Assembly: GCA_002794775.1 (NCBI GenBank)
Contig: NBAY01000019.1
Coordinates: forward strand, 1-64,000
Source of the DNA: Porodaedalea pini
Lineage: Eukaryota; Basidiomycota; Agaricomycetes; Hymenochaetales; Hymenochaetaceae
Direction: 5' to 3'
DNA length: 64,000 bases
Made by a program: the position numbers and the translations under genes. Below are positions 1-64,000 of the stretch, piece after piece (positions within the stretch are counted from its first letter, which is position 1; each line of letters opens with the position of its first letter). The notes below the pieces were generated by a model that was not told where the DNA came from, searched no databases, and saw only the letters and a list, made by a program, of their open reading frames with translations.

Positions 1-537
1 ATGGTAATAGATATACTGTGGACTGTGACGAGCTTGCAGACATATAATTCGCATCGTATCCTCTTTTTTTTTCCCCCCTTTCGTATATAGACTAGCATAC
101 ATAGCCCACGGACGAGTCGCATTGTAATTTATCTGCGTAAGATTAATGGCACATACACGTAGCCGTAATATATTTCGTATGCGAGGCGGGACGAACGTAC
201 AGGATTCATTATTACATTTTTTTTCGATCATTAGTAGAGTATCACGAAGTAAAAGGTCGTGAAGCAACATGAAGCACAGGGCAGAAAGCATAAAACGTTC
301 GTACTGTGAAACGGAACTCGAAAGCCATAAGCTATACGCGCTCATTGAAATGGGGGAAAAACAAAGGAATAGACCAGTAAAGCACATAACGACTGAAACA
401 GGGCGGCTGGAGTAGAAATGCACGCTCGGCTCGGAGCACTTTCTGTGGTTCAAATTAGGCGGGCGACAGCTTGCGTTCCCTACAAAAGTATATTCCCGTC
501 AGTAAAAACAGAACCGAAACTTTGCGAGGCCTCGGAC
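1..537. other. Intergenic, 3' flank of SLATT gene
   Basis: No open frame, repeat or RNA gene could be supported here. It lies downstream of the minus-strand SLATT-domain gene and presumably holds its 3' untranslated region. Confidence 0.5.
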
Positions 538-2489
538 TCACCCGTCTCCATTCCCCAAAAGATGCTCCAGCTCGTTCCTCAGCCTCCGGATCCGCTCATC
601 CAGCTCCCTCGCTCTCACCCCTCCATCCCATTCCCGCCCTTTCTCTCCCTGTCCCTCATTCCCATTTGTATTTGCATTTCCATCCCGATCACCGCCCGCA
701 CGTCCCGGAAACGCCTCGAACCCAGTCTCCTCCCCGCAGTCCTCTCTAAAGGCGTCGCACGCGCGCTGGAACCTCTGCAGGTCCTTCACGCGCGTGATGC
801 TGAGCTCGGGCTCGCTGGACCCGCGTGCGCGCGCGAGGTAGGAGGCGACGACTGTGCCGCCGCCGCCCAGGACGGAGGTCATTACTTGGGTCTGCGCAGT
901 TATAGTTATGGTTACAGTTGATATATGGTATGTGGCGAGGAGTTTGGGCAAAGGGGCTGATGGGAAGAACAGGGAGAAAGCAGGGGAGGTGCAGAAAGGA
1001 GAGAGAAGGAGAGAAGGACAGGACGTACACGTCGACCAGATGTAACCGCCGAGAGTGCGGTGATGAGAGCGCTAAGGAAGACTTGCAGCCCGATTGCGAT
1101 GTTCAGCGCGTATCCCGACATCTTTGCTATATAACGGAGTCCTAGTGAGTTCGAAAGCTTTCACACATTCTGACTGGCCGAATAAAAAAAGATAGAATAA
1201 AAACGATGCAGAACGAATAAGGAGACAAGGCAGGGAAAAGAGAAGGAAGAGAGAGAGGACAGGCGTACGATATACGTACCTTTCCGTTTGTATTTTTCTG
1301 TCTCATCCTTCACAGTCTTCATCGTCGACTCAAGGCGCTCGTTAACGGTGCGTGGCAGGCGCTGTAAAGTCGCATGATTAGCATTTAAAAAGATAAGAAT
1401 AAAGACTCGACTTCAAGGAACCTCCCTTTACCCCCCAAGTCAGGAATTGAACACGCATACGCACCGGGATGCCGATCTCGCTCTCCACGTCCATGTATGC
1501 GCCATATGCACCACGACGCCCCTTATCGTTCATACTCATGCCCATCATTCCTCCTCGGCCTCCTCCACCGGCTCCGGCTCCCATGCCCATCATCCGCTCC
1601 CGTTCCCTTCCCTCTCGACCATCATATCCGTACGCGCTAGGCATCGTCATCGACGTGCGCATCCCACCGTCCCGGTACCGCAAGTCCCGATCCCGATCCC
1701 GATCACCGCCATCATGATAGCGTCCGCCTCCGAACCCGGGAAGGTCAACCTGAAGCACACGCCCCGAAGGACTCATCGGCGGGCCCACCGCATCGGATTC
1801 AAACAACACTCGGTCCTTCTCCATGGAGCTTGCTGTCGCGTACGATGCGCGTTGGGCTCCGTTCCCGTTCCCGTTCCCGCCTCCGTTTCCATTCCCTGTG
1901 CTAGCAGTAATGGTGCGCGTGCTGGGGATACGCGGGGCAGAAAGAGGCCGCCTCGGGACGCCCGCTCCTGTATTAGAACGCATGAGCGCAAGTGCGGGGT
2001 GTGCGGGATGCGGGGGGAGGGTTGGAGGCGGCAATCCGGGCTGAGGGACATTGATATTTTGGTTGTAACCACCACTGGACGGAACATCGCCACCGGGGTT
2101 GAGCTGCAGCATTATGGGCTGCGTGTCCGTTGGCAGCGCGTGCGGGGTGGTAGGCCCAAGCCGAGGCTGTTTCTGTTTCTGTTTCCGTTTCCGTTTCCGT
2201 GGCCACTTGCGGAATGGATGGTGCTAGGCCCGGAATCGGTACGCGCAGCGGGAGGTCTGGAAGCCGGTGTTGGCGTTGATGAGTCTGAATCGTGTGGAGC
2301 AGGGGCGGGTGCGGAAGGGGGGAGCAGAGGCTGGTGGCCCTCCGCGTCACGATTCGAGTTCGAGTTTGCTGGAGACGGAGACGACCCGGATCCAGACCCC
2401 GTCGAGGCAGAATGCGGTTCAGAGTCACTGGGCACGTCTTGCCCGTGCTCGGGCTCGTGATCGCGACTCGGATGAGAACTCGGAAGCAT
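538..2489 (-). CDS. SLATT-domain membrane protein (fungal SLATT family), multi-exon
   Basis: Likely a two-transmembrane protein of the fungal SLATT family (SMODS and SLOG-associating 2TM effector domain), whose biochemical role in fungi is unknown. The C-terminal exons splice cleanly: a Pro/Gly-rich exon ends near 1468 (ESEIGIP), a second exon gives RLPRTVNERLES, and a third (5' end at 1141) encodes the hydrophobic stretch ALNIAIGLQVFLSALITAL. The last exon (538-891) starts TQVMTSVLGG and contains VASYLARARGSSEPELSITR, the hallmark region of the family, then a charged C-terminal helix. The long N-terminal part (about 1470-2489) is low-complexity, rich in Pro, Gly and Asn, with RDRDRD and GNGNGN runs. 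Between 2112 and 2250 the reading frame changes and no clean GT-AG intron explains it, so the 5' exon structure and start are uncertain. The proposed start at 2489 (MLPSSHPSRD) is only the first plausible Met. Confidence 0.75.
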
Positions 2490-3100
2490 GTTTTTGCGAC
2501 TTGTAGAAGAGTAAGAGCAAGGGAACCCGAGGCGCGAGATCTAATCAAGTGGAGAAGACAGAGCCTGAAGGCCGTCGACGTTGAGGAGCTCTCTATTTGA
2601 CCCGCAAGAAAGGGAATATGTGTTTGAGGCAGAGACGAGGACGCGTCAAGTCCAATATATGTTCGAGGAAGAACACGCATATGCGCAGAATCTCTGGCTC
2701 TCCGCACCTTCCCTCCAAGCCATCGCATAAAACTCAGTCCGAGATGCCATCGGAAACGAAAGAACCATCCAGATTCATATTAATATTGACAGCACAGCAT
2801 AACCATGTATGAGCGCGAGGGCGAGACGAGAAGTAGCCTGGAGCCATCTTCGATCTTGGAGCGCAAGTCAACTTGAACGCCCATGAGATCCACTTCTAGC
2901 AATCACCACCACTTTTTCCTGGAAGCTGGTGATACAGCTATTTTTGCATACTGCTATTGTTAGACGTGTTTCTAAGAGTTGAGGTATACACCTACCCTCA
3001 AGCTTTGCGGCAGTTCAGGCTGTACTTCCAGCAAGGTGAATCTGAACAGACAGAGCAGGAGATTAATATTCATATACAAAAATGTATATGAATTGCTTAG
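2490..3100. other. Intergenic, no supported gene
   Basis: Upstream region of the SLATT gene. Short open frames exist on both strands but none shows a recognisable domain or splice pattern. Confidence 0.4.
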
Positions 3101-3109
3101 GCCCAAATA

Positions 3110-3700
3110 TTACTTAATTCAATTGGTAAATGTCGAAAGTGTCACCACAAGCGCCCACAAAACATGCGGCCTGGATCTTCGATCTTCGATCGTCGACGGC
3201 ATTATCACCTCCCTGCCTCCGTCCTCGCCACCGGTACCTTTGCAAATCACGACGTCGGAGCGATCGTCGCGCCACTTGCGATATTATTGTACTTTGATAT
3301 TGGGTGACCGGAGAGTGTTGAAGCGGAGTGGAGTTGGATACTTTACCGTGGTTCAAAGAGCGGAGACGCTTGAACCGCGTGATCAGCGTCCAAAGTGCCA
3401 AAACGCCACAGGCAACCGAGAAGAACGAGATTTGTGCCGTGTCCCGGTGGATCACAAACATACATACAAACGAACCTTACTCGACGCAGATGTGTGTCAA
3501 GTTTGGCACTAATGATGATGCGCCCATAGGATCCACCGACGTAAGGCACGACCAGCCAAAGAACAACGCATTCCCGTTCTCCTGTTGCTCGACCATGCGC
3601 TCCCGAGCACTCGAGTTGCGCATGAACGCAGAGAACGTTGAATTCTAGAGAGCTTAAGCTTGCCACCTGTACCAGTGGGCCCGGTCAGAATTTCGAAGCC
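3110..3700 (-). pseudogene. Possible membrane-protein remnant, unrecognised
   Basis: On the minus strand two adjacent protein-like stretches can be read in the same frame. One contains RERMVEQQENGNALFFGW and ends near VPNLTHICVE just before a consensus donor (gtaagg). The other contains a hydrophobic segment, FFSVACGVLALWTLITRF, followed by a basic patch. The look is that of a small integral membrane protein, but stops interrupt it, no start is clear and no family is recognised. It could be a decayed gene or chance coding-like sequence. Confidence 0.25.
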
Positions 3701-4210
3701 CTGGGCCGAACCCACCGCCACCGTCCCCGCAGACACTGAGACAGGCCCGCGATAACTTGAAAATCTCCGGTAGTTTCCGAAGGAACTTTGTCGTTCAGAT
3801 ACTAGTACTTCATGGTATGAGAGATGAAAAAGGTTATACAGGTAGTTCAACTAGCCGATGTGTGATGACGTCGAACGCAGCCTCGTGGTGGAAAGGAAGA
3901 TAAACTCGGATCCACGAGACCGGGCCCCACCACGTCCCTCGCGTCTCGGTTGCTAATATTGGAACTCCGATGATCGACCTCGATCTTTGTCATGGTATCG
4001 TCTTATTGGTCACACAATATAATTCATTATCATTACTATATCATATCCAACGTACACACGATTCTATCTCAAAACAAATTTCCGCGAGTCGGCGTACGTG
4101 GTAATGAGTAGTGTCAAAGGCCCCGCACAAAAATAATGCTACATTGGCTATACCGCGACATTCTGCCCCCCCCCCCTCCCCTCCCCTCCGCTTTCTCCAC
4201 ACTAGTAGTT
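3700..4210. other. Intergenic, no supported gene
   Basis: AT-rich towards its end, with a poly-C/T tract near 4167-4190. Nothing further is supported. Confidence 0.4.
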
Positions 4211-4638
4211 GCTCCAGTTATAAAATATCGGAGGTGATAGTGCCGCAGATCATCATGCATGATGTGGTGTGTGGTTGTAATATCTTGTATCATGACGGTG
4301 TCATTATTCCGTTTGACTGCTGGAGTAATGGAATATACAGTGTAGTTATAATCCTCATTATCATTGTATTATAAAATACTCTTGCTCATCATTGTAAAAC
4401 AGAAATCTCTTACATTATAAATTATAACACCCCATCCTATTCAAGGACACTGAAGTCAGTATTGAGCAATAGTTTTTACCCCCTCTGAAGTCACGGACCT
4501 CAGAACCGAGTGCTTTGTGTCCAATTATAATGGCTACATCATTTTATAATCATTATATAATACAGAACATTAAAATTACACGCCACATCGTGCATGATGC
4601 TTTGTCGTCCTACCCCCTCATTATTTTATAACTGGAGC
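4211..4638. mobile_element. MITE-like inverted-repeat element, 428 bp
   Basis: The ends are inverted copies: GCTCCAGTTATAAAAT at 4211-4226 and, reverse-complemented, ATTTTATAACTGGAGC at 4623-4638. Similarity continues inwards in diverged form: CATCATGCATGATGTGG near 4252 pairs with CATCATGCACGATGTGG read from the minus strand near 4600. The interior is AT-rich with no coding capacity. A target-site duplication is not clear. The structure fits an old, non-autonomous DNA transposon; superfamily unassigned. Confidence 0.6.
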
Positions 4639-5164
4639 CAACCACGGCTCCACTTCTCCAACTGGAATCCTGATTCTGTCAGCGGCCTCCGAGCTACGAT
4701 AAGTTACGACTGCAGCCGCATCTGCTTCGAACATGAATACGTTGTGCTTTGTTACCGGAATGACAGTATCAGATGACGAAAAGACACCGAAGACATTCAT
4801 ATCTGATTTCAAGAAGGCAAGAAAACCGCTTATCCGAAGGCAACGTATGAAAAGAAGAGAAAATCTCAAGCAGTTTCTCCGGAGTCCAGTAGATGAACAG
4901 ACCCTTAGCCTGAGACGTTTTTCGTCGTGATCAAACGGAAATGGAACCGGACGAGGCTGGTAATTGGAAGAATCTGATAGCTAGTTATATACATTCTGGA
5001 AACACTGATACTCTCGGAGAAGAAACCGTAGTACAAAATCGAAAGGTAAGAAATCCCACTTTAACCCTCTCGGATATCCCAAACTCCCAGCCATACGAAG
5101 AGCACAGTACACTCAAACCAAAGGGAGCTTAAACGTTTTCGACCCTCGAGCTGCGTCTCTGCCT
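4639..5164. other. Intergenic, short uninterpretable open frames
   Basis: Plus-strand frames at 4733-4930 (basic, KKARKPLIRRQRMKRRENLK) and 4941-5132 have protein-like composition, and a consensus donor (gtaaga) lies near 5045. No family is recognised and no complete gene can be built. It lies 3' of the AA9 gene. Confidence 0.3.
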
Positions 5165-6899
5165 CTAAGACAGGCATTGCGAGTAGTAGTCGTTGACGAC
5201 TGTGCACGTGAACGGAGCGACACTGCGAGAAAAAAAAAGGTGAAAAAATATGAGCAAGGAGAACGAAGAAACGAGTTGTGATTGATTGTCCGGCTGAGCT
5301 CGAAGAAAACGCACCAAGTCGTGGCTCCGGTGAACCCGATCCCGCCGCACTGCGCGTACTCAGCGGCGCCCGCGCCCGACGCGGCAGTCGCAGTCGGAGC
5401 TGCGGATGACGTGGGCTATTTTTTATTTATTTTTTATTTAGTATACACAATCGGCGTGAATCGATTTTTTTTTAAAGTCAGTATACTGCAAAAAAAAAAA
5501 AGAGATGAGAGCAAGAAGTGGTACGTACGGCGATGACAGAGGTGCTCGGAACGGGGGCAGACGAGGACGGCACGGGAGCGGGCGCGGGCGCGGATCCGCT
5601 GCTTGTGCTGCCGTACAGGGGCGGTCCGGGGATGATGTATGTCGTCTCCGTCTGCGCGGCGTTGCTGTAGATGTCGATGTTCACTGAAGGCGGAATGAAT
5701 TTTAGTACGAGTATTATAAATGGATATGAAGTGAGGTGAGGTTGTAGTGTGTGTGGTTGGCACTCACAGCCCGGGTCGTCGTTGCTGTACGCGCCTGGAA
5801 ATGTAACCTAATAGGGGTTGAGGTCGAGAGTGTGAGTCAGATGAATAATTGACAGAGGAGAGTCGGAGACGAACGAGTTCAGCAGCCGTGGGGGCCAAGC
5901 TTCCACCGTTCGTGATTTGGATCTGAGCACATCTGGATTGTTCATGTTTTTGTGAGCTGTCTCGCTTGGAATGCCACCAGGAAAAAAAAATTCGTACTCG
6001 GGGTAGAATTGCTAGAAAAAAAATCAGGTCAAGGATCAGAAATCTCTCATAGTTCAAGAACGAAAGTGCGGACGTACGGCGGGCATCGAGTGCAGCGCGA
6101 TGGTCTCGAAGCGGATGAGGTAGTTTCCGGAGGGGACAGTAGAGGGAATCGTCGTCGTCCACGAGCTGTTCTGGGCAATCATCTGGCCGTCACCCCAGTA
6201 CCCGTCGTAGACCGTGCCCGAAAGAAGGCCGGCCTCGTCGATCTTGAACTATTGATATAGTCGTATACGCACATCAGAAAAAACAAAATGGATATGTGAG
6301 TCGTGATAGCGAACGTACCCAGGAGAGCGAGCTGGCGTCCACACCCGTGCAGGTCGAGCCTGGGCATTGTGCAAGGTAGGTGAGCATCGGACCGTACGCA
6401 TGGGGCCAGACTATAGAGCAAAAAAAAACTTTGTTAGGCCGGCTCGCCAAATGTGATGCAACATCGACTGGTGCCAACCTTGGTTCCAGTATGCAGTGAT
6501 GGCAGTGCCTGCGGAGGCAGTCGCAGTAAGCTGCAGAGCTCCGGAACTACCATCATCGTTGCACGCAAGGGTCGGGTCCGTAGCGTTGGTGATCGGGTTG
6601 CTTTTAATTGAGAATGTAAGGAAGTCCAGCGTTGAGCGAGTAGAAAATGGGAAAGGTCCAATCAGACTCACTAGGAGCTCCAGGGGCGCTGGATAGTCGT
6701 CTGGCCGGTAGGGCTTGCGGTAGATGATTCTTGTAAACATGGCTATACGTGTGGAATATACAGATTATTGAGAGACGTACGTGTCGTACGGCGCCCAGCC
6801 AAAGTACCAATCACCGTCCCACGAGTACTCCAACACACCACCGTGTGCTGCAACCTGAGTCACAGAGATCGCCGAGAGGATAGCAAGAGCAGAGAACAT
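5165..6899 (-). CDS. AA9 lytic polysaccharide monooxygenase with C-terminal CBM1, 11 exons
   Basis: A secreted copper enzyme that oxidatively cleaves cellulose or related glucans. The signal peptide ends VTQVAA, so the mature chain begins with the obligatory N-terminal His (HGGVLEYSWDG). Splicing gives exons (high to low coordinate) 6899-6781, 6713-6672, 6600-6479, 6410-6319, 6248-6078, 6011-5998, 5932-5875, 5807-5768, 5683-5529, 5415-5315 and 5222-5165, 972 nt in total and 323 residues. Active-site elements are visible: His1, a second His in WPHAYGPML, and the ALHSMPA plus QFYPEC motifs with the axial Tyr. A Pro/Ser/Ala-rich linker leads to a fungal cellulose-binding module (YAQCGGIGFTGATTC...YYSQCLS) with its four Cys. 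The 14-nt exon 6 encodes exactly the QFYPE motif. The donor after exon 7 (gttcgt) is weak. The gene appears intact. It is divergently placed from the first MFS transporter. Confidence 0.93.
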
Positions 6900-6956
6900 A
6901 TTCACTTCCTTCGCTGCAGTAGAGGGGCCTGCTGGTCGAAAGTCCACAGATACGCG

Positions 6957-6966
6957 GTTTATATAC
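6957..6966 (-). promoter_or_regulatory. Probable TATA box of the AA9 gene
   Basis: On the minus strand the bases read GTATATAAAC, about 58 bp upstream of the AA9 start codon, a usual distance for a fungal TATA element with a short leader. Confidence 0.5.
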
Positions 6967-6969
6967 ACC

Positions 6970-9105
6970 CATAGCAAGATATAATTTGAGTAGAGAAATT
7001 TACACATGCGGTGCCAAGCCAGTAGTAGCCAGCGGGTAGAGGAACGGCAAACGGCATGATAGTTCAGCTTTGAGACAGGAATAGCGGACGCCGACAGGAA
7101 TGCGGGGAGACATATTTGTTCGTCGTATGACCATGCCGTTCTACCGCTAATTCAAGGCGGGGGCGGTAACGTAGGCGTCGGATAAAATTCCACTGTTTGT
7201 GCGAGGAAATCTCGGATCCGAGAAACCTCAAGATGCTATTCAGCACTGCAAAGAGACGTAGAGAGTGAGCGTTAGAATGTTGACCCGTGATTTATACGAA
7301 TGTCCGAACGTTCTCAGCATAGATTCCATCTGGACAGTGCAAATTTTTGGAGGTGCTGAAAGCCGCATTTCTGACGGCCCGAAAGTAAATAGCTGCATCA
7401 TATAAAGCGTACCAGTTCTTGAAGCGTCCCAATGCCAGTCTTGCCGTGTTGCAGTATTTGAGCTTAATATCTGACGTCCATTGAGCTCAAACCAACCTCA
7501 ATAGTATAGATAGAATGAGAAACATGAGCGGCCAGCGCGTCGTCTTCGGTTTGTCGGGAGTAACATCGGGGGTCAGGAAGAGGCTGAACTTCGGCAACAG
7601 TCTCGGCTCAGATCATCCGCGACGCGTATCTTGATCACGTGATGTGTGTTCCTCTACGCGTCGGTAAAGCTTTCGGCTCACAGCCTCACCGTGCTAACAC
7701 TAAGACTTCGTCTATTCATCACGCCTCTTGTCGACCTCCATAAAGCCACTTTTGATCGATCTTGGAAAGCCTCTGTCCCGTAATAATCTCCCCACGAGCA
7801 CAAAGTCTTGGCGCACGCCCTCGAGCTCTGGTTTCACAACTTATCGGATTCTATCAAGTTCTAAGATACTTAAGACACTTCGAGCCATCCGAGAATAATC
7901 CACTGTGAAATGAGGTTTTTGCGCAGCGCGTTTCGTTGCCGAAACCTAAGCGTTATCTATCCGTCGTGCTCTCCGTAAACCTCTCAGATTTATAAAATCA
8001 GCCACGGAAGCCCTCTGTCCCGTCAGAATACACCCCCAAAACATTTCTCTTGTCATGAAGGCTTCAGATTTGACTCACATCCATGTCGATTTTCAAGTTT
8101 AGCTCGTTCGAGTTGCATTCAACATCAGACGCAGATTCGCATGTATCACCAGCAATTGTTTACTATGACACTCTCGCGGAAACCCTGCGCTCGCTGAAGA
8201 TATTTTCCTTATCGCCCATGGGTCTTGCGCCTGTCTTGGCAACTTTATGTCCGTAATCGATACCTGTGCGCTGATGCAAAGTTTACTGCTCTCATCACCT
8301 GGTGTGCTCAGCCGTATTTTGCGACTCTTCGTACTCTAACAGAAAGAAATAAAGGGATTGACACAATGACAGCTCCAGCAGCAACTCGAGACGTCACATT
8401 CTATTTATGTTCGTGCTCTACAATTGTCTATGACTCAGCGTTCCAGGCGGAGACGCGGCAACCTTACCGAAGTGCGAGCTCGCGGAGGGCTTGAATCTAG
8501 AGGCCTAGGAACTGAACGAAGTCGGTTCGAAGACACCCTCGGACTCGGAGGAAACAGCCGCTAACACGATGATCGCACATGGGAACGTTCTGGGTAGATA
8601 GTGAATACGATTCGAGAGAGTTCAAAGGTACGCATATCGGTAGTCCCCTTCTCCTTCTGCTAGTCCTTTTAGTTAACATTCTTCAACATTGTACGAGGAG
8701 ATTCTCCCTTCTCGATCGGATGGCCTTTCTTGTCCAGCTCTAACTGGGAGCAAGGCCGTGAAACACGGGGAAGCTCCTCATGTGATATCGAGAAGCGTGT
8801 ACAAGCAGTTTGTCTGATGATTTTAGATATTGAATGGTCTTACACATTTCCTTTCAGCGCACGCGTTTGTCAAAGGCATTCCGACTTCAAGCTCAAGCAC
8901 CTCCGCATTGGAAGAATGTTGGAGAAGCCTTTGATTCCAGATGTCTGGCCGGTTGTGAGGTCAAGTACTTCTGCACGATGTAACGGCGTTCAGGACATCC
9001 TTTGATGCTTCTCCGCAAACCTTGCGGCGGTAGCATGCTCCATTTTCCACTGCTTATCTGTGCAAGAACGATTGTATGTCTCCTGTTTCCGTCCTTCCTG
9101 CCGCC
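6970..9105. other. Intergenic between AA9 and MFS copy 1, with duplicated blocks
   Basis: No gene supported. Two blocks recur elsewhere in the window. About 7915-8240 resembles 19665-20010 (shared CTATCCG-CGTGCTCT and AAGATATTTTCCTT-like stretches), upstream of MFS copy 2. About 8290-9105 resembles 25590-26416, upstream of MFS copy 3 (shared CATTTATGTTCGTGCT and GTGCGAGCTCGCGGA). These are the promoter-side parts of the transporter duplications. Confidence 0.6.
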
Positions 9106-11785
9106 ATGGATGCACGACTCGAGCCTGACAAGTCTGTTACGAAGCAGACCATTCATGAAGTCTATGGCATCCCGGACGATCCTTGCAAGTCGCACCCGTC
9201 CGATGAGAAAGTCGATGAACCCTCTGGTGCGGCTGACTTCATATCCTCGAAAGAGCGTGCTACCGCAGAGAGACGTCTCTTGCGCAAGTTGGACATGCGA
9301 TTTATGCCTAGCATCGTTCTTATTTATATCATGAACCAGATTGATGTAGGTCTGTCATTTAATTTGAGCTCTCAGATGCTCATTCGCGTGTAGAGAAATG
9401 CTGTCACGACGGCACGACTGAAGGGCATTGAGCAGGACCTAGGCCTGTCAGGTATGACTCCTGACATGCTGTTAATGCAGGTTACTGAATGGCGAACGTG
9501 GGTTCAGATATACAGTACGATACTGTCGTCGCCATTCTGTTCGCGTCGTATTGCACTGTTCAGATTCCGTCCAACGTGGTGAGTGGATACATTCGCCATG
9601 CAGAAGACCGATCTGATCGTTTGACTGAACAGATCTTGAATCAATTTGCAAGGTGCGCCGGCGAAACGAAGGCGTTAAGCTAGATGAATGGTGTTCTCAT
9701 TACCCACATCCCCTATACTGCAGACCGTCGCTGTATATTGGACTATGCGTCATGGCATGGGGCCTAACGAGCGCAATGACAGGAGTGAGATTCTCATATA
9801 TAACCAGCTTCCAAGAGTCGAACTCTGTGTGCCTTGGATTGACAAATTGAACAGATCACGCACAATTATGCTGGAATTCTCGCTTGCCGGATATTCATTG
9901 GCTTTCCGGAAGTGTGTACGTATCATTAGGAACGACAAACTGCTAAAGTCACGGTTGTCTGTTCTTTGGCAGGCTACGTATTATCCAGGCACGGTGTTTC
10001 TTCTTTCGCGATGGTATACCCGGAAGGTGCGTGGCACGACCTACTATAAACGAACTTTCTGTCGAATGCTGAGTTGTCTATGTAATTGTAGGAGCTGGCC
10101 TTCCGCACCTCTATTTTGTTCTCAGGCATGATGTGCTCGAATGCATTTGGGAGTGTGAGTGACTAGTTGGGCTCATTTGGTGCCAGCGTGTTCTTATGGC
10201 GGAGGTCGTTATTCTAGCTGATGGCGGCCGGGATTCTTTCGAATATGGAAGGGAAGCGGGGAATCAGAGGCTGGAGATGGTAGGCGTGCCGTACTCTTTA
10301 CGTTTTCGTTGAGGTACTTACTGTTGATGAAGGTTATTCTTCATTGAGGCACCTTCTTCACGCCCTTCTGATATTTTGTGGAGTGACGTGTTGTTCTTTC
10401 TAGGGTGCAATTACTGTTATTATCGGAGTTTTGTCGCTGTGAGTATCCTGAAGTAACGACTTGCAGTCATTTACCTAGATCCACAGGTGGACTCTTCCGG
10501 ATCTTGTGAGTGCTTTCTCCTCTAATAAATTTGACTTGTCCTAATAATAACTTAAAAGCCGGGAAACACGCGTTGGATAACACCCGCTGAACGGCGATTG
10601 GCTCAGGCACGTGTCTCCGAAGATGCAGGTGAAGCAGATGAGGACGTTGCTCAAGATTCGTGAGTGACGATAATATTTCATTATAATGTTGTTATGCTAG
10701 TCTCACGTTGCTGCACGATTCCTGTAGAACGTGGACAGGCTTGAAGATGGCGATAACGGACGTCAAAGTTCTTATTTTCTCCGTTATGGAGCTGAGTCTG
10801 CTCCTGGGGCTTTCATCTTCTGTTTTCTTCCCAACGTGAGTGTGCGATTCAATATATTATAAGACGGAAAGTTACAATAACGGTGCTTGCAGCTTGGCGT
10901 CAACGCTTGGGTATAGCACTACGGTCACATTGCTTCTGGTTGCGTACGTTAAGTCTATTCATTTCGCTCACAGCATTGATCCCTCACCTCTTGACTAGGC
11001 CTCCGTGGATCTGGGCTACCATTGTTTGTTGGCTTAATGCGTTCCACGCTGGTACGCGTCCTGGATGCGGGTTCGCTAGTTTTATCTGAACCTTTCACAG
11101 ATAGAAGTGGAGAGCGTTTCTTCCATACCTGCAACACATGGTGGGGCGTGATTGTGGGCTACATCATTGCCATCTCCACGTTTTCTATCGGTGGGCGTTA
11201 CTTTGCCTTATTCCTCATGGCGAGTGGCCACGCAGGTAAGTTGATATATTAGTATTGGCACTAGAATGCCCTCGATTGTTATGAACAATTTTGCGCCAGG
11301 CTATGCTGTCACCCTTGTATGGGTTTCAAATACTATTCCGCGGCCTCCTGCAAAACGCGCTGCCGCTATCGGTGTCGTCAACGGAATCGGTAGCATAGGA
11401 AATCTGTACGTAGAGATCACGAATGTCTGTGGACGTAACGGAGGACTGAATATTATCCAAGGATCGGCTCATACGTTTGGAAGGCAGAATGGGGCCCTCA
11501 GTACCATCAATCGATGGAAATATGCATCGCAGCACTTGTGCTAAGCTCATTCCTCGCATTTGGTGAGCTCGTTTGAAGCTTATGGTAAAGCTGTTATAGC
11601 TAAGGAAATGGGTTCGTTCAGTAATGCGTTGCATGGTGAAACGCATGAACAAGAAGCTCGACGAAGATGAACTTGGGGCACTCAAAGACGCGAATCGCGA
11701 GCGTGTCGAAAACGCCGGTCGGTTGGAAGGAATCACGCTGGAAGAAGCGATGGAAAGAAAGAAAGGATTTAGGTACCTTTATTGA
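9106..11785 (+). CDS. MFS transporter, Dal5/allantoate permease-like, copy 1
   Basis: A major facilitator superfamily protein of the fungal Dal5-type anion:cation symporter group, which imports small organic acids, ureides or vitamins at the plasma membrane; the substrate cannot be told from sequence. The start ATGGATGCACG has a good context (GCCGCC before it) and matches the paralogues. After a soluble N-terminus comes RKLDMRFMPSIVLIYIMN (first membrane helix), then AVTTARLKGIEQDLGLS. Splicing 19 introns gives continuous sequence with PSLYIGLCVMAWGLTSAMTG, HNYAGILACR, YYPGTVFLLSRWYTRK, IRGWRWLFFIEG, FSIGGRYFALFLMASGHAG, VSNTIPRPPAKRAA and a final cytosolic EAMERKKGFRYLY. Intron 10 uses a GC donor at 10349-10350 where both paralogues have GT. 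Apart from that it looks intact. It is closest to copy 3, with which it also shares its upstream 0.8 kb. Confidence 0.88.
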
Positions 11786-12661
11786 GATGAAGATTTGTTC
11801 CCCTCGTTCTTTCTAATGAGACTTGAGCGAGTGAGAGCCTAGTTCTGTGGCTTGACCGGACCGAGGTCGCTTTACTTCGAATCTATCATGAATTACTACT
11901 AACTGTACCGAACAGTACTGAGAAAACCGGCTCGGGACCGTTACGGGTCATATATAAGTAGATGGGATATCATTTCGCCAAGACAGTATTTATAACAAGC
12001 TTAACAACTATATATACATGTAGTATGCATGCCTCCGTTACACGTGCTTGGGTTGGTAACCCAACCGTTGTCTCAGTACAGTCCGGTACAGTATCTTCTG
12101 TTCGGATCATGTAGGCCGACTGCTGAACGTTGAACGTTGAACTTGAACCCGGGAGAGCACGAGCAATTCCTGACGTATGTATACACTTCTTGACATCACA
12201 AAATTTTGCATCAAATGATATACGCTTTTGGGAATGATAATGACGCAGTAATGATCGGACCAGACTAAATTAGGTTATATGTAGCTTTAATGGGATGACA
12301 AGGCTTCCTAAAGGCTTATAAGCGTGCATAATAATTGTGCAAGGTTGTAAGGGTAATTTAAGGCTTTCCACAAGGATATAAGGGCATGAAATAGTTGTAC
12401 ATATGTTTCATGCAAATGTAATGTGCTGGAAAGTCTGTCACTTCCATAATAAGCAAGGCGTAAGTTTTGCGAGCGTCTCATATACTTGTGCAAGACTTTG
12501 GTGGTTATATACGATGCTCATAAGCATCTCTGCAAGTATTACACGGAAAGTATAATTGCATTAAATACCTGAAGAACTGTGTCGTATAACTACAATTGCA
12601 TTAAATACATGAAGAACTATGCCATATAATTACAATGTATCCTATCCAATAATGAGTGATG
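11786..12661. other. Intergenic, AT-rich
   Basis: No gene supported. The only ordered structure seen is a pair of 40-bp tandem repeats near 12554-12633, described separately. Confidence 0.5.
12554..12633. repeat. Two tandem 40-bp repeats
   Basis: Unit 1 (12554-12593) and unit 2 (12594-12633) both begin AATTGCATTAAATAC and differ at a handful of positions. They lie just 3' of the uncharacterised minus-strand gene and may fall in its 3' untranslated region. Confidence 0.7.
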
Positions 12662-15285
12662 CTACAGCAGCGAGACGGGAACGTTACAGTGCATAGAGGG
12701 AATGCGATTGAAATATCGAACGAAGGTCTCAACGTAGAATGAGATCAAGGGACAGAAGTCCTTCACACTGGCACCTACGCTCGTGGGGAAGCCAGGCCAC
12801 ACCTTCAGAATGAGGAAAAGGGCCTCGACGGAGCCGTCATCCAATTGTTCTCCCCAGTACTCCCTTATCGGCTTCCGTATGTCAGGAATGACAGTGGTCA
12901 AGCCGTCAGTGGTGCCAAGATAGATGCAGCTCAATAGAGCATTCCATTGCCGATGCTCGTCCGTTGTCATGCGTTCGCGTGGCAGGATCAGTTGATCGAG
13001 CGCATACAGCTCGTACCAGAATAAAAGCTCGGAAAGTTCCCACTGGACTTCCATTCGAAGGACCTTGTTGCGGCCTATGCAGTCCGTTGAGACGGATTTA
13101 CCACGCCATACCTGCTGCTTAGTTCAATCGAACGGCTCCAAGTGGTGCTCGACGCCGAACACGACCTTGATGGTCGCCTTGTCAGAAATTTGTTGCCATT
13201 TCGTGGGAGGCAAGTCGCTCGCGTCTGGCGTGTCACGATCATGCGAAGAGAGAGAGATGTGACTGGCAGCCTGTCTGGATGGACTGGCATCTAGTACCGA
13301 AGGCATCCTGTTGTAGATGCGCTCTACGAATGGATCGGTGGTGTTTGGTGGGAGCGGCGTGGACTTCATGTAGTCGCCATGCACGATGGTCTTCCAGTCT
13401 CGCAGCCTGCGCCATATTGACTTGTCGAAGATGCCGCCTTTGAGGAGCATATCAATCAATGTAGGCCGTATACAGATGTAGTTGAGATAAAGATCCGCCG
13501 TCTTTTCTGCGCTGGGGTGGATGAGCAGAAAAGGTGGAGGGAGTGGGTAGAGTGCAGCGTGGGTCTTGTTCTGGCCTATGGTGCCGAGTTTCGTCAGACT
13601 GCCCAACACGACCTTGTGGTACGAAGGCAGGTCCGGTCGACCATCAACTCCGTTCGGTATGTGGAGGATACGAGCATAGTTAATGTAAGGCTCGCTTTGC
13701 ACCTTCTGCTTCCCCTTGTTCTCCGCCTTTTCTTTCTCGGCCCTCTTCTTGAAGCTCTTCTTCTTCTTTGAAGGTACGTTCACCCGGGACGCTGCGTCAG
13801 TGGAAGGGACTGAAGACAAAGGTATTGAAGGAGGAGCCTGAGTGTGTTTCGTAGCAGACAATGATGACGAAGGATGACTGAAAGCGGGAGCTCCAGGTTG
13901 ATGATTCTGAAAGCCGTACATTTGCTCGAGGAGCTTGCTGATGTCGTCTTCCACCATGAACTGACTCCTCGACAGATCTTGCAAATGCGCATCCAGTTGA
14001 AAGCTAAAGCCGTCGTGAAGAGGCCTTCCTTTAAATTGGAATAAGCCGCTTTCAACGTACTTCGACCATGGAACACAATCCCGGACGGCAAAAATTTTTC
14101 CATCTAACTGTTCATGCCGACAAATGAACCACACAGGTATACCGATCCGATAGAGGTGGTTGACGACGGAGGGCTCGGTAGTGAATACGCCGCGAACAGG
14201 CAGGATCTCTGTTTCATAGGATTGCTTCAACTTGATGCATGACAGCACAACATCAAGGTACGTATGCAGCCCATGCAGTTCGAGAATGGAGCGCTGGATG
14301 TCGCATACAGTGAACAATGTCTGCCGCCAGCTGCTTTTCAGGAGGCGAAGGCACTCGACTCCAAACTGGCCCACTTGCAAGCACCGCCTGTATGTCTTGT
14401 CCATTCCATCGTCGGACCCTTCTTGCCTGCGTATCGAGCCACTAGTTCGCGTTTTTGCTGCTATCAAGAGCAGTGCGGTTTCCAAATTGTCGATAAGTTC
14501 TCGACGCAACCGGCCGACTTGCATCTGCGGTTCGTTGTCGTGCCAGTGCTCCTTGTTACCATCCTCGTTGAGCAGGAGGACCTCCGTAAAGTCCTCAGAC
14601 TCTTTGGGATCGTACAAAGGAATGTCTACGACGAGAGAACAAAGGCGCACAAAGCTACCCGTGGTGTTATTCACATCGAACAGGATGCAAGCGTGATGGA
14701 TGGAAGTTTTTGAGAAAAATTGGGGCCATTGGCTGTATTCGTGACCTCCCCAAAAGCCATCGACATGTTTGAGAACACCAAGTTTCTCATTCACTATCAG
14801 GTATTGCAGTACCCAGTTTGCGTTCGGACTCGAGGTGACATTCTTGTTATACTGCATATCCGCCAAAACTTGGGCATCTAGGGCTTGTACTGGGTATACA
14901 CTCTCATCTGCATGCGAATACTTTAGAATGCATTTCAGAATCAGCAGCTCGCAAACGTACCGAGATCATGCGTCTTTTTCAAAGGTAAGGAATTCTGTTG
15001 TTGTCCTTCGCTCCTCGAACGACGCTCATCGCCCCATGAGCCAGGCTCATTGCTCCATGAGCCAAGCTCTCTGTCCCACTGGTATGAGCCTTGCTCCTTG
15101 CACCCCGAGCCTTGCTCTTTGCCCCCCGAGCCTTGCTCTTTGCCCCTCAAGCCTTGCTCTTTGCCCCCTGAGCCTTGCTCCTTGCCCCACAAGCCAAGCT
15201 CCCACTGGCACGAGCCTTGCTCTTCACCCCATGAGCTATTCTTGCCATTCGTACCATACCAAGAGTAATCACCTCCGCTTGACAT
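12662..15285 (-). CDS. Uncharacterised basidiomycete protein with N-terminal KEQG repeats, 3 exons
   Basis: Function unknown; I believe this resembles a large hypothetical family of agaricomycetes but cannot name a domain. Three exons are inferred. Exon 1 starts at 15285 (MSSGGDYSWYG) and holds five or so copies of a Gly-Lys-Glu-Gln-Gly repeat. A consensus intron (gtacgt...gcag) joins it to ESVYPVQALDAQVLADMQYN. The long middle exon runs down to 13166 with a basic Lys-rich patch (SKKKKSFKKRAEKEK). An in-frame TGA at 13124-13126 is removed if a 51-nt GT-AG intron (13115-13165) is spliced. The reading frame then continues QVWRGKSVSTDCIGRNKVLR and MEVQWELSELLFWYEL to the stop at 12662. Without splicing the product would be truncated. 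No transmembrane segment is evident, so a soluble protein is likely. Confidence 0.6.
15095..15200 (-). repeat. 21-bp coding tandem repeat (Gly-Lys-Glu-Gln-Gly heptads)
   Basis: On the plus strand units of the type GAGCCTTGCTCTTTGCCCC repeat with period 21. On the coding strand they encode heptads such as GKEQGSG. The repeat is in frame in exon 1 of the gene at 12662-15285. Confidence 0.75.
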
Positions 15286-16050
15286 CTTGAGATAGGTCTG
15301 TCGCAAGTTACGTGGTCGACGAAGGATTGAAATTTGGAGAACTTTGAGAAAGCCTTGACGTAGGATGAATCAGGATTGGACTGAAATGTCTTTGAAAACG
15401 TTCGAGCCTTCAGCGCATTCAAATAAGCAACTTTCTATGACACACCTTGCAATTTCAATCTGCCTCTCCACGGAGAAATCCTTGAAGTGTTGGGCCCTGA
15501 AGACGAGGACCTTCAGCTCAGCAAATACGAATTGTAGCCGCTGAGATACACAAGACGGTTTGCTACTGCAGACCGTCGATGATATGTCCACGAGTATGCA
15601 CTAGGCTGACTCTTAGGGACTTCGTGATGGTCGGGTGGGTTCTTCGGGCGGTGGTAACGGGTTGATTGATGGTGGGAGGCAACTTGAAGTCGACGACAAG
15701 AGCGGCAGCAGCGATGATCGACTTCGGACCGAGTCGTCACGTGCCGGAGTACATGGGAACGCACGCGCGACTCGCTCCCAACTAGGCTCAGGCCCCACTG
15801 CCGCAAGCCTGACTCTCACACCGATGTCTCCCTCCCCCCTATCTCATTCTCCGCGACTGTAGCCCTTCGACTGTCCTCAATCTTTTACTTGACCACGACC
15901 AAGCACACGCTCAACGGCCAGATTACGAGTAGTAGGTGCGATCATGCTACCTTGCTAGACTGAGCTTGCAAAACGGCACAGACCACCGCTCAGGTTTGGT
16001 AAGTAATTGTTTCCTTTTCTTTCTGCATAGTCAATAACTCATGGGCTTTG
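15286..16050. other. Intergenic
   Basis: Short frames on both strands but no recognisable protein or repeat. It separates the minus-strand gene from the plus-strand relic that follows. Confidence 0.4.
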
Positions 16051-16054
16051 TTAC

Positions 16055-18173
16055 TTGCGTGAGCGTCTGCGTACCGCTCGAACAACCGACACACCAAGGA
16101 TCAGTGACACATCGGGGATCAGCGATGTTATCCTCCAGTGGATCGTTTTCCCATCCATTGACAACGAGTTGACACGGCCAGATAATGATCACAAAGACTT
16201 TCGTGGATTCGAGAACGAGACACTCGCAAAGCTCCTGGCCCCCGCAGAGGTTCAGCTGCTCACTCCGGAGTAAGTACTTTGAGATAATCCTCTAGTGGAT
16301 CGTTTTCCCATCCGTTGATACGAGTCGACAACAGCAGCTGTCGTAGCAAGCCATGATATGGACTTCGTGCATTACCCAACAAGTTTGAGCACTAGAACTC
16401 AAGAAAGAGGTCCGTATACTAAAACATATCATATTGCTTTACCGGCTGACCATCGACAGCCAGATCAAGCAAATACTGGGATCTGAGCTTTCTGGGATCA
16501 GGATGGGATTTCTCGCTGTCTCGAGCCTTCTTTCACCTCGTCTTTCGACAAGTGCTCCCAGGCTCGATAGCAACCGCTGTCATAGTATAGCCAACCCTGC
16601 TGTCGTTGCCAGCCTAGTGCATGCGACAGGTGGGGTGGAGTATGCAGTACTGCAAACTATAGTTAGCGGTGCTGTTTTTTGATAGGGTGAAGGATGCACA
16701 TCAAACATACATCGTCATGTCAGGCGAGATATTATGATTGATTCAAAAAGAGGTGTGTACTATTCTTTCTTCTGTCTTTCTGTGATCTGAGCTTTCTGTG
16801 ATCAGTACGCTGGCTTCTTCCTCTTGTCCTCGTTTATCTGTTTACTTTACTCATTTGCAGTACTGCAGCGGACATCTTCGTCAGCAAGGGACGCTACCTT
16901 GCTAGAGCATATGAACCATGGACTAGCCCGCAACAAATTCTAAACAAAGGTATTCCTAACGCAAAGCTTAGCCCTGCTGAATTACAACAAATCACTGATC
17001 CACCTTGAACAAAAGAAGACGTACTCATGCCTTCCCTATCACATCATTGCTTATTTATATTACATACTTTCTAGATATCTAGCTTTGTTGCGTGCGGACA
17101 GGGCCACGGTAACAAACAAAAAAGGAGTTACCCGTGAACTTGATGGCAATCATAGCCGAGTCTTTGCCTTCGAAAATGGTTTGTAGGCCTATAAACACAT
17201 CTTTACGGCGCCTTCTTCTGCTAACTCAGGTCCCGCTGTCAAAGGCTCAAGGTGTACGAAAATAGGTAATGCAGAGATCCATGGTATGACCGAAGTCACT
17301 CCAGGATCACTTGCATACGTTACTGTCCAGGTATTTTATTTGTTTCACGGTTTGTGCATATATAATACTGAAAAATGTATTACTACCAGGTGTTAGGCGG
17401 GAGTCCGGGAGACGACTCGGACTGGGCAGGCCTCGGCTGACTGTTGTCTGGGACGTGCTATACTCGAGCGTAGACTCGGGACACGCTTACTCAGGCTAGG
17501 TCGTCACGGAGGTAAGAGGATTAATACAAGTCTAAACTAATACAAGGGGGACGAGTCTCACCTAGGTCGTCGCAGAGGTAAGAGGAAAAGCAGAACAAGG
17601 AGTTCATGCGATTCCTGAGACCTTATATAGCGACGACTGTGAGACTATATTACCTAACATTACATAACGAGCGGGAATGGAACAATTGAAGGTCATGTGA
17701 AGGGAGCGTGGGAAGTGATTGGAAAGATGATTAAAGATAATAAGAAAGAGCGGTTTAAAGGAAAGGAAAAGGGGAAAGGGGAAATAAAGAAAGGGTGAAA
17801 GTTCACGTTCTGACACCAGGTCTACTTTGCTCTTAGCGCAAGGCTCCATTTCTCTACGTCGAGTGCTCCAGAAATACCCGAGATGTTTAATGGTATTATT
17901 CAATTGTTCAGGTCTGACGTCCCACATGTCAAGAGGTACACTGCTGAGCTATTGATTTGGTGGAATTGGTATGTTCATCTGCATCTATGTGATATTATGG
18001 TCCCTTACTAACCCTTACTCAGAATCATCTTTCCGAATACCCAAGTGGCAACTGATCCTCATGACCTAGGTGCCATAGCTGATATTGAAGACTTCTATCG
18101 AGACTGGACCGAGGATGAGGAGGGCAATGAAGAGGGTGAGGAGGACAATGAAGAGGAAGAGGACAATGTATGA
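16055..18173 (+). pseudogene. Relic of a basidiomycete hypothetical gene (DUF6698-like), split by a solo LTR
   Basis: Protein-like pieces in order on the plus strand: DTSGISDVILQWIVFPS with RGFENETLAKLLAPAE (about 16100-16270); KGRYLARAYEPW (about 16880-16925); GVTRELDGNHSRVFAFENG (about 17125-17180); TKIGNAEIHGMTEVTPGSL with AYVTVQ (about 17255-17330). After the LTR come VYFALSARLHFSTSS, RYTAELLIWWNW and an acidic C-terminus (EEGNEEGEEDNEEEEDNV) ending at 18171-18173. The NARIHGM...TPxSLAY and LxWWN signatures are those I associate with DUF6698 proteins of agaricomycetes, function unknown. The frame is interrupted by stops and by the LTR at 17391-17815, inserted between VTVQ and VYFALS. Confidence 0.5.
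17391..17815. mobile_element. Solo LTR of the same Gypsy family as the element at 46-52 kb
   Basis: Begins TGTTAGGCGGGAGTCC and ends TTCTGACA, flanked on both sides by CCAGG (17386-17390 and 17816-17820), a 5-bp target-site duplication. Sequence and length (425 bp) closely match the 414-bp LTRs at 46197 and 52030, with more divergence than those show from each other. No internal region remains, so the element was reduced to a solo LTR by LTR-LTR recombination. Confidence 0.93.
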
Positions 18174-18771
18174 ATTTTGATTGAAATTTCCGCTCACATT
18201 CAATCCGATACCATCCATCTTGAACAGCTATTTCTATTTTCCCTATTGTTGGTCGCATATTGTTATGTGCTATTTCAATTTCATTCTATTCCAATACTTC
18301 CATCTAATTGTCATCCACGACAACTGCTGCTAAGTGAGCTATAACTATTATACACATGAGAACCAACAGTGTGCATCACCATCAATTAGAAAGCATTATA
18401 AGTAATTTCTTGCTTTTATAACTCCGACAACTCTTCCGCCGCCTTGTAATCCTGACTTTAGAATTTATTTAATTATATATAAGTCTGCAATACTTCCGCT
18501 AACTTATACTCTATTGAAAGTCTTATCATGTATTAAAATCTCTCATAAGTGTTTTGATATATTATAATTTGGTATGACTGTTATGCTTTTCGGTAAGTAT
18601 TATGGTGGATTGTAAGATGGAGTTCAGATTTTATTGCTCTATAATTATGCCCGAAATGATTATATGTATTACATGTCTTTTAAGACTTATAATTGAATAT
18701 AATTAGTTATAATACTCTGCAGATTTTTGTGATGACTTTTTCTCTATTAGCTCCATACATGAGTACTACTA
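18174..18771. other. AT-rich intergenic DNA
   Basis: Nothing beyond low-complexity AT-rich sequence was recognised. Confidence 0.4.
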
Positions 18772-19442
18772 CAGTTGGGCGCGGCTAAAGCCAACAACTC
18801 AAGACGTGTCAACTCCCAACTGTATCTCCTCCGTCAAAACACCTTATTTAGCACTTTAAACTATATAGATAGATAGCTGCAATGCATATCTACAGAACTT
18901 GCTGCTCAGATATTTTTTATTTTGACCTTTGAAAAAATCTTGACCAAGAATTGAAACAAATATTTAAATAATTACAAATCATTTTTGTTTATTACTTAAT
19001 TCTTCCAATAAAGGGAATGTTACATAAGACAAACGCCGATCATTATTTTACCAACTGCTGGAGAGCCCTCTTTACTATCAGAAATACAATGATGGGACTT
19101 GTATTTCTTCACAGCAATGGCAACCTGAAGGAATCAAGTCCTTTCCTAGTTTAAAATTAATATAGCAAGTTGTGATTTTGTGTTTCTCTGGGACATTTTC
19201 ACACAGATACCACATTCTAAGAAGGTGGGAGGAGCAAGGCGAGCTTGACAGCTTAACCCCTATTTTTATTTGAATTTTTAGATATTTGTTTTTCCAAAAA
19301 AATTGAAACAAATTGATGGGAAATCAAAAACTACGGATTCATGCATAACTTCCTTACTTGTATTACAGAAAAAAAATTCTCGACCTCTAAAACTCAAAAC
19401 TCCGGGCCGGGCGGAGTTGATGCTTTATGCCGCGCCCAACCG
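18772..19442. mobile_element. TA-flanked MITE with CAGTTGGGCGCGG termini, 671 bp
   Basis: The left end TA|CAGTTGGGCGCGGCTAAAG is mirrored at the right end by CTTTATGCCGCGCCCAACCG|TA, an imperfect inverted repeat of about 30 bp that extends to GAGTTG/CAACTC. A TA on each side fits the Tc1/mariner-pogo target preference. The AT-rich interior has no coding capacity. Confidence 0.65.
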
Positions 19443-20999
19443 TAGTAAGGTTTACTTTTCTTTCGGAATGACCAGCACGGTAAGCTAACTCAAAATATTC
19501 TCTCTCCTTTTAATTTCATTTCTTTGACATGAAGAAAGCCATATCGCATAGGAAGAAGAGAAAAGAATGAATCGTAAGCATGCCAGTGCTTCGCGTCGCG
19601 CTGGCCATTCCCACTACGCCACGTGGTCCACTACAAGTCCACAGTTTCGGCAGGTGATGCGTCTTCGCATTAAGACTCGCTTTGCATGCCGAAATCCTGC
19701 GCAAGGATGCCGGGACGTCATCTATCCGCCATGCTCTTCGTAAACCTTACAGACTCATTCGTTCAACCTCGGCAAGTCCTAGCTCAGCAAGTGTTTGCCC
19801 ACGAACTCTTCTTCTTGGCTCAATTTTCGAGCTGCTATCTCACATTCGCGTCGATTTTCAAGCTCACCATTAAGGCTTCCGTCCGAGACAAATTCAGCAT
19901 CGGAACCACGCGTGTCAGCATCACGACCAACTGTTTACCATGTCCCTGTCGTGTGAGCCTTCGCTCCCTGAAAATATTTTCCTGTCGTCCATAGGTCTTA
20001 CAGTTGCGCCGACTCCTTTCATGTTCATAATTGATATTTTCCTGCCCACTTCGCTGCGCGAGCCGCACTTGCATTGACAGTTCTAAGAACTACAGCGGAT
20101 TCTACCGCATTCCCGATGAAGGCTAGTACGATGCTCTCCGGGATCTGGAAGTTCATAAGGTGGTTGACTCTGCAGAGATCAAATGAAATTGTTTTGGAGA
20201 CACTTTCAGGGGAAGCGCTCGCTGAGACGATGGACTCATAAGGAAAAATTCTAGTTCAGCCGATAGCCTCCTGGAGTAAAAATAGTATGGGGGGACCGTG
20301 CTGCCGAAAAGGAAGAATACAAAAGTGCGTACACTAGTATTCCCTTTCCCCCCATTGAGCTAATTCTGTATTTAAGGTTCTTTGGTCTACAAGAGTACAT
20401 TCTTCCGTCTTCAAACGGATGAACAACGTTTTCAAGCTGCTCGAGCTGAGAGCAACAAAAAACGAAAAATCTCATGTGCAAATGAGAAGCTCGTACGGAC
20501 GGGGTATAGCAGACCGATTGACTCGCCTTTCTCTTTCCCTACGTTTACCGAACTACTGTCTACACTCCAGGCCCCGCAATAAATAACTCGAAGGTGTGTC
20601 TATTTCTATGGTCTTGACGAGCATCCGGATCATGAGGACAAATGCTTCTATCCTATGTTAGGTGTGCGATCTTCAAAGTGTACCTTTTTTGACAGCCGCC
20701 ATTCCATTTCTGACACATTCAAATTTGTGAATAAGAGATTTCGGGCCATAATCAGTCGTTCTGGTTTACTGTAACTTTCAATGTTTGGCCAGATTTTTTC
20801 TACCTTCAGAATGGAGTGTCAGCGTAAAAATGGCGACTGTCACAAGAAATAGGCATCGAAAACATCCCACTTTATCAGCATCGAAAAAAACCCGTTGTTG
20901 CTTCGCTGCGAATGCTGTGGGAGTAGGCCCCCACAGTTGGCCACTGCATATATGTGCAGCTTCGACTGCCCGCCTCCTACATTCTTCCCCCTTACTACC
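19443..20999. other. Upstream region of MFS copy 2
   Basis: No gene supported. The part 19665-20010 is homologous to 7915-8240 upstream of MFS copy 1, indicating that promoter-distal DNA was also duplicated. Confidence 0.5.
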
Positions 21000-23669
21000 A
21001 TGGACAAACGAATGAACTCTGACAAGTCTATTGCGGAGCAAAGCATTCAGGAAGTCTATGAAAGCACGGGAGATTCCTGCAAGTCGCGAACGTCCGAGGA
21101 TAAAGTCGATGAAGCCTCGGGTCCACTTGTTGCGCCTTCGAAGGAGCGAGCTATCGCAGAGAAACGCCTCTTGCGCAAGCTCGACATGAGATTCATGCCC
21201 ATCATCGTCCTCATGTACCTCATGCTCTACATTGACGTGAGCTCGTGGTTTACCTTGAGCTCATTGATGCTCATTTGTGTATAGAGAGATGCTGTCACGA
21301 CGGCACGACTGAAGGGCCTCGAACAGGACCTAGACCTGTCAGGTATGAATCTGATATGCTGTCGGTTTGTGATCTACTCAATAGCGAATATCGGTTCAGA
21401 CATACAGTATGATACTGTCGTAGCTATTTTCTACACGTTGTATTGTACAGTTCAAATCCCGTCAAATATGGTAAGCGGTCAGGCTCTCTAGTCTAGAAGA
21501 AATTCTGATGCTGTTTAAACGAAAGATTTTGAATCGAGTTTCGAGGTGAGCTAAGAGAGCTAGAAGAGGAAGCCGGTAAATGGTGTTCTGCAGAATCTGC
21601 TCACCTACATTCTCATAACCCAGACCGTCACTGTACTTTGGACTATGTGCCATTGCCTGGGGCCTAATATGTGCAATGACCGGTGTAAGCCCTTTCAGAC
21701 AACTCCAAGAATGGAACTCTATCTGTACTGCACTGACGCTTTGGACAGGTCACTCACAACTATGCTGGAATTCTCGCTTGCCGAGTATTTATTGGCTTAC
21801 CCGAAGTATGGCTTCATCAATGAAGACATTACAATACCGGTGATCTGATTCTTGCCCTTTGATAGGGTGCTTTCTACGCTGGCGCGGTATATCTTCTTTC
21901 ACGCTGGTATACACGGAAAGTGCGTGGCATTACCGAGCTCAGAGGTGTTGGCTTTTTTACACATCGCTTCATTCTTAGGAGCTCGCGTTTCGAACCTCCA
22001 TGGTGATCGCTGGCGTGATGTGCTCGAAGGCATTCGGGAGTGTAGGTAGTCACTTACTATATTTAGCAGAAGCGTGTTCCGATAACGGAGGGTTTCTAGT
22101 TGATGGCAGCCGGTATCCTTTCAAATATGGAAGGAAGGCGGGGAATCAGGGGTTGGAGATGGTAAGCATACTATGCTACTCGGGTTTTGTTTTGCGCACT
22201 CACCATCGATCATCGATGGAGGTTGTTCTTCATTGAGGTACTATCTTCGCTCTTTTCCACTTTTTCGTTTATTAATTGAATTGTCGTTATCTCCAGGGGG
22301 CCATTCCTATCGCTATTGGAATTTTGGCGTTGTGAGCTTTCTCAAAGAAATACACTAGAGCTTACAATCATTGAAGTCACTCCACAGATGGTCTCTTCCG
22401 GACCTTGTAGGTGCTTTTCCCTCTTGACTTCGACCTATCTTAGAATGAAAAAGCCGAGCAACACGCGTTGGATGTCTCACGCTGAGCGTCAACTCGCTCA
22501 GGCACGTATTTCCGAAGATGCAGGTGAAGCAGATGAAGACCTTGCTCAGGACTCGTGAGCGACCATAGTTTTCTACAATGATAGATTTTCGTTTTCTCAC
22601 AACTCTCTCAGAATGTGGTCGGGATTCAAGATGGCAATTAAGGACATCAAAGTCCTTATTCTCTCCGTTATAATATTAAGTGACCATGTGGGACTTTCCT
22701 TCACGAATTTCTTTCCTACGTGAGTATCCGACTCAGTCTCTCTGAGGACGGAAAGACGATCTAACATTACTCACAGTTTGACGGCGACGCTTGGATTTAA
22801 TCCTACGATTACTTTACTTCTTGTTGCGTACGTCTTGGCTGTTTCTTTTCGCGCGTGGCATTGAAGCATCGTTACCTCACCAGACCTCCATGGATCTTCA
22901 CTGCCGGCGTCTGCTGTCTCTACGGGCTACATGCAGGTATAGGTCTCGGACGTTGGTTTGCTAGTGATTGTTTGAACCACCTACAGATAAAACTGGGGAG
23001 CGATTCTTCCATGTCTGCAGTTCGTGGTGGGTCGTGATCGTGGGTTACATTATTGCTCTCTCCACATTTTCTATCGGAGGACGCTACTTCGCCTTGTTTC
23101 TGTTAGCGAGTGGCCACGCGAGTAAGTCAATTTGGATATAGGTTTCAGGATGTTCTCGACCATTATCAATCATCTATCGCCAGGTATTGCTCTGATCCTC
23201 ATATGGGTCTCAAATACTATCCCGCGTCCGCCTGCAAAACGCGCTGCCGCTGTCGGTATCGTCAGTGGTATCGGTAACGTAGGAGACCTGTGCGTATTCA
23301 AGTGGAAGTCTGTGAATACAGCAGAAGACTCAAACTTTTTCAAAGGATCGGCTCATACGTTTGGAAGGCAAAATGGGGCCCACAGTACCATCAATCGATG
23401 GTGATAGGCATCGCCGCACTTGCCTTTAGCGCATTCCTCACATTTGGTAAGTCCGTTTCAAGCCTACTATAAGGTCGTTGTAGCTGAGAAAAGTACTTTG
23501 TACAGTAATGCGCTGCATGTTGATACGCATGAATAAGAAGCTCGATGAGGATGAACTTGGAGCACTTAAAGATACGAATCGCAAACGCATCGAAGATGCT
23601 GCTCGTTTGGAAGGAATCACGCTGAAAGAAGCGATGGAGAGGAAGAAAGGATTTAGGTACCTTTATTGA
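21000..23669 (+). CDS. MFS transporter, Dal5/allantoate permease-like, copy 2
   Basis: Paralogue of the transporters at 9106 and 26417, with the same 20-exon layout. It begins MDKRMNSDKSIAEQSIQEVY and continues RKLDMRFMPIIVLMYLMLYI. Splicing restores IQYDTVVAIFYTLYCTVQ, PSLYFGLCAIAWGLICAMTG, THNYAGILACRVFIGLPE, IRGWRWLFFIEGAIPIAIG, TRWMSHAERQLAQARIS, FSIGGRYFALFLLASGHAG and the shared C-terminus. All donors and acceptors examined are GT-AG and no stop falls in an exon, so it appears functional. It is the most diverged of the three in the pore-lining middle part (for example SDHVGLSFTNFFP against SLLLGLSSSVFFP in copy 1), which could mean a different substrate. Downstream it shares a NACHT relic and a PXR1-like copy with copy 3. 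Confidence 0.88.
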
Positions 23670-23893
23670 AATGAAGATTGGTTTCTTTAGCTCTTTCCAG
23701 TATGAGACTTGAGCGAGGGAAAGAGCAGTTATGTGTATTGATTGGATCCTAGCCTTCTCAATGATATGATGATGTTAAACTCGTTTTATTTTTGAGGAGC
23801 GTCGACGATGCGCTTGTTTCTCGGCCAAGTAAGTTGCAAGTATTCTTTCTCCGAAGGTACAGTAGCATCATCGAGGGCCTTCACCTTACCCAC

Positions 23894-24112
23894 CTATTCC
23901 CAGCCCTCGTGGACCGGCTCCATTATCGCGTCGCGCATCTCATTATTGATGTAAATATGTACATCCCGTCGACTCTCCACCGAAGTATGATCGAGCTTCA
24001 TTTCGAGGATGTGTTGTTGTTGGGACGACAGAGCGTTCACAAAATCGTCTTCTGGTCGACTCGTGATGAGGAACCAAAGTTTCGAAGGAAACTTCGATGA
24101 CTCGTTTCTGAA
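23894..24112 (-). pseudogene. NACHT NTPase relic, unit A
   Basis: Read on the minus strand from about 24112 the frame gives NESSKFPSKLWFLITSRPED and then DFVNALSSQQQHILEMKL, followed by DVHIYINNEMRDAIMEPVHE and a stop at 23894. The xFLITSRPExD motif followed by a DIxIYI-type helix is characteristic of the sensor part of fungal NACHT (STAND-class) ATPases. No P-loop or repeat domain remains, so only an internal scrap survives. A homologous scrap at 29928-30140 shows that it was duplicated with its surroundings. Confidence 0.6.
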
Positions 24113-24511
24113 GCTCGCCTACCTAGTCGGATTCGGAGTTAAGAACAAAGACGACTATGTAGTCTGCCTTTGAGATTTCAGTAGTCTCGAGCCAAGCTAC
24201 AGTGGATCATTTGCGGTGTGAGTCATGGGATGGAGACGAATCCGCTGACTTGAACAAGAAGCTGTGCCAGAGATCTTGAACGTATCCGCTAGTCGACAGA
24301 GAGGGGAGAGGGGGGGGGGGGAGGGATAAGATGCCTGCAGTTTTAGAAACGAAAAGAGAAAAAGAAAAACTCTAAATATGTTACACATCAGTGGCTGTGT
24401 CCGGATCTGCACGACTTTCGGTCAGGAAAGTACGTACTCTCAGGTTTTCTTCTATTTCCTCTCTTTACTGCCGTTGAGGTCTTGTCGACTATCCTCCTCG
24501 TTGAAACAAAA

Positions 24512-25565
24512 ACGAGCTTGCATATCGCAGGCCGAAAATAAAATCAGCACATCAGCGCAAACCCGCGCAATCTCAACTGGGAGGACGGTTTCTCCTTCTC
24601 TTCTTCTTCTCGTGTCATTTTTCCTCTCTCAAACGACTTCCGGCTTTTCAAATCTCCAAGTTCGAAACAAATACAAGACGTAGCCAAGTTCGGGCACTCC
24701 TACTTGTAGAAGATGAAGTGAGACCCCTCGCATGGGCTCGTTGTCGGCGGCGTGGGATGTACCTCACACATCAAAACCGCTCAGAAGTTGAATCTGCTTG
24801 AGAGCAGTGCGGGTGCGGGTGCTGTACAAGGAGATGGAGAGGACAGGGTAGCTGCGGTTGCGTGGAAGCAGAATAAGGAGTATGAGATGCTGTTGAGGAG
24901 GTTGAATGCGGGTGTACTGAGGAGGGGGGATGTGGGAGGCAAGAAGAAGAGGAAAGGAGGGTTCGAGACGGAAGTGGGTACGTCTACCCTCATTTCCCTA
25001 AATATCACAAATCTAGTCTCTCCGTCCAGCTGTCGCGCACGCTTTCTGCATTCCGAACAGCTCGCCTCGCGTTCCTCGACCGTCGTCGCCGAGATACTTG
25101 GGATCGGTTTCGCCACGCCTTCCTCAGATCCTTCTTCGCTTTCCAGCTCGAGTTCCGCCACACCCTTCCCACTCGTCTCCGGCACTGCCTCCCCTATTCG
25201 GAGCATGTGACTGCGACTATACCTGGAACGGATCAGGAGCTGAGGACGGTGCGCACGAGCGTCGGGAAGTACTTCATGGAGAAGCTCGCGAAGCCCGGTG
25301 CTGCCTCATCCTTGTCCCTCGTTTGCACAAGCTTCTGGCACGCCTTTTGTGGATGCCGACGTGGCGGGAGTTTCATCCGCTGCTGGTGCAGAAGCGTCAC
25401 GCGCTTGACTAGGTTCGAAAAGCATACGCGCTACGCGGGGGCCTTGGAATCGGGGCCAGGGCCGGGTCAAGCATAACATTTGGTAGCTTAAGGGGGGGTG
25501 GGTTATGGCTTCCAGCGCGGTGTCTTCGAGTGCTGCAACGGAATCTGATGTCTACGGAGTCGGCT
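24512..25565 (+). pseudogene. PXR1/PINX1-like G-patch pseudogene, unit A
   Basis: Homologous along its length to the intact gene at 30488-32063, including both introns, so it arose by DNA duplication and not retroposition. Lesions: the start codon is lost (the region reads GCATATCGCAGGCCG where the intact copy has ATGGGTCTCGCAGGCCG); the G-patch exon has two in-frame stops (TACTTGTAG and AAGTGA near 24707-24722); the Lys-rich segment is largely deleted; later parts are frameshifted and truncated. Recognisable remains include TSHIKTAQKLNLLES, EYEMLLRRLNAGVL and RTSVGKYFMEKLA. Confidence 0.82.
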
Positions 25566-26416
25566 GGGTTGCACCTGCATAGACAACTCTGCTTGCTAAT
25601 GCAGCATTCACCGCCTTAGTATACCCAGCTATATCTCACGATTATTCGTACTCGGACAGAAGGAAATAAATGGATTCACAGCAGCTCGAGACGTTCACAT
25701 TCCATTTATGTTCGTGCTTCACAATTGTCTCAGACTCAGCCGTTCCAGGCGGCGATGCGGCAACCTCTTTGAAGTGCGAGCTCGCGGAAGGCTTGAATCT
25801 GCAGAAAGTGAATGAAATCTGTTCGAAGTCACCCTCGGAAGAAACAGCCGCTTAGATGATGGTCGCACATGATAACGTTCTAGGCAGATAATCCCATGGA
25901 GTGAATATGGTACGAGAGGATCGGACGCGGAGAGGAGAGAATTCAAAGGTACGCATATTGGCATTTCCCTTCCCCTTGTGCCGATACTTTACTTAACATT
26001 CTTCAATCTTGTACGAGGAGATTCTCCCTTCTCAATCGGACGGCCGTTTGCTTAGCTCTAATTGAGAGCAAGATTGTGAAACACGGGGAAGCCCCTCATG
26101 AGCTATCGAGAAGTGTACGAACAGTTCTCTGATGATTTTGGATATTGAATGATCTCTTACACATTTCCTTTCAGCGCACGCGTTTTTCAAAGGCATTTCG
26201 GCCTCAAGGACCTCCGCATTAGAGGGATGCTGTAGAAGCCTTTGTTTTCGGGTGTCTGGCCGGTTCTACGATCAAGTACTTCTGCGCGATGTAGCGGCGT
26301 TCAGGACATCCTTCGATGCTTCTCCGCAAGCACTGCGACGGTAGCATGCTCCATTTTCCACTGCTTATCTGCGCAAGAATGATTGTACGTCTCCTGTGTC
26401 TGTCCTTCCTACCACC
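25566..26416. other. Upstream region of MFS copy 3, duplicated
   Basis: About 25590-26416 is homologous to 8290-9105 upstream of MFS copy 1. No open gene is seen. The junction with the PXR1-like pseudogene near 25565-25590 marks an end of a duplicated segment. Confidence 0.6.
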
Positions 26417-29110
26417 ATGGATGCACAACTCGACCCTGACAAGTCTGTTACGGAGCAGACCATTCGCGAAGTCTATGGCATCCCGGACGATCCTTGCAAT
26501 TTGCACACTTTCGATGGCAAAGTCGATGAACCCTCGGGCACGGCTGACTTTGTATCCTCGAAAGAGCGTGCTACCGCAGAGAGACGATTCTTGCGCAAGC
26601 TGGACATGCGACTCATGCCGATCATCGTTCTTATTTTCATCATGAACGGCGTTGACGTAAGCCTATGAGTTCCCTTGAGCTCACCGACGCTCATTCGTGT
26701 GTAGAGAACTGCTGTTACAACAGCACGTCTGAAGGGCCTTGAACGTGACATAGGCCTATCAGGTGTGACTCCTGGTATGGTGGCTGTCGATGAAAACCAC
26801 TGAATGGCGAACGTCGGTTCAGATATACAGTACGATACTGTCGTCGCCATTCTGTATACGTCGTACTGCACTGCTCAAATTCCGTCCAATGTGGTGAGTG
26901 GATCATTTTGTCATGCATAAGACAGATCTGACCGTTTGACTGAACAGATCTTGAACCAATTTGCGAGGTGCGCAGGCGAAATGAAGGTGTAAAGCTAGAT
27001 GAATGGCGTCCTCATTAGCTATAATCCCTAATCCGCAGACCGTCACTGTATATCGGACTATGTGTCATGGCATGGGGTCTGACGAGCGCAATGACTGGCG
27101 TAAGTATTTTCAACTAACTTCCAAGAGTCGAACTCTGTATGCCTTGGATTGACGAATTGAACAGATCACGCACAATTATGCTGGGATTCTCGCCTGCCGG
27201 GTATTCATTGGCCTTCCTGAAGTGCGTACGTATCAATGGAAAGACTACACAGCTAAAGTCCTGGTTGTCGCTCCTTTGACAGGCTTCGTTTTATCCAGGC
27301 ACGATCTTTCTTCTTTCGCGATGGTATACCCGGAAGGTACGTGGTACCCACCGTTATTAACGAACTGTCTCTCGAATGCTGAGTTCTCTGTATGTTTTCT
27401 TATTGTAGGAGCTGGCATTCCGAACTTCAATCTTAGTTTCTGGCATGATGTGCTCAAATGCGTTTGGGAGTGTGAGTAGCTAGTTGGGCTTATTTGGTGT
27501 CAACAGGGTTCTTAAGGCGGGGGCTATTATTATAGCTAATGGCGGCTGGGATCCTTTCGAATATGGAAGGGAAGCGGGGGATCAGAGGCTGGAGATGGTA
27601 GGCGTGCCGTGCTCTTTACGTTTTCGTTGAAGTACTTACTGTTGATGGAGGCTGTTCTTCATTGAGGTCCGTTCTTCACTCCTTTCCACTCGCTATTTTG
27701 TTAAATAATGTGTTGTTCTCTCCAGGGTGCCATTACTATTACTATTGGGATTTTGTCGCTGTGAGTAACCCGAAGGAACTTCCTAACGAGTTGCAGTCGT
27801 TAACCTCGGTCCACAGATGGTCTCTTCCGGACCTTGTGGGTGCTTTCTCCTCCAATGATTGTGACCTATCTTAGTAGTTTAAAAGCCGAGCAACACACGT
27901 TGGATAACACCCGCTGAACGGCGATTAGCTCAGGCGCGTGTCTCTGAAGATGCAGGTGAAGCAGATGAGGACGTTGCTCAAGATTCGTGAGTGACGATAA
28001 TATTTTATTGAAATGTTGTTATGCTAGGCTCACGTTGCTGCACGATTCCTTTAGAATGTGGACAGGCCTGAAGATGGCGATAATGGACGTCAAAGTTCTT
28101 ATTTTTTCCGTTATGGAGCTGAGTCGGAATCTGGGACTTTCATCTGTTTCTTTCTTCCCAACGTGAGTTGTGCGCTTCAATAAGCTTCAAGACGAAAGTC
28201 ACAATCACGGCATTTGCAGCTTGGCGTCAACGCTCGGGTATAATACTACAATTACTTTACTTCTGGTTGCGTAAGTCGAGTCTATTCACCTCGCGCATGG
28301 CGTTGAACCTTTAATACTTGACTAGACCACCATGGATCTGGACTACCATTGTTTGTTGTCTCAACGCGTTACATGCTGGTACGCGTCTTGGATGCGGGTT
28401 CGCCAGCATCATCTGAATCTTACACAGATCGAACTGGAGAACGGTTCTTCCATATCTGTTATTTATGGTGCGGCGCGATCGTGGGCTACATCATTGCACT
28501 CTCCACGTTTTCCATTGGCGGTCGTTACTTTGCCTTATTTCTTATGGCGAGTGGTCACGCAAGTAAGTCAATTTGGGTGTAGATTTTAGAGCGTCCTCGA
28601 TCATTATCGACAATTTTGCACCAGGCGCTGCTATCACCATCGTATGGGTCTCAAATACTATTCCGCGACCACCTGCAAAGCGTGCTGCCGCTATCGGTAT
28701 GGTCAACGGGATCGGTAACGTAGGAACCCTGTACGTAGATATCGCGAATGTCTGTGGACGTAACGGAAGACTGAATAATATCAAAGGATCGGCTCATACG
28801 TTTGGAAGGCAGAATGGGGCCCTCAGTACCATCAATCGATGGAGATATGCATCGCAGCACTTGTGCTAAGCTCATTCCTCGCATTTGGTGAGCTCGTTTG
28901 AAACTTGTGATAAAGCTATTATGGCTGAGGAAATGGGATCGTTCAGTAATGCGTTGCATGGTGAAACGCATGAACAAGAAGCTCGACGAAGATGAATTAG
29001 GGGCGCTTAAAGACGCGAATCGCGAGCGTGTCGAAAATGCCAGTCGGTTAGAAGGAATCACGCTGGAAGAAGCGATGGAGAGAAAGAAAGGATTTAGGTA
29101 CCTTTATTGA
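26417..29110 (+). CDS. MFS transporter, Dal5/allantoate permease-like, copy 3
   Basis: Third member of the local transporter family, 20 exons, all GT-AG. It starts MDAQLDPDKSVTEQTIREVY. Conserved blocks follow in order: RKLDMRLMPIIVLIFIMNGV, IQYDTVVAILYTSYCTAQ, PSLYIGLCVMAWGLTSAMTG, ASFYPGTIFLLSRWYTRK, IRGWRWLFFIEGAITITIG, TRWITPAERRLAQARVS, FSIGGRYFALFLMASGHAG, VSNTIPRPPAKRAA, and the C-terminus EAMERKKGFRYLY ending at 29110. No internal stop was seen after splicing. It is much closer to copy 1 than to copy 2 in both coding and upstream sequence, while its downstream region is shared with copy 2. This mosaic relation implies more than one duplication event or later gene conversion. Confidence 0.88.
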
Positions 29111-29927
29111 GTAGGGGAGTGGTTAATTTGGTACTTTCTAGTGTGAGACTTGAGCAAGGCAAAGGCGTAGTTATGTAGTTATGTAGTTATGTGTATGAAT
29201 TGGATCCGAGTCCTCTCAATGATATTATTTCTCTGAAGATAAAAAAAAAGTAGGTTTTGAGCTTTGACTTAAAACTCATAAAAGCAACGCGTCACAGTAA
29301 TGTGATCTACATGTATAGGTAAGCGGGACTCCCGGGAGTGCGGGTATATCATATAATTGGTATCCCCTCCTACCATTCCAACGCGTACGGAGATACCAAA
29401 CTCGAGCAATGCACAGATAGGAGGAGAAATCGGGACATAAAGTGTAACATTGTTGTCGCTGGACTCAGCGTGTACCTTGAAAGACACTTCAAAGTCGTTA
29501 AAACGCCAGTGGCTGTAAACAATTCAAGGTGAATCATGCTGTATTGTCAGCACAGTCTGGTTGATGATTGCCGTGCAGTTTGGATAAGTCTGTATTCTTG
29601 TCGATATGTTCAGTATCATGGCGCATCCTTGAATAAGAACTTGAAATGTTCGATTCTTCTTTTCCAAGAGAAAGTGCAGAAACGTAGATGTGTGGTGTGC
29701 TTTGTGAAATCGGAAATATAAAGATACTGGCTAGCCTGTAGACATCCCATAAGATCAGAGAGGGTTGAAAATCGAGAAGTGGGTTACATTTGGATAAGAA
29801 AGAACAAAATGCATTGATTGCAGTCCATAGGATGGCATCGAGAAGTGCTCAACCATCAAGACGATCAAAGGTTTTGATCAGACTGAGGACCTCGAACCAG
29901 TACATCGATGACCTTCACCTTACCATC
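29111..29927. other. Intergenic, contains about 0.55 kb absent from unit A
   Basis: In unit A only about 120 bp lie between the transporter stop and the start of shared spacer sequence. Here roughly 29235-29800 is extra. It holds a short minus-strand frame (TLYVPISPPICALLEFGISV, 29269-29487) of unknown identity. No terminal repeats were recognised, so it may be an insertion here or a deletion in unit A. Confidence 0.4.
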
Positions 29928-30140
29928 CTATCCCCAGCCCTCGGGAATCGGCTCTGTTACCGCCTCTCGCATCATATTATTGATGTAAATATGTACACCA
30001 CGTCGACTCTCCACCGAAGTGCGTACGAGCTTCATTTCGAGGATGTGTTGTTGAGGACGACAAAGCGTGCACGAAATCGTCTTCTGGTCGACTCGTGATA
30101 AGGAACCGAAGCTTCGAAGGAAACTTCGACGACTCATTTC
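29928..30140 (-). pseudogene. NACHT NTPase relic, unit B
   Basis: Duplicate of the relic at 23894-24112. Minus-strand pieces LRFLITSRPEDDFVHALSS and QHILEMKLVRTSVESRRGVH are in different frames because of a small indel in the CAACAACA run. It ends at the same relative stop. It lies about 350 bp upstream of the PXR1-like gene on the opposite strand. Confidence 0.55.
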
Positions 30141-30487
30141 TGAAGCTCGTCTACCAAGTCGGAATCGGAGTCAAAAGAGCAAATACAACTAGTCTGCATT
30201 TAAGATTTCGTCTGTTTCGAGCCAGGCTACAGTGGATCATCTGCGGTGTGAGTCGTGGGATGGTGACGGGTCCCTTGGATTGAACGGGGAGCAAATGCAG
30301 TGCCCGCAAATTTTAGAAAGAAAAAAAGAAAGAAAATCTCATTTTGAGTTTTTATGTACTAAGTGGACATCAATGGCTGTGCTTAGATCTGCGTGCACAG
30401 GAGCTTTTTCTTATACTTAACTTACTTCCACCTCGTCTCTTCCCCGCTCTTTCCTGATCTTGTCCCCACCGTCGAGAAAGAGAGCCC

Positions 30488-32063
30488 ATGGGTCTCGCAG
30501 GCCGAAAAGAAAAGCAGCGCATTGGCGCAGATCCGCGCAACCTGAGCTGGGCGGACGGTATGTTTCCCTTTTTTCTCTTTCTCTTCCTCTCGTCTTTCTC
30601 AAACTCTCGACTTTCTCCTTCTTAAAAACAATACGTATATAAGACGCAGCCAAATTTGGGCACTCCTACCTATCAAAAATGGGATGGGACCCCTCGCAGG
30701 GGCTCGGTGTCGGTGGGGACGGACGTACCTCGCATATCAAAGTCGCACAAAAGTTGAATTTGCTTGGGATCGGTGCGGGTGCGGCGCAGGGAAAGGGAGG
30801 GGAGGGGATGGATGCGGTTGCGTGGAAGCAGAATAGGGAGTATGAGATGCTGTTGAGGAGGTTGAATGCGGGTGTGCTGGAAGAGGGTGAGGGGGAAGTG
30901 GATGGGGAAAAGGAGAAGTGGAAGGATATGGAAGGCAAAAAGAAGAGGAAAAGAGGGGTCGAGACGGAAGTGGGCGCTGAGGACGACGAGGAGAGGAGGA
31001 AAAGGAATGACAAAAAGGACAAAAAGAAGAAAGAGAAGGAGAAAAAAGCAACATCCGAGAAAGGAGAGACGGAGTCATCGACCGTCCCACCCCCTCCAAT
31101 CATCCAAGCACCGACACCGACACCACGACCCATGGCGTACGTCTATCTTCATTTCCCTCAAACCTCACAAATCTTATTTTTTTTCCACCCAGCCACCGCG
31201 CGCGCTTCCTGCGCTCCAAACAGCTCGCCTCACGCTCCTCGACTGCCGTCGCCGAGATACTCGGGATCGCCGGGTCCACCACGCCGTCTTCATCTTCGGA
31301 TCCTTCCTCCTCTTCGTACCCCGCCTCGCTTTCCGGCTCGAGTGCCGCCACACCCTTCCCACCCGCCTCGGGGAGCGTGACACCGGTGCCCGTGCCTGAA
31401 ACGGACCAGGAGTTGAGGACGGCACACACGAGCGTCGGGGAGTATTTTAAGGAGAAGCTCGCCGCGCGCGCGTTGGCGCTTGCCAAGTCCAGTGCTGTTT
31501 CTCCCTCTCCTTCTCTCTTATCTTCATCTGATAACTGTACGCCTACGACCTCGACTGCTGTGGGCTCGGGCGTGGCGGGCGTTTCAAAAGCTGACGCTGA
31601 CGCGGAAGCGCCACGCGCTGGACTCGGCTCGAAAAGCATACACTCTATAAGAGACGACGCGCCACGCGGAGGCCCCGGAATCGGGGCTGGGGCCGAGTAC
31701 GAGCGAGGTATGAAATTCGGGAGCTTGATGGGGGGTTTGGCTTCCAGCGTGGCGTCTTCGAGTGTGTTGCCTTCTGTTGCGACATCTTTAGAGGAAGCTG
31801 TGTCTGACGACCGGCGGAAATCGAGGAAGGAAAAGAAAGGAACGAAGGAGAAGAAAGAGAAGAAGGAAAGGCGGAAGGGGGAAGAGTGCGAAGTGAAGGA
31901 AGATGCGCCGAAGTTTCCAACTGGCATGGTCGATGCTGAGGTTGACGACACGAACACTACTGCGAAGGAAGAGAGACGGAGAGAGAAAGCAGAGCGGAAG
32001 GAGAAAAGGAGGGAGAAGAAGGAAAAGGAGGAGAAACGGTGCAAGGAGGACGATTCGTCGTGA
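30488..32063 (+). CDS. PXR1: G-patch protein, PXR1/PINX1 (Gno1) homologue, 3 exons
   Basis: Nucleolar G-patch protein. Family members activate the DEAH helicase Prp43 in rRNA/snoRNA processing, and the animal homologue PinX1 also restrains telomerase. Exons 30488-30557, 30644-31136 and 31193-32063 give 1,434 nt, 477 residues. The N-terminus MGLAGRKEKQRIGADPRNLS is the family signature, and the G-patch core follows (FGHSYLSKMGWDPSQGLG, then TSHIKVAQKLNLLG). A long Lys/Glu-rich tract (KKDKKKKEKEKKA) and a second one near the C-terminus (ERREKAERKEKRREKKEKEE) are typical nucleolar-localisation regions. HRARFLRSKQLASRSSTAVA and SVGEYFKEKLAARALA in exon 3 are also well conserved in fungi. The gene appears intact; its duplicate in unit A is dead. 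Confidence 0.9.
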
Positions 32064-32578
32064 TTTATTTTTGTGTTCTCCGCTTTCTCGCTTTTCTTAA
32101 ACCTTGTCTTTTCCCGCAATTAGATGTCATTCTGTGGATCTACCAGGACGGTTTGCCTCTATGCGAGGATCGCATCGCCCGGACGCATTACAAGATGAGA
32201 ATTGAGTCAGAGTCGGAGTACATGCCTCTGGACATGTTGCATCCGAAAACAGATCATGACGGAAGCAAAACGCACGCTAAACACTGTTGGATTGAAATTA
32301 TGCTTAGTGGTATGTAAAGCCGGGACTAGCGCTCAAGTGAGTTGACGCTCGCAGCTCTCTGCTAAACACACTTAAACATGTACGGTATTAGCATTAATAT
32401 TGGTAATGCCGAGCGGGCGACGACGGAAACTCCTCGCTCTCGTTCTAAAACCTTAATCAGGCATCTGCGCGCGACGCCGGCGTGTAGCTGGGCAGCTTCT
32501 TAATATAAAGCCCTCACGACCCACGCTAATGCTCATGCACGCCCACGTCTCCCACTGGCACACCCAGTGGCCTCTTCG
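32064..32578. other. Intergenic, promoter of the TRK pseudogene copy
   Basis: No gene supported. The final 80 bp share AATATAAAGCCCTCACGA and ATGCTCATGCAC with the upstream region of the intact TRK gene (AACATAAAGCCCTCACGA at about 40079), a likely TATA/core-promoter block duplicated with the gene. Confidence 0.5.
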
Positions 32579-35037
32579 ATGGCGACTCGGATGGCCGATC
32601 TCTGGCCCAAGCCCAAGCTCTGGTGGTCCAAAATCGAGAACAACCTCAATTTCTTCCGTGTCCACGTCCTCTTCTTGTGCGTAAAAGATCTCTTGCAGAT
32701 GCACTTCGAACAGTCCTGATATTGCGTTTCATTTTACAGCACATTCACGCCCCTCGTTTTCTCTGCGATATTCTACGCGGCCAATGGCGAGAACCACGTT
32801 CCGTACATAGACGCGCTCTTCAGCTGCTTCAGCGCCGGCGTCGTCTGCGGGCTCCTCACCATTGACCTCAGTGCCCTCACGGGCTTTCAGCAGGCCATCC
32901 TCTTTGTGCAGGCTGCTATAGGCAATCCGGTATGTCTTTTTGCACCATGCACCAGATCCATCTGGCCGACTTACTTGTGCGAATGAACGTGGTCGTGTCG
33001 TGGGTAATGGTCTACATCAGAAGGTGCGTTCACGTTCAACCTTCCCACCCGTAGCCCTGCGCTGATAAGAAAGTGCATATCAGACGGTACTTAATAAAAA
33101 ACTGGAGTACATCGTCGAGGCGGAGATTGAGAAGCGTAAGGCGCTCGCAGAGCAAAGAGCCCTCGAAGGAGATGGAAGTGGGGGAGAAAGGTTGTTGAGA
33201 CGGTTGACGCGTGCGTTTACGACTCACCGGACAGCGCAGGGTGGCGAGAGGAATGGGGCTGCAAACGGGGATGGGGACGGGGGAGGCGAGGACGAGAAGA
33301 AGCGACCCGCTTTTCGCGCACGAGACACAGCTGGCGCCGTCCGCCCTGACGCGATACGGCGGACATCCGACGCGCCGAGACGCTGTCGATCCCAATGGGT
33401 GGATCACGGATCCAGCTCCGGCGCCGGCTCCGGGTCTGAAGAGCTCAGGTGCAGCCGTCGAGTGGCCCTCGCAGGCAAGCACTCTACGGAACGATGGAAA
33501 CCCTGCGGCATCCGGTATCCCTCTTGAGAAGACGCAGACGGTGGGCTTCCAGATACGCGAACAGGAGCGCGTGACCGAAGGGCGTGCATCTGCGTCCCTC
33601 GCCGGTGCCGGAGCCGATGGCTACTTCGGACTGAGAGTCGAGAGCCCTGACGCATCGAGCAGCTATCGACCATCCATGGATATCATCCACGACGACCGAA
33701 GTACGTTTCATGTCTTTCCTTCTCTCCCTTCCGTTCCTTCCTTTATTCCCAAAGCTGTTCTCTAATGGTTTATGTTTTAACAGCATACATACCTCCAGGC
33801 GGCGCCCCGCTCCGCCGACGTAGTACCGTCTGGACACAGCGAACGCAGCGAAACGACCGTGATGGCACCACCACCACTAAAGGGCAGCAATCGACGCCGA
33901 CGGCGAAGAACAGGGAATACGGCGGCTTTCCGTACCCAACAACTCTCCTTTATCACCTCCGCAAGATCTTCCCGAGCGTGCGCCGCGGTTTCGAGCACAC
34001 AGCAACGCTCCTGCCGACGCGCACGCGCACTACGACGTCGAATGCACATTCTCCGTGGTCGTGGTCATGGTCAAAGGCGGAGAAAGAGGGCGGGGACGGG
34101 CATGAGGGGAAGATGAGTCCCGTGAAGTACTTCTCCGACTCGTTCAATGCGTTTATTGGACGGAACTCCAAGCTCTACTCGCTCACAGAGGAGAATCTCG
34201 AGGAACTCGGCGGCGTGGAGTATAGGGCGTTGAATGCACTCCTTCGGATACTCGCAGCCGTACGTCCCCTCTTCTTTTCGCGGTTCGCAATTCCATACTC
34301 ATACATTATCCTCTCCTCTTGCCACACACACAACAGTACCACTTCCTAGTGCAACTCCTCTCCTTCACGATCATCGCACCCTACATGTCCATTATGCGCT
34401 GGTCCCCCGATTTCGCGCCGCCGAACCTGCACCGGCACGTGCCCCCGGTGTGATACTCGGCGTTCCAGGTCGTGTCGGCCTTCACGACGGCGGGCATGTC
34501 GCTCGTGGATCAGTCGATGGTCCCGTTCCAGGAGGCGTACCCCTTGATTTTCGTGTGCTTGTTTTTGATTTTGGCGGGGAATCTGGCGTTTGTGAGTGTG
34601 CTTTTTCTGTTTGATTTGTTAGTACATTCGGGACGGTGAGACTGATTGATGGGTGAAAACAAACTTAGCCTATCTTGTGAGTTCGTTTTGGCACAGTACA
34701 ATCACTGAGTGAACTGAGTATGTTCTCATGCGGACGCCCAGCCTTCGACTCTTCATGTGGGTTCTCCTTTTCCTTGAAATTCATAGAGAAATATTGAATT
34801 AGACTGTTTCAGTTGGTCCATTATGAAGCTCGTGCCGAACACGCGCCTCAACGAAACATTGCACTTCCTACTCGACCACCCGCGCCGATGCTACATCTAT
34901 CTCTTCCCATCACAGCAAACGTGGCTCCTCCTGGGTGTTGTCCTCTTGCTTAAGTGCGTGGTATTTCTCCTTTTTTCCCAAGATCGCAACATATTCAGCA
35001 CGCTTACGTCTGTTTCATCCAAACTTGAAGTGGTATA

Positions 35038-35718
35038 CAGTCGAACCTGTGTATAAGCATTGGCCTCGGTGGACATGTCGGCCAATGCTTATACACAGGA
35101 ATGCTTGTCCGCGTTATTGCGTAATAAACAAATAAAGTTATTTCCATTTATGTAATGCTGTCTCACACAATCCAATGTCAAGACCCACGCATGCAGGTGA
35201 AGACATTTACATTACTTTCAGCTGTTAAATAGTTGCAAGGGACACTTTAAGAGAAATAACTATGAATATTAGCATTTAGACCTTTGTTGATTTCCTTCTG
35301 GAGCTCCTGCTGCAGCTTTGGACCTTCGGTAACAGCTTGTGTGTCTGACTGAACTCTGCACTGGTCCGGCTTTTGAAAAAGCACATTAGCTGCAAGAGTG
35401 CATGGCAAGTGAGGGTATCTGAGGTGCTTTTTTTTTTTTGCCTTATCTATCTACTTTCTGCAGGCCACAAAAATCATTGCTTGCCAAGCTGCATACCATC
35501 ACAAGAGCATCCATATGGGGGTATATATGGTCACATGATGACCTCTAGATAAGCATTTTCGGTTTAAATTTTTGTTCAAATCTTAATGTCAAATGCTTGT
35601 GGGGATAATGCTTATAGGACCCTGAATTCTCTGCCTACCGAGTTCGGTGGATCAAAAATTCAATGCTTATGTACAGGTAATGCTTATGCACCAGTATGCT
35701 TATACACAGGTTCGACTG
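35038..35718. mobile_element. Pogo/Tc1-mariner-like MITE, 681 bp
   Basis: Perfect terminal inverted repeats, CAGTCGAACCTGTGTATAAG at the left and its complement at the right, flanked by TA on both sides (35036-35037 and 35719-35720). The intact TRK paralogue lacks it, which defines the insertion exactly. The left end forms a further hairpin with a perfect 20-bp stem (CCTGTGTATAAGCATTGGCC against its complement). ATGCTTAT-type motifs recur near the right end. No coding capacity was seen. Confidence 0.9.
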
Positions 35719-36015
35719 TAGATTGGTTCTTCTTCCTGATCCTGAACATCGGCGAGTTGACATTCGAGGCCATCCCGCTTGGTGTGCGCTTTGCGATTGG
35801 GGTGCTGCAGGCGACGTCTGTGAGGGCGGCGGGGTTCGCAACTACATCGCTGTCGAGCCTCGCGCCTGCTCTGCAGTAAGTGAACCTCTCAGTACCAATT
35901 ACGAAGATTGAGAGACTGACTGGATGTTTGTGCTGCTTAGGGTGCTGTTTGTGATCGTGATGTATCTTGGCGTTTGTGAGTCAACTTTCCTCCTCTTTCC
36001 TGTCCAAGTTTCTTA

Positions 36016-36864
36016 CAGCCATTTTCATAAGTCCTGCGACACGTGCATGTCACGTGAAGTGAGCCGCGTCAGAGCCAAAATGTCGAAAAATTAGGGTAAA
36101 TGTTGATTTTCTCTGTAAATTCTGCACAGTACCTGCTTGTTAAGTACTCAAAAAAAAGGCACGGTTCTCAGGAGCAGAAATATGTAAAATATGGAGCAAT
36201 ACATTGATTGTGTAGGTGGGTAGAGATCAAACAAGTGCAGCCAGTCTGTTCTCTCATACATTTCCACTGACATTCAAAAATTATGGCTCCCCTAAATCTA
36301 CCTATAAAATTCTTTCCTGTGTCTGTAAATTAAGTATATGATTATACCAACAGCTCCTGCAAGTTTGAAGCCAATCCATTCAGTATTCATGGTGCAGCAG
36401 CAAGATTTGTGTTCCACTTCAAGCTCTTTCCACCCTCCTTTTCTTACAACAGGTCTTGCAGAGTAGAACACAAATCTTGCTGCTGCACCATGAATACTGA
36501 ATGGATTGGCTTCAAACTTGCAGGAGCTGTTGGTATAATCATATACTTAATTTACAGACACAGGAAAGAATTTTATAGGTAGATTTAGGGGAGCCATAAT
36601 TTTTGAATGTCAGTGGAAATGTATGAGAGAACAGACTGGCTGCACTTGTTTGATCTCTACCCACCTACACAATCAATTTATTGCTCCATATTTTACATAT
36701 TTCTGCTCCTGAGAACCGTGCCTTTTTTTTGAGTACTTAACAAGCAGGTACTGTGCAGAATTTACAGAGAAAATCAACATTTACTCTAATTTTTCGACAT
36801 TTTGGCTCTGACGCGGCTCACTTCACGTGACATGCACGTGTCGCAGGACTTATGAAAATGGCTG
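36016..36864. mobile_element. Foldback element, 849 bp, 399-bp arms
   Basis: Left arm 36016-36414 and right arm 36466-36864 are near-perfect reverse complements (two mismatches noticed), separated by a 51-bp spacer. Termini are CAGCCATTTTCATAAGTCC, flanked by TA (36014-36015 and 36865-36866). Absent from the intact TRK paralogue at the equivalent intron position. Non-coding. Transcripts crossing it would fold into a long hairpin. Confidence 0.92.
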
Positions 36865-37751
36865 TAAACTAGATCCAGATCCCATCGCTCTGAGGTAATT
36901 TACCAAGTCCGGCGTGATTCTCAACGCTCATGATTGATTATATAAAATTCAACCTGAAGTGTCCATGCAACGAACGTCTACGAAGAGAAATCGCTCGGCA
37001 TCTTCGACGAGGATGACGAAGAGCCGAAGGTGGAAGATTCGAAGGTCACTTTGTACGGCAGATATATCGTGTGGCATGCGCGAAGGCAGCTTGCCTTTGG
37101 TGAATACTCTTTTCTTCCCTGTCAAGCGAGCCGATCTTTTCTGAACAGTTTAATCCTAGATATGTGGTGTCTGGGCCTCGCGCTGTTCCTCCTCTGCATC
37201 ATCGAGCGCGGCAAGATTCGGAATCAAGAGAACTTTAAGTGGTTTACTGTTTTTACTATCAGTTCGTGTCGTTCTATTTCTATTTCTATATTTAAGCGGG
37301 CCAGGGACTGTATCTCACGCGCGTCTCTTCGCAGTCTTCGAGATCATCTCCGCGTACTCCGGAGTAGGGATGAGTCTGGGTGTGCCCTATGTAAGTTAAA
37401 CACCTCATAAATCACAAATCATAGATTCCTAATTCCTAAACCCACCTCACCTCCGACCTTCCCTCCGCCTCTGCCTCATCCGTTGACGACCCGCAGGCGA
37501 ACTTCTCTTTCTCCGGCACGCTGACGCCGCTCTCGAAGCTCATCATGATCGCCGTGATGCTCCGTGGGCGACACCGCGGGCTACCCGTTGCGATCGATCG
37601 TGCTGTGATGCTCCCGTTTGAGTTCAAGAAGGCTGGGCGGGGTGCTGCCGCTGAGGCTGGTGAGGAGGGCGAAGGCGATGGGATTTCCGTTATTAATGGT
37701 ATTATCGGTGAGGATGGCAATATTGGGAAGGTGTCGAGGAAAGGGGGTTGA

Positions 37752-38645
37752 AGGGTATTCCTGCGTTGGAAGAGCCTTGGACGTCCACCTACTGGGCTCT
37801 TGACGAGATATGACAATACTGGTGCCGTTGACGGCGACTTCCGGTCTATTCCACTATTTTCTTTTTTCTTTTTATCTTATAGAGGAGACATATGGAGCAT
37901 TGACTGGACCGGATACTAGAGCAGTAATAGAACGGATGCTTCTGATAATGGGTTTACTATAGACAATACTCTTAATCTTATTCGCAGTGATAGACAACAT
38001 CGAGGAGAGCGGCGACTACTTGTCCTGTGTGCTTTGATAGTATAATTGGACCGAGTGTGAAGAGGGATGTATGATATAGCCTCTCGGAGAGTCACTCTCC
38101 TTTCCAGATGCCGATGCTCTTTTGTGTACGGTCTCAAGTTATGCTAAGCATTATCAGCAACGACAGTTTTACGCTTGCCGTGTGAGTACATATAATTCAT
38201 GGACCGCCAGGACTGGACCTTTCTCACCCATCGCGCGTCGGGCGCAGAACCATGAGCTTCGAAGGAAGAAAATAATCCGAGTCTGGGCATTCTGGAGGAG
38301 AGAGGTTTGCATAACGACTAGTGACATTGATGAACACAAGAGGGAGAAAAGTTTGAAAAGCAAGTATGTAAGCTACGTTTCTTTACCGTGACACAGTAAC
38401 TGCTGAAAATGATATACAATAGATCATTCTCCAACAGGTACTGGCAGCTCGGACAACTTTCATGCAGTGTGTTTGGCTTCAGATTTGAGCTCAGGGAAGG
38501 GTTTTGCTTGTCTGAATATTCTTCTCAAAGCAGGAACTCTAGCTTATCACTTTACTCTCCAAGCTCATAAATATTTGGCAGCAATAATTATGAGTAATTT
38601 ATTTCAAAGGAATTGGTGAAGGATTGAGTGAAGCGGCCCAAAAAT
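37752..38645. other. Intergenic
   Basis: No supported gene; several short frames without family resemblance. It ends at the 1,275-bp palindrome. Confidence 0.4.
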
Positions 38646-39920
38646 CACTTCAGGTACCCCTTTTACCCAGACCTCTTAGGTGTAACTTGGCCCAATTGAG
38701 TTACACCTAAAGGTGCCTGTCCTGATATGTATATATATAGTCTGGGATGTCCCAGGACAGGGGATATTCCTGTAAGTTAATGCCTATTAGCGCAGTTACC
38801 ATAGGGCTGTCCCTCTGTTGTCACTGGGTGCCAGGGGGACTTTTCACTAGGATTTCCCCAGGTAATTTCAACCTAGTTTTATATTAAAAATTTGATATTT
38901 TAGGGCTTAAATTAGCAATTCCATGTTAGTTTTGAACAGTTGTGATGCATTTAATGCTTGGCCTTGTGCATGGCCACTTTATACATACTAAACAGTTGCT
39001 ACTCTGTGAATATTATCATAGATTCAGCTTCACTGGATATTTGTATGACAACAGATATGATAGGGCTACACATCTCTAGCTTTGAATATAAGGAAAGTCC
39101 TCTTTTAATCTCTATATAGCATGACCACAAGTAGAACTTTGAGAAATGATGACCTCAGTGATAACAACAGAGTATTAAGCCTCTGTAATTTATAGAATAC
39201 ACCCATGTTCTTGATTATTATGATTTAGAATACCTAGGAATGACTTTAACTGATAAGTATATGTATCTCATATCTATGGGGATAGCTCATAGATATGAGA
39301 TACATATACTTATCAGTTAAAGTCATTCCTAGGTATTCTAAATCATAATAATCAAGAACATGGGTGTATTCTATAAATTACAGAGGCTTAATACTCTGTT
39401 GTTATCACTGAGGTCATCATTTCTCAAAGTTCTACTTGTGGTCATGCTATATAGAGATTAAAAGAGGACTTTCCTTATATTCAAAGCTAGAGATGTGTAG
39501 CCCTATCATATCTGTTGTCATACAAATATCCAGTGAAGCTGAATCTATGATAATATTCACAGAGTAGCAACTGTTTAGTATGTATAAAGTGGCCATGCAC
39601 AAGGCCAAGCATTAAATGCATCACAACTGTTCAAAACTAACATGGAATTGCTAATTTAAGCCCTAAAATATCAAATTTTTAATATAAAACTAGGTTGAAA
39701 TTACCTGGGGAAATCCTAGTGAAAAGTCCCCCTGGCACCCAGTGACAACAGAGGGACAGCCCTATGGTAACTGCGCTAATAGGCATTAACTTACAGGAAT
39801 ATCCCCTGTCCTGGGACATCCCAGACTATATATATACATATCAGGACAGGCACCTTTAGGTGTAACTCAATTGGGCCAAGTTACACCTAAGAGGTCTGGG
39901 TAAAAGGGGTACCTGAAGTG
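38646..39920. mobile_element. Perfect palindromic element with CACTTCAGG termini, 1,275 bp
   Basis: Arms 38646-39278 and 39288-39920 (633 bp each) are reverse complements without a mismatch that I could find, around a 9-bp spacer. The termini CACTTCAGGTACCCC and CAGACC just inside closely resemble those of the 19-kb element at 44609 (CACTTCAGGCTACCCC, CAGACC), suggesting one family. The flanks (CAAAAAT left, GAAAATA right) are AT-rich but not an exact duplication. There is no coding sequence. It lies in the intergenic space upstream of the intact TRK gene. Confidence 0.85.
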
Positions 39921-40171
39921 GAAAATATCCGAATATAAATCCAGCCGAAGCAGTTATCATCTCCATAAGCGAAACAAATTCCGTGCAAATTTTTGTGATG
40001 GCATGAAAATGCGCGATCACGTGCTATGCCAACGCCTCTGACTACATGGAGATATGGAGTGGCGTCTTCAAGTTCTCAACATAAAGCCCTCACGATCCCT
40101 GTCAATGCTCATGCACTCGCGCCCCCGAAGTACGCCCACGTCTTACACTGGCAGAGCCAGCGGCCGCTTCG
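39921..40171 (+). promoter_or_regulatory. Promoter region of the intact TRK gene
   Basis: Short region between the palindrome and the start codon. Contains AACATAAAGCCCTCACGA about 90 bp before the ATG, conserved with the duplicated copy, as a probable core-promoter element. Confidence 0.4.
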
Positions 40172-43100
40172 ATGGCCAAGCTCAAACTCTGGTGGTCCAA
40201 GATCAAGGATAACCTCAACTTCTTCCGTATCCACGTCCTCTTCGTGTGCGTAGAGCTCTTGCAGATGTCATCCGTCACCTCGAACAACCCTGATATGTGT
40301 TTCATTTCACAGTACTTTCACGCCCCTCGTTTTCTCTGCGATATTCTACGCGGCCAATGGCGAGAACCACATTAAGTACATTGACGCGCTGTTCAGCTGC
40401 TTTAGCGCCATTACCATGTGCGGGCTCCTCACCATCGAATTGAGCGCGGTCACGGGCTTTCAGCAGGCTATTCTCTTTGTGCAGGCTGCTATAGGCAATC
40501 CGGTATGTGCTCTCGTGTCTTTCAACCATGCGCCAAGCACCAGATCTATCTGACCAACTGTTTGGCCGACCGTCTTGCATCCAAATGAACATTGAAGGTG
40601 GTCGTATCATGGGTGATGGTCTACATCAGAAGGTGCGTTCTATTTTCAGCGCTCTGTCCTCCCCCTACTCGTAGCCCACGCTGATAAAACACGATGTGTG
40701 TCAGACGGTATTTTAATAAAAGACTGAAGTACATTGTCGAGGCGGAGATTGCGAAGCGCAAGGCGCTCGCGGAACAAGGAGCCCTCGAAGAAGGAGAAGG
40801 AGATGAGGGAGGAGGAAGGTTGTTGAGGCGATTGACACGTGCGTTTGCGATTCACCCAACGGCACAGGGTGGCGACAAGAGCGAAAATGCGAACGGGGAA
40901 GGAGGAGTTGAGAAGAGGACGAGGCGGCCCGCTCTCAGCGCGCGAAAGGCACAGGGCGATGTCCACCCCGAGACGCCGAGACGCATCGACCCGAGATTTT
41001 GGGTGACGGAGAGCTCAGACGCAGCGCCCGAGTGGCCCTCGCAGGCGAGTACTCTACGAAACGACAGCAACAACAGCCCTACGGGTAGGCTCGCGCAGAC
41101 TCGTACGGTGGGCTTCCAGATGCCCAAGCAGGAGCGTGTGATTAAAGGGCGCGTAACCGCGTCCCTCGCCGGCGCCGACGGCTACTTCGGACTGCGAGTC
41201 GAGAGCCCCGGTGTATCGAGTAGCTACCAACCTTCTACGGGTATCATCCACGACGACCGGAGTGCGTTTCTTTCCTTCCTTCCCTCTTCCCTTCTCTACC
41301 TTCCCTTCCCTTCTTTATTCCGAGAGATATCCTCTAATGGTTTATTTTTAACAGCATACATACCTCCAGGCGGTGCCCCCCTTCGCCGACGCACCACCGT
41401 CTGGATGCAGCACACACAGCGAAACTATGATGACGGCTCCACCACTCAAGAACAGGCGACGGTGACGGCGAAGAACAGGGGATACGGCGGCTTCCCGTAC
41501 CCCACGACTCTGCTTTACCGCCTCCTCCGCAAGGTCTTCCCGAGCGTGCGTCGCAGCTTCGAGCGCATAGCGACGCTTCTTCCATGGCGCACGCGCACAC
41601 GGACGATGATGTCGAATGCACATGATGCGTGGTCCGAGAGTGAGAGAAAGGAGCAAGAGGGTCGGATAATCCCCGTGAAGTATTTCTCCGACTCGTTCAT
41701 TGCGCTAATCGGACGGAACTCCAAGTTCTACTCGCTTACGGAGGAGAGTCTGGAGGAGCTGGGAGGCGTGGAGTATAGGGCGCTGAATGCGCTCCTTTGG
41801 ATACTCGCGTGCGTGAGTAAATCACTCTCCTCTTCGCAATTCCGTACTCGTACTCAGACATATCCTGACCTAACAAAATAAGTACCACTTCCTAGTTCAA
41901 CTCCTCTCCTTCACGATCATCGCACCCTACATGTCCATCCCGCGCTGGGCCCCCGATTTCGCGCCGCCGAACCTGCACCGGCACGTGCCCCCGGTGTGGT
42001 ACTCGGCGTTCCAGGTCGTGTCGGCCTACACGACGACGGGCATGTCGCTGGTGGACCAGTCGATGGTCCCATTCCAGGAGGCGTACCCCTTGATTTTCGT
42101 GTGCTTGTTTTTGATTTTGGCGGGGAATTTGGCGTTTGTGAGTGTGCCTTTTTTTCTGTTGGAGGTTGAAACTGATTGAAGGGTGAATATATATAGCCTA
42201 TCTTGTGAGTTCTTTCTACATAGTAATGTACAATCATTGAGGGAGCTGAGCACGTTTTTTGGGATTATTCAGCCTTCGATTCTTCATGTGAGTTCTCCAT
42301 TTAAAAAAAAATCAGTATAAACCACTGAACTAGACTGTTTCAGTTGGTCTATCATGAAGCTCATGCGGAACACGCGCCTCAACGAAACATTGCACTTCCT
42401 ACTCGACCACCCGCGCCGATGCTACATCTATCTCTTCCCATCACAGCAAACGTGGCTCCTCCTGGGTATTGTTCTCTTGCTCAAGTACGTGGCATTACTC
42501 CTTTCTTTCTGTCGTCCACGCCTCTCCTACTTCCAAGATCGCAACATATTCAACACACTTACACCTGTATCATTTAAACTTGAAGCTGCATAGACTGGCT
42601 CTTCTTCCTGATCCTGAATATCGGCGAGTCGACATTCGAGGCCATCCCGCTTGGTGTGCGCTTCGCGATTGGGGTGCTGCAGGCGACATCCGTGAGGGCG
42701 GCGGGGTTCGCGACTACATCGCTGTCGAGCCTCGCGCCTGCTCTGCAGTAAGTGAACCTCTCAGCACCGGATTACGAAGATTGAGGGACTGACTGGATGT
42801 TTGTACCGTTTAGGGTGTTGTATGTGATCGTGATGTATCTTGGTGTTTGTGAGTCGATTTTGCTCCTCTATCCTATCCAAGTTTCTTAAACATCTATTCA
42901 GATCCCATCGCTCTGAGGTAATTAACCAAGTCCGGCGCGATTTTCGATACTCATGATTGATTATATAAAATTCAACCTGAAGTGTCCATGCAACGAACGT
43001 CTACGAAGAGAAATCGCTCGGCGTCTTCGACGAAGATGAAGAGGACAAGAGCGATGAAGAGCCGAAGGTGGAAGGATCCGAGGTCGCTTCGTACGGCAGA

Positions 43101-43790
43101 TATATCGTGTGGCATGCGCGAAGGCAGCTGGCTTTTGGTGAGTGCCCTTCCCAATCACTATCAAGCGAACCAACTTTTTCTGATCAGCTAGGTACTAGAT
43201 ATGTGGTGGCTAGGCCTGGCGCTGTTCTTCGTCTGCATCATTGAGCGGAGCAAGATTCAGAATCAAGAGAACTTTGAGTGGTTTACTGTTTTTACTATCA
43301 GTTCGTGTCGTTCTATTTCTATCCTATTTTTTATACGGGCCAGACGCTCTAACTCACATGCTCCACCTCATAGTCTTCGAGATCATTTCTGCTTACTCTG
43401 TTGTAGGGATTAGTCTGGGAGTACCCTACGTAAGTAAAACTTTTCTAAATGCTAAACTCCTAAAACGTCTCACCTCCGACCTTCCCCCCCCCCCCCCCCC
43501 TCCCCCACCCTCCCACCTTATCCGTTAACGATCCGCAGGCAAACTTCTCTTTCTCCGGCGCTCTGACGCCTCTCTCGAAGCTCATCATGATCGCCGTTAT
43601 GCTCCGCGGCCGACACCGCGGGCTGCCCGTCGCCATCGACCGCGCGGTAATGCTCCCGTTTGAGTTCAAGAAGGCTGGGTGGGGCGCTGGGGAGGACGAA
43701 CAGGGTGGCGAAGGCGATGGGATTTCCGTTATTAATGGTATTATTGGTGAGGATGGCAATGTTGGTAAGATGTCGAGGAAAGAGGGTTGA
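40172..43790 (+). CDS. TRK/HKT-type potassium transporter, intact copy
   Basis: Plasma-membrane K+ uptake protein of the fungal TRK family. It begins MAKLKLWWSKIKDNLNFFRI. The four pore-loop glycines are visible in ITMCGLLTIELSA, YTTTGMSLVDQ, VRAAGFATTSLSSL and SVVGISLGVPYANFSFSG. Between the first and second pore units lies the long hydrophilic loop typical of fungal TRKs (RRYFNKRLKYIVEAEIAKRK to KYFSDSFIALIGRNSKFYS). The C-terminus includes MLRGRHRGLPVAIDRAVMLP and ends at 43790. Two very small exons are required: 42197-42204 (8 nt) and 42273-42287 (15 nt). With flanking exons they read NLAF-PIFLRFFI-WSIMKL. All introns examined are GT-AG and no stop falls in an exon. A duplicated, dead copy lies immediately upstream. 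Confidence 0.88.
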
Positions 43791-44608
43791 TAGGTACTCC
43801 CGTGTCAGAGGGGCTTGGACGACCACGGTGGTGGATTCCTGATGCGATGTGGCGATACTGGTGCCGGTGGCAGCGATTTTTCTGGTTTATACCGCCACTT
43901 TTCCTTCTCATCCTACATAGGAGATATATGGAGCCTAGTTTTTATTCATTCTTACACTCAGCCATTATCAATATTAATAGGTTCTTTAATCTGCCTTCAA
44001 GTTTGGAAGTCATTATTTATAAAATGAAGGGACTTTTCATGGCCGATTTGAGCAAATGGGAGAGTTACTAAGGGCCAGGAGTCACAATGTGAACGGGGAG
44101 TTGAAGTCGTTGGCACGTTCACGGTGAACAAAAGTGAGGCTTAGCCATGCATTCCCGTCGAATACATACGGAGCAGCAAAGCAACGGCCTGTGAGCCGCG
44201 AAAGTCGAGATTGTTCTGCAGAGCCTCCTCGCAGTGGCCTACAGAAACCGAGATGCATTGCCTCTTGCGATCGAAACTCATCAGATGGAACCAATGAGAC
44301 CATGAGAGCTAGAAGTGCAGTTTGACATCATCGTCGCCGAGTGCGACCTCAGAAATGAGATTTCTCCATATGCAGATGAAAGGGCACTTGTCCTTTCACC
44401 GTCTCTTGATTTCATTTCACGTCGTCCAGCGGGAGACGGTGATGAGGGTGGTGTCATAGTTGCTATAAGGACGCTCTCCAGCTGAAGCTCGTAGTTGTCG
44501 AGACAAAGCGTTACTAAACAGAAAGGGATTATTTTCCTGGTGTCTCGCAGCTCATACAGTTTTTCAACTGAGGAGGACGGGCTTTTGAGAACTCGACTTA
44601 GCACAAGA
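43791..44608. other. Intergenic / left flank of the giant palindrome
   Basis: A minus-strand frame 44281-44608 (PSSSVEKLYELRDTRKIIPF) stays open across the insertion point of the 19-kb element if the target duplication is removed, joining about 30 more codons from the right flank. No family recognised, so a disrupted gene is possible but unproven. Confidence 0.3.
44602..44608. repeat. Target-site duplication, left copy (CACAAGA)
   Basis: CACAAGA directly before the left terminus CACTTCAGG. The same seven bases follow the right terminus at 63684-63690. An 8-bp duplication (GCACAAGA) is possible if the last G of the right terminus belongs to the target. Confidence 0.85.
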
Positions 44609-44689
44609 CACTTCAGGCTACCCCTCTGAGCAGACCAAGTAGGTCTATTCGTACACACAACTAATTGACCATTTAGGTATTGAGCCTGG

Positions 44690-44900
44690 GCGTGCCCAAT
44701 CCGCTGGGCACTCCCAGTGGGTGCGGGTTGGGTGTGCCCAATTTTTTTTACTGTGGGAAAGTTGGGTGCACCCAGATCATTTGGGCACTCCCAACTGGGC
44801 CTGCCCAGTTTTTGGGCACCCCCAGTGGGAGTGCCCTGGGAGTGCCCAGATATGTCACTGTCACTGACTGTCTGGGGGACTTTTGGGTACACCCAATTTG
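44690..44900. repeat. Subterminal GGGCACTCCCA-type motifs, left arm
   Basis: Clustered direct and inverted copies of GTGCCCA / TGGGCAC with intervening TTGGGTG, 80-290 bp from the left terminus. The right arm has the mirror image at 63392-63602. Such clusters are typical transposase-binding regions of DNA transposons; that role is an inference. Confidence 0.6.
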
Positions 44901-45779
44901 TTTTTGCCATAAAATCTAGGGGCTTTATAAATGTTGTATTTTATTTTTTTTGATCCTACAATTTAGTGATCTTGCTATTGACCATTGGCATGAATTGAAT
45001 TTTGGTCAAGATTAGTCTGCATCAGACAGGAAAGAATGCTGAGCATGCTAGACACACAGGACAAAAAGATATTTGTTGCTATTAGAAAGACTAAGATAAT
45101 AAAAATAATAGAGATAGTATTGAACAGTTCTATATACTGTAAGACAAATGGAGAAATAGGGAAATTGTACAGCAGTATGAGAGAAATGAAAATAAATATG
45201 AGTCAGCTAAAAGTGTAATGACTACTTAAGAAATCATTAATGATATTCTAACATTAAACATTGGGAATCAAGCTCCAGCATTCTAACTATATTAGAGAGA
45301 TTATATGTCATAGGCTCTATGAGAAGTTCTAACTAGAGTGACATAGCTGCACTGGACACTTAAGTAGAGCAATTGAAAACTGAACAAGTGCAAAGGTCTG
45401 ATACATTAGGATTAGTTTGAATGCCCAAGTAGAATAGAGAGTATAAACTAAGAGGGAAACTGAGATAGAAATGTAGAAAGAGTGTAAGCCCACTAGAGCA
45501 TTCTTATCATTTCTAACATGTTGCTGACCTTCTGAACATCATAACATAACTTTGAGATACTAAGCATCTAACACTCTGAGATACACAAAGTATCAATACA
45601 GTGTAAAATCCTAGGATGAAGAGAACAAGAAAGGGAAGAGATTTGAAGTTAAAATGAAAGAGAGACTTGAAAGCAGTCAGACTTGAGCTGTGCTCAAATA
45701 TCAGGCCTGGACTACTAAGCTTAAAAGATTAGATATGACTAGTTGACTGTATCTAAATCTTTTACAGGTACCTAGTTGA
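44901..45779. other. AT-rich, non-coding part of the left arm
   Basis: No frame longer than about 60 codons and no recognised protein. Mirrored at 62513-63391 in the right arm. Confidence 0.5.
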
Positions 45780-46196
45780 GTATACTCAGTATACCCAACT
45801 ATTTGGGAGTGCCCAATTATCTGGGGGTGCCCAATTGGGCACACCCAACTATCTGGAGGTGCCCAGTTGGGAGTGCCCAATTATCTGGGGGGGCCCAGTT
45901 GGGAGTGCCCAACTATCTGGGGGTGCCCAGTTGGGAGTGCCCAACTATCTGGGGGGGCCCAGTTGGGAGTGCCCAACTATCTGGGGGGGCCCAATTGGGC
46001 ACACCCAACTATCTGGGGGGGCCCAGTTGGGAGTGCCCAACTATCTGGGGGTGCCCAGTTGGGTGCGCCCAACTATCTGGGGGTGCCCAGTTGGGCGTGC
46101 CCAACTATCTAGGAGTGCCCAGTTGGGCACACCCAATTATCTGGGGGTGCCCAACTGGGTGCGCCCAACTATCTGGGGGTGCCCAATTGGGCGTGC
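45780..46196. repeat. ~32-bp tandem repeat array, left arm, outer part
   Basis: Units such as TGCCCAGTTGGGAGTG followed by CCCAACTATCTGGGGG repeat head to tail, each containing short inverted repeats (GCCCA/TGGGC). The array is interrupted by the Gypsy element, inserted after CGTGC at 46192-46196, and continues at 52444. Reading frames through it (GVPNYLGVPSWECPTIWG) are artefacts of the repeat period. Confidence 0.9.
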
Positions 46197-46610
46197 TGTT
46201 AGGCGGGAGTCCGGGAGATGACTTGGACTGGGCAGGCCTCGGCTGACTGTCGTCTGGGACGTGCTATACTCGAGCGGGGACTCGGGACACGTTATACTCA
46301 GGCTAGGTCGTCGCGGAGGTAAGAGGATTAATGCAAGTCTAAACTAATACAAGGGGGACGAGTCTCACCTAGGTCGTCGCGGAGGTAAGAGGAAAAGCAG
46401 AACAAGGAGTTCATGCGATTCCTGAGACCTTATATAGCGACGACCGTGAGACTATATTACCTAACATTACATAACGAGTGGGAATGGAACGAATGAAGGT
46501 AGTGTGGGAATGATTGTGTAAGATGGGTAAATATAATGAAAAGGACGAATATAATAAAGGAAATGGTAAAAGGGAAAATAAAGGAAAAGGTGAAAGTTCA
46601 GGTTCTAACA
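46197..46610 (-). repeat. 3' LTR of the Gypsy element
   Basis: 414 bp, starts TGTTAGGCGGGAG and ends GGTTCTAACA on the plus strand. Contains two direct copies of CTAGGTCGTCGCGGAGGTAA. It differs from the 5' LTR only by T instead of C within the first 30 bp (GATGACTTGG against GATGACTCGG). Confidence 0.97.
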
Positions 46611-46622
46611 TTACCCCCCCTT
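46611..46622 (-). other. Polypurine tract
   Basis: Minus strand reads TTGAAGGGGGGGTAA directly against the 3' LTR. It doubles as the end of the pol frame (Lys-Gly-Gly-stop), so the plus-strand primer site and the last codons overlap. Confidence 0.8.
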
Positions 46623-49600
46623 CAAGGTTGGGCGTCCCGACCAACCATGATCGCGGTCGTCGGGCTCGGTGTCGACGAAGAGCGGACGGAGTCGTTGACG
46701 AGGGATGTCGAGTTTCCGAGGTGCACCGGGATGTTTGAGGTAGAATTCAGCGATCGCCTCCTTCGCGTTCTCGCCGAAGTCCGTCTCAGGCTGCCAAGTA
46801 GGTTCATTGTAGCCGACCCACTTGACAAGGTACTGTAGTTTCCCTCGGTGCAGACGTGAGTCTAAGACCTCCTCGAGTTCGTATTCCTCCTCGTTGTCGA
46901 CGATGTCTGGCGGCGGCGGCGGCGGTTGCTTCTGGCTTTCAAAGGACGGTTCGACGGCGGGTTTCAACAGGGCTTCGTTGAAGACAGGGTGGACCTTTTT
47001 CCATCGCTTCGGGAGTTTGAGCTTGTACGCGCTCGCTCCTACCTTGTCGACGATGTCAAAGGGACCGTACCATTTGTCTGCGAGTTTCTTTGTCGGCGAG
47101 TCCGTACTGATGTTTCGCCCGTCAAGGAAGACTTTGTCTCCAGCCTTGTACTCCACCGAAGCTCCTGCTGTCCGGTCATGGTAGCGCTTCATGTCCTCTG
47201 CTGCCTTGACTAGATTGTCCTTAGCAACGCGATGAGTCTCCTTGATGTGCTTAGCGAATTCTTCCGCCGACATGTTGGCAGAGGAAGTTCGTACGGTGTC
47301 GAAGCTCATAGGGTGACGTCCGGTGTTTGCGTAGAAGGGTGACATCCTTGTCGCTGAATGTTCGCGGTTGTTGTAGGCGAACTCTGCAAGGGGGAGCCAG
47401 TCCTTCCAGTCCGATTGCCGATGATTGACGAAGAGCCGGAGGTACTGTTCGAGCTCTTGATTGACGCGTTCTGTCTGACCGTCCGTTTGTGGGTGGTATG
47501 CCGTTGACGGGTTGCCTTCGATGTGTAGGAGTTTGTATAGTTCCTTCATCATCGACGCATCGAACTGTGTGCCTCGGTCGTGGATGATCTTCTTCGGTAG
47601 GCCATGGAGGCGGAAGACGTGGTCTCGGTATAACTGAGCCATGCCTTCCGCTGACAGTTTCGTCGTCGTCGGGATGGCATGCATCTGTTTCGAGAATCTG
47701 TCCACGAAGACGCAGATTGCATTGTGTCCCTTAGAGTCCGGGAGTTCTCCGATTAGGTCGACCGTGACGATCTCCCAGGGACCTTCAGGGATCGCGTTAG
47801 GATGAAGCGGTCTCGATCTCGACGTTCTTAAGGCTTTCGTCCGTTGGCAACGGTTGCATCCTCGGACGTATGTTCGGACATCGGAGAACATTGACGCCCA
47901 CCAGAAGTCTCGACGTACCAGTTCGACCGTCTTCGACGATCCAGGATGTCCTGCCAGGGTCGAGTCGTGGTACTCCTGCAATACCGCTTCCTTCATCGTC
48001 GACGGCACGTACACCTTGCCTTTCATCCGCCACAACCCGTCGACCTTCACCATATTCGTCGGCCTCTCCGACTCGTCTTGCGCTCTCTGCGCCTCACCCA
48101 CTCGTTCCAACATTTCATCACGCGACGTCCTTACCACCCCACGGTTCAGCCATTTCTCCTTGATGAACACAACGCCGTCATTGTCATCCTTGCCCTGATC
48201 ATAGCCCGCCTTGCGTGACAGTAAGTCGGCCTTGCCCATTGTCTTCCCCGACTTGTGTTCGAGGTGGAAGTCGAATTCCTCGAGTTCGGTTCGCCAGCGA
48301 GCTTGACGATAGCTCAGCTTCTGCGCTGACCTGAAGTAGGTGAGGTTGGCGTGGTCGGACCAGATTTCAATTTTGTGGCGAGCGCCAAGGAGGTATTGCC
48401 GCCACTCCTTGAGCGCCGAAACGATCGCGAGCATCTCCTTGTCGTAGATCTCGTAGTTTCGTTCCGCCGGTTCAAGTGCCTCTGACCTGTAGGCGATCAC
48501 CCTCCACTTCCCCTCCTGCTTCTGCAACAACACACCACCGAGCGCAAAGTTCGACGAGTCCGCTTCTACGCGGAAAGGGCCCTCGTCATTGGCGATGGCT
48601 AGGACTGGAGGTGAGCAGAGACGTTGTCTCAGCTCCTCGAACGCTTCCTGCTGTTCGGTCTCCCATACCCAGTCCTTCTTGCCCGTTAACGACGTCAACG
48701 GTCGGACCACCTTGCTGTAGTCCTTAATAAACCGTCTCAGCCAGTTTCCCATGCCGAGGAACTGTTGCAGCTCCTTGAGGTTCCGTGGGACTGGCCAGTT
48801 CGCAATCGCCTCCGTCTTTGCCGGGTCAGCCCTGATCTCTCCATTGCCGATGATGTGGCCGAGGTATTTGACGACCTTGGCGTCAAACTCGCACTTCTCT
48901 GGCTTCAGGTACAGGCCATTCTCTCGGAGGATTTGGAGTACGCGCCTCGACGTGTCGATATGCTCTTCAATGGTTTCCGAGAGGATCAGGATGTCGTCGA
49001 GGTATACGATGATTAAGTTCGCGTAGATTAGGTCCTTAAAGATGTGGTTGACAAAGGCCTGGAACGTGGCCGGCGCGTTGCAAAGGCCAAAAAACATGAC
49101 CGTCGGTTCGAAGAGGCCCATGTTCGTGCGAAACGCTGCCTTCCATTCGTCACCCTCGCGGATCCGGATATTGTAGTACCCCCAGCGAAGGTCAAGCTTA
49201 GTGATGTATTTCGCTTTCTTGACCTTGTCGATGAGTTCGTCAATGAGAGGGAGGGGATACTTGTTCTTGATCGTACCGTCATTGAGCTTACGGTAATCCT
49301 GGATGGGGCGTAGCGATTTGTCAGCCTTCTTAATGAAGAAGAAGGGCGACGCCATGGGCGATATCGACCGTCGAATGCGACCCGACTTCAGGTTTTCATC
49401 AAGGAAGTCCTTGAGTGACTGCTGCTCAGTCGGCGTGAGCGGGTAGATCTTACAGTCGCTCGGTTTGAAGTCGGGCTTCAAGTCGATGACATGGTCCCAG
49501 GGTCGGTGTTCCGGCAGCTTCTCGAAACCTTTTTCGCTGAAAACATCGGCGTAGTCGTTGAGGTATGCGGGCCAGGACGTCTTGTCCATTCGCATCTCAC

Positions 49601-50261
49601 TCACCCTCCTCATCTGCTCCACCACCTTCTTCACCTCGCCTAGGTCCTCCACCGGCTCCCTCTCGATCGCACATTCTTCTGGACAGCGGGTGAATTCGAT
49701 CAAGCCCGTTTTCCAGTCGACCTCCGGATTGTGACGTCGAAGCCAGTCGTACCCCAGGAAGATGTTCGACGACGCTAGGGACGTTACCGCGAGGACGATC
49801 TTCTCCCGATGACGGCCGATCATGAGTTCGACGTCAACGTACTCCTCGATCAATCCGGCCTCATTGTGCGTGCCATCGGCGTTCAGCACCGCGAGGGGTC
49901 GAATGTAGCGTTTCGTTTCCAACCCGTACCTCTCGACGAACCTGACGTCGATGCAGGATCCCGTGCATCCCGAATCCACAAGGGCATGCGCATCTACCTC
50001 TCTCGCCTCACCAGCTATTTCATGCTCGACTGTCAGGAGAAGGTCCAGCTGGCGTCCGCCAGTTCCTCTCATGAACAGTTGTTCGTACTCTTCATTCTTG
50101 TTTACACCGGTGGAGACTTCGTAATCGGGAAAACCATTGACGTTGTTCGCATCTACGTATTGTACAAACGGTTGGTTATATTTTAGCGGATCCGGATTTG
50201 AAGTCTCTTGTTCTTCTCGGTCAGTCGCCCCGATGGCTACGCCTGACCACTCGCAAAACCC
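46611..50261 (-). CDS. pol: Pol polyprotein of the chromovirus, read by -1 frameshift from gag
   Basis: The frame is open from the GGGTTTT slip site; its first Met is at 50072, from which 1,153 residues are counted. Residue positions from that Met: aspartic protease DSG at 33-35; reverse transcriptase about 215-400 with the catalytic YLDD at 357-360; RNase H about 495-620 (ADSSNFALGG, EIYDKEMLAI); integrase zinc finger H702, H709, C739, C742; catalytic triad D772, D832, E868 (HDRGTQFD, QTDGQTERVN), spacing 35 between the last two. A chromodomain lies at about 1062-1118 (YLVKWVGYNEPTWQPE), which in chromoviruses targets integration to marked chromatin. The product works in the cytoplasmic particle and then in the nucleus. 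The stop at 46611-46613 abuts the 3' LTR. No break was seen. Confidence 0.95.
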   Translation of the reverse strand, partial: GFCEWSGVAIGATDREEQETSNPDPLKYNQPFVQYVDANNVNGFPDYEVSTGVNKNEEYEQLFMRGTGGRQLDLLLTVEHEIAGEAREVDAHALVDSGCTGSCIDVRFVERYGLETKRYIRPLAVLNADGTHNEAGLIEEYVDVELMIGRHREKIVLAVTSLASSNIFLGYDWLRRHNPEVDWKTGLIEFTRCPEECAIEREPVEDLGEVKKVVEQMRRVSEMRMDKTSWPAYLNDYADVFSEKGFEKLPEHRPWDHVIDLKPDFKPSDCKIYPLTPTEQQSLKDFLDENLKSGRIRRSISPMASPFFFIKKADKSLRPIQDYRKLNDGTIKNKYPLPLIDELIDKVKKAKYITKLDLRWGYYNIRIREGDEWKAAFRTNMGLFEPTVMFFGLCNAPATFQAFVNHIFKDLIYANLIIVYLDDILILSETIEEHIDTSRRVLQILRENGLYLKPEKCEFDAKVVKYLGHIIGNGEIRADPAKTEAIANWPVPRNLKELQQFLGMGNWLRRFIKDYSKVVRPLTSLTGKKDWVWETEQQEAFEELRQRLCSPPVLAIANDEGPFRVEADSSNFALGGVLLQKQEGKWRVIAYRSEALEPAERNYEIYDKEMLAIVSALKEWRQYLLGARHKIEIWSDHANLTYFRSAQKLSYRQARWRTELEEFDFHLEHKSGKTMGKADLLSRKAGYDQGKDDNDGVVFIKEKWLNRGVVRTSRDEMLERVGEAQRAQDESERPTNMVKVDGLWRMKGKVYVPSTMKEAVLQEYHDSTLAGHPGSSKTVELVRRDFWWASMFSDVRTYVRGCNRCQRTKALRTSRSRPLHPNAIPEGPWEIVTVDLIGELPDSKGHNAICVFVDRFSKQMHAIPTTTKLSAEGMAQLYRDHVFRLHGLPKKIIHDRGTQFDASMMKELYKLLHIEGNPSTAYHPQTDGQTERVNQELEQYLRLFVNHRQSDWKDWLPLAEFAYNNREHSATRMSPFYANTGRHPMSFDTVRTSSANMSAEEFAKHIKETHRVAKDNLVKAAEDMKRYHDRTAGASVEYKAGDKVFLDGRNISTDSPTKKLADKWYGPFDIVDKVGASAYKLKLPKRWKKVHPVFNEALLKPAVEPSFESQKQPPPPPPDIVDNEEEYELEEVLDSRLHRGKLQYLVKWVGYNEPTWQPETDFGENAKEAIAEFYLKHPGAPRKLDIPRQRLRPLFVDTEPDDRDHGWSGRPTLKGG
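50224..50261 (-). promoter_or_regulatory. -1 ribosomal frameshift signal between gag and pol
   Basis: On the minus strand gag reads CAG GGT TTT, giving the slippery heptamer G GGT TTT (50255-50261). A 6-nt spacer GCGAGT follows, then GGTCAG and, 18 nt later, CTGACC, a perfect 6-bp stem. Slipping back one base enters the pol frame (GGG TTT TGC GAG), which stays open. The gag stop TAG lies in the loop. Confidence 0.8.
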
Positions 50262-51319
50262 TGCGAGTCGACGACCTCTTCGTCATTCCCTTCTTCCTCC
50301 ACATAGTCCTCCACCGTCGACCTCCGAGTGTCTACGACTTCCTTGAAGGCCGATTCCTTCATCGCGCCGAGCTCGTCCGCGAGGATGCGACGTTCGCCTG
50401 GTGCCATTAGCTCCAGCATGCGCTGGATGATTGGCTTCCCCTGCGGGCACTTGTCCTTGAAATGGCCCAGCCCGCCGCAGATCCAGCACGCGCGTCGTCG
50501 TTGCGCCTCGTTCATTGAGACGTCCATCGGTTGACCAGCGCCTCCAAAGGTGACGCCGGTCGCGTCGCGTCTGTCGACGTGAGGGGCCGCTACCTGACGG
50601 CGAGCCGGGGGTCCTTGTTGTTGCGGCGGGCGAGGCTGAGGTATAAACGGGCGGCCTCGTTGGATCGCGCGGATCTGTTGTTCGCCGCGATCGATCTCGA
50701 TAGCCTTGTTCTTCCAGTCCTCGTACTTCGTCGGGACCGGCGTTGATCTCAGGACTCCACGCACTACTTCGATGTTCATTGCGCGTTTGAGACGATCACA
50801 GATGATGCTGTCGTCCTTCAGTTCCGCACGCTTGATGATGACGTCGAGCTGTTGGAAGAACTTGTCTGCAGTGAGGTCCTTCTGAACCTTCTCCCGGAAT
50901 TCCTTCAGCGCCGCCTCCTTGCGATTCGGGTCGTCGAACGAGGCGTCGAGTCGCTCCTGGAATCTCTCCCAGCTGTCGGTGAAGGTGACGATTCCCGACG
51001 TTGTCGACTCCTCGATGTAGTTCTGTGCCCACGTCGCCGCATTACCACCCTTCAGGTAGGAGAGAGCTACATAAATCTTACTCTCCGACGTAGGGTATTG
51101 GTTCGGATTCGCGGATACAAAAAGAAGGACTTCACGTCTGAAGTCGAGGTAGTCATCGCCACCAGTGAATTCTCGTGGCCGGGCGACATCTATGTTGGGG
51201 GTCGGGGGGTTAGCGGCCGCGACCGGTGCTGGGGCGTTGTTCACCTGATGGGCGAAGGCATTCGCAACGATGGCCGCGATCTGCGCCATTTGCTGTTGGC
51301 TGAAACCTTCTGCTGACAT
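50237..51319 (-). CDS. gag: Gag of the chromovirus
   Basis: 360 residues from the first Met: a capsid-like region (RPREFTGGDDYLDFRREVLL, DSWERFQERLDASFDDPNRK) and a CCHC zinc knuckle CWICGGLGHFKDKC at residues 278-291, which binds genomic RNA. The frame is open without a Met back to 51679, with gag-like proline-rich sequence (PPTPPEPSTPAPEPA) and WWSEIRRSWY, so the real N-terminus may lie upstream, reached by splicing or frameshift. A second Met-less frame covers about 51628-51910. Gag ends at 50237, 16 nt past a slippery site that leads into pol. Confidence 0.9.
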   Translation of the reverse strand: MSAEGFSQQQMAQIAAIVANAFAHQVNNAPAPVAAANPPTPNIDVARPREFTGGDDYLDFRREVLLFVSANPNQYPTSESKIYVALSYLKGGNAATWAQNYIEESTTSGIVTFTDSWERFQERLDASFDDPNRKEAALKEFREKVQKDLTADKFFQQLDVIIKRAELKDDSIICDRLKRAMNIEVVRGVLRSTPVPTKYEDWKNKAIEIDRGEQQIRAIQRGRPFIPQPRPPQQQGPPARRQVAAPHVDRRDATGVTFGGAGQPMDVSMNEAQRRRACWICGGLGHFKDKCPQGKPIIQRMLELMAPGERRILADELGAMKESAFKEVVDTRRSTVEDYVEEEGNDEEVVDSQGFASGQA

Positions 51320-52029
51320 CGCGGGTTCGGGTGCGGGTGTCGAAGGTTCTGGAGGGGTTGGCGGTGAGGGGTCTCTGTTGGTTTCGCGGTAAGGACCTGG
51401 GGTCGGTGGTAGGTTGACCGTAGACGTTGACGGTGCAGGTGACGACGGAGCGGCTGGGGGCCACCTTGCTCTCCTCCCTCGTTCGTCTGATGAATACCAG
51501 CTGCGCCGGATTTCACTCCACCAGATGTCGTGAGTGACGCCGCTATTATTGGTCGCGACGTAGCCTGGTCGGTCTGGATCCCAACGGGCTGAAGCAGGAA
51601 GGGCCCGTTGCTGTTCGTCGGTGAGATCTATCTTGACGTTGGCGGAGGGACAGGGATCGGTTGCGCGTTCGATCCGGGGTTACGCCAACGTTGAGTGGGT
51701 TCGTCAGCGAAGTTGATGACGAGGCGGTAGGATCCGAGTGAGATTACAAACGAGATTGTCGTCAAAGTTTGGACTCGTCTTGTTACCCACGTCCACGTTA
51801 GGTGCGTGCTCCACCAGAGGCTAATTCGTAGAGCCAGGGTCGGGAAATGTCGGTTGATATATTTACGTAATACACGAACGTCCGAAAACGTCCGGGCAGG
51901 GTTGAGGGTTGTCGTTTAGGGGGTTTACACGTCAAGTCCGTCGAGGGGAGCGCTCCTCTAGACCGAGTGAAGGCGAGTCGACAGCGACGACTTACGCTGG
52001 GGATGAGCCTGGGTGAGGTTCTGCTTTTA
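51320..52029 (-). other. Leader between 5' LTR and gag Met
   Basis: About 700 bp in which the gag frame is open up to 51679 and an overlapping frame (RRVQTLTTISFVISLGSYRL, FADEPTQRWRNPGSNAQ) is open further upstream. Neither has a Met. It could encode an N-terminal extension through splicing or recoding, or be leader RNA. Confidence 0.5.
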
Positions 52030-52443
52030 TGTTAGGCGGGAGTCCGGGAGATGACTCGGACTGGGCAGGCCTCGGCTGACTGTCGTCTGGGACGTGCTAT
52101 ACTCGAGCGGGGACTCGGGACACGTTATACTCAGGCTAGGTCGTCGCGGAGGTAAGAGGATTAATGCAAGTCTAAACTAATACAAGGGGGACGAGTCTCA
52201 CCTAGGTCGTCGCGGAGGTAAGAGGAAAAGCAGAACAAGGAGTTCATGCGATTCCTGAGACCTTATATAGCGACGACCGTGAGACTATATTACCTAACAT
52301 TACATAACGAGTGGGAATGGAACGAATGAAGGTAGTGTGGGAATGATTGTGTAAGATGGGTAAATATAATGAAAAGGACGAATATAATAAAGGAAATGGT
52401 AAAAGGGAAAATAAAGGAAAAGGTGAAAGTTCAGGTTCTAACA
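52030..52443 (-). repeat. 5' LTR of the Gypsy element
   Basis: 414 bp; one substitution from the 3' LTR. Minus strand contains CTATATAAGG (52261-52270), a good TATA box for the element's own transcript. Confidence 0.96.
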
Positions 52444-52680
52444 CGTGCCCAACTATCTGGGAGTGCCCAGTTGGGCACACCCAATTATCTGGGGGTGCCC
52501 AACTATCTGGGAGTGCCCAGTTGGGCACACCCAATTATCTGGGGGTGCCCAACTGGGTGCGCCCAACTATCTGGGGGTGCCCAACTAGGTGCACCCAATT
52601 ATCTAGGGGTGCCCAGTTAGGTACATCCAATTATCTGGAGGTGTCCAGTTAGGTACACCCAAATGTCTGAGAGTACCTAG
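52444..52680. repeat. ~32-bp tandem repeat array, left arm, inner part
   Basis: Continuation of the array beyond the retrotransposon, starting with the second copy of the CGTGC target. Left-arm copies together span about 640 bp, against about 420 bp in the right arm. The innermost units are degenerate (GTACATCCAATTATCTGGAGG). Confidence 0.88.
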
Positions 52681-54285
52681 CTATATAAGGTCTTTTTTGA
52701 TTCCTGCCTTAGAATCATTTTTTAAAATGCAAAAAATCATTATGTCATGAAAATTAAATAAGTCTAGAATGGAAGCCTTAATAATTCTATAGATAATTTC
52801 TCAAGCATTTTGTTCTAGACTCTGCATCTTGGCAGCTTTGCTCTGAAGACAAATCAATACACTACAATCATTGACCCGACACCAGAGCTTCCACAAGATT
52901 AAGGACAAGAAAGCATAAAACTTCATTTTGAAGAGATTACCACCCTGCTCCTCAATAGTGCTCTGTATCTTCTCAATTGCATGCTCAAGACACTCAATTG
53001 CTGCATACCGCAAACTCAAAATAAGTATAGAGTGAGACAATTACAACAAACACAGTGCACATTGTCAGTAGCATTTGTACCCAGCACACAGAGAGGCAGT
53101 GAAATGAGCTTTGCCTTGATAGGTACCACCTCAGTGCTCACCACCTCACCTGTCTGATAATATCAATGCCCATGTCCATATAGCACATTAACTCAATGTC
53201 TGCATGCAGCTTGATTGGCTACAGTAGTTGGCCACCACATGATCATCACCATCAGCTGTGCGAATGTTGCCAGTAACAGCAAGTTCAACAGCATTGTGAA
53301 GACCTTCTCCAGCTCCATCAGTATGAGCTTGAATGCATCATACAGATGGCCATATGTCTTGCCTAGCAGCCACCATCACTATTTCCTTCTTGTCCTCACC
53401 TGTTGCCTCCAGTTTTGCAGGTGTGGTGCTGGACTGGCCCTCAGAGATCTCTAATGACAAAAGTTTGGATGCAACATGTCATAATATGGATGCAACCATC
53501 TTCTCTTCACATTTTGTAATGTCCTCCAGTGATACACAACACTTACTCAGATCAAAGTATCCTTCAAGGATAACAAATGAATGACTGAGACTGATACAAC
53601 AGATACAACAAGAGACAGACCCTTCCTCTTGTCCACATGCAGGATGACAATGATCTCTTTCCTTCCAACACAGATCAGCCTTTGAATTGAACAAGTTCAC
53701 CTGCAAGAAAGCTCTGAGAGTAGAATCATCCCCTTGATGTTGTCACATTCAACCTGTATATATCATGAATGACAGTCAGTATTAAGTCGCATCGGCCTCT
53801 GACCCGACACTCAAGCCCAAGTTGGACAAATAGTTCAAATCTGTACTCCATGCAGGACCCCACACACCATTAGTACTGTTATTGAAGTTATAGCTATAAT
53901 GATAGCTACATGACACCACACACAGTATCTCAAGCATTGGTTCACCAAGTGAGAGTGGCAAGTACAAAAAGCACACTGTCAGCTCTTCAAGTGGGACAGG
54001 CATCGGGTCAGACGACAATGGTGTCTGACGGAAAGCGGAAAAAGCAATGTTCGTTGTGCACTGAGTGCCGCGTGCTGGTGAGCTGCAATGATCGTGAGAG
54101 GGCGGCACACTCCGCACGGCTGCGCCATCTGGCAGCGTAGCAGCACACCTGAGCTCTGTTCGCGAACCCTGCCTTTGTCTGCGTACGGCCAAATTCCGGA
54201 CTATTTGCATCGGACAAGGGTGGACTCGGGAAGTGCATCGCGTCGCGTGCTGCAGATTGTTGGCAGTGAACCAAATGCGATTGTT
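52681..54285 (-). other. Degenerate AT-rich segment of the left arm
   Basis: Mirror of 60469-62073. On the minus strand, coding-like pieces such as VNLFNSKADLCWKERDHCHP and CLEHAIEKIQSTIEEQGGNL occur, separated by stops. It may be a decayed gene of unknown family. It also includes a diverged tandem copy of the cyclin 3' part (about 53954-54284). Confidence 0.4.
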
Positions 54286-54703
54286 GATTCACCAAGTGAG
54301 AGCGGCGAGTACGACAGGCAGAATGTCAGTTTTTTGAGCGGAACGGGCATCGGTCAGACAACAATGGTGTCTGTGATGCAAGCGCGGAAGAAAGGAATGT
54401 TTGCTGTGCACTGAGCGCCGCAATGACCGCGAGAGGTGGACCAACAAACGAGAACGGCAACGATCCTGGGGATCAATAGTGGGGCAGCACGCTCCGCACG
54501 GCCGCATCACCTGGCAGCGTCGCAGCATGTCTGAGGTACTCCGTTTGCCATCCCTGCCTTTGTCTGCGTGCGGCCAGACTTCAGACTTGCGCCTGCATCT
54601 GGCAAGGGTGGACTCGGGAAGTGCCCCGCGTTTGTGCACTGCAGAAACCGGAGACGATCCAAATGCATTCGTACCCTCGCTTTTCGTGCATTGCATGTTG
54701 CGT

Positions 54704-55891
54704 GACTTCTCTTCCTGCGGCAGCGTAGTGCTCTTGCTGACCCAGAGACACCACCCTAGGGCATCGCCCAATGCGCGTTAGCAGCGTTCAACCACGCGTG
54801 ATGGGACCGGAGAGCTTTGCCCATGCTCGATTCAAATAGCATCGATCCTGTAAGAATCTTGATACCACAACGAGTGCGGCGACGAAAGTGCGCCGCGGGC
54901 GAAGAAGCGGCGATGACAGAGGTGACAGCGGTGTGAACGGTTTTCCAAGGATCTTACGACGCTTGTCGTTAGACTGCCCTTGAGTCTGCATCTGCTGAGT
55001 TAATGGAAGCGAAGTGTCCATATGGTAGACTGTCGGCACGCGCGATGTGTCGGAGGGGTCCATTGACGTCAGCTCTGTCGGAAGACCGCAGGGGTTGGAC
55101 GTGTCCGAAGAGGTATTTGCCTTTGACGAGAGAGACGCCTCGCCTTCCCTCTTATCCAACTCCGGCTCGCCCCTCACTCCCGTGCTGATCTTCTCCTTCT
55201 CCGCGAGCCCCGTCACCTTCCCCCGCACCACCCCGATGTAGCAGAGCGCCAACTGCAGGACGCTACGTCTCGTGCGTGAACGGCGAGGCAAGTGCGATGC
55301 AGTGCGTATGCGACGAAGTGCGCAAGCGCATTCGGTATCACTGGTGCCCCTCCTGATCCTGCCGTTGCGGTAGCGGGGGAACGCGAGACGACTGCGGTCG
55401 AGGACGATGTGGAAGAGGTGGAGGACGACGGAGGAAGGATCTCGGGGCAGTCGAAGGTATGGCTGACGAAGCGCGCGCAGAGCTTGCTGATGTCTTCGTG
55501 CCCGTAGTAAGTGTCGACTGCCGGTGGGGGTGCTGCCGGCGCGGGGTGGTGCGAGTGGTGTGCGCGCGGGACTGCCGATGACTGTTTTTTTGTCGAGCGT
55601 TTTCGGCGCGGTCGGAGGGAAAAAAAAGTGATAGAGAAAAAGACACCGATCAACAGCCGCTCATCACTCAAGTATCAGAGATCGGGGGGAAAGAGGGGGG
55701 ATGCTTACAGAACTCGAGGTAGACGCTGCGGCAGCGGCGGACGCAGAAGACGATTTCGCAGGTGGAGGCGGGGCGTACGTCGCGCGGTGCACGCGCCGGA
55801 AGGGCGAGTGGTTCGAGCTGGCACTCGACGGTGATATCGAATGCGGATGCGGATGGGGGTGGGGATGGCGCGGGGCGTGGACGGTGGCCAT
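54704..55891 (-). pseudogene. Captured PCL-type cyclin relic, left arm
   Basis: Mirror copy of the fragment at 58863-60050, identical in translation. See the right-arm entry for the motifs. Orientation is outward from the palindrome centre. Confidence 0.78.
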
Positions 55892-56153
55892 ATTCGCTGC
55901 AGCGGGCTCTCTGGCTCTGGACGTTGACGAGCGTCTGTGAGCGTCGAAGGACAGGTGGAGTTGATGCGTGAGAAGAGGTCGCTGCGAATGTTTTGATCGG
56001 AACGAGATCCTTCTCGGACACAACGGTTGCGTCGCGTTCGCCGGACCGCTCAATGAGAAGGGCGGATGGGAAAACGGCTGACGTCGATGTTGAAGCGTGT
56101 GGATCGTCAAGGGGGGCAGGAGGAAGAGGCGAGGAACACGTGCTGCGTGAACA

Positions 56154-56418
56154 GGGCGAGGGAAGTTGAACCACACCAGTGCGGCAGAGACGGAGGGAAG
56201 AGTGACCAGCAGAAAGGAGCACCCTGCTTCATCGGGAAGCCCTGCTTGTCGTTTCCGCCAGAGACGCGGAAGACGTAGCCCTTGAACTCATCACCGAGCA
56301 AGTCGCTGGGGACACCTGGGACATCTTCTTGCCGTGGAAAATGCGGTAACGACGCTCATCGTCGATGTTGATCGTCTTTTGCTGGCCCATCGCCAGGTCA
56401 GCGATGTCGACACTTCAT
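56154..56418 (-). pseudogene. Captured ribosomal protein eS6 (RPS6) fragment, left arm
   Basis: Mirror copy of 58336-58600, identical. Contains [14 protein letters not shown] and [11 protein letters not shown] on the minus strand. It follows a leader-like sequence (56419-56693) with a consensus donor after CACACTCAAG. Confidence 0.85.
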
Positions 56419-56419
56419 G

Positions 56420-57224
56420 GCCGGTGGTGTCTTGAGGAGCTCGTCGTGTTCTGTCCCTTCAGGCAAGCAAAAAAAATGATGAAAAGTAATTATTAGTATA
56501 TTCAAATAGTTTTTATGATTATTATTTTTTGCTTACCTTGAGTGTGTGGCTGGTGGGACAGCCGTGCTCGTCGTCGATGGTGAAGACGAAACGACACGAA
56601 CAACGACGACGCGTTGGTTGTGTTGCCTGATTTGGCTGATCGCCGCGTCTCAAACAAGCAATCAAAGCATTCCGATTCTTTCGGAAATCTCAAAAGTCTC
56701 AGCTGTTGGCCTCAGACAAATTCTACGGACGCGTTTAAAAATACAAAAAAATATGGAATAGTTTTATTATGTATGTATCTATAGCATAGCTAAGAATTAC
56801 GCGTCCAACGCGTTTTTTTATGGAGTCATAAATACAACAGTAATCTTGACATGCAGCACCAGGCCTCCAGAAGCATACACAAAAGTACAATATACCCTGA
56901 AAGGCCTGACACATATTCTATCATGAAGTAAGTGATACATTGTGTATGTATGCAAGGTTTCAAGCCAATCAGACAAGAACTGACTTCATGATAGAGAAGG
57001 AGGTGGTTTCATGAGATCTTCTGAATCTGAGTGTTTTGTATATCCTGTTCCCAGTTTTTACTTTGAGGGCATATAAAATATTGAGCATATTTAGGGATAT
57101 CGTTTTTATGTCTCTGTAAATTTACAGGTATCCAGCCTCAGTGGTTGGAGCTGGGGGAATTGCAAAACATCGAAAATCTTGGGTTTAAGAGGTTCAGAGA
57201 AAGCATATATTCATGTTGTTGCTT
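56420..57224. other. Centre-proximal part of the left arm
   Basis: Includes the presumed eS6 leader and first intron near 56420-56700, then AT-rich DNA with ACGCGTCCAACGCG near 56799 and no supported gene. Mirrored at 57530-58334. Confidence 0.5.
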
Positions 57225-57529
57225 GGTTCAAAGTATGAGAAGCTCAACAAATTTAGTTATTTGTATTTAAGTATGGTCCAAGAAAGATATCCAACCCTTA
57301 GTTTTGTGGGTGAGGGAAAAGTTGGGAATGGGGAGTGAAATGAGAGGTGGTGCAGTTCATGTTTTGTGAAACTCGACGCAAATCCAAGAAACACAGAGCA
57401 GTTTTGCATGTATTTCCTCTCCCCCTTCAGAACTTTCCTCTAACTCCGAGATCTAGCACCTGATTACATTTATTGTAGTCATATAAAGTACTAATATCTA
57501 TTTTATAGAGCTTCCTGAAGTTTGGAATA
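57225..57529. other. Unique spacer at the centre of the giant palindrome
   Basis: The arms stop pairing at 57224/57530 and the 305 bp between have no inverted partner. AT-rich, no coding potential. Its presence makes the structure a spaced inverted duplication. Confidence 0.85.
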
Positions 57530-58060
57530 AAGCAACAACATGAATATATGCTTTCTCTGAACCTCTTAAACCCAAGATTTTCGATGTTTTGCAATTCCCC
57601 CAGCTCCAACCACTGAGGCTGGATACCTGTAAATTTACAGAGACATAAAAACGATATCCCTAAATATGCTCAATATTTTATATGCCCTCAAAGTAAAAAC
57701 TGGGAACAGGATATACAAAACACTCAGATTCAGAAGATCTCATGAAACCACCTCCTTCTCTATCATGAAGTCAGTTCTTGTCTGATTGGCTTGAAACCTT
57801 GCATACATACACAATGTATCACTTACTTCATGATAGAATATGTGTCAGGCCTTTCAGGGTATATTGTACTTTTGTGTATGCTTCTGGAGGCCTGGTGCTG
57901 CATGTCAAGATTACTGTTGTATTTATGACTCCATAAAAAAACGCGTTGGACGCGTAATTCTTAGCTATGCTATAGATACATACATAATAAAACTATTCCA
58001 TATTTTTTTGTATTTTTAAACGCGTCCGTAGAATTTGTCTGAGGCCAACAGCTGAGACTT

Positions 58061-58335
58061 TTGAGATTTCCGAAAGAATCGGAATGCTTTGATTGCTTGT
58101 TTGAGACGCGGCGATCAGCCAAATCAGGCAACACAACCAACGCGTCGTCGTTGTTCGTGTCGTTTCGTCTTCACCATCGACGACGAGCACGGCTGTCCCA
58201 CCAGCCACACACTCAAGGTAAGCAAAAAATAATAATCATAAAAACTATTTGAATATACTAATAATTACTTTTCATCATTTTTTTTGCTTGCCTGAAGGGA
58301 CAGAACACGACGAGCTCCTCAAGACACCACCGGCC
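58061..58335 (+). promoter_or_regulatory. Captured eS6 leader and first intron, right arm
   Basis: A pyrimidine/CG-rich leader ends CACACACTCAAG|GTAAGC, an intron-like AT-rich stretch follows, and the sequence then reaches GGCCATGAAG, which matches the usual Met-Lys start of eS6 genes. If still active, the captured promoter would drive transcription outward into the cyclin relic. Confidence 0.45.
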
Positions 58336-58600
58336 ATGAAGTGTCGACATCGCTGACCTGGCGATGGGCCAGCAAAAGACGATCAACATCGACGATGAGC
58401 GTCGTTACCGCATTTTCCACGGCAAGAAGATGTCCCAGGTGTCCCCAGCGACTTGCTCGGTGATGAGTTCAAGGGCTACGTCTTCCGCGTCTCTGGCGGA
58501 AACGACAAGCAGGGCTTCCCGATGAAGCAGGGTGCTCCTTTCTGCTGGTCACTCTTCCCTCCGTCTCTGCCGCACTGGTGTGGTTCAACTTCCCTCGCCC
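58336..58600 (+). pseudogene. Captured ribosomal protein eS6 (RPS6) fragment, right arm
   Basis: eS6 is a small-subunit ribosomal protein. Readable pieces in order: [40 protein letters not shown] with [11 protein letters not shown], then [11 protein letters not shown] where intact eS6 has GHSCYRPRRTG. Small indels change frame several times and the C-terminal two thirds are absent, so this is a truncated, non-functional capture. It is immediately followed by the 5' region of the cyclin relic. Confidence 0.87.
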
Positions 58601-58862
58601 TGTTCACGCAGCACGTGTTCCTCGCCTCTTCCTCCTGCCCCCCTTGACGATCCACACGCTTCAACATCGACGTCAGCCGTTTTCCCATCCGCCCTTCTCA
58701 TTGAGCGGTCCGGCGAACGCGACGCAACCGTTGTGTCCGAGAAGGATCTCGTTCCGATCAAAACATTCGCAGCGACCTCTTCTCACGCATCAACTCCACC
58801 TGTCCTTCGACGCTCACAGACGCTCGTCAACGTCCAGAGCCAGAGAGCCCGCTGCAGCGAAT

Positions 58863-60050
58863 ATGGCCACCGTCCACGCCCCGCGCCATCCCCACCCCCA
58901 TCCGCATCCGCATTCGATATCACCGTCGAGTGCCAGCTCGAACCACTCGCCCTTCCGGCGCGTGCACCGCGCGACGTACGCCCCGCCTCCACCTGCGAAA
59001 TCGTCTTCTGCGTCCGCCGCTGCCGCAGCGTCTACCTCGAGTTCTGTAAGCATCCCCCCTCTTTCCCCCCGATCTCTGATACTTGAGTGATGAGCGGCTG
59101 TTGATCGGTGTCTTTTTCTCTATCACTTTTTTTTCCCTCCGACCGCGCCGAAAACGCTCGACAAAAAAACAGTCATCGGCAGTCCCGCGCGCACACCACT
59201 CGCACCACCCCGCGCCGGCAGCACCCCCACCGGCAGTCGACACTTACTACGGGCACGAAGACATCAGCAAGCTCTGCGCGCGCTTCGTCAGCCATACCTT
59301 CGACTGCCCCGAGATCCTTCCTCCGTCGTCCTCCACCTCTTCCACATCGTCCTCGACCGCAGTCGTCTCGCGTTCCCCCGCTACCGCAACGGCAGGATCA
59401 GGAGGGGCACCAGTGATACCGAATGCGCTTGCGCACTTCGTCGCATACGCACTGCATCGCACTTGCCTCGCCGTTCACGCACGAGACGTAGCGTCCTGCA
59501 GTTGGCGCTCTGCTACATCGGGGTGGTGCGGGGGAAGGTGACGGGGCTCGCGGAGAAGGAGAAGATCAGCACGGGAGTGAGGGGCGAGCCGGAGTTGGAT
59601 AAGAGGGAAGGCGAGGCGTCTCTCTCGTCAAAGGCAAATACCTCTTCGGACACGTCCAACCCCTGCGGTCTTCCGACAGAGCTGACGTCAATGGACCCCT
59701 CCGACACATCGCGCGTGCCGACAGTCTACCATATGGACACTTCGCTTCCATTAACTCAGCAGATGCAGACTCAAGGGCAGTCTAACGACAAGCGTCGTAA
59801 GATCCTTGGAAAACCGTTCACACCGCTGTCACCTCTGTCATCGCCGCTTCTTCGCCCGCGGCGCACTTTCGTCGCCGCACTCGTTGTGGTATCAAGATTC
59901 TTACAGGATCGATGCTATTTGAATCGAGCATGGGCAAAGCTCTCCGGTCCCATCACGCGTGGTTGAACGCTGCTAACGCGCATTGGGCGATGCCCTAGGG
60001 TGGTGTCTCTGGGTCAGCAAGAGCACTACGCTGCCGCAGGAAGAGAAGTC
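58863..60050 (+). pseudogene. Captured PCL-type cyclin relic, right arm
   Basis: Resembles fungal Pho85-partner (PCL/Pho80-like) cyclins. MATVHAPRHPHPHPHPHSIS opens a first exon ending 59045 at a GT donor. Exon 2 (from 59173) has VDTYYGHEDISKLCARFVSH and PNALAHFVAYALHRT, the start of the cyclin box. LASPFTHET is then followed by a frameshift, after which LQLALCYIGVVRGKV, RTFVAALVVVSRFLQDRCYL and NRAWAKLSGP continue the box. LGDALGWCLWVSK (59986 on) is the usual end. The frameshift around 59490 and the stop after KLSGPITRG make it non-functional. Introns are retained, so capture was from genomic DNA. Confidence 0.8.
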
Positions 60051-60084
60051 ACGCAACATGCAATGCACGAAAAGCGAGGGTACG

Positions 60085-60800
60085 AATGCATTTGGATCGT
60101 CTCCGGTTTCTGCAGTGCACAAACGCGGGGCACTTCCCGAGTCCACCCTTGCCAGATGCAGGCGCAAGTCTGAAGTCTGGCCGCACGCAGACAAAGGCAG
60201 GGATGGCAAACGGAGTACCTCAGACATGCTGCGACGCTGCCAGGTGATGCGGCCGTGCGGAGCGTGCTGCCCCACTATTGATCCCCAGGATCGTTGCCGT
60301 TCTCGTTTGTTGGTCCACCTCTCGCGGTCATTGCGGCGCTCAGTGCACAGCAAACATTCCTTTCTTCCGCGCTTGCATCACAGACACCATTGTTGTCTGA
60401 CCGATGCCCGTTCCGCTCAAAAAACTGACATTCTGCCTGTCGTACTCGCCGCTCTCACTTGGTGAATCAACAATCGCATTTGGTTCACTGCCAACAATCT
60501 GCAGCACGCGACGCGATGCACTTCCCGAGTCCACCCTTGTCCGATGCAAATAGTCCGGAATTTGGCCGTACGCAGACAAAGGCAGGGTTCGCGAACAGAG
60601 CTCAGGTGTGCTGCTACGCTGCCAGATGGCGCAGCCGTGCGGAGTGTGCCGCCCTCTCACGATCATTGCAGCTCACCAGCACGCGGCACTCAGTGCACAA
60701 CGAACATTGCTTTTTCCGCTTTCCGTCAGACACCATTGTCGTCTGACCCGATGCCTGTCCCACTTGAAGAGCTGACAGTGTGCTTTTTGTACTTGCCACT
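60085..60800 (+). repeat. Internal tandem duplication of the cyclin 3' region
   Basis: GCACTTCCCGAGTCCACCCTT occurs at 60130 and again at 60518, each followed by GCAGACAAAGGCAGGG and CTGCCAG-like sequence and ending near CTCTCACTTGGTGAA (60452 and 60797). The two ~350-bp copies are clearly diverged. The same duplication is mirrored in the left arm, so it predates arm duplication. Confidence 0.7.
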
Positions 60801-62089
60801 CTCACTTGGTGAACCAATGCTTGAGATACTGTGTGTGGTGTCATGTAGCTATCATTATAGCTATAACTTCAATAACAGTACTAATGGTGTGTGGGGTCCT
60901 GCATGGAGTACAGATTTGAACTATTTGTCCAACTTGGGCTTGAGTGTCGGGTCAGAGGCCGATGCGACTTAATACTGACTGTCATTCATGATATATACAG
61001 GTTGAATGTGACAACATCAAGGGGATGATTCTACTCTCAGAGCTTTCTTGCAGGTGAACTTGTTCAATTCAAAGGCTGATCTGTGTTGGAAGGAAAGAGA
61101 TCATTGTCATCCTGCATGTGGACAAGAGGAAGGGTCTGTCTCTTGTTGTATCTGTTGTATCAGTCTCAGTCATTCATTTGTTATCCTTGAAGGATACTTT
61201 GATCTGAGTAAGTGTTGTGTATCACTGGAGGACATTACAAAATGTGAAGAGAAGATGGTTGCATCCATATTATGACATGTTGCATCCAAACTTTTGTCAT
61301 TAGAGATCTCTGAGGGCCAGTCCAGCACCACACCTGCAAAACTGGAGGCAACAGGTGAGGACAAGAAGGAAATAGTGATGGTGGCTGCTAGGCAAGACAT
61401 ATGGCCATCTGTATGATGCATTCAAGCTCATACTGATGGAGCTGGAGAAGGTCTTCACAATGCTGTTGAACTTGCTGTTACTGGCAACATTCGCACAGCT
61501 GATGGTGATGATCATGTGGTGGCCAACTACTGTAGCCAATCAAGCTGCATGCAGACATTGAGTTAATGTGCTATATGGACATGGGCATTGATATTATCAG
61601 ACAGGTGAGGTGGTGAGCACTGAGGTGGTACCTATCAAGGCAAAGCTCATTTCACTGCCTCTCTGTGTGCTGGGTACAAATGCTACTGACAATGTGCACT
61701 GTGTTTGTTGTAATTGTCTCACTCTATACTTATTTTGAGTTTGCGGTATGCAGCAATTGAGTGTCTTGAGCATGCAATTGAGAAGATACAGAGCACTATT
61801 GAGGAGCAGGGTGGTAATCTCTTCAAAATGAAGTTTTATGCTTTCTTGTCCTTAATCTTGTGGAAGCTCTGGTGTCGGGTCAATGATTGTAGTGTATTGA
61901 TTTGTCTTCAGAGCAAAGCTGCCAAGATGCAGAGTCTAGAACAAAATGCTTGAGAAATTATCTATAGAATTATTAAGGCTTCCATTCTAGACTTATTTAA
62001 TTTTCATGACATAATGATTTTTTGCATTTTAAAAAATGATTCTAAGGCAGGAATCAAAAAAGACCTTATATAGCTAGGTACTCTCAGAC
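60801..62089 (+). other. Degenerate AT-rich segment of the right arm
   Basis: Mirror of the left-arm segment. Pieces CWKERDHCHPACGQEEGS and LRYAAIECLEHAIEKIQSTI are protein-like but frames are broken every few tens of codons. No family recognised. Confidence 0.4.
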
Positions 62090-62515
62090 ATTTGGGTGTA
62101 CCTAACTGGACACCTCCAGATAATTGGATGTACCTAACTGGGCACCCCTAGATAATTGGGTGCACCTAGTTGGGCACCCCCAGATAGTTGGGCGCACCCA
62201 GTTGGGCACCCCCAGATAATTGGGTGTGCCCAACTGGGCACTCCTAGATAGTTGGGCACGCCCAACTGGGCACCCCCAGATAGTTGGGCGCACCCAACTG
62301 GGCCCCCCCAGATAGTTGGGCACTCCCAACTGGGCCCCCCCAGATAGTTGGGCACTCCCAACTGGGCACCCCCAGATAGTTGGGCACTCCCAACTGGGCC
62401 CCCCCAGATAATTGGGCACTCCCAACTGGGCACCTCCAGATAGTTGGGTGTGCCCAATTGGGCACCCCCAGATAATTGGGCACTCCCAAATAGTTGGGTA
62501 TACTGAGTATACTCA
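62090..62515. repeat. ~32-bp tandem repeat array, right arm
   Basis: Same repeat as 45780-46196 plus 52444-52680 in inverse orientation. It is about 210 bp shorter: units containing CCCAATTGGGCACACCC and others of the left array are missing. This is the main difference between the arms besides the retrotransposon. Confidence 0.88.
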
Positions 62516-63683
62516 ACTAGGTACCTGTAAAAGATTTAGATACAGTCAACTAGTCATATCTAATCTTTTAAGCTTAGTAGTCCAGGCCTGATATTTGAGC
62601 ACAGCTCAAGTCTGACTGCTTTCAAGTCTCTCTTTCATTTTAACTTCAAATCTCTTCCCTTTCTTGTTCTCTTCATCCTAGGATTTTACACTGTATTGAT
62701 ACTTTGTGTATCTCAGAGTGTTAGATGCTTAGTATCTCAAAGTTATGTTATGATGTTCAGAAGGTCAGCAACATGTTAGAAATGATAAGAATGCTCTAGT
62801 GGGCTTACACTCTTTCTACATTTCTATCTCAGTTTCCCTCTTAGTTTATACTCTCTATTCTACTTGGGCATTCAAACTAATCCTAATGTATCAGACCTTT
62901 GCACTTGTTCAGTTTTCAATTGCTCTACTTAAGTGTCCAGTGCAGCTATGTCACTCTAGTTAGAACTTCTCATAGAGCCTATGACATATAATCTCTCTAA
63001 TATAGTTAGAATGCTGGAGCTTGATTCCCAATGTTTAATGTTAGAATATCATTAATGATTTCTTAAGTAGTCATTACACTTTTAGCTGACTCATATTTAT
63101 TTTCATTTCTCTCATACTGCTGTACAATTTCCCTATTTCTCCATTTGTCTTACAGTATATAGAACTGTTCAATACTATCTCTATTATTTTTATTATCTTA
63201 GTCTTTCTAATAGCAACAAATATCTTTTTGTCCTGTGTGTCTAGCATGCTCAGCATTCTTTCCTGTCTGATGCAGACTAATCTTGACCAAAATTCAATTC
63301 ATGCCAATGGTCAATAGCAAGATCACTAAATTGTAGGATCAAAAAAAATAAAATACAACATTTATAAAGCCCCTAGATTTTATGGCAAAAACAAATTGGG
63401 TGTACCCAAAAGTCCCCCAGACAGTCAGTGACAGTGACATATCTGGGCACTCCCAGGGCACTCCCACTGGGGGTGCCCAAAAACTGGGCAGGCCCAGTTG
63501 GGAGTGCCCAAATGATCTGGGTGCACCCAACTTTCCCACAGTAAAAAAAATTGGGCACACCCAACCCGCACCCACTGGGAGTGCCCAGCGGATTGGGCAC
63601 GCCCAGGCTCAATACCTAAATGGTCAATTAGTTGTGTGTACGAATAGACCTACTTGGTCTGCTCAGAGGGGTAGCCTGAAGTG
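62516..63683. repeat. Outer right arm and right terminus
   Basis: AT-rich DNA, then subterminal GGGCACTCCCA-type motifs (63392-63602) and the right terminus ending CCTGAAGTG at 63683, exact mirror of 44609-45776. Confidence 0.85.
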
Positions 63684-64000
63684 CACAAGAAACCTTGTCT
63701 GATTCGGTGGCCCTTCTGACGTTCTGACGGAACATTGCCGAATCGTGGCATTGCTCCTTCTCAACCAAAGTCAATCAGGCCGTTCAATACACAGAGCATT
63801 GACCCTTGAGCTTGGCATTGTCATCAACACCTCGACCCTTCTGAAACGCATTGACAGTGATGGATTCCATTTTTACTTGCAAGAGGAAAGGAACCCGCCG
63901 AGTTGTGTGCGTAAATCGGTTCAGACGTCCATTTCGACGACTGAAGATCAGCAGAATCCAGAGGAAGGAGATGGTAGACGATCGAGATGATCAGCAAGCC
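63684..64000. other. Right flank, second target-site copy
   Basis: Begins with CACAAGA (63684-63690). A plus-strand frame 63745-63990 (TLELGIVINTSTLLKRIDSD) has no recognised family. The window ends here. Confidence 0.4.

Follow-up and report, generated by a model that had tools for sequence, protein, structure and literature searches.

The window, i.e. the whole 64,000-nucleotide stretch of DNA that was analysed, contains a large palindromic element of 19,075 bp at positions 44609–63683, including a nested Gypsy insert. Its features, and those of a second and much smaller palindrome, are as follows (strand is given where one applies):

38646–39920: small complete palindrome of 1275 bp, with perfect 633-bp arms, a 9-bp loop and ends CACTTCAGGTACCCC; a related case outside the large element
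44602–44608, plus strand: left copy of the target-site duplication, CACAAGA, which is present once at the empty C46 site
44609–46196: left arm, outer piece, 1588 bp, starting with CACTTCAGGCTACCCC; 32-bp tandem array at 45803–46196; 0/1130 differences from the right arm outside the array
46197–52443, minus strand: Gypsy (Ty3) LTR retroelement nested within the left arm, with LTRs at 46197–46610 and 52030–52443
46611–50282, minus strand: Gypsy pol open reading frame
50237–51679, minus strand: Gypsy gag open reading frame
52449–57232: left arm, inner piece, 4784 bp; the remaining tandem array to ~52680, then the inner arm
57233–57521, plus strand: central asymmetric spacer, 289 bp; ~45 bp at either edge form an imperfect stem that all three subfamilies retain
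57522–63683: right arm, 6162 bp, without insert; 32-bp tandem array at 62085–62489; ends in the reverse complement of CACTTCAGGCTACCCC
63684–63690, plus strand: target-site duplication, right copy, CACAAGA

CACTTCAGGCTACCCC forms both termini of the large element, at 44609 on the plus strand and at 63683 on the minus strand, and the ends, CACTTCAGG..CCTGAAGTG, are of the CA..TG type. CACTTCAGG occurs seven times in the window (0.53 expected from shuffles). The 7-bp duplication CACAAGA directly flanks the element on both sides. This heptamer is not rare by itself (12 in the window, 10.3 expected), and the weight therefore rests on its exact position at both element ends. A first-pass annotation of this DNA had described identical termini bracketed by CACAAGA, and both are found precisely there.

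The 19-kb span includes the 6,247-bp Gypsy retroelement, and the right arm has no such insert. The two LTRs are 414 bp each with one mismatch between them, and the target-site duplication of the retroelement is CGTGC, at 46192–46196 and 52444–52448. Removal of the retroelement and its duplication (19,075 − 6,247 − 5) leaves 12,823 bp, a palindrome of about 12.8 kb with a 289-bp spacer, which is the size given at first pass.

The longest perfect mirrored run in the element is 4715 bp (52510–57224 with 57530–62244), and a further 1385 bp of perfect mirroring runs inward from the outer termini. Outside the 32-bp array, 0/4180 inner sites and 0/1130 outer sites differ. The left arm is longer by 210 bp, the excess lying in or near the array. 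Thus arms that had been called perfect are so outside the array (0/5310 differences) and not within it, nor in the ~45 bp beside the spacer. Folding of the spacer region is much stronger than that of shuffled sequences (z = −8).

The joined flanks of the element match positions 117585–117733 of C46 at 146/149 bases, with one CACAAGA and no insert. This empty site shows that the palindrome was inserted as a unit, as the first-pass annotation had claimed; it had named as the contrary case an insertion-free allele that lacks a single CACAAGA, and the C46 site has exactly one.

The end motif is found 87 times in this assembly, 21 of these unpaired by our count. The window copy and 19 further end pairs were read, and all 20 elements have mirrored arms; the genome search for other ends proposed at first pass thus yielded a palindrome at every further pair read. 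Another 16 mirrored copies were located by coordinates (12 via the inner arm and four via the outer arm), bringing the assembly to at least 36. The outer element on C50 was left out of this count because its arms differ in content: beyond a common inner stretch, one arm has C-type and the other B-type content. The spacer sequence is present at 40 places and is central in 19 of the 20 read elements. Most of the palindromes are 12.6–15.7 kb long with arms of 6–8 kb. The end motif also matches seven viral contigs, by our estimate about as many as a 16-mer would hit by chance in a collection of that kind.

Three subfamilies (A, B and C) have different arm content, and each is largely symmetric, so the palindromic state is older than the subfamilies and has been upheld since. 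Elements within a subfamily differ by 0.3%–1.7% on average. The locus had been viewed as a single oddity arising by one head-to-head duplication; a family of at least 36 mirrored copies in three largely symmetric subfamilies rules out such a one-off event.

Exact duplications of 6–8 bp, mostly 7, flank 13/20 elements (C50 included); C46 has one mismatch and six elements have none. When the joined flanks of 12 duplication-bearing elements were searched, eight gave a match spanning the junction, six at 98% or more (the window copy, C14a, C29b, C35, C46, C121) and two at 92% (C29a, C56). The palindromic elements have moved recently enough for insertions to be polymorphic. A search for an allelic pair within the read set, where common flanks look like dispersed repeats, and by flank matching established none. 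C105 and C65 have one flank in common at 100%, and by bit score C65 and C125 are at least equally distant from C105, C65 not being the nearer. This common flank, the mixed outer element on C50 and the 6/20 elements without duplication show that misjoins or exchange between elements occur.

Captured genes had also been proposed. For the window copy this is not shown: none of the Pfam families for the arm open reading frames tested reaches the cut-off, a cyclin-like appearance to the eye was not confirmed, and no host donor for the inner arm was seen among the 40 of 237 candidates scored. The proposal holds for the sister subfamilies, whose arms carry mirrored pieces of FAS2 and Hsp90. The FAS2 piece of subfamily B has a separate genomic counterpart, C9:1083515–1084840, which it matches at 95% identity, and the Hsp90 pieces are present in subfamilies B and C. 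FAS2 scores are equal in both arms of five of seven elements (C121, C3, C46, C25, C20) and unequal in C144 and C119.

The arms of single elements are closely alike throughout the family. The inner segment (4.2–4.9 kb) displays no arm-to-arm substitution in 13/20 elements, and in 11/20 the outer 1.1–1.4 kb has none either (outer-arm figures for C105 and C90 include misaligned or nested stretches and were not used as counts). In 18/20 elements each arm has its nearest counterpart in the opposite arm, not in another element; the exceptions are C35 and C40, with arm-to-arm differences of 0.14% and 0.31% against 0.12% and 0.10% to the nearest other element. Variable sites that are mirrored in every element number 58/78 in A, 56/79 in B and 107/134 in C. 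When arms were re-paired, none of 5000 random pairings equalled the true one in A, and only the true pairing did so among the 24 in B and the 720 in C. Private variants are mirrored in 167 cases and confined to one arm in 43; the window copy has 12 mirrored and no one-arm variants. Array lengths vary about fourfold among elements and agree within 1 bp between the arms of 11/20, with unequal lengths in several, the window copy among them. Subfamily-specific bases adjoining the spacer are also mirrored.

One old duplication is insufficient to account for mirrored variable sites, array lengths and captured pieces. At the level of assembled sequence, these comparisons show that the arms have been repeatedly recopied from one another, so that a point mutation, a change of array length or a captured piece of a gene becomes mirrored. 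In C112 and C35 every private one-arm change lies in the left arm, which none of the models considered explains.

The remaining arm differences are not evenly placed. Within the inner segment 60/71 lie in the outer half, as against 113/221 mirrored variable sites (pooled p = 1.4e-8, with sites that are not independent). The skew is individually significant in C144 (23/23) and C90 (17/19) and not in C35, C40 or C112 tested singly, so that the gradient comes mainly from the first two. All 23 inner-segment differences of C144 fall in its outer third, with none in the innermost ~3.2 kb; this element has an exact 8-bp duplication, and most of its arm differences are common to other copies too. The gradient, together with the conserved imperfect stem, suggests that recopying apparently begins at the central hairpin and proceeds toward the termini.

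KDZ transposase genes lie within two larger elements whose ends match, C28 with A-type ends and C2 with C-type ends. At the DNA level, C2 is the single close match to the KDZ stretch of C28 (80% over the full length); ten others are partial, at 68%–71%. The arms of the C28 element are identical at two sampled depths (453 bp and 238 bp), to ~3.5 kb, and its outer arm is common to palindromes C57, C66, C69 and C162 at 96%–97%. It had been supposed that one end of a simple element forms both outer ends of the window element; this is not needed, since the KDZ-bearing C28 element already has identical inverted sequence at the depths sampled. As judged by their common ends, the C28 and C2 elements are likely to drive movement of the palindromes. 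A KDZ transposase (PF18758) hidden in the palindrome arms was also considered and rejected: by tblastn, the C28 KDZ protein stretch matched neither the window nor any of the 20 elements read.

It is probable, and we hold this with some confidence, that the palindromes are high-copy, non-autonomous DNA transposons consisting of a whole-body inverted duplication, probably KDZ-moved, whose arms are repeatedly recopied starting at the central hairpin. The palindrome inserts as a unit with a 6–8-bp duplication, and it is probably moved by a KDZ (Kyakuja-Dileera-Zisupton) transposase encoded by larger, rare elements that have its ends. Where a break occurs or a fork stalls, single-stranded DNA spanning the spacer may fold back on itself; synthesis or gene conversion would then proceed outward from the hairpin, often reaching the outer ends. 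Recopying could take place either in place or during transposition.

A possible reading, to which we give a minor but real share of belief, is that equalisation of the arms is confined to transposition: at each jump the palindrome would be rebuilt via a hairpin, templated by one arm or by the excised strand, with drift afterwards. Most copies lack one-arm changes, as expected of new insertions, and insertions are polymorphic against empty sites; the private one-arm changes of C90 are split 7 to 8 between arms, like simple drift. Uniform drift after one reset would not give the C144 pattern, with every difference in the outer third despite an exact 8-bp duplication, although exchange with other elements could; C90 is skewed too. 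The window arms, with 0/5310 differences, may be set against the nested LTR pair with 1 in 414, a weak argument against this reading (p ~0.07 by hand calculation).

Arm likeness was read from assembled contigs and could have been raised by assembly or polishing. That the second arm was created or equalised in this way, by fold-back reads or polishing, is improbable. The 6/20 elements without duplication and the 21/87 unpaired end motifs would fit such an artefact, but the flanks have a common duplication in 13/20 and empty sites show both flanks joined elsewhere. Nor would it be expected that one spacer, present at 40 places, is central in 19/20 read elements, that the Gypsy insert is present in one arm and absent from the other, or that copies 0.05% apart stayed distinct. 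Inner-arm differences in seven elements also speak against a wholesale collapse.

Very improbable is an ordinary Foldback or long-TIR transposon, derived from one ancient inverted duplication with recent amplification and arms never exchanging afterwards. The architecture, long inverted repeats with internal tandem repeats, fits, and copies within a subfamily are ~98%–99.9% alike. Without exchange, however, arm differences within an element should equal or exceed those between elements; the opposite is found in 18/20, spread over the three subfamilies, whose differences are also mostly mirrored. This refutes the reading unless the assembly itself homogenised the arms. Separate insertion of two single-arm elements into one spot in head-to-head orientation would likewise produce matching outer ends, but this has practically no chance of being right, as a single 6–8-bp duplication brackets the whole in the window copy and 12 others, the same spacer is central in 19/20 and empty sites lack any arm.

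The family palindromes resemble the foldback structure of Foldback (FB) elements. Foldback-type transposons have long inverted repeats containing tandem repeats around a short middle, and the window element shows 32-bp arrays in both arms and a 289-bp spacer. Their transposase partner is of the Mutator type or, for Galileo, the P type; the candidate partner here is KDZ. Palindromes of Y chromosomes and the Tetrahymena rDNA palindrome undergo arm-to-arm gene conversion, or arise by fold-back at short inverted repeats; unlike the present family, they are not transposons.

In Galileo of Drosophila (P superfamily, Foldback-like), as described in the sections cited, repeats are longest in non-autonomous copies; one such copy, 9,021 bp in length, has arms of 4.2 and 4.7 kb (PMC4168063, PMC3573991). 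Galileo is alike in its long inverted repeats with internal tandem repeats, its 7–8-bp duplications and the absorption of inner sequence or inserted elements into both repeats; it differs in that strongly extended repeats are reported for 3/191 D. willistoni copies, whereas 20/20 read copies are palindromic here, that its longest D. mojavensis repeats are 95.2% alike, whereas arms here are mostly identical, and that it has a P-type transposase in place of the KDZ candidate (same sections). Tetris, in the text cited, shares the foldback structure, repeats made of outer, tandem-repeat and inner domains, and ends common to another element, but its repeats reach 1.7 kb and it has three structurally complete copies, against 6–8-kb arms and at least 36 mirrored copies here (PMC4079207). 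Tm1 of root-knot nematodes (Mutator/Foldback) has foldback-like repeats of variable length and non-autonomous groups carrying other genes; it differs in 9-bp duplications, a Mutator-like transposase and short end motifs outside the inverted repeat, and the part of the paper cited describes no full palindrome (PMC3169594).

From the descriptions cited, Kyakuja-1/2_LB have the 7-bp duplications and CA..TG ends of the present palindromes and lack terminal inverted repeats, where these have 6–8-kb arms (PMC12730594). Cryptococcus KDZ1-3 have 4–8-bp duplications (6–8 bp here) and 139–241-bp repeats, whereas here the repeats are the whole element (PMC12810828). Pack-type transposons of plants (PMC8903248) are likewise non-autonomous and carry host gene pieces, as do the sister subfamilies with FAS2 and Hsp90; a difference is that the pieces here are mirrored in both arms. 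Unlike KDZ transposons, the palindromes in the window and the 20 read elements gave no KDZ transposase match by tblastn. The first-pass annotation knew of no fungal element of this size with this layout; likewise, none turned up in the open-access PMC papers searched, nor did these yield an account of a fungal KDZ-type family that is palindromic throughout.

Although instability is the rule for long inverted repeats, dozens of near-perfect palindromes are maintained as transposons in this genome. The family offers many natural replicates of arm-to-arm copying, with the divergence among copies as a yardstick, and captured host-gene pieces are seen in doubled form. It makes testable how Foldback-type repeats remain alike and whether palindrome upkeep is linked to transposition. 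Such palindromes may also explain breaks and misjoins in assemblies of this kind. A tentative and somewhat doubtful extension is that the life cycle necessarily includes the palindrome as a stage, in which a KDZ-type family passes through a hairpin with one arm templating the entire element. If so, the element would be regenerated from one half, and the gains of one arm, captured host genes included, would be doubled at once.

The large element in the window is a palindrome with a second element nested in its left arm:

44609–63683, palindromic element whose two ends are one 16-base sequence in inverted orientation, flanked on either side by CACAAGA
46197–52443, Gypsy LTR retroelement nested in the left arm, with 414-bp LTRs (one mismatch) and the target-site duplication CGTGC

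The Gypsy element sits within the 32-bp tandem array of the left arm. It has a gag and a pol open reading frame; the pol domains above cut-offs are reverse transcriptase, RNase H, integrase zinc-binding and chromo, and the nearest pol proteins are from Sanghuangporus (69% identity), which makes a hymenochaetoid basidiomycete the probable host. Without this insertion the arms are 6372 and 6162 bp long, with a spacer of 289 bp between them. The longest perfect mirrored run, i.e. sequence present at the inverted position in both arms, is 4715 bp. With the tandem array left out, the arms differ at 0 of 4180 and 0 of 1130 sites.

The assembly (53.3 Mb, 201 contigs) has 87 occurrences of the 16-base end motif (45 forward, 42 reverse), which is not found in a backwards control of the assembly. 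These ends resolve into 33 convergent pairs, with 10.7 to 35 kb between partners, and 21 single ends; on contig C50 one pair is nested inside another (C-numbers denote contigs or the element on them, a and b being two elements on one contig). All 20 elements read, the window copy and 19 further pairs, are palindromes, and their arms are about 6.2–7.8 kb long where uninterrupted by a nested insertion. In a survey of end pairs other than those of C2 and C59, coordinates alone show mirrored inner arms (nearer the spacer) at 12 more places (C51, C37, C65, C49, C24, C147, C119, C3, C20, C120, C70 and C45) and mirrored outer arms (nearer the ends) at four more (C69, C66, C162 and C57). The spacer is present, in either orientation, at at least 40 places (every one of the 40 candidates scored, out of 53); the C25 element is without it and has a different centre.

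By arm content the copies read fall into subfamilies A (10, including the window copy), B (4) and C (6). The only single end read, on C1, is a subfamily C-type arm followed by another insertion. Subfamily B arms carry a piece with ketoacyl-synthase and phosphopantetheinyl-transferase domains, which we take to be FAS2. A separate copy at C9:1083515–1084840, probably the host gene, matches this piece at 95% identity across 1326 contiguous bases. Hsp90 pieces are found in the arms of subfamilies B and C. Both gene pieces lie at mirrored positions in the two arms of the elements read; bit scores are equal between arms in 5 of 7 elements for the FAS2 piece, and in 9 of 13 for an A-arm stretch. The outer C50 element (C50:61983–97119), which is split by another palindromic element (82633–95945), is mixed: its arms have an inner stretch of ~3.2 kb in common, beyond which one is C-type and the other has the B-type FAS2 piece. 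Two different palindromes have other repeats inserted in their arms that are related to each other, being 83–89% alike (read stretch L040, C1:157640–167639, and the C90 left arm, L023).

The first-pass annotation had proposed that the palindrome was inserted as one unit. Exact flanking duplications of 6–8 bp are present in 13 of the 20 elements; that of C46 has one mismatch, and none is present in C14b, C25, C86, C90, C105 and C112 (6/20). Empty sites were searched for with the joined flanks, without the element, as query, for the duplication-bearing elements other than C125 and C50; 40 candidates were scored out of 1115 in one search and out of 263 in another. The empty site of the window copy is at C46:117585–117733, where 146 of 149 bases match the joined flanks; it carries a single CACAAGA and no insert, which upholds insertion as one unit. 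Empty sites were also found at 99–100% for C14a, C29b, C35, C46 and C121, and at 92% for C29a and C56. None was seen for C40, C42, C116 and C144 among the candidates scored, such misses being no proof. Five elements without a duplication, searched with joined flanks, gave no match spanning the junction; the C86 flanks were found again at C86:40834–41087, 63 bases apart. The empty site of the C46 element is on the window's own contig (C19:97008–97157). Because the palindromic insertion of each contig has its empty site on the other, a single region seems to be represented by both C19 and C46 as two haplotypes that carry separate insertions. One flank is common to two elements at 100% (C105:1057–1149 and C65:52248–52340); allelic insertion, ectopic exchange and a misjoin all fit.

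Had the palindrome arisen only once, with the arms drifting afterwards, the two arms of an element should differ from each other no less than arms taken from different elements. The reverse is true of 18 of the 20, whose two arms are closer to each other than to any other element; in C35 and C40 one arm is slightly nearer another element. Within the inner segment (4.2–4.9 kb) 13 of 20 elements have no arm-to-arm substitution; the others have 1 (C50), 1 (C105), 6 (C35), 8 (C112), 13 (C40), 19 (C90) and 23 (C144). The nearest other element is 0.05–1.45% distant in this segment, and the within-subfamily mean is 0.28–1.72%. When the outer 1.1–1.4 kb is added, 11 of 20 elements are without any arm-to-arm substitution (outer arm differences: C29b 1; C56 2 plus two gaps). 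Variable sites are mirrored in every element at 58 of 78 positions in A, 56 of 79 in B and 107 of 134 in C, and no other pairing of arms tried matched the true one. Private variants are mirrored in 167 cases vs 43 in one arm only; for the window copy these counts are 12 and 0. Close to the spacer, the bases by which A and B/C can be told apart are mirrored; the left spacer edge of subfamily A matches the right edge ~ten bases further than in B/C. Tandem-array length ranges across the elements between about 250 and 1100 bp and agrees within 1 bp between arms in 11 of 20 (C14a, C14b, C25, C29b, C35, C42, C50, C56, C86, C121 and C125). It is unequal in C29a, C40, C46, C105, C116 and C144, and in the window copy once both pieces are summed; C90 and C112 gave no clean score. 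Judged by the assembled sequence, the arms of one element appear to evolve together.

Of 71 arm differences, 60 fall in the half of the inner segment farther from the spacer, vs 113 of 221 mirrored variable sites, used as control; clustered sites were counted as independent. Against that control the outward skew is individually significant in C144 (23/23) and C90 (17/19), and not in C35, C40 and C112. In C144 and C40, whose differences are often common to other copies, exchange between elements may have played a part. About 45 bases beside the spacer form an imperfect stem kept in all three subfamilies, and the element centre, as single-stranded DNA, folds strongly (z −8). Copying that begins at a central hairpin and proceeds outward would fit the greater frequency of arm differences away from the spacer, the conserved stem and the strong fold. 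The centre-outward pattern is compatible both with a hairpin formed during transposition and with an origin in place, at a break or a stalled fork. The private one-arm changes of C112 (L028–L029; 7 left, 0 right) and C35 (L011–L012; 5 left, 0 right) are confined to the left arm; 7 of the 8 arm differences in C112 are A in the left arm and G in the right.

The window holds another palindrome:

38646–39920, second palindrome (1275 bp), a 9-bp loop between perfect arms of 633 bp, with ends CACTTCAGGTACCCC

It has no match to the elements read except for the end motif, and its flanks show no clear duplication. Speculatively, and going by two cases, full palindromy may be characteristic of this transposon group in this genome. 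A direct duplication in several pieces (32603–37837 and 40173–43876, 79–92% identity) adjoins the large element, with CACTTCAGG at the equivalent place in both copies. Three diverged direct copies of a roughly 3-kb stretch, 73–85% alike, lie at 8614–11786, 20998–23717 and 25935–29111.

The nearest model is Galileo of Drosophila, with long, internally repetitive inverted repeats, 7–8-bp duplications and segments that come to belong to both repeats; its authors propose recombination and conversion drawn by the long repeats (PMC4168063, PMC3573991). Tetris (PMC4079207) and Tm1 (PMC3169594) are additional foldback cases. No fully palindromic element, fungal or of the Kyakuja-Dileera-Zisupton (KDZ) transposase type, was found among the papers listed in searches of the open-access PMC literature. 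The fungal KDZ element Kyakuja is reported to have no TIRs (PMC12730594), other fungal KDZ elements are reported with TIRs of 139–241 bp (PMC12810828), and TIR motifs of those in Marasmius oreades are given in a supplement (PMC8290104).

KDZ domains are frequent in the assembly, with 77 match rows, some being parts of one gene, and none in 14 control genomes. Comparison of coordinates places two matches inside end pairs:

C28:3533–25584, larger matching-end element with a single KDZ stretch
C28:19200–19916, KDZ stretch within this A-type end pair (98–99%)
C2:501266–530822, larger matching-end element with a single KDZ stretch
C2:524049–524513, KDZ stretch within this C-type end pair (95%)

The two stretches are each other's nearest DNA relative in the assembly (80%); the other ten DNA matches to that of C28 are partial, at 68–71%. 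The two ends of the C28 element are identical over 453 bp at a depth of about 0.8–1.27 kb and over 238 bp at about 3.3–3.57 kb, and its KDZ gene is single despite these identical inverted ends. Its outer arm is common to the palindromes of C57, C66, C69 and C162 at 96–97%. We infer that a candidate KDZ transposase mobilises the palindromes. On the simplest reading, non-autonomous, all-repeat versions descend from a KDZ element whose inverted repeats were long and homogenised.
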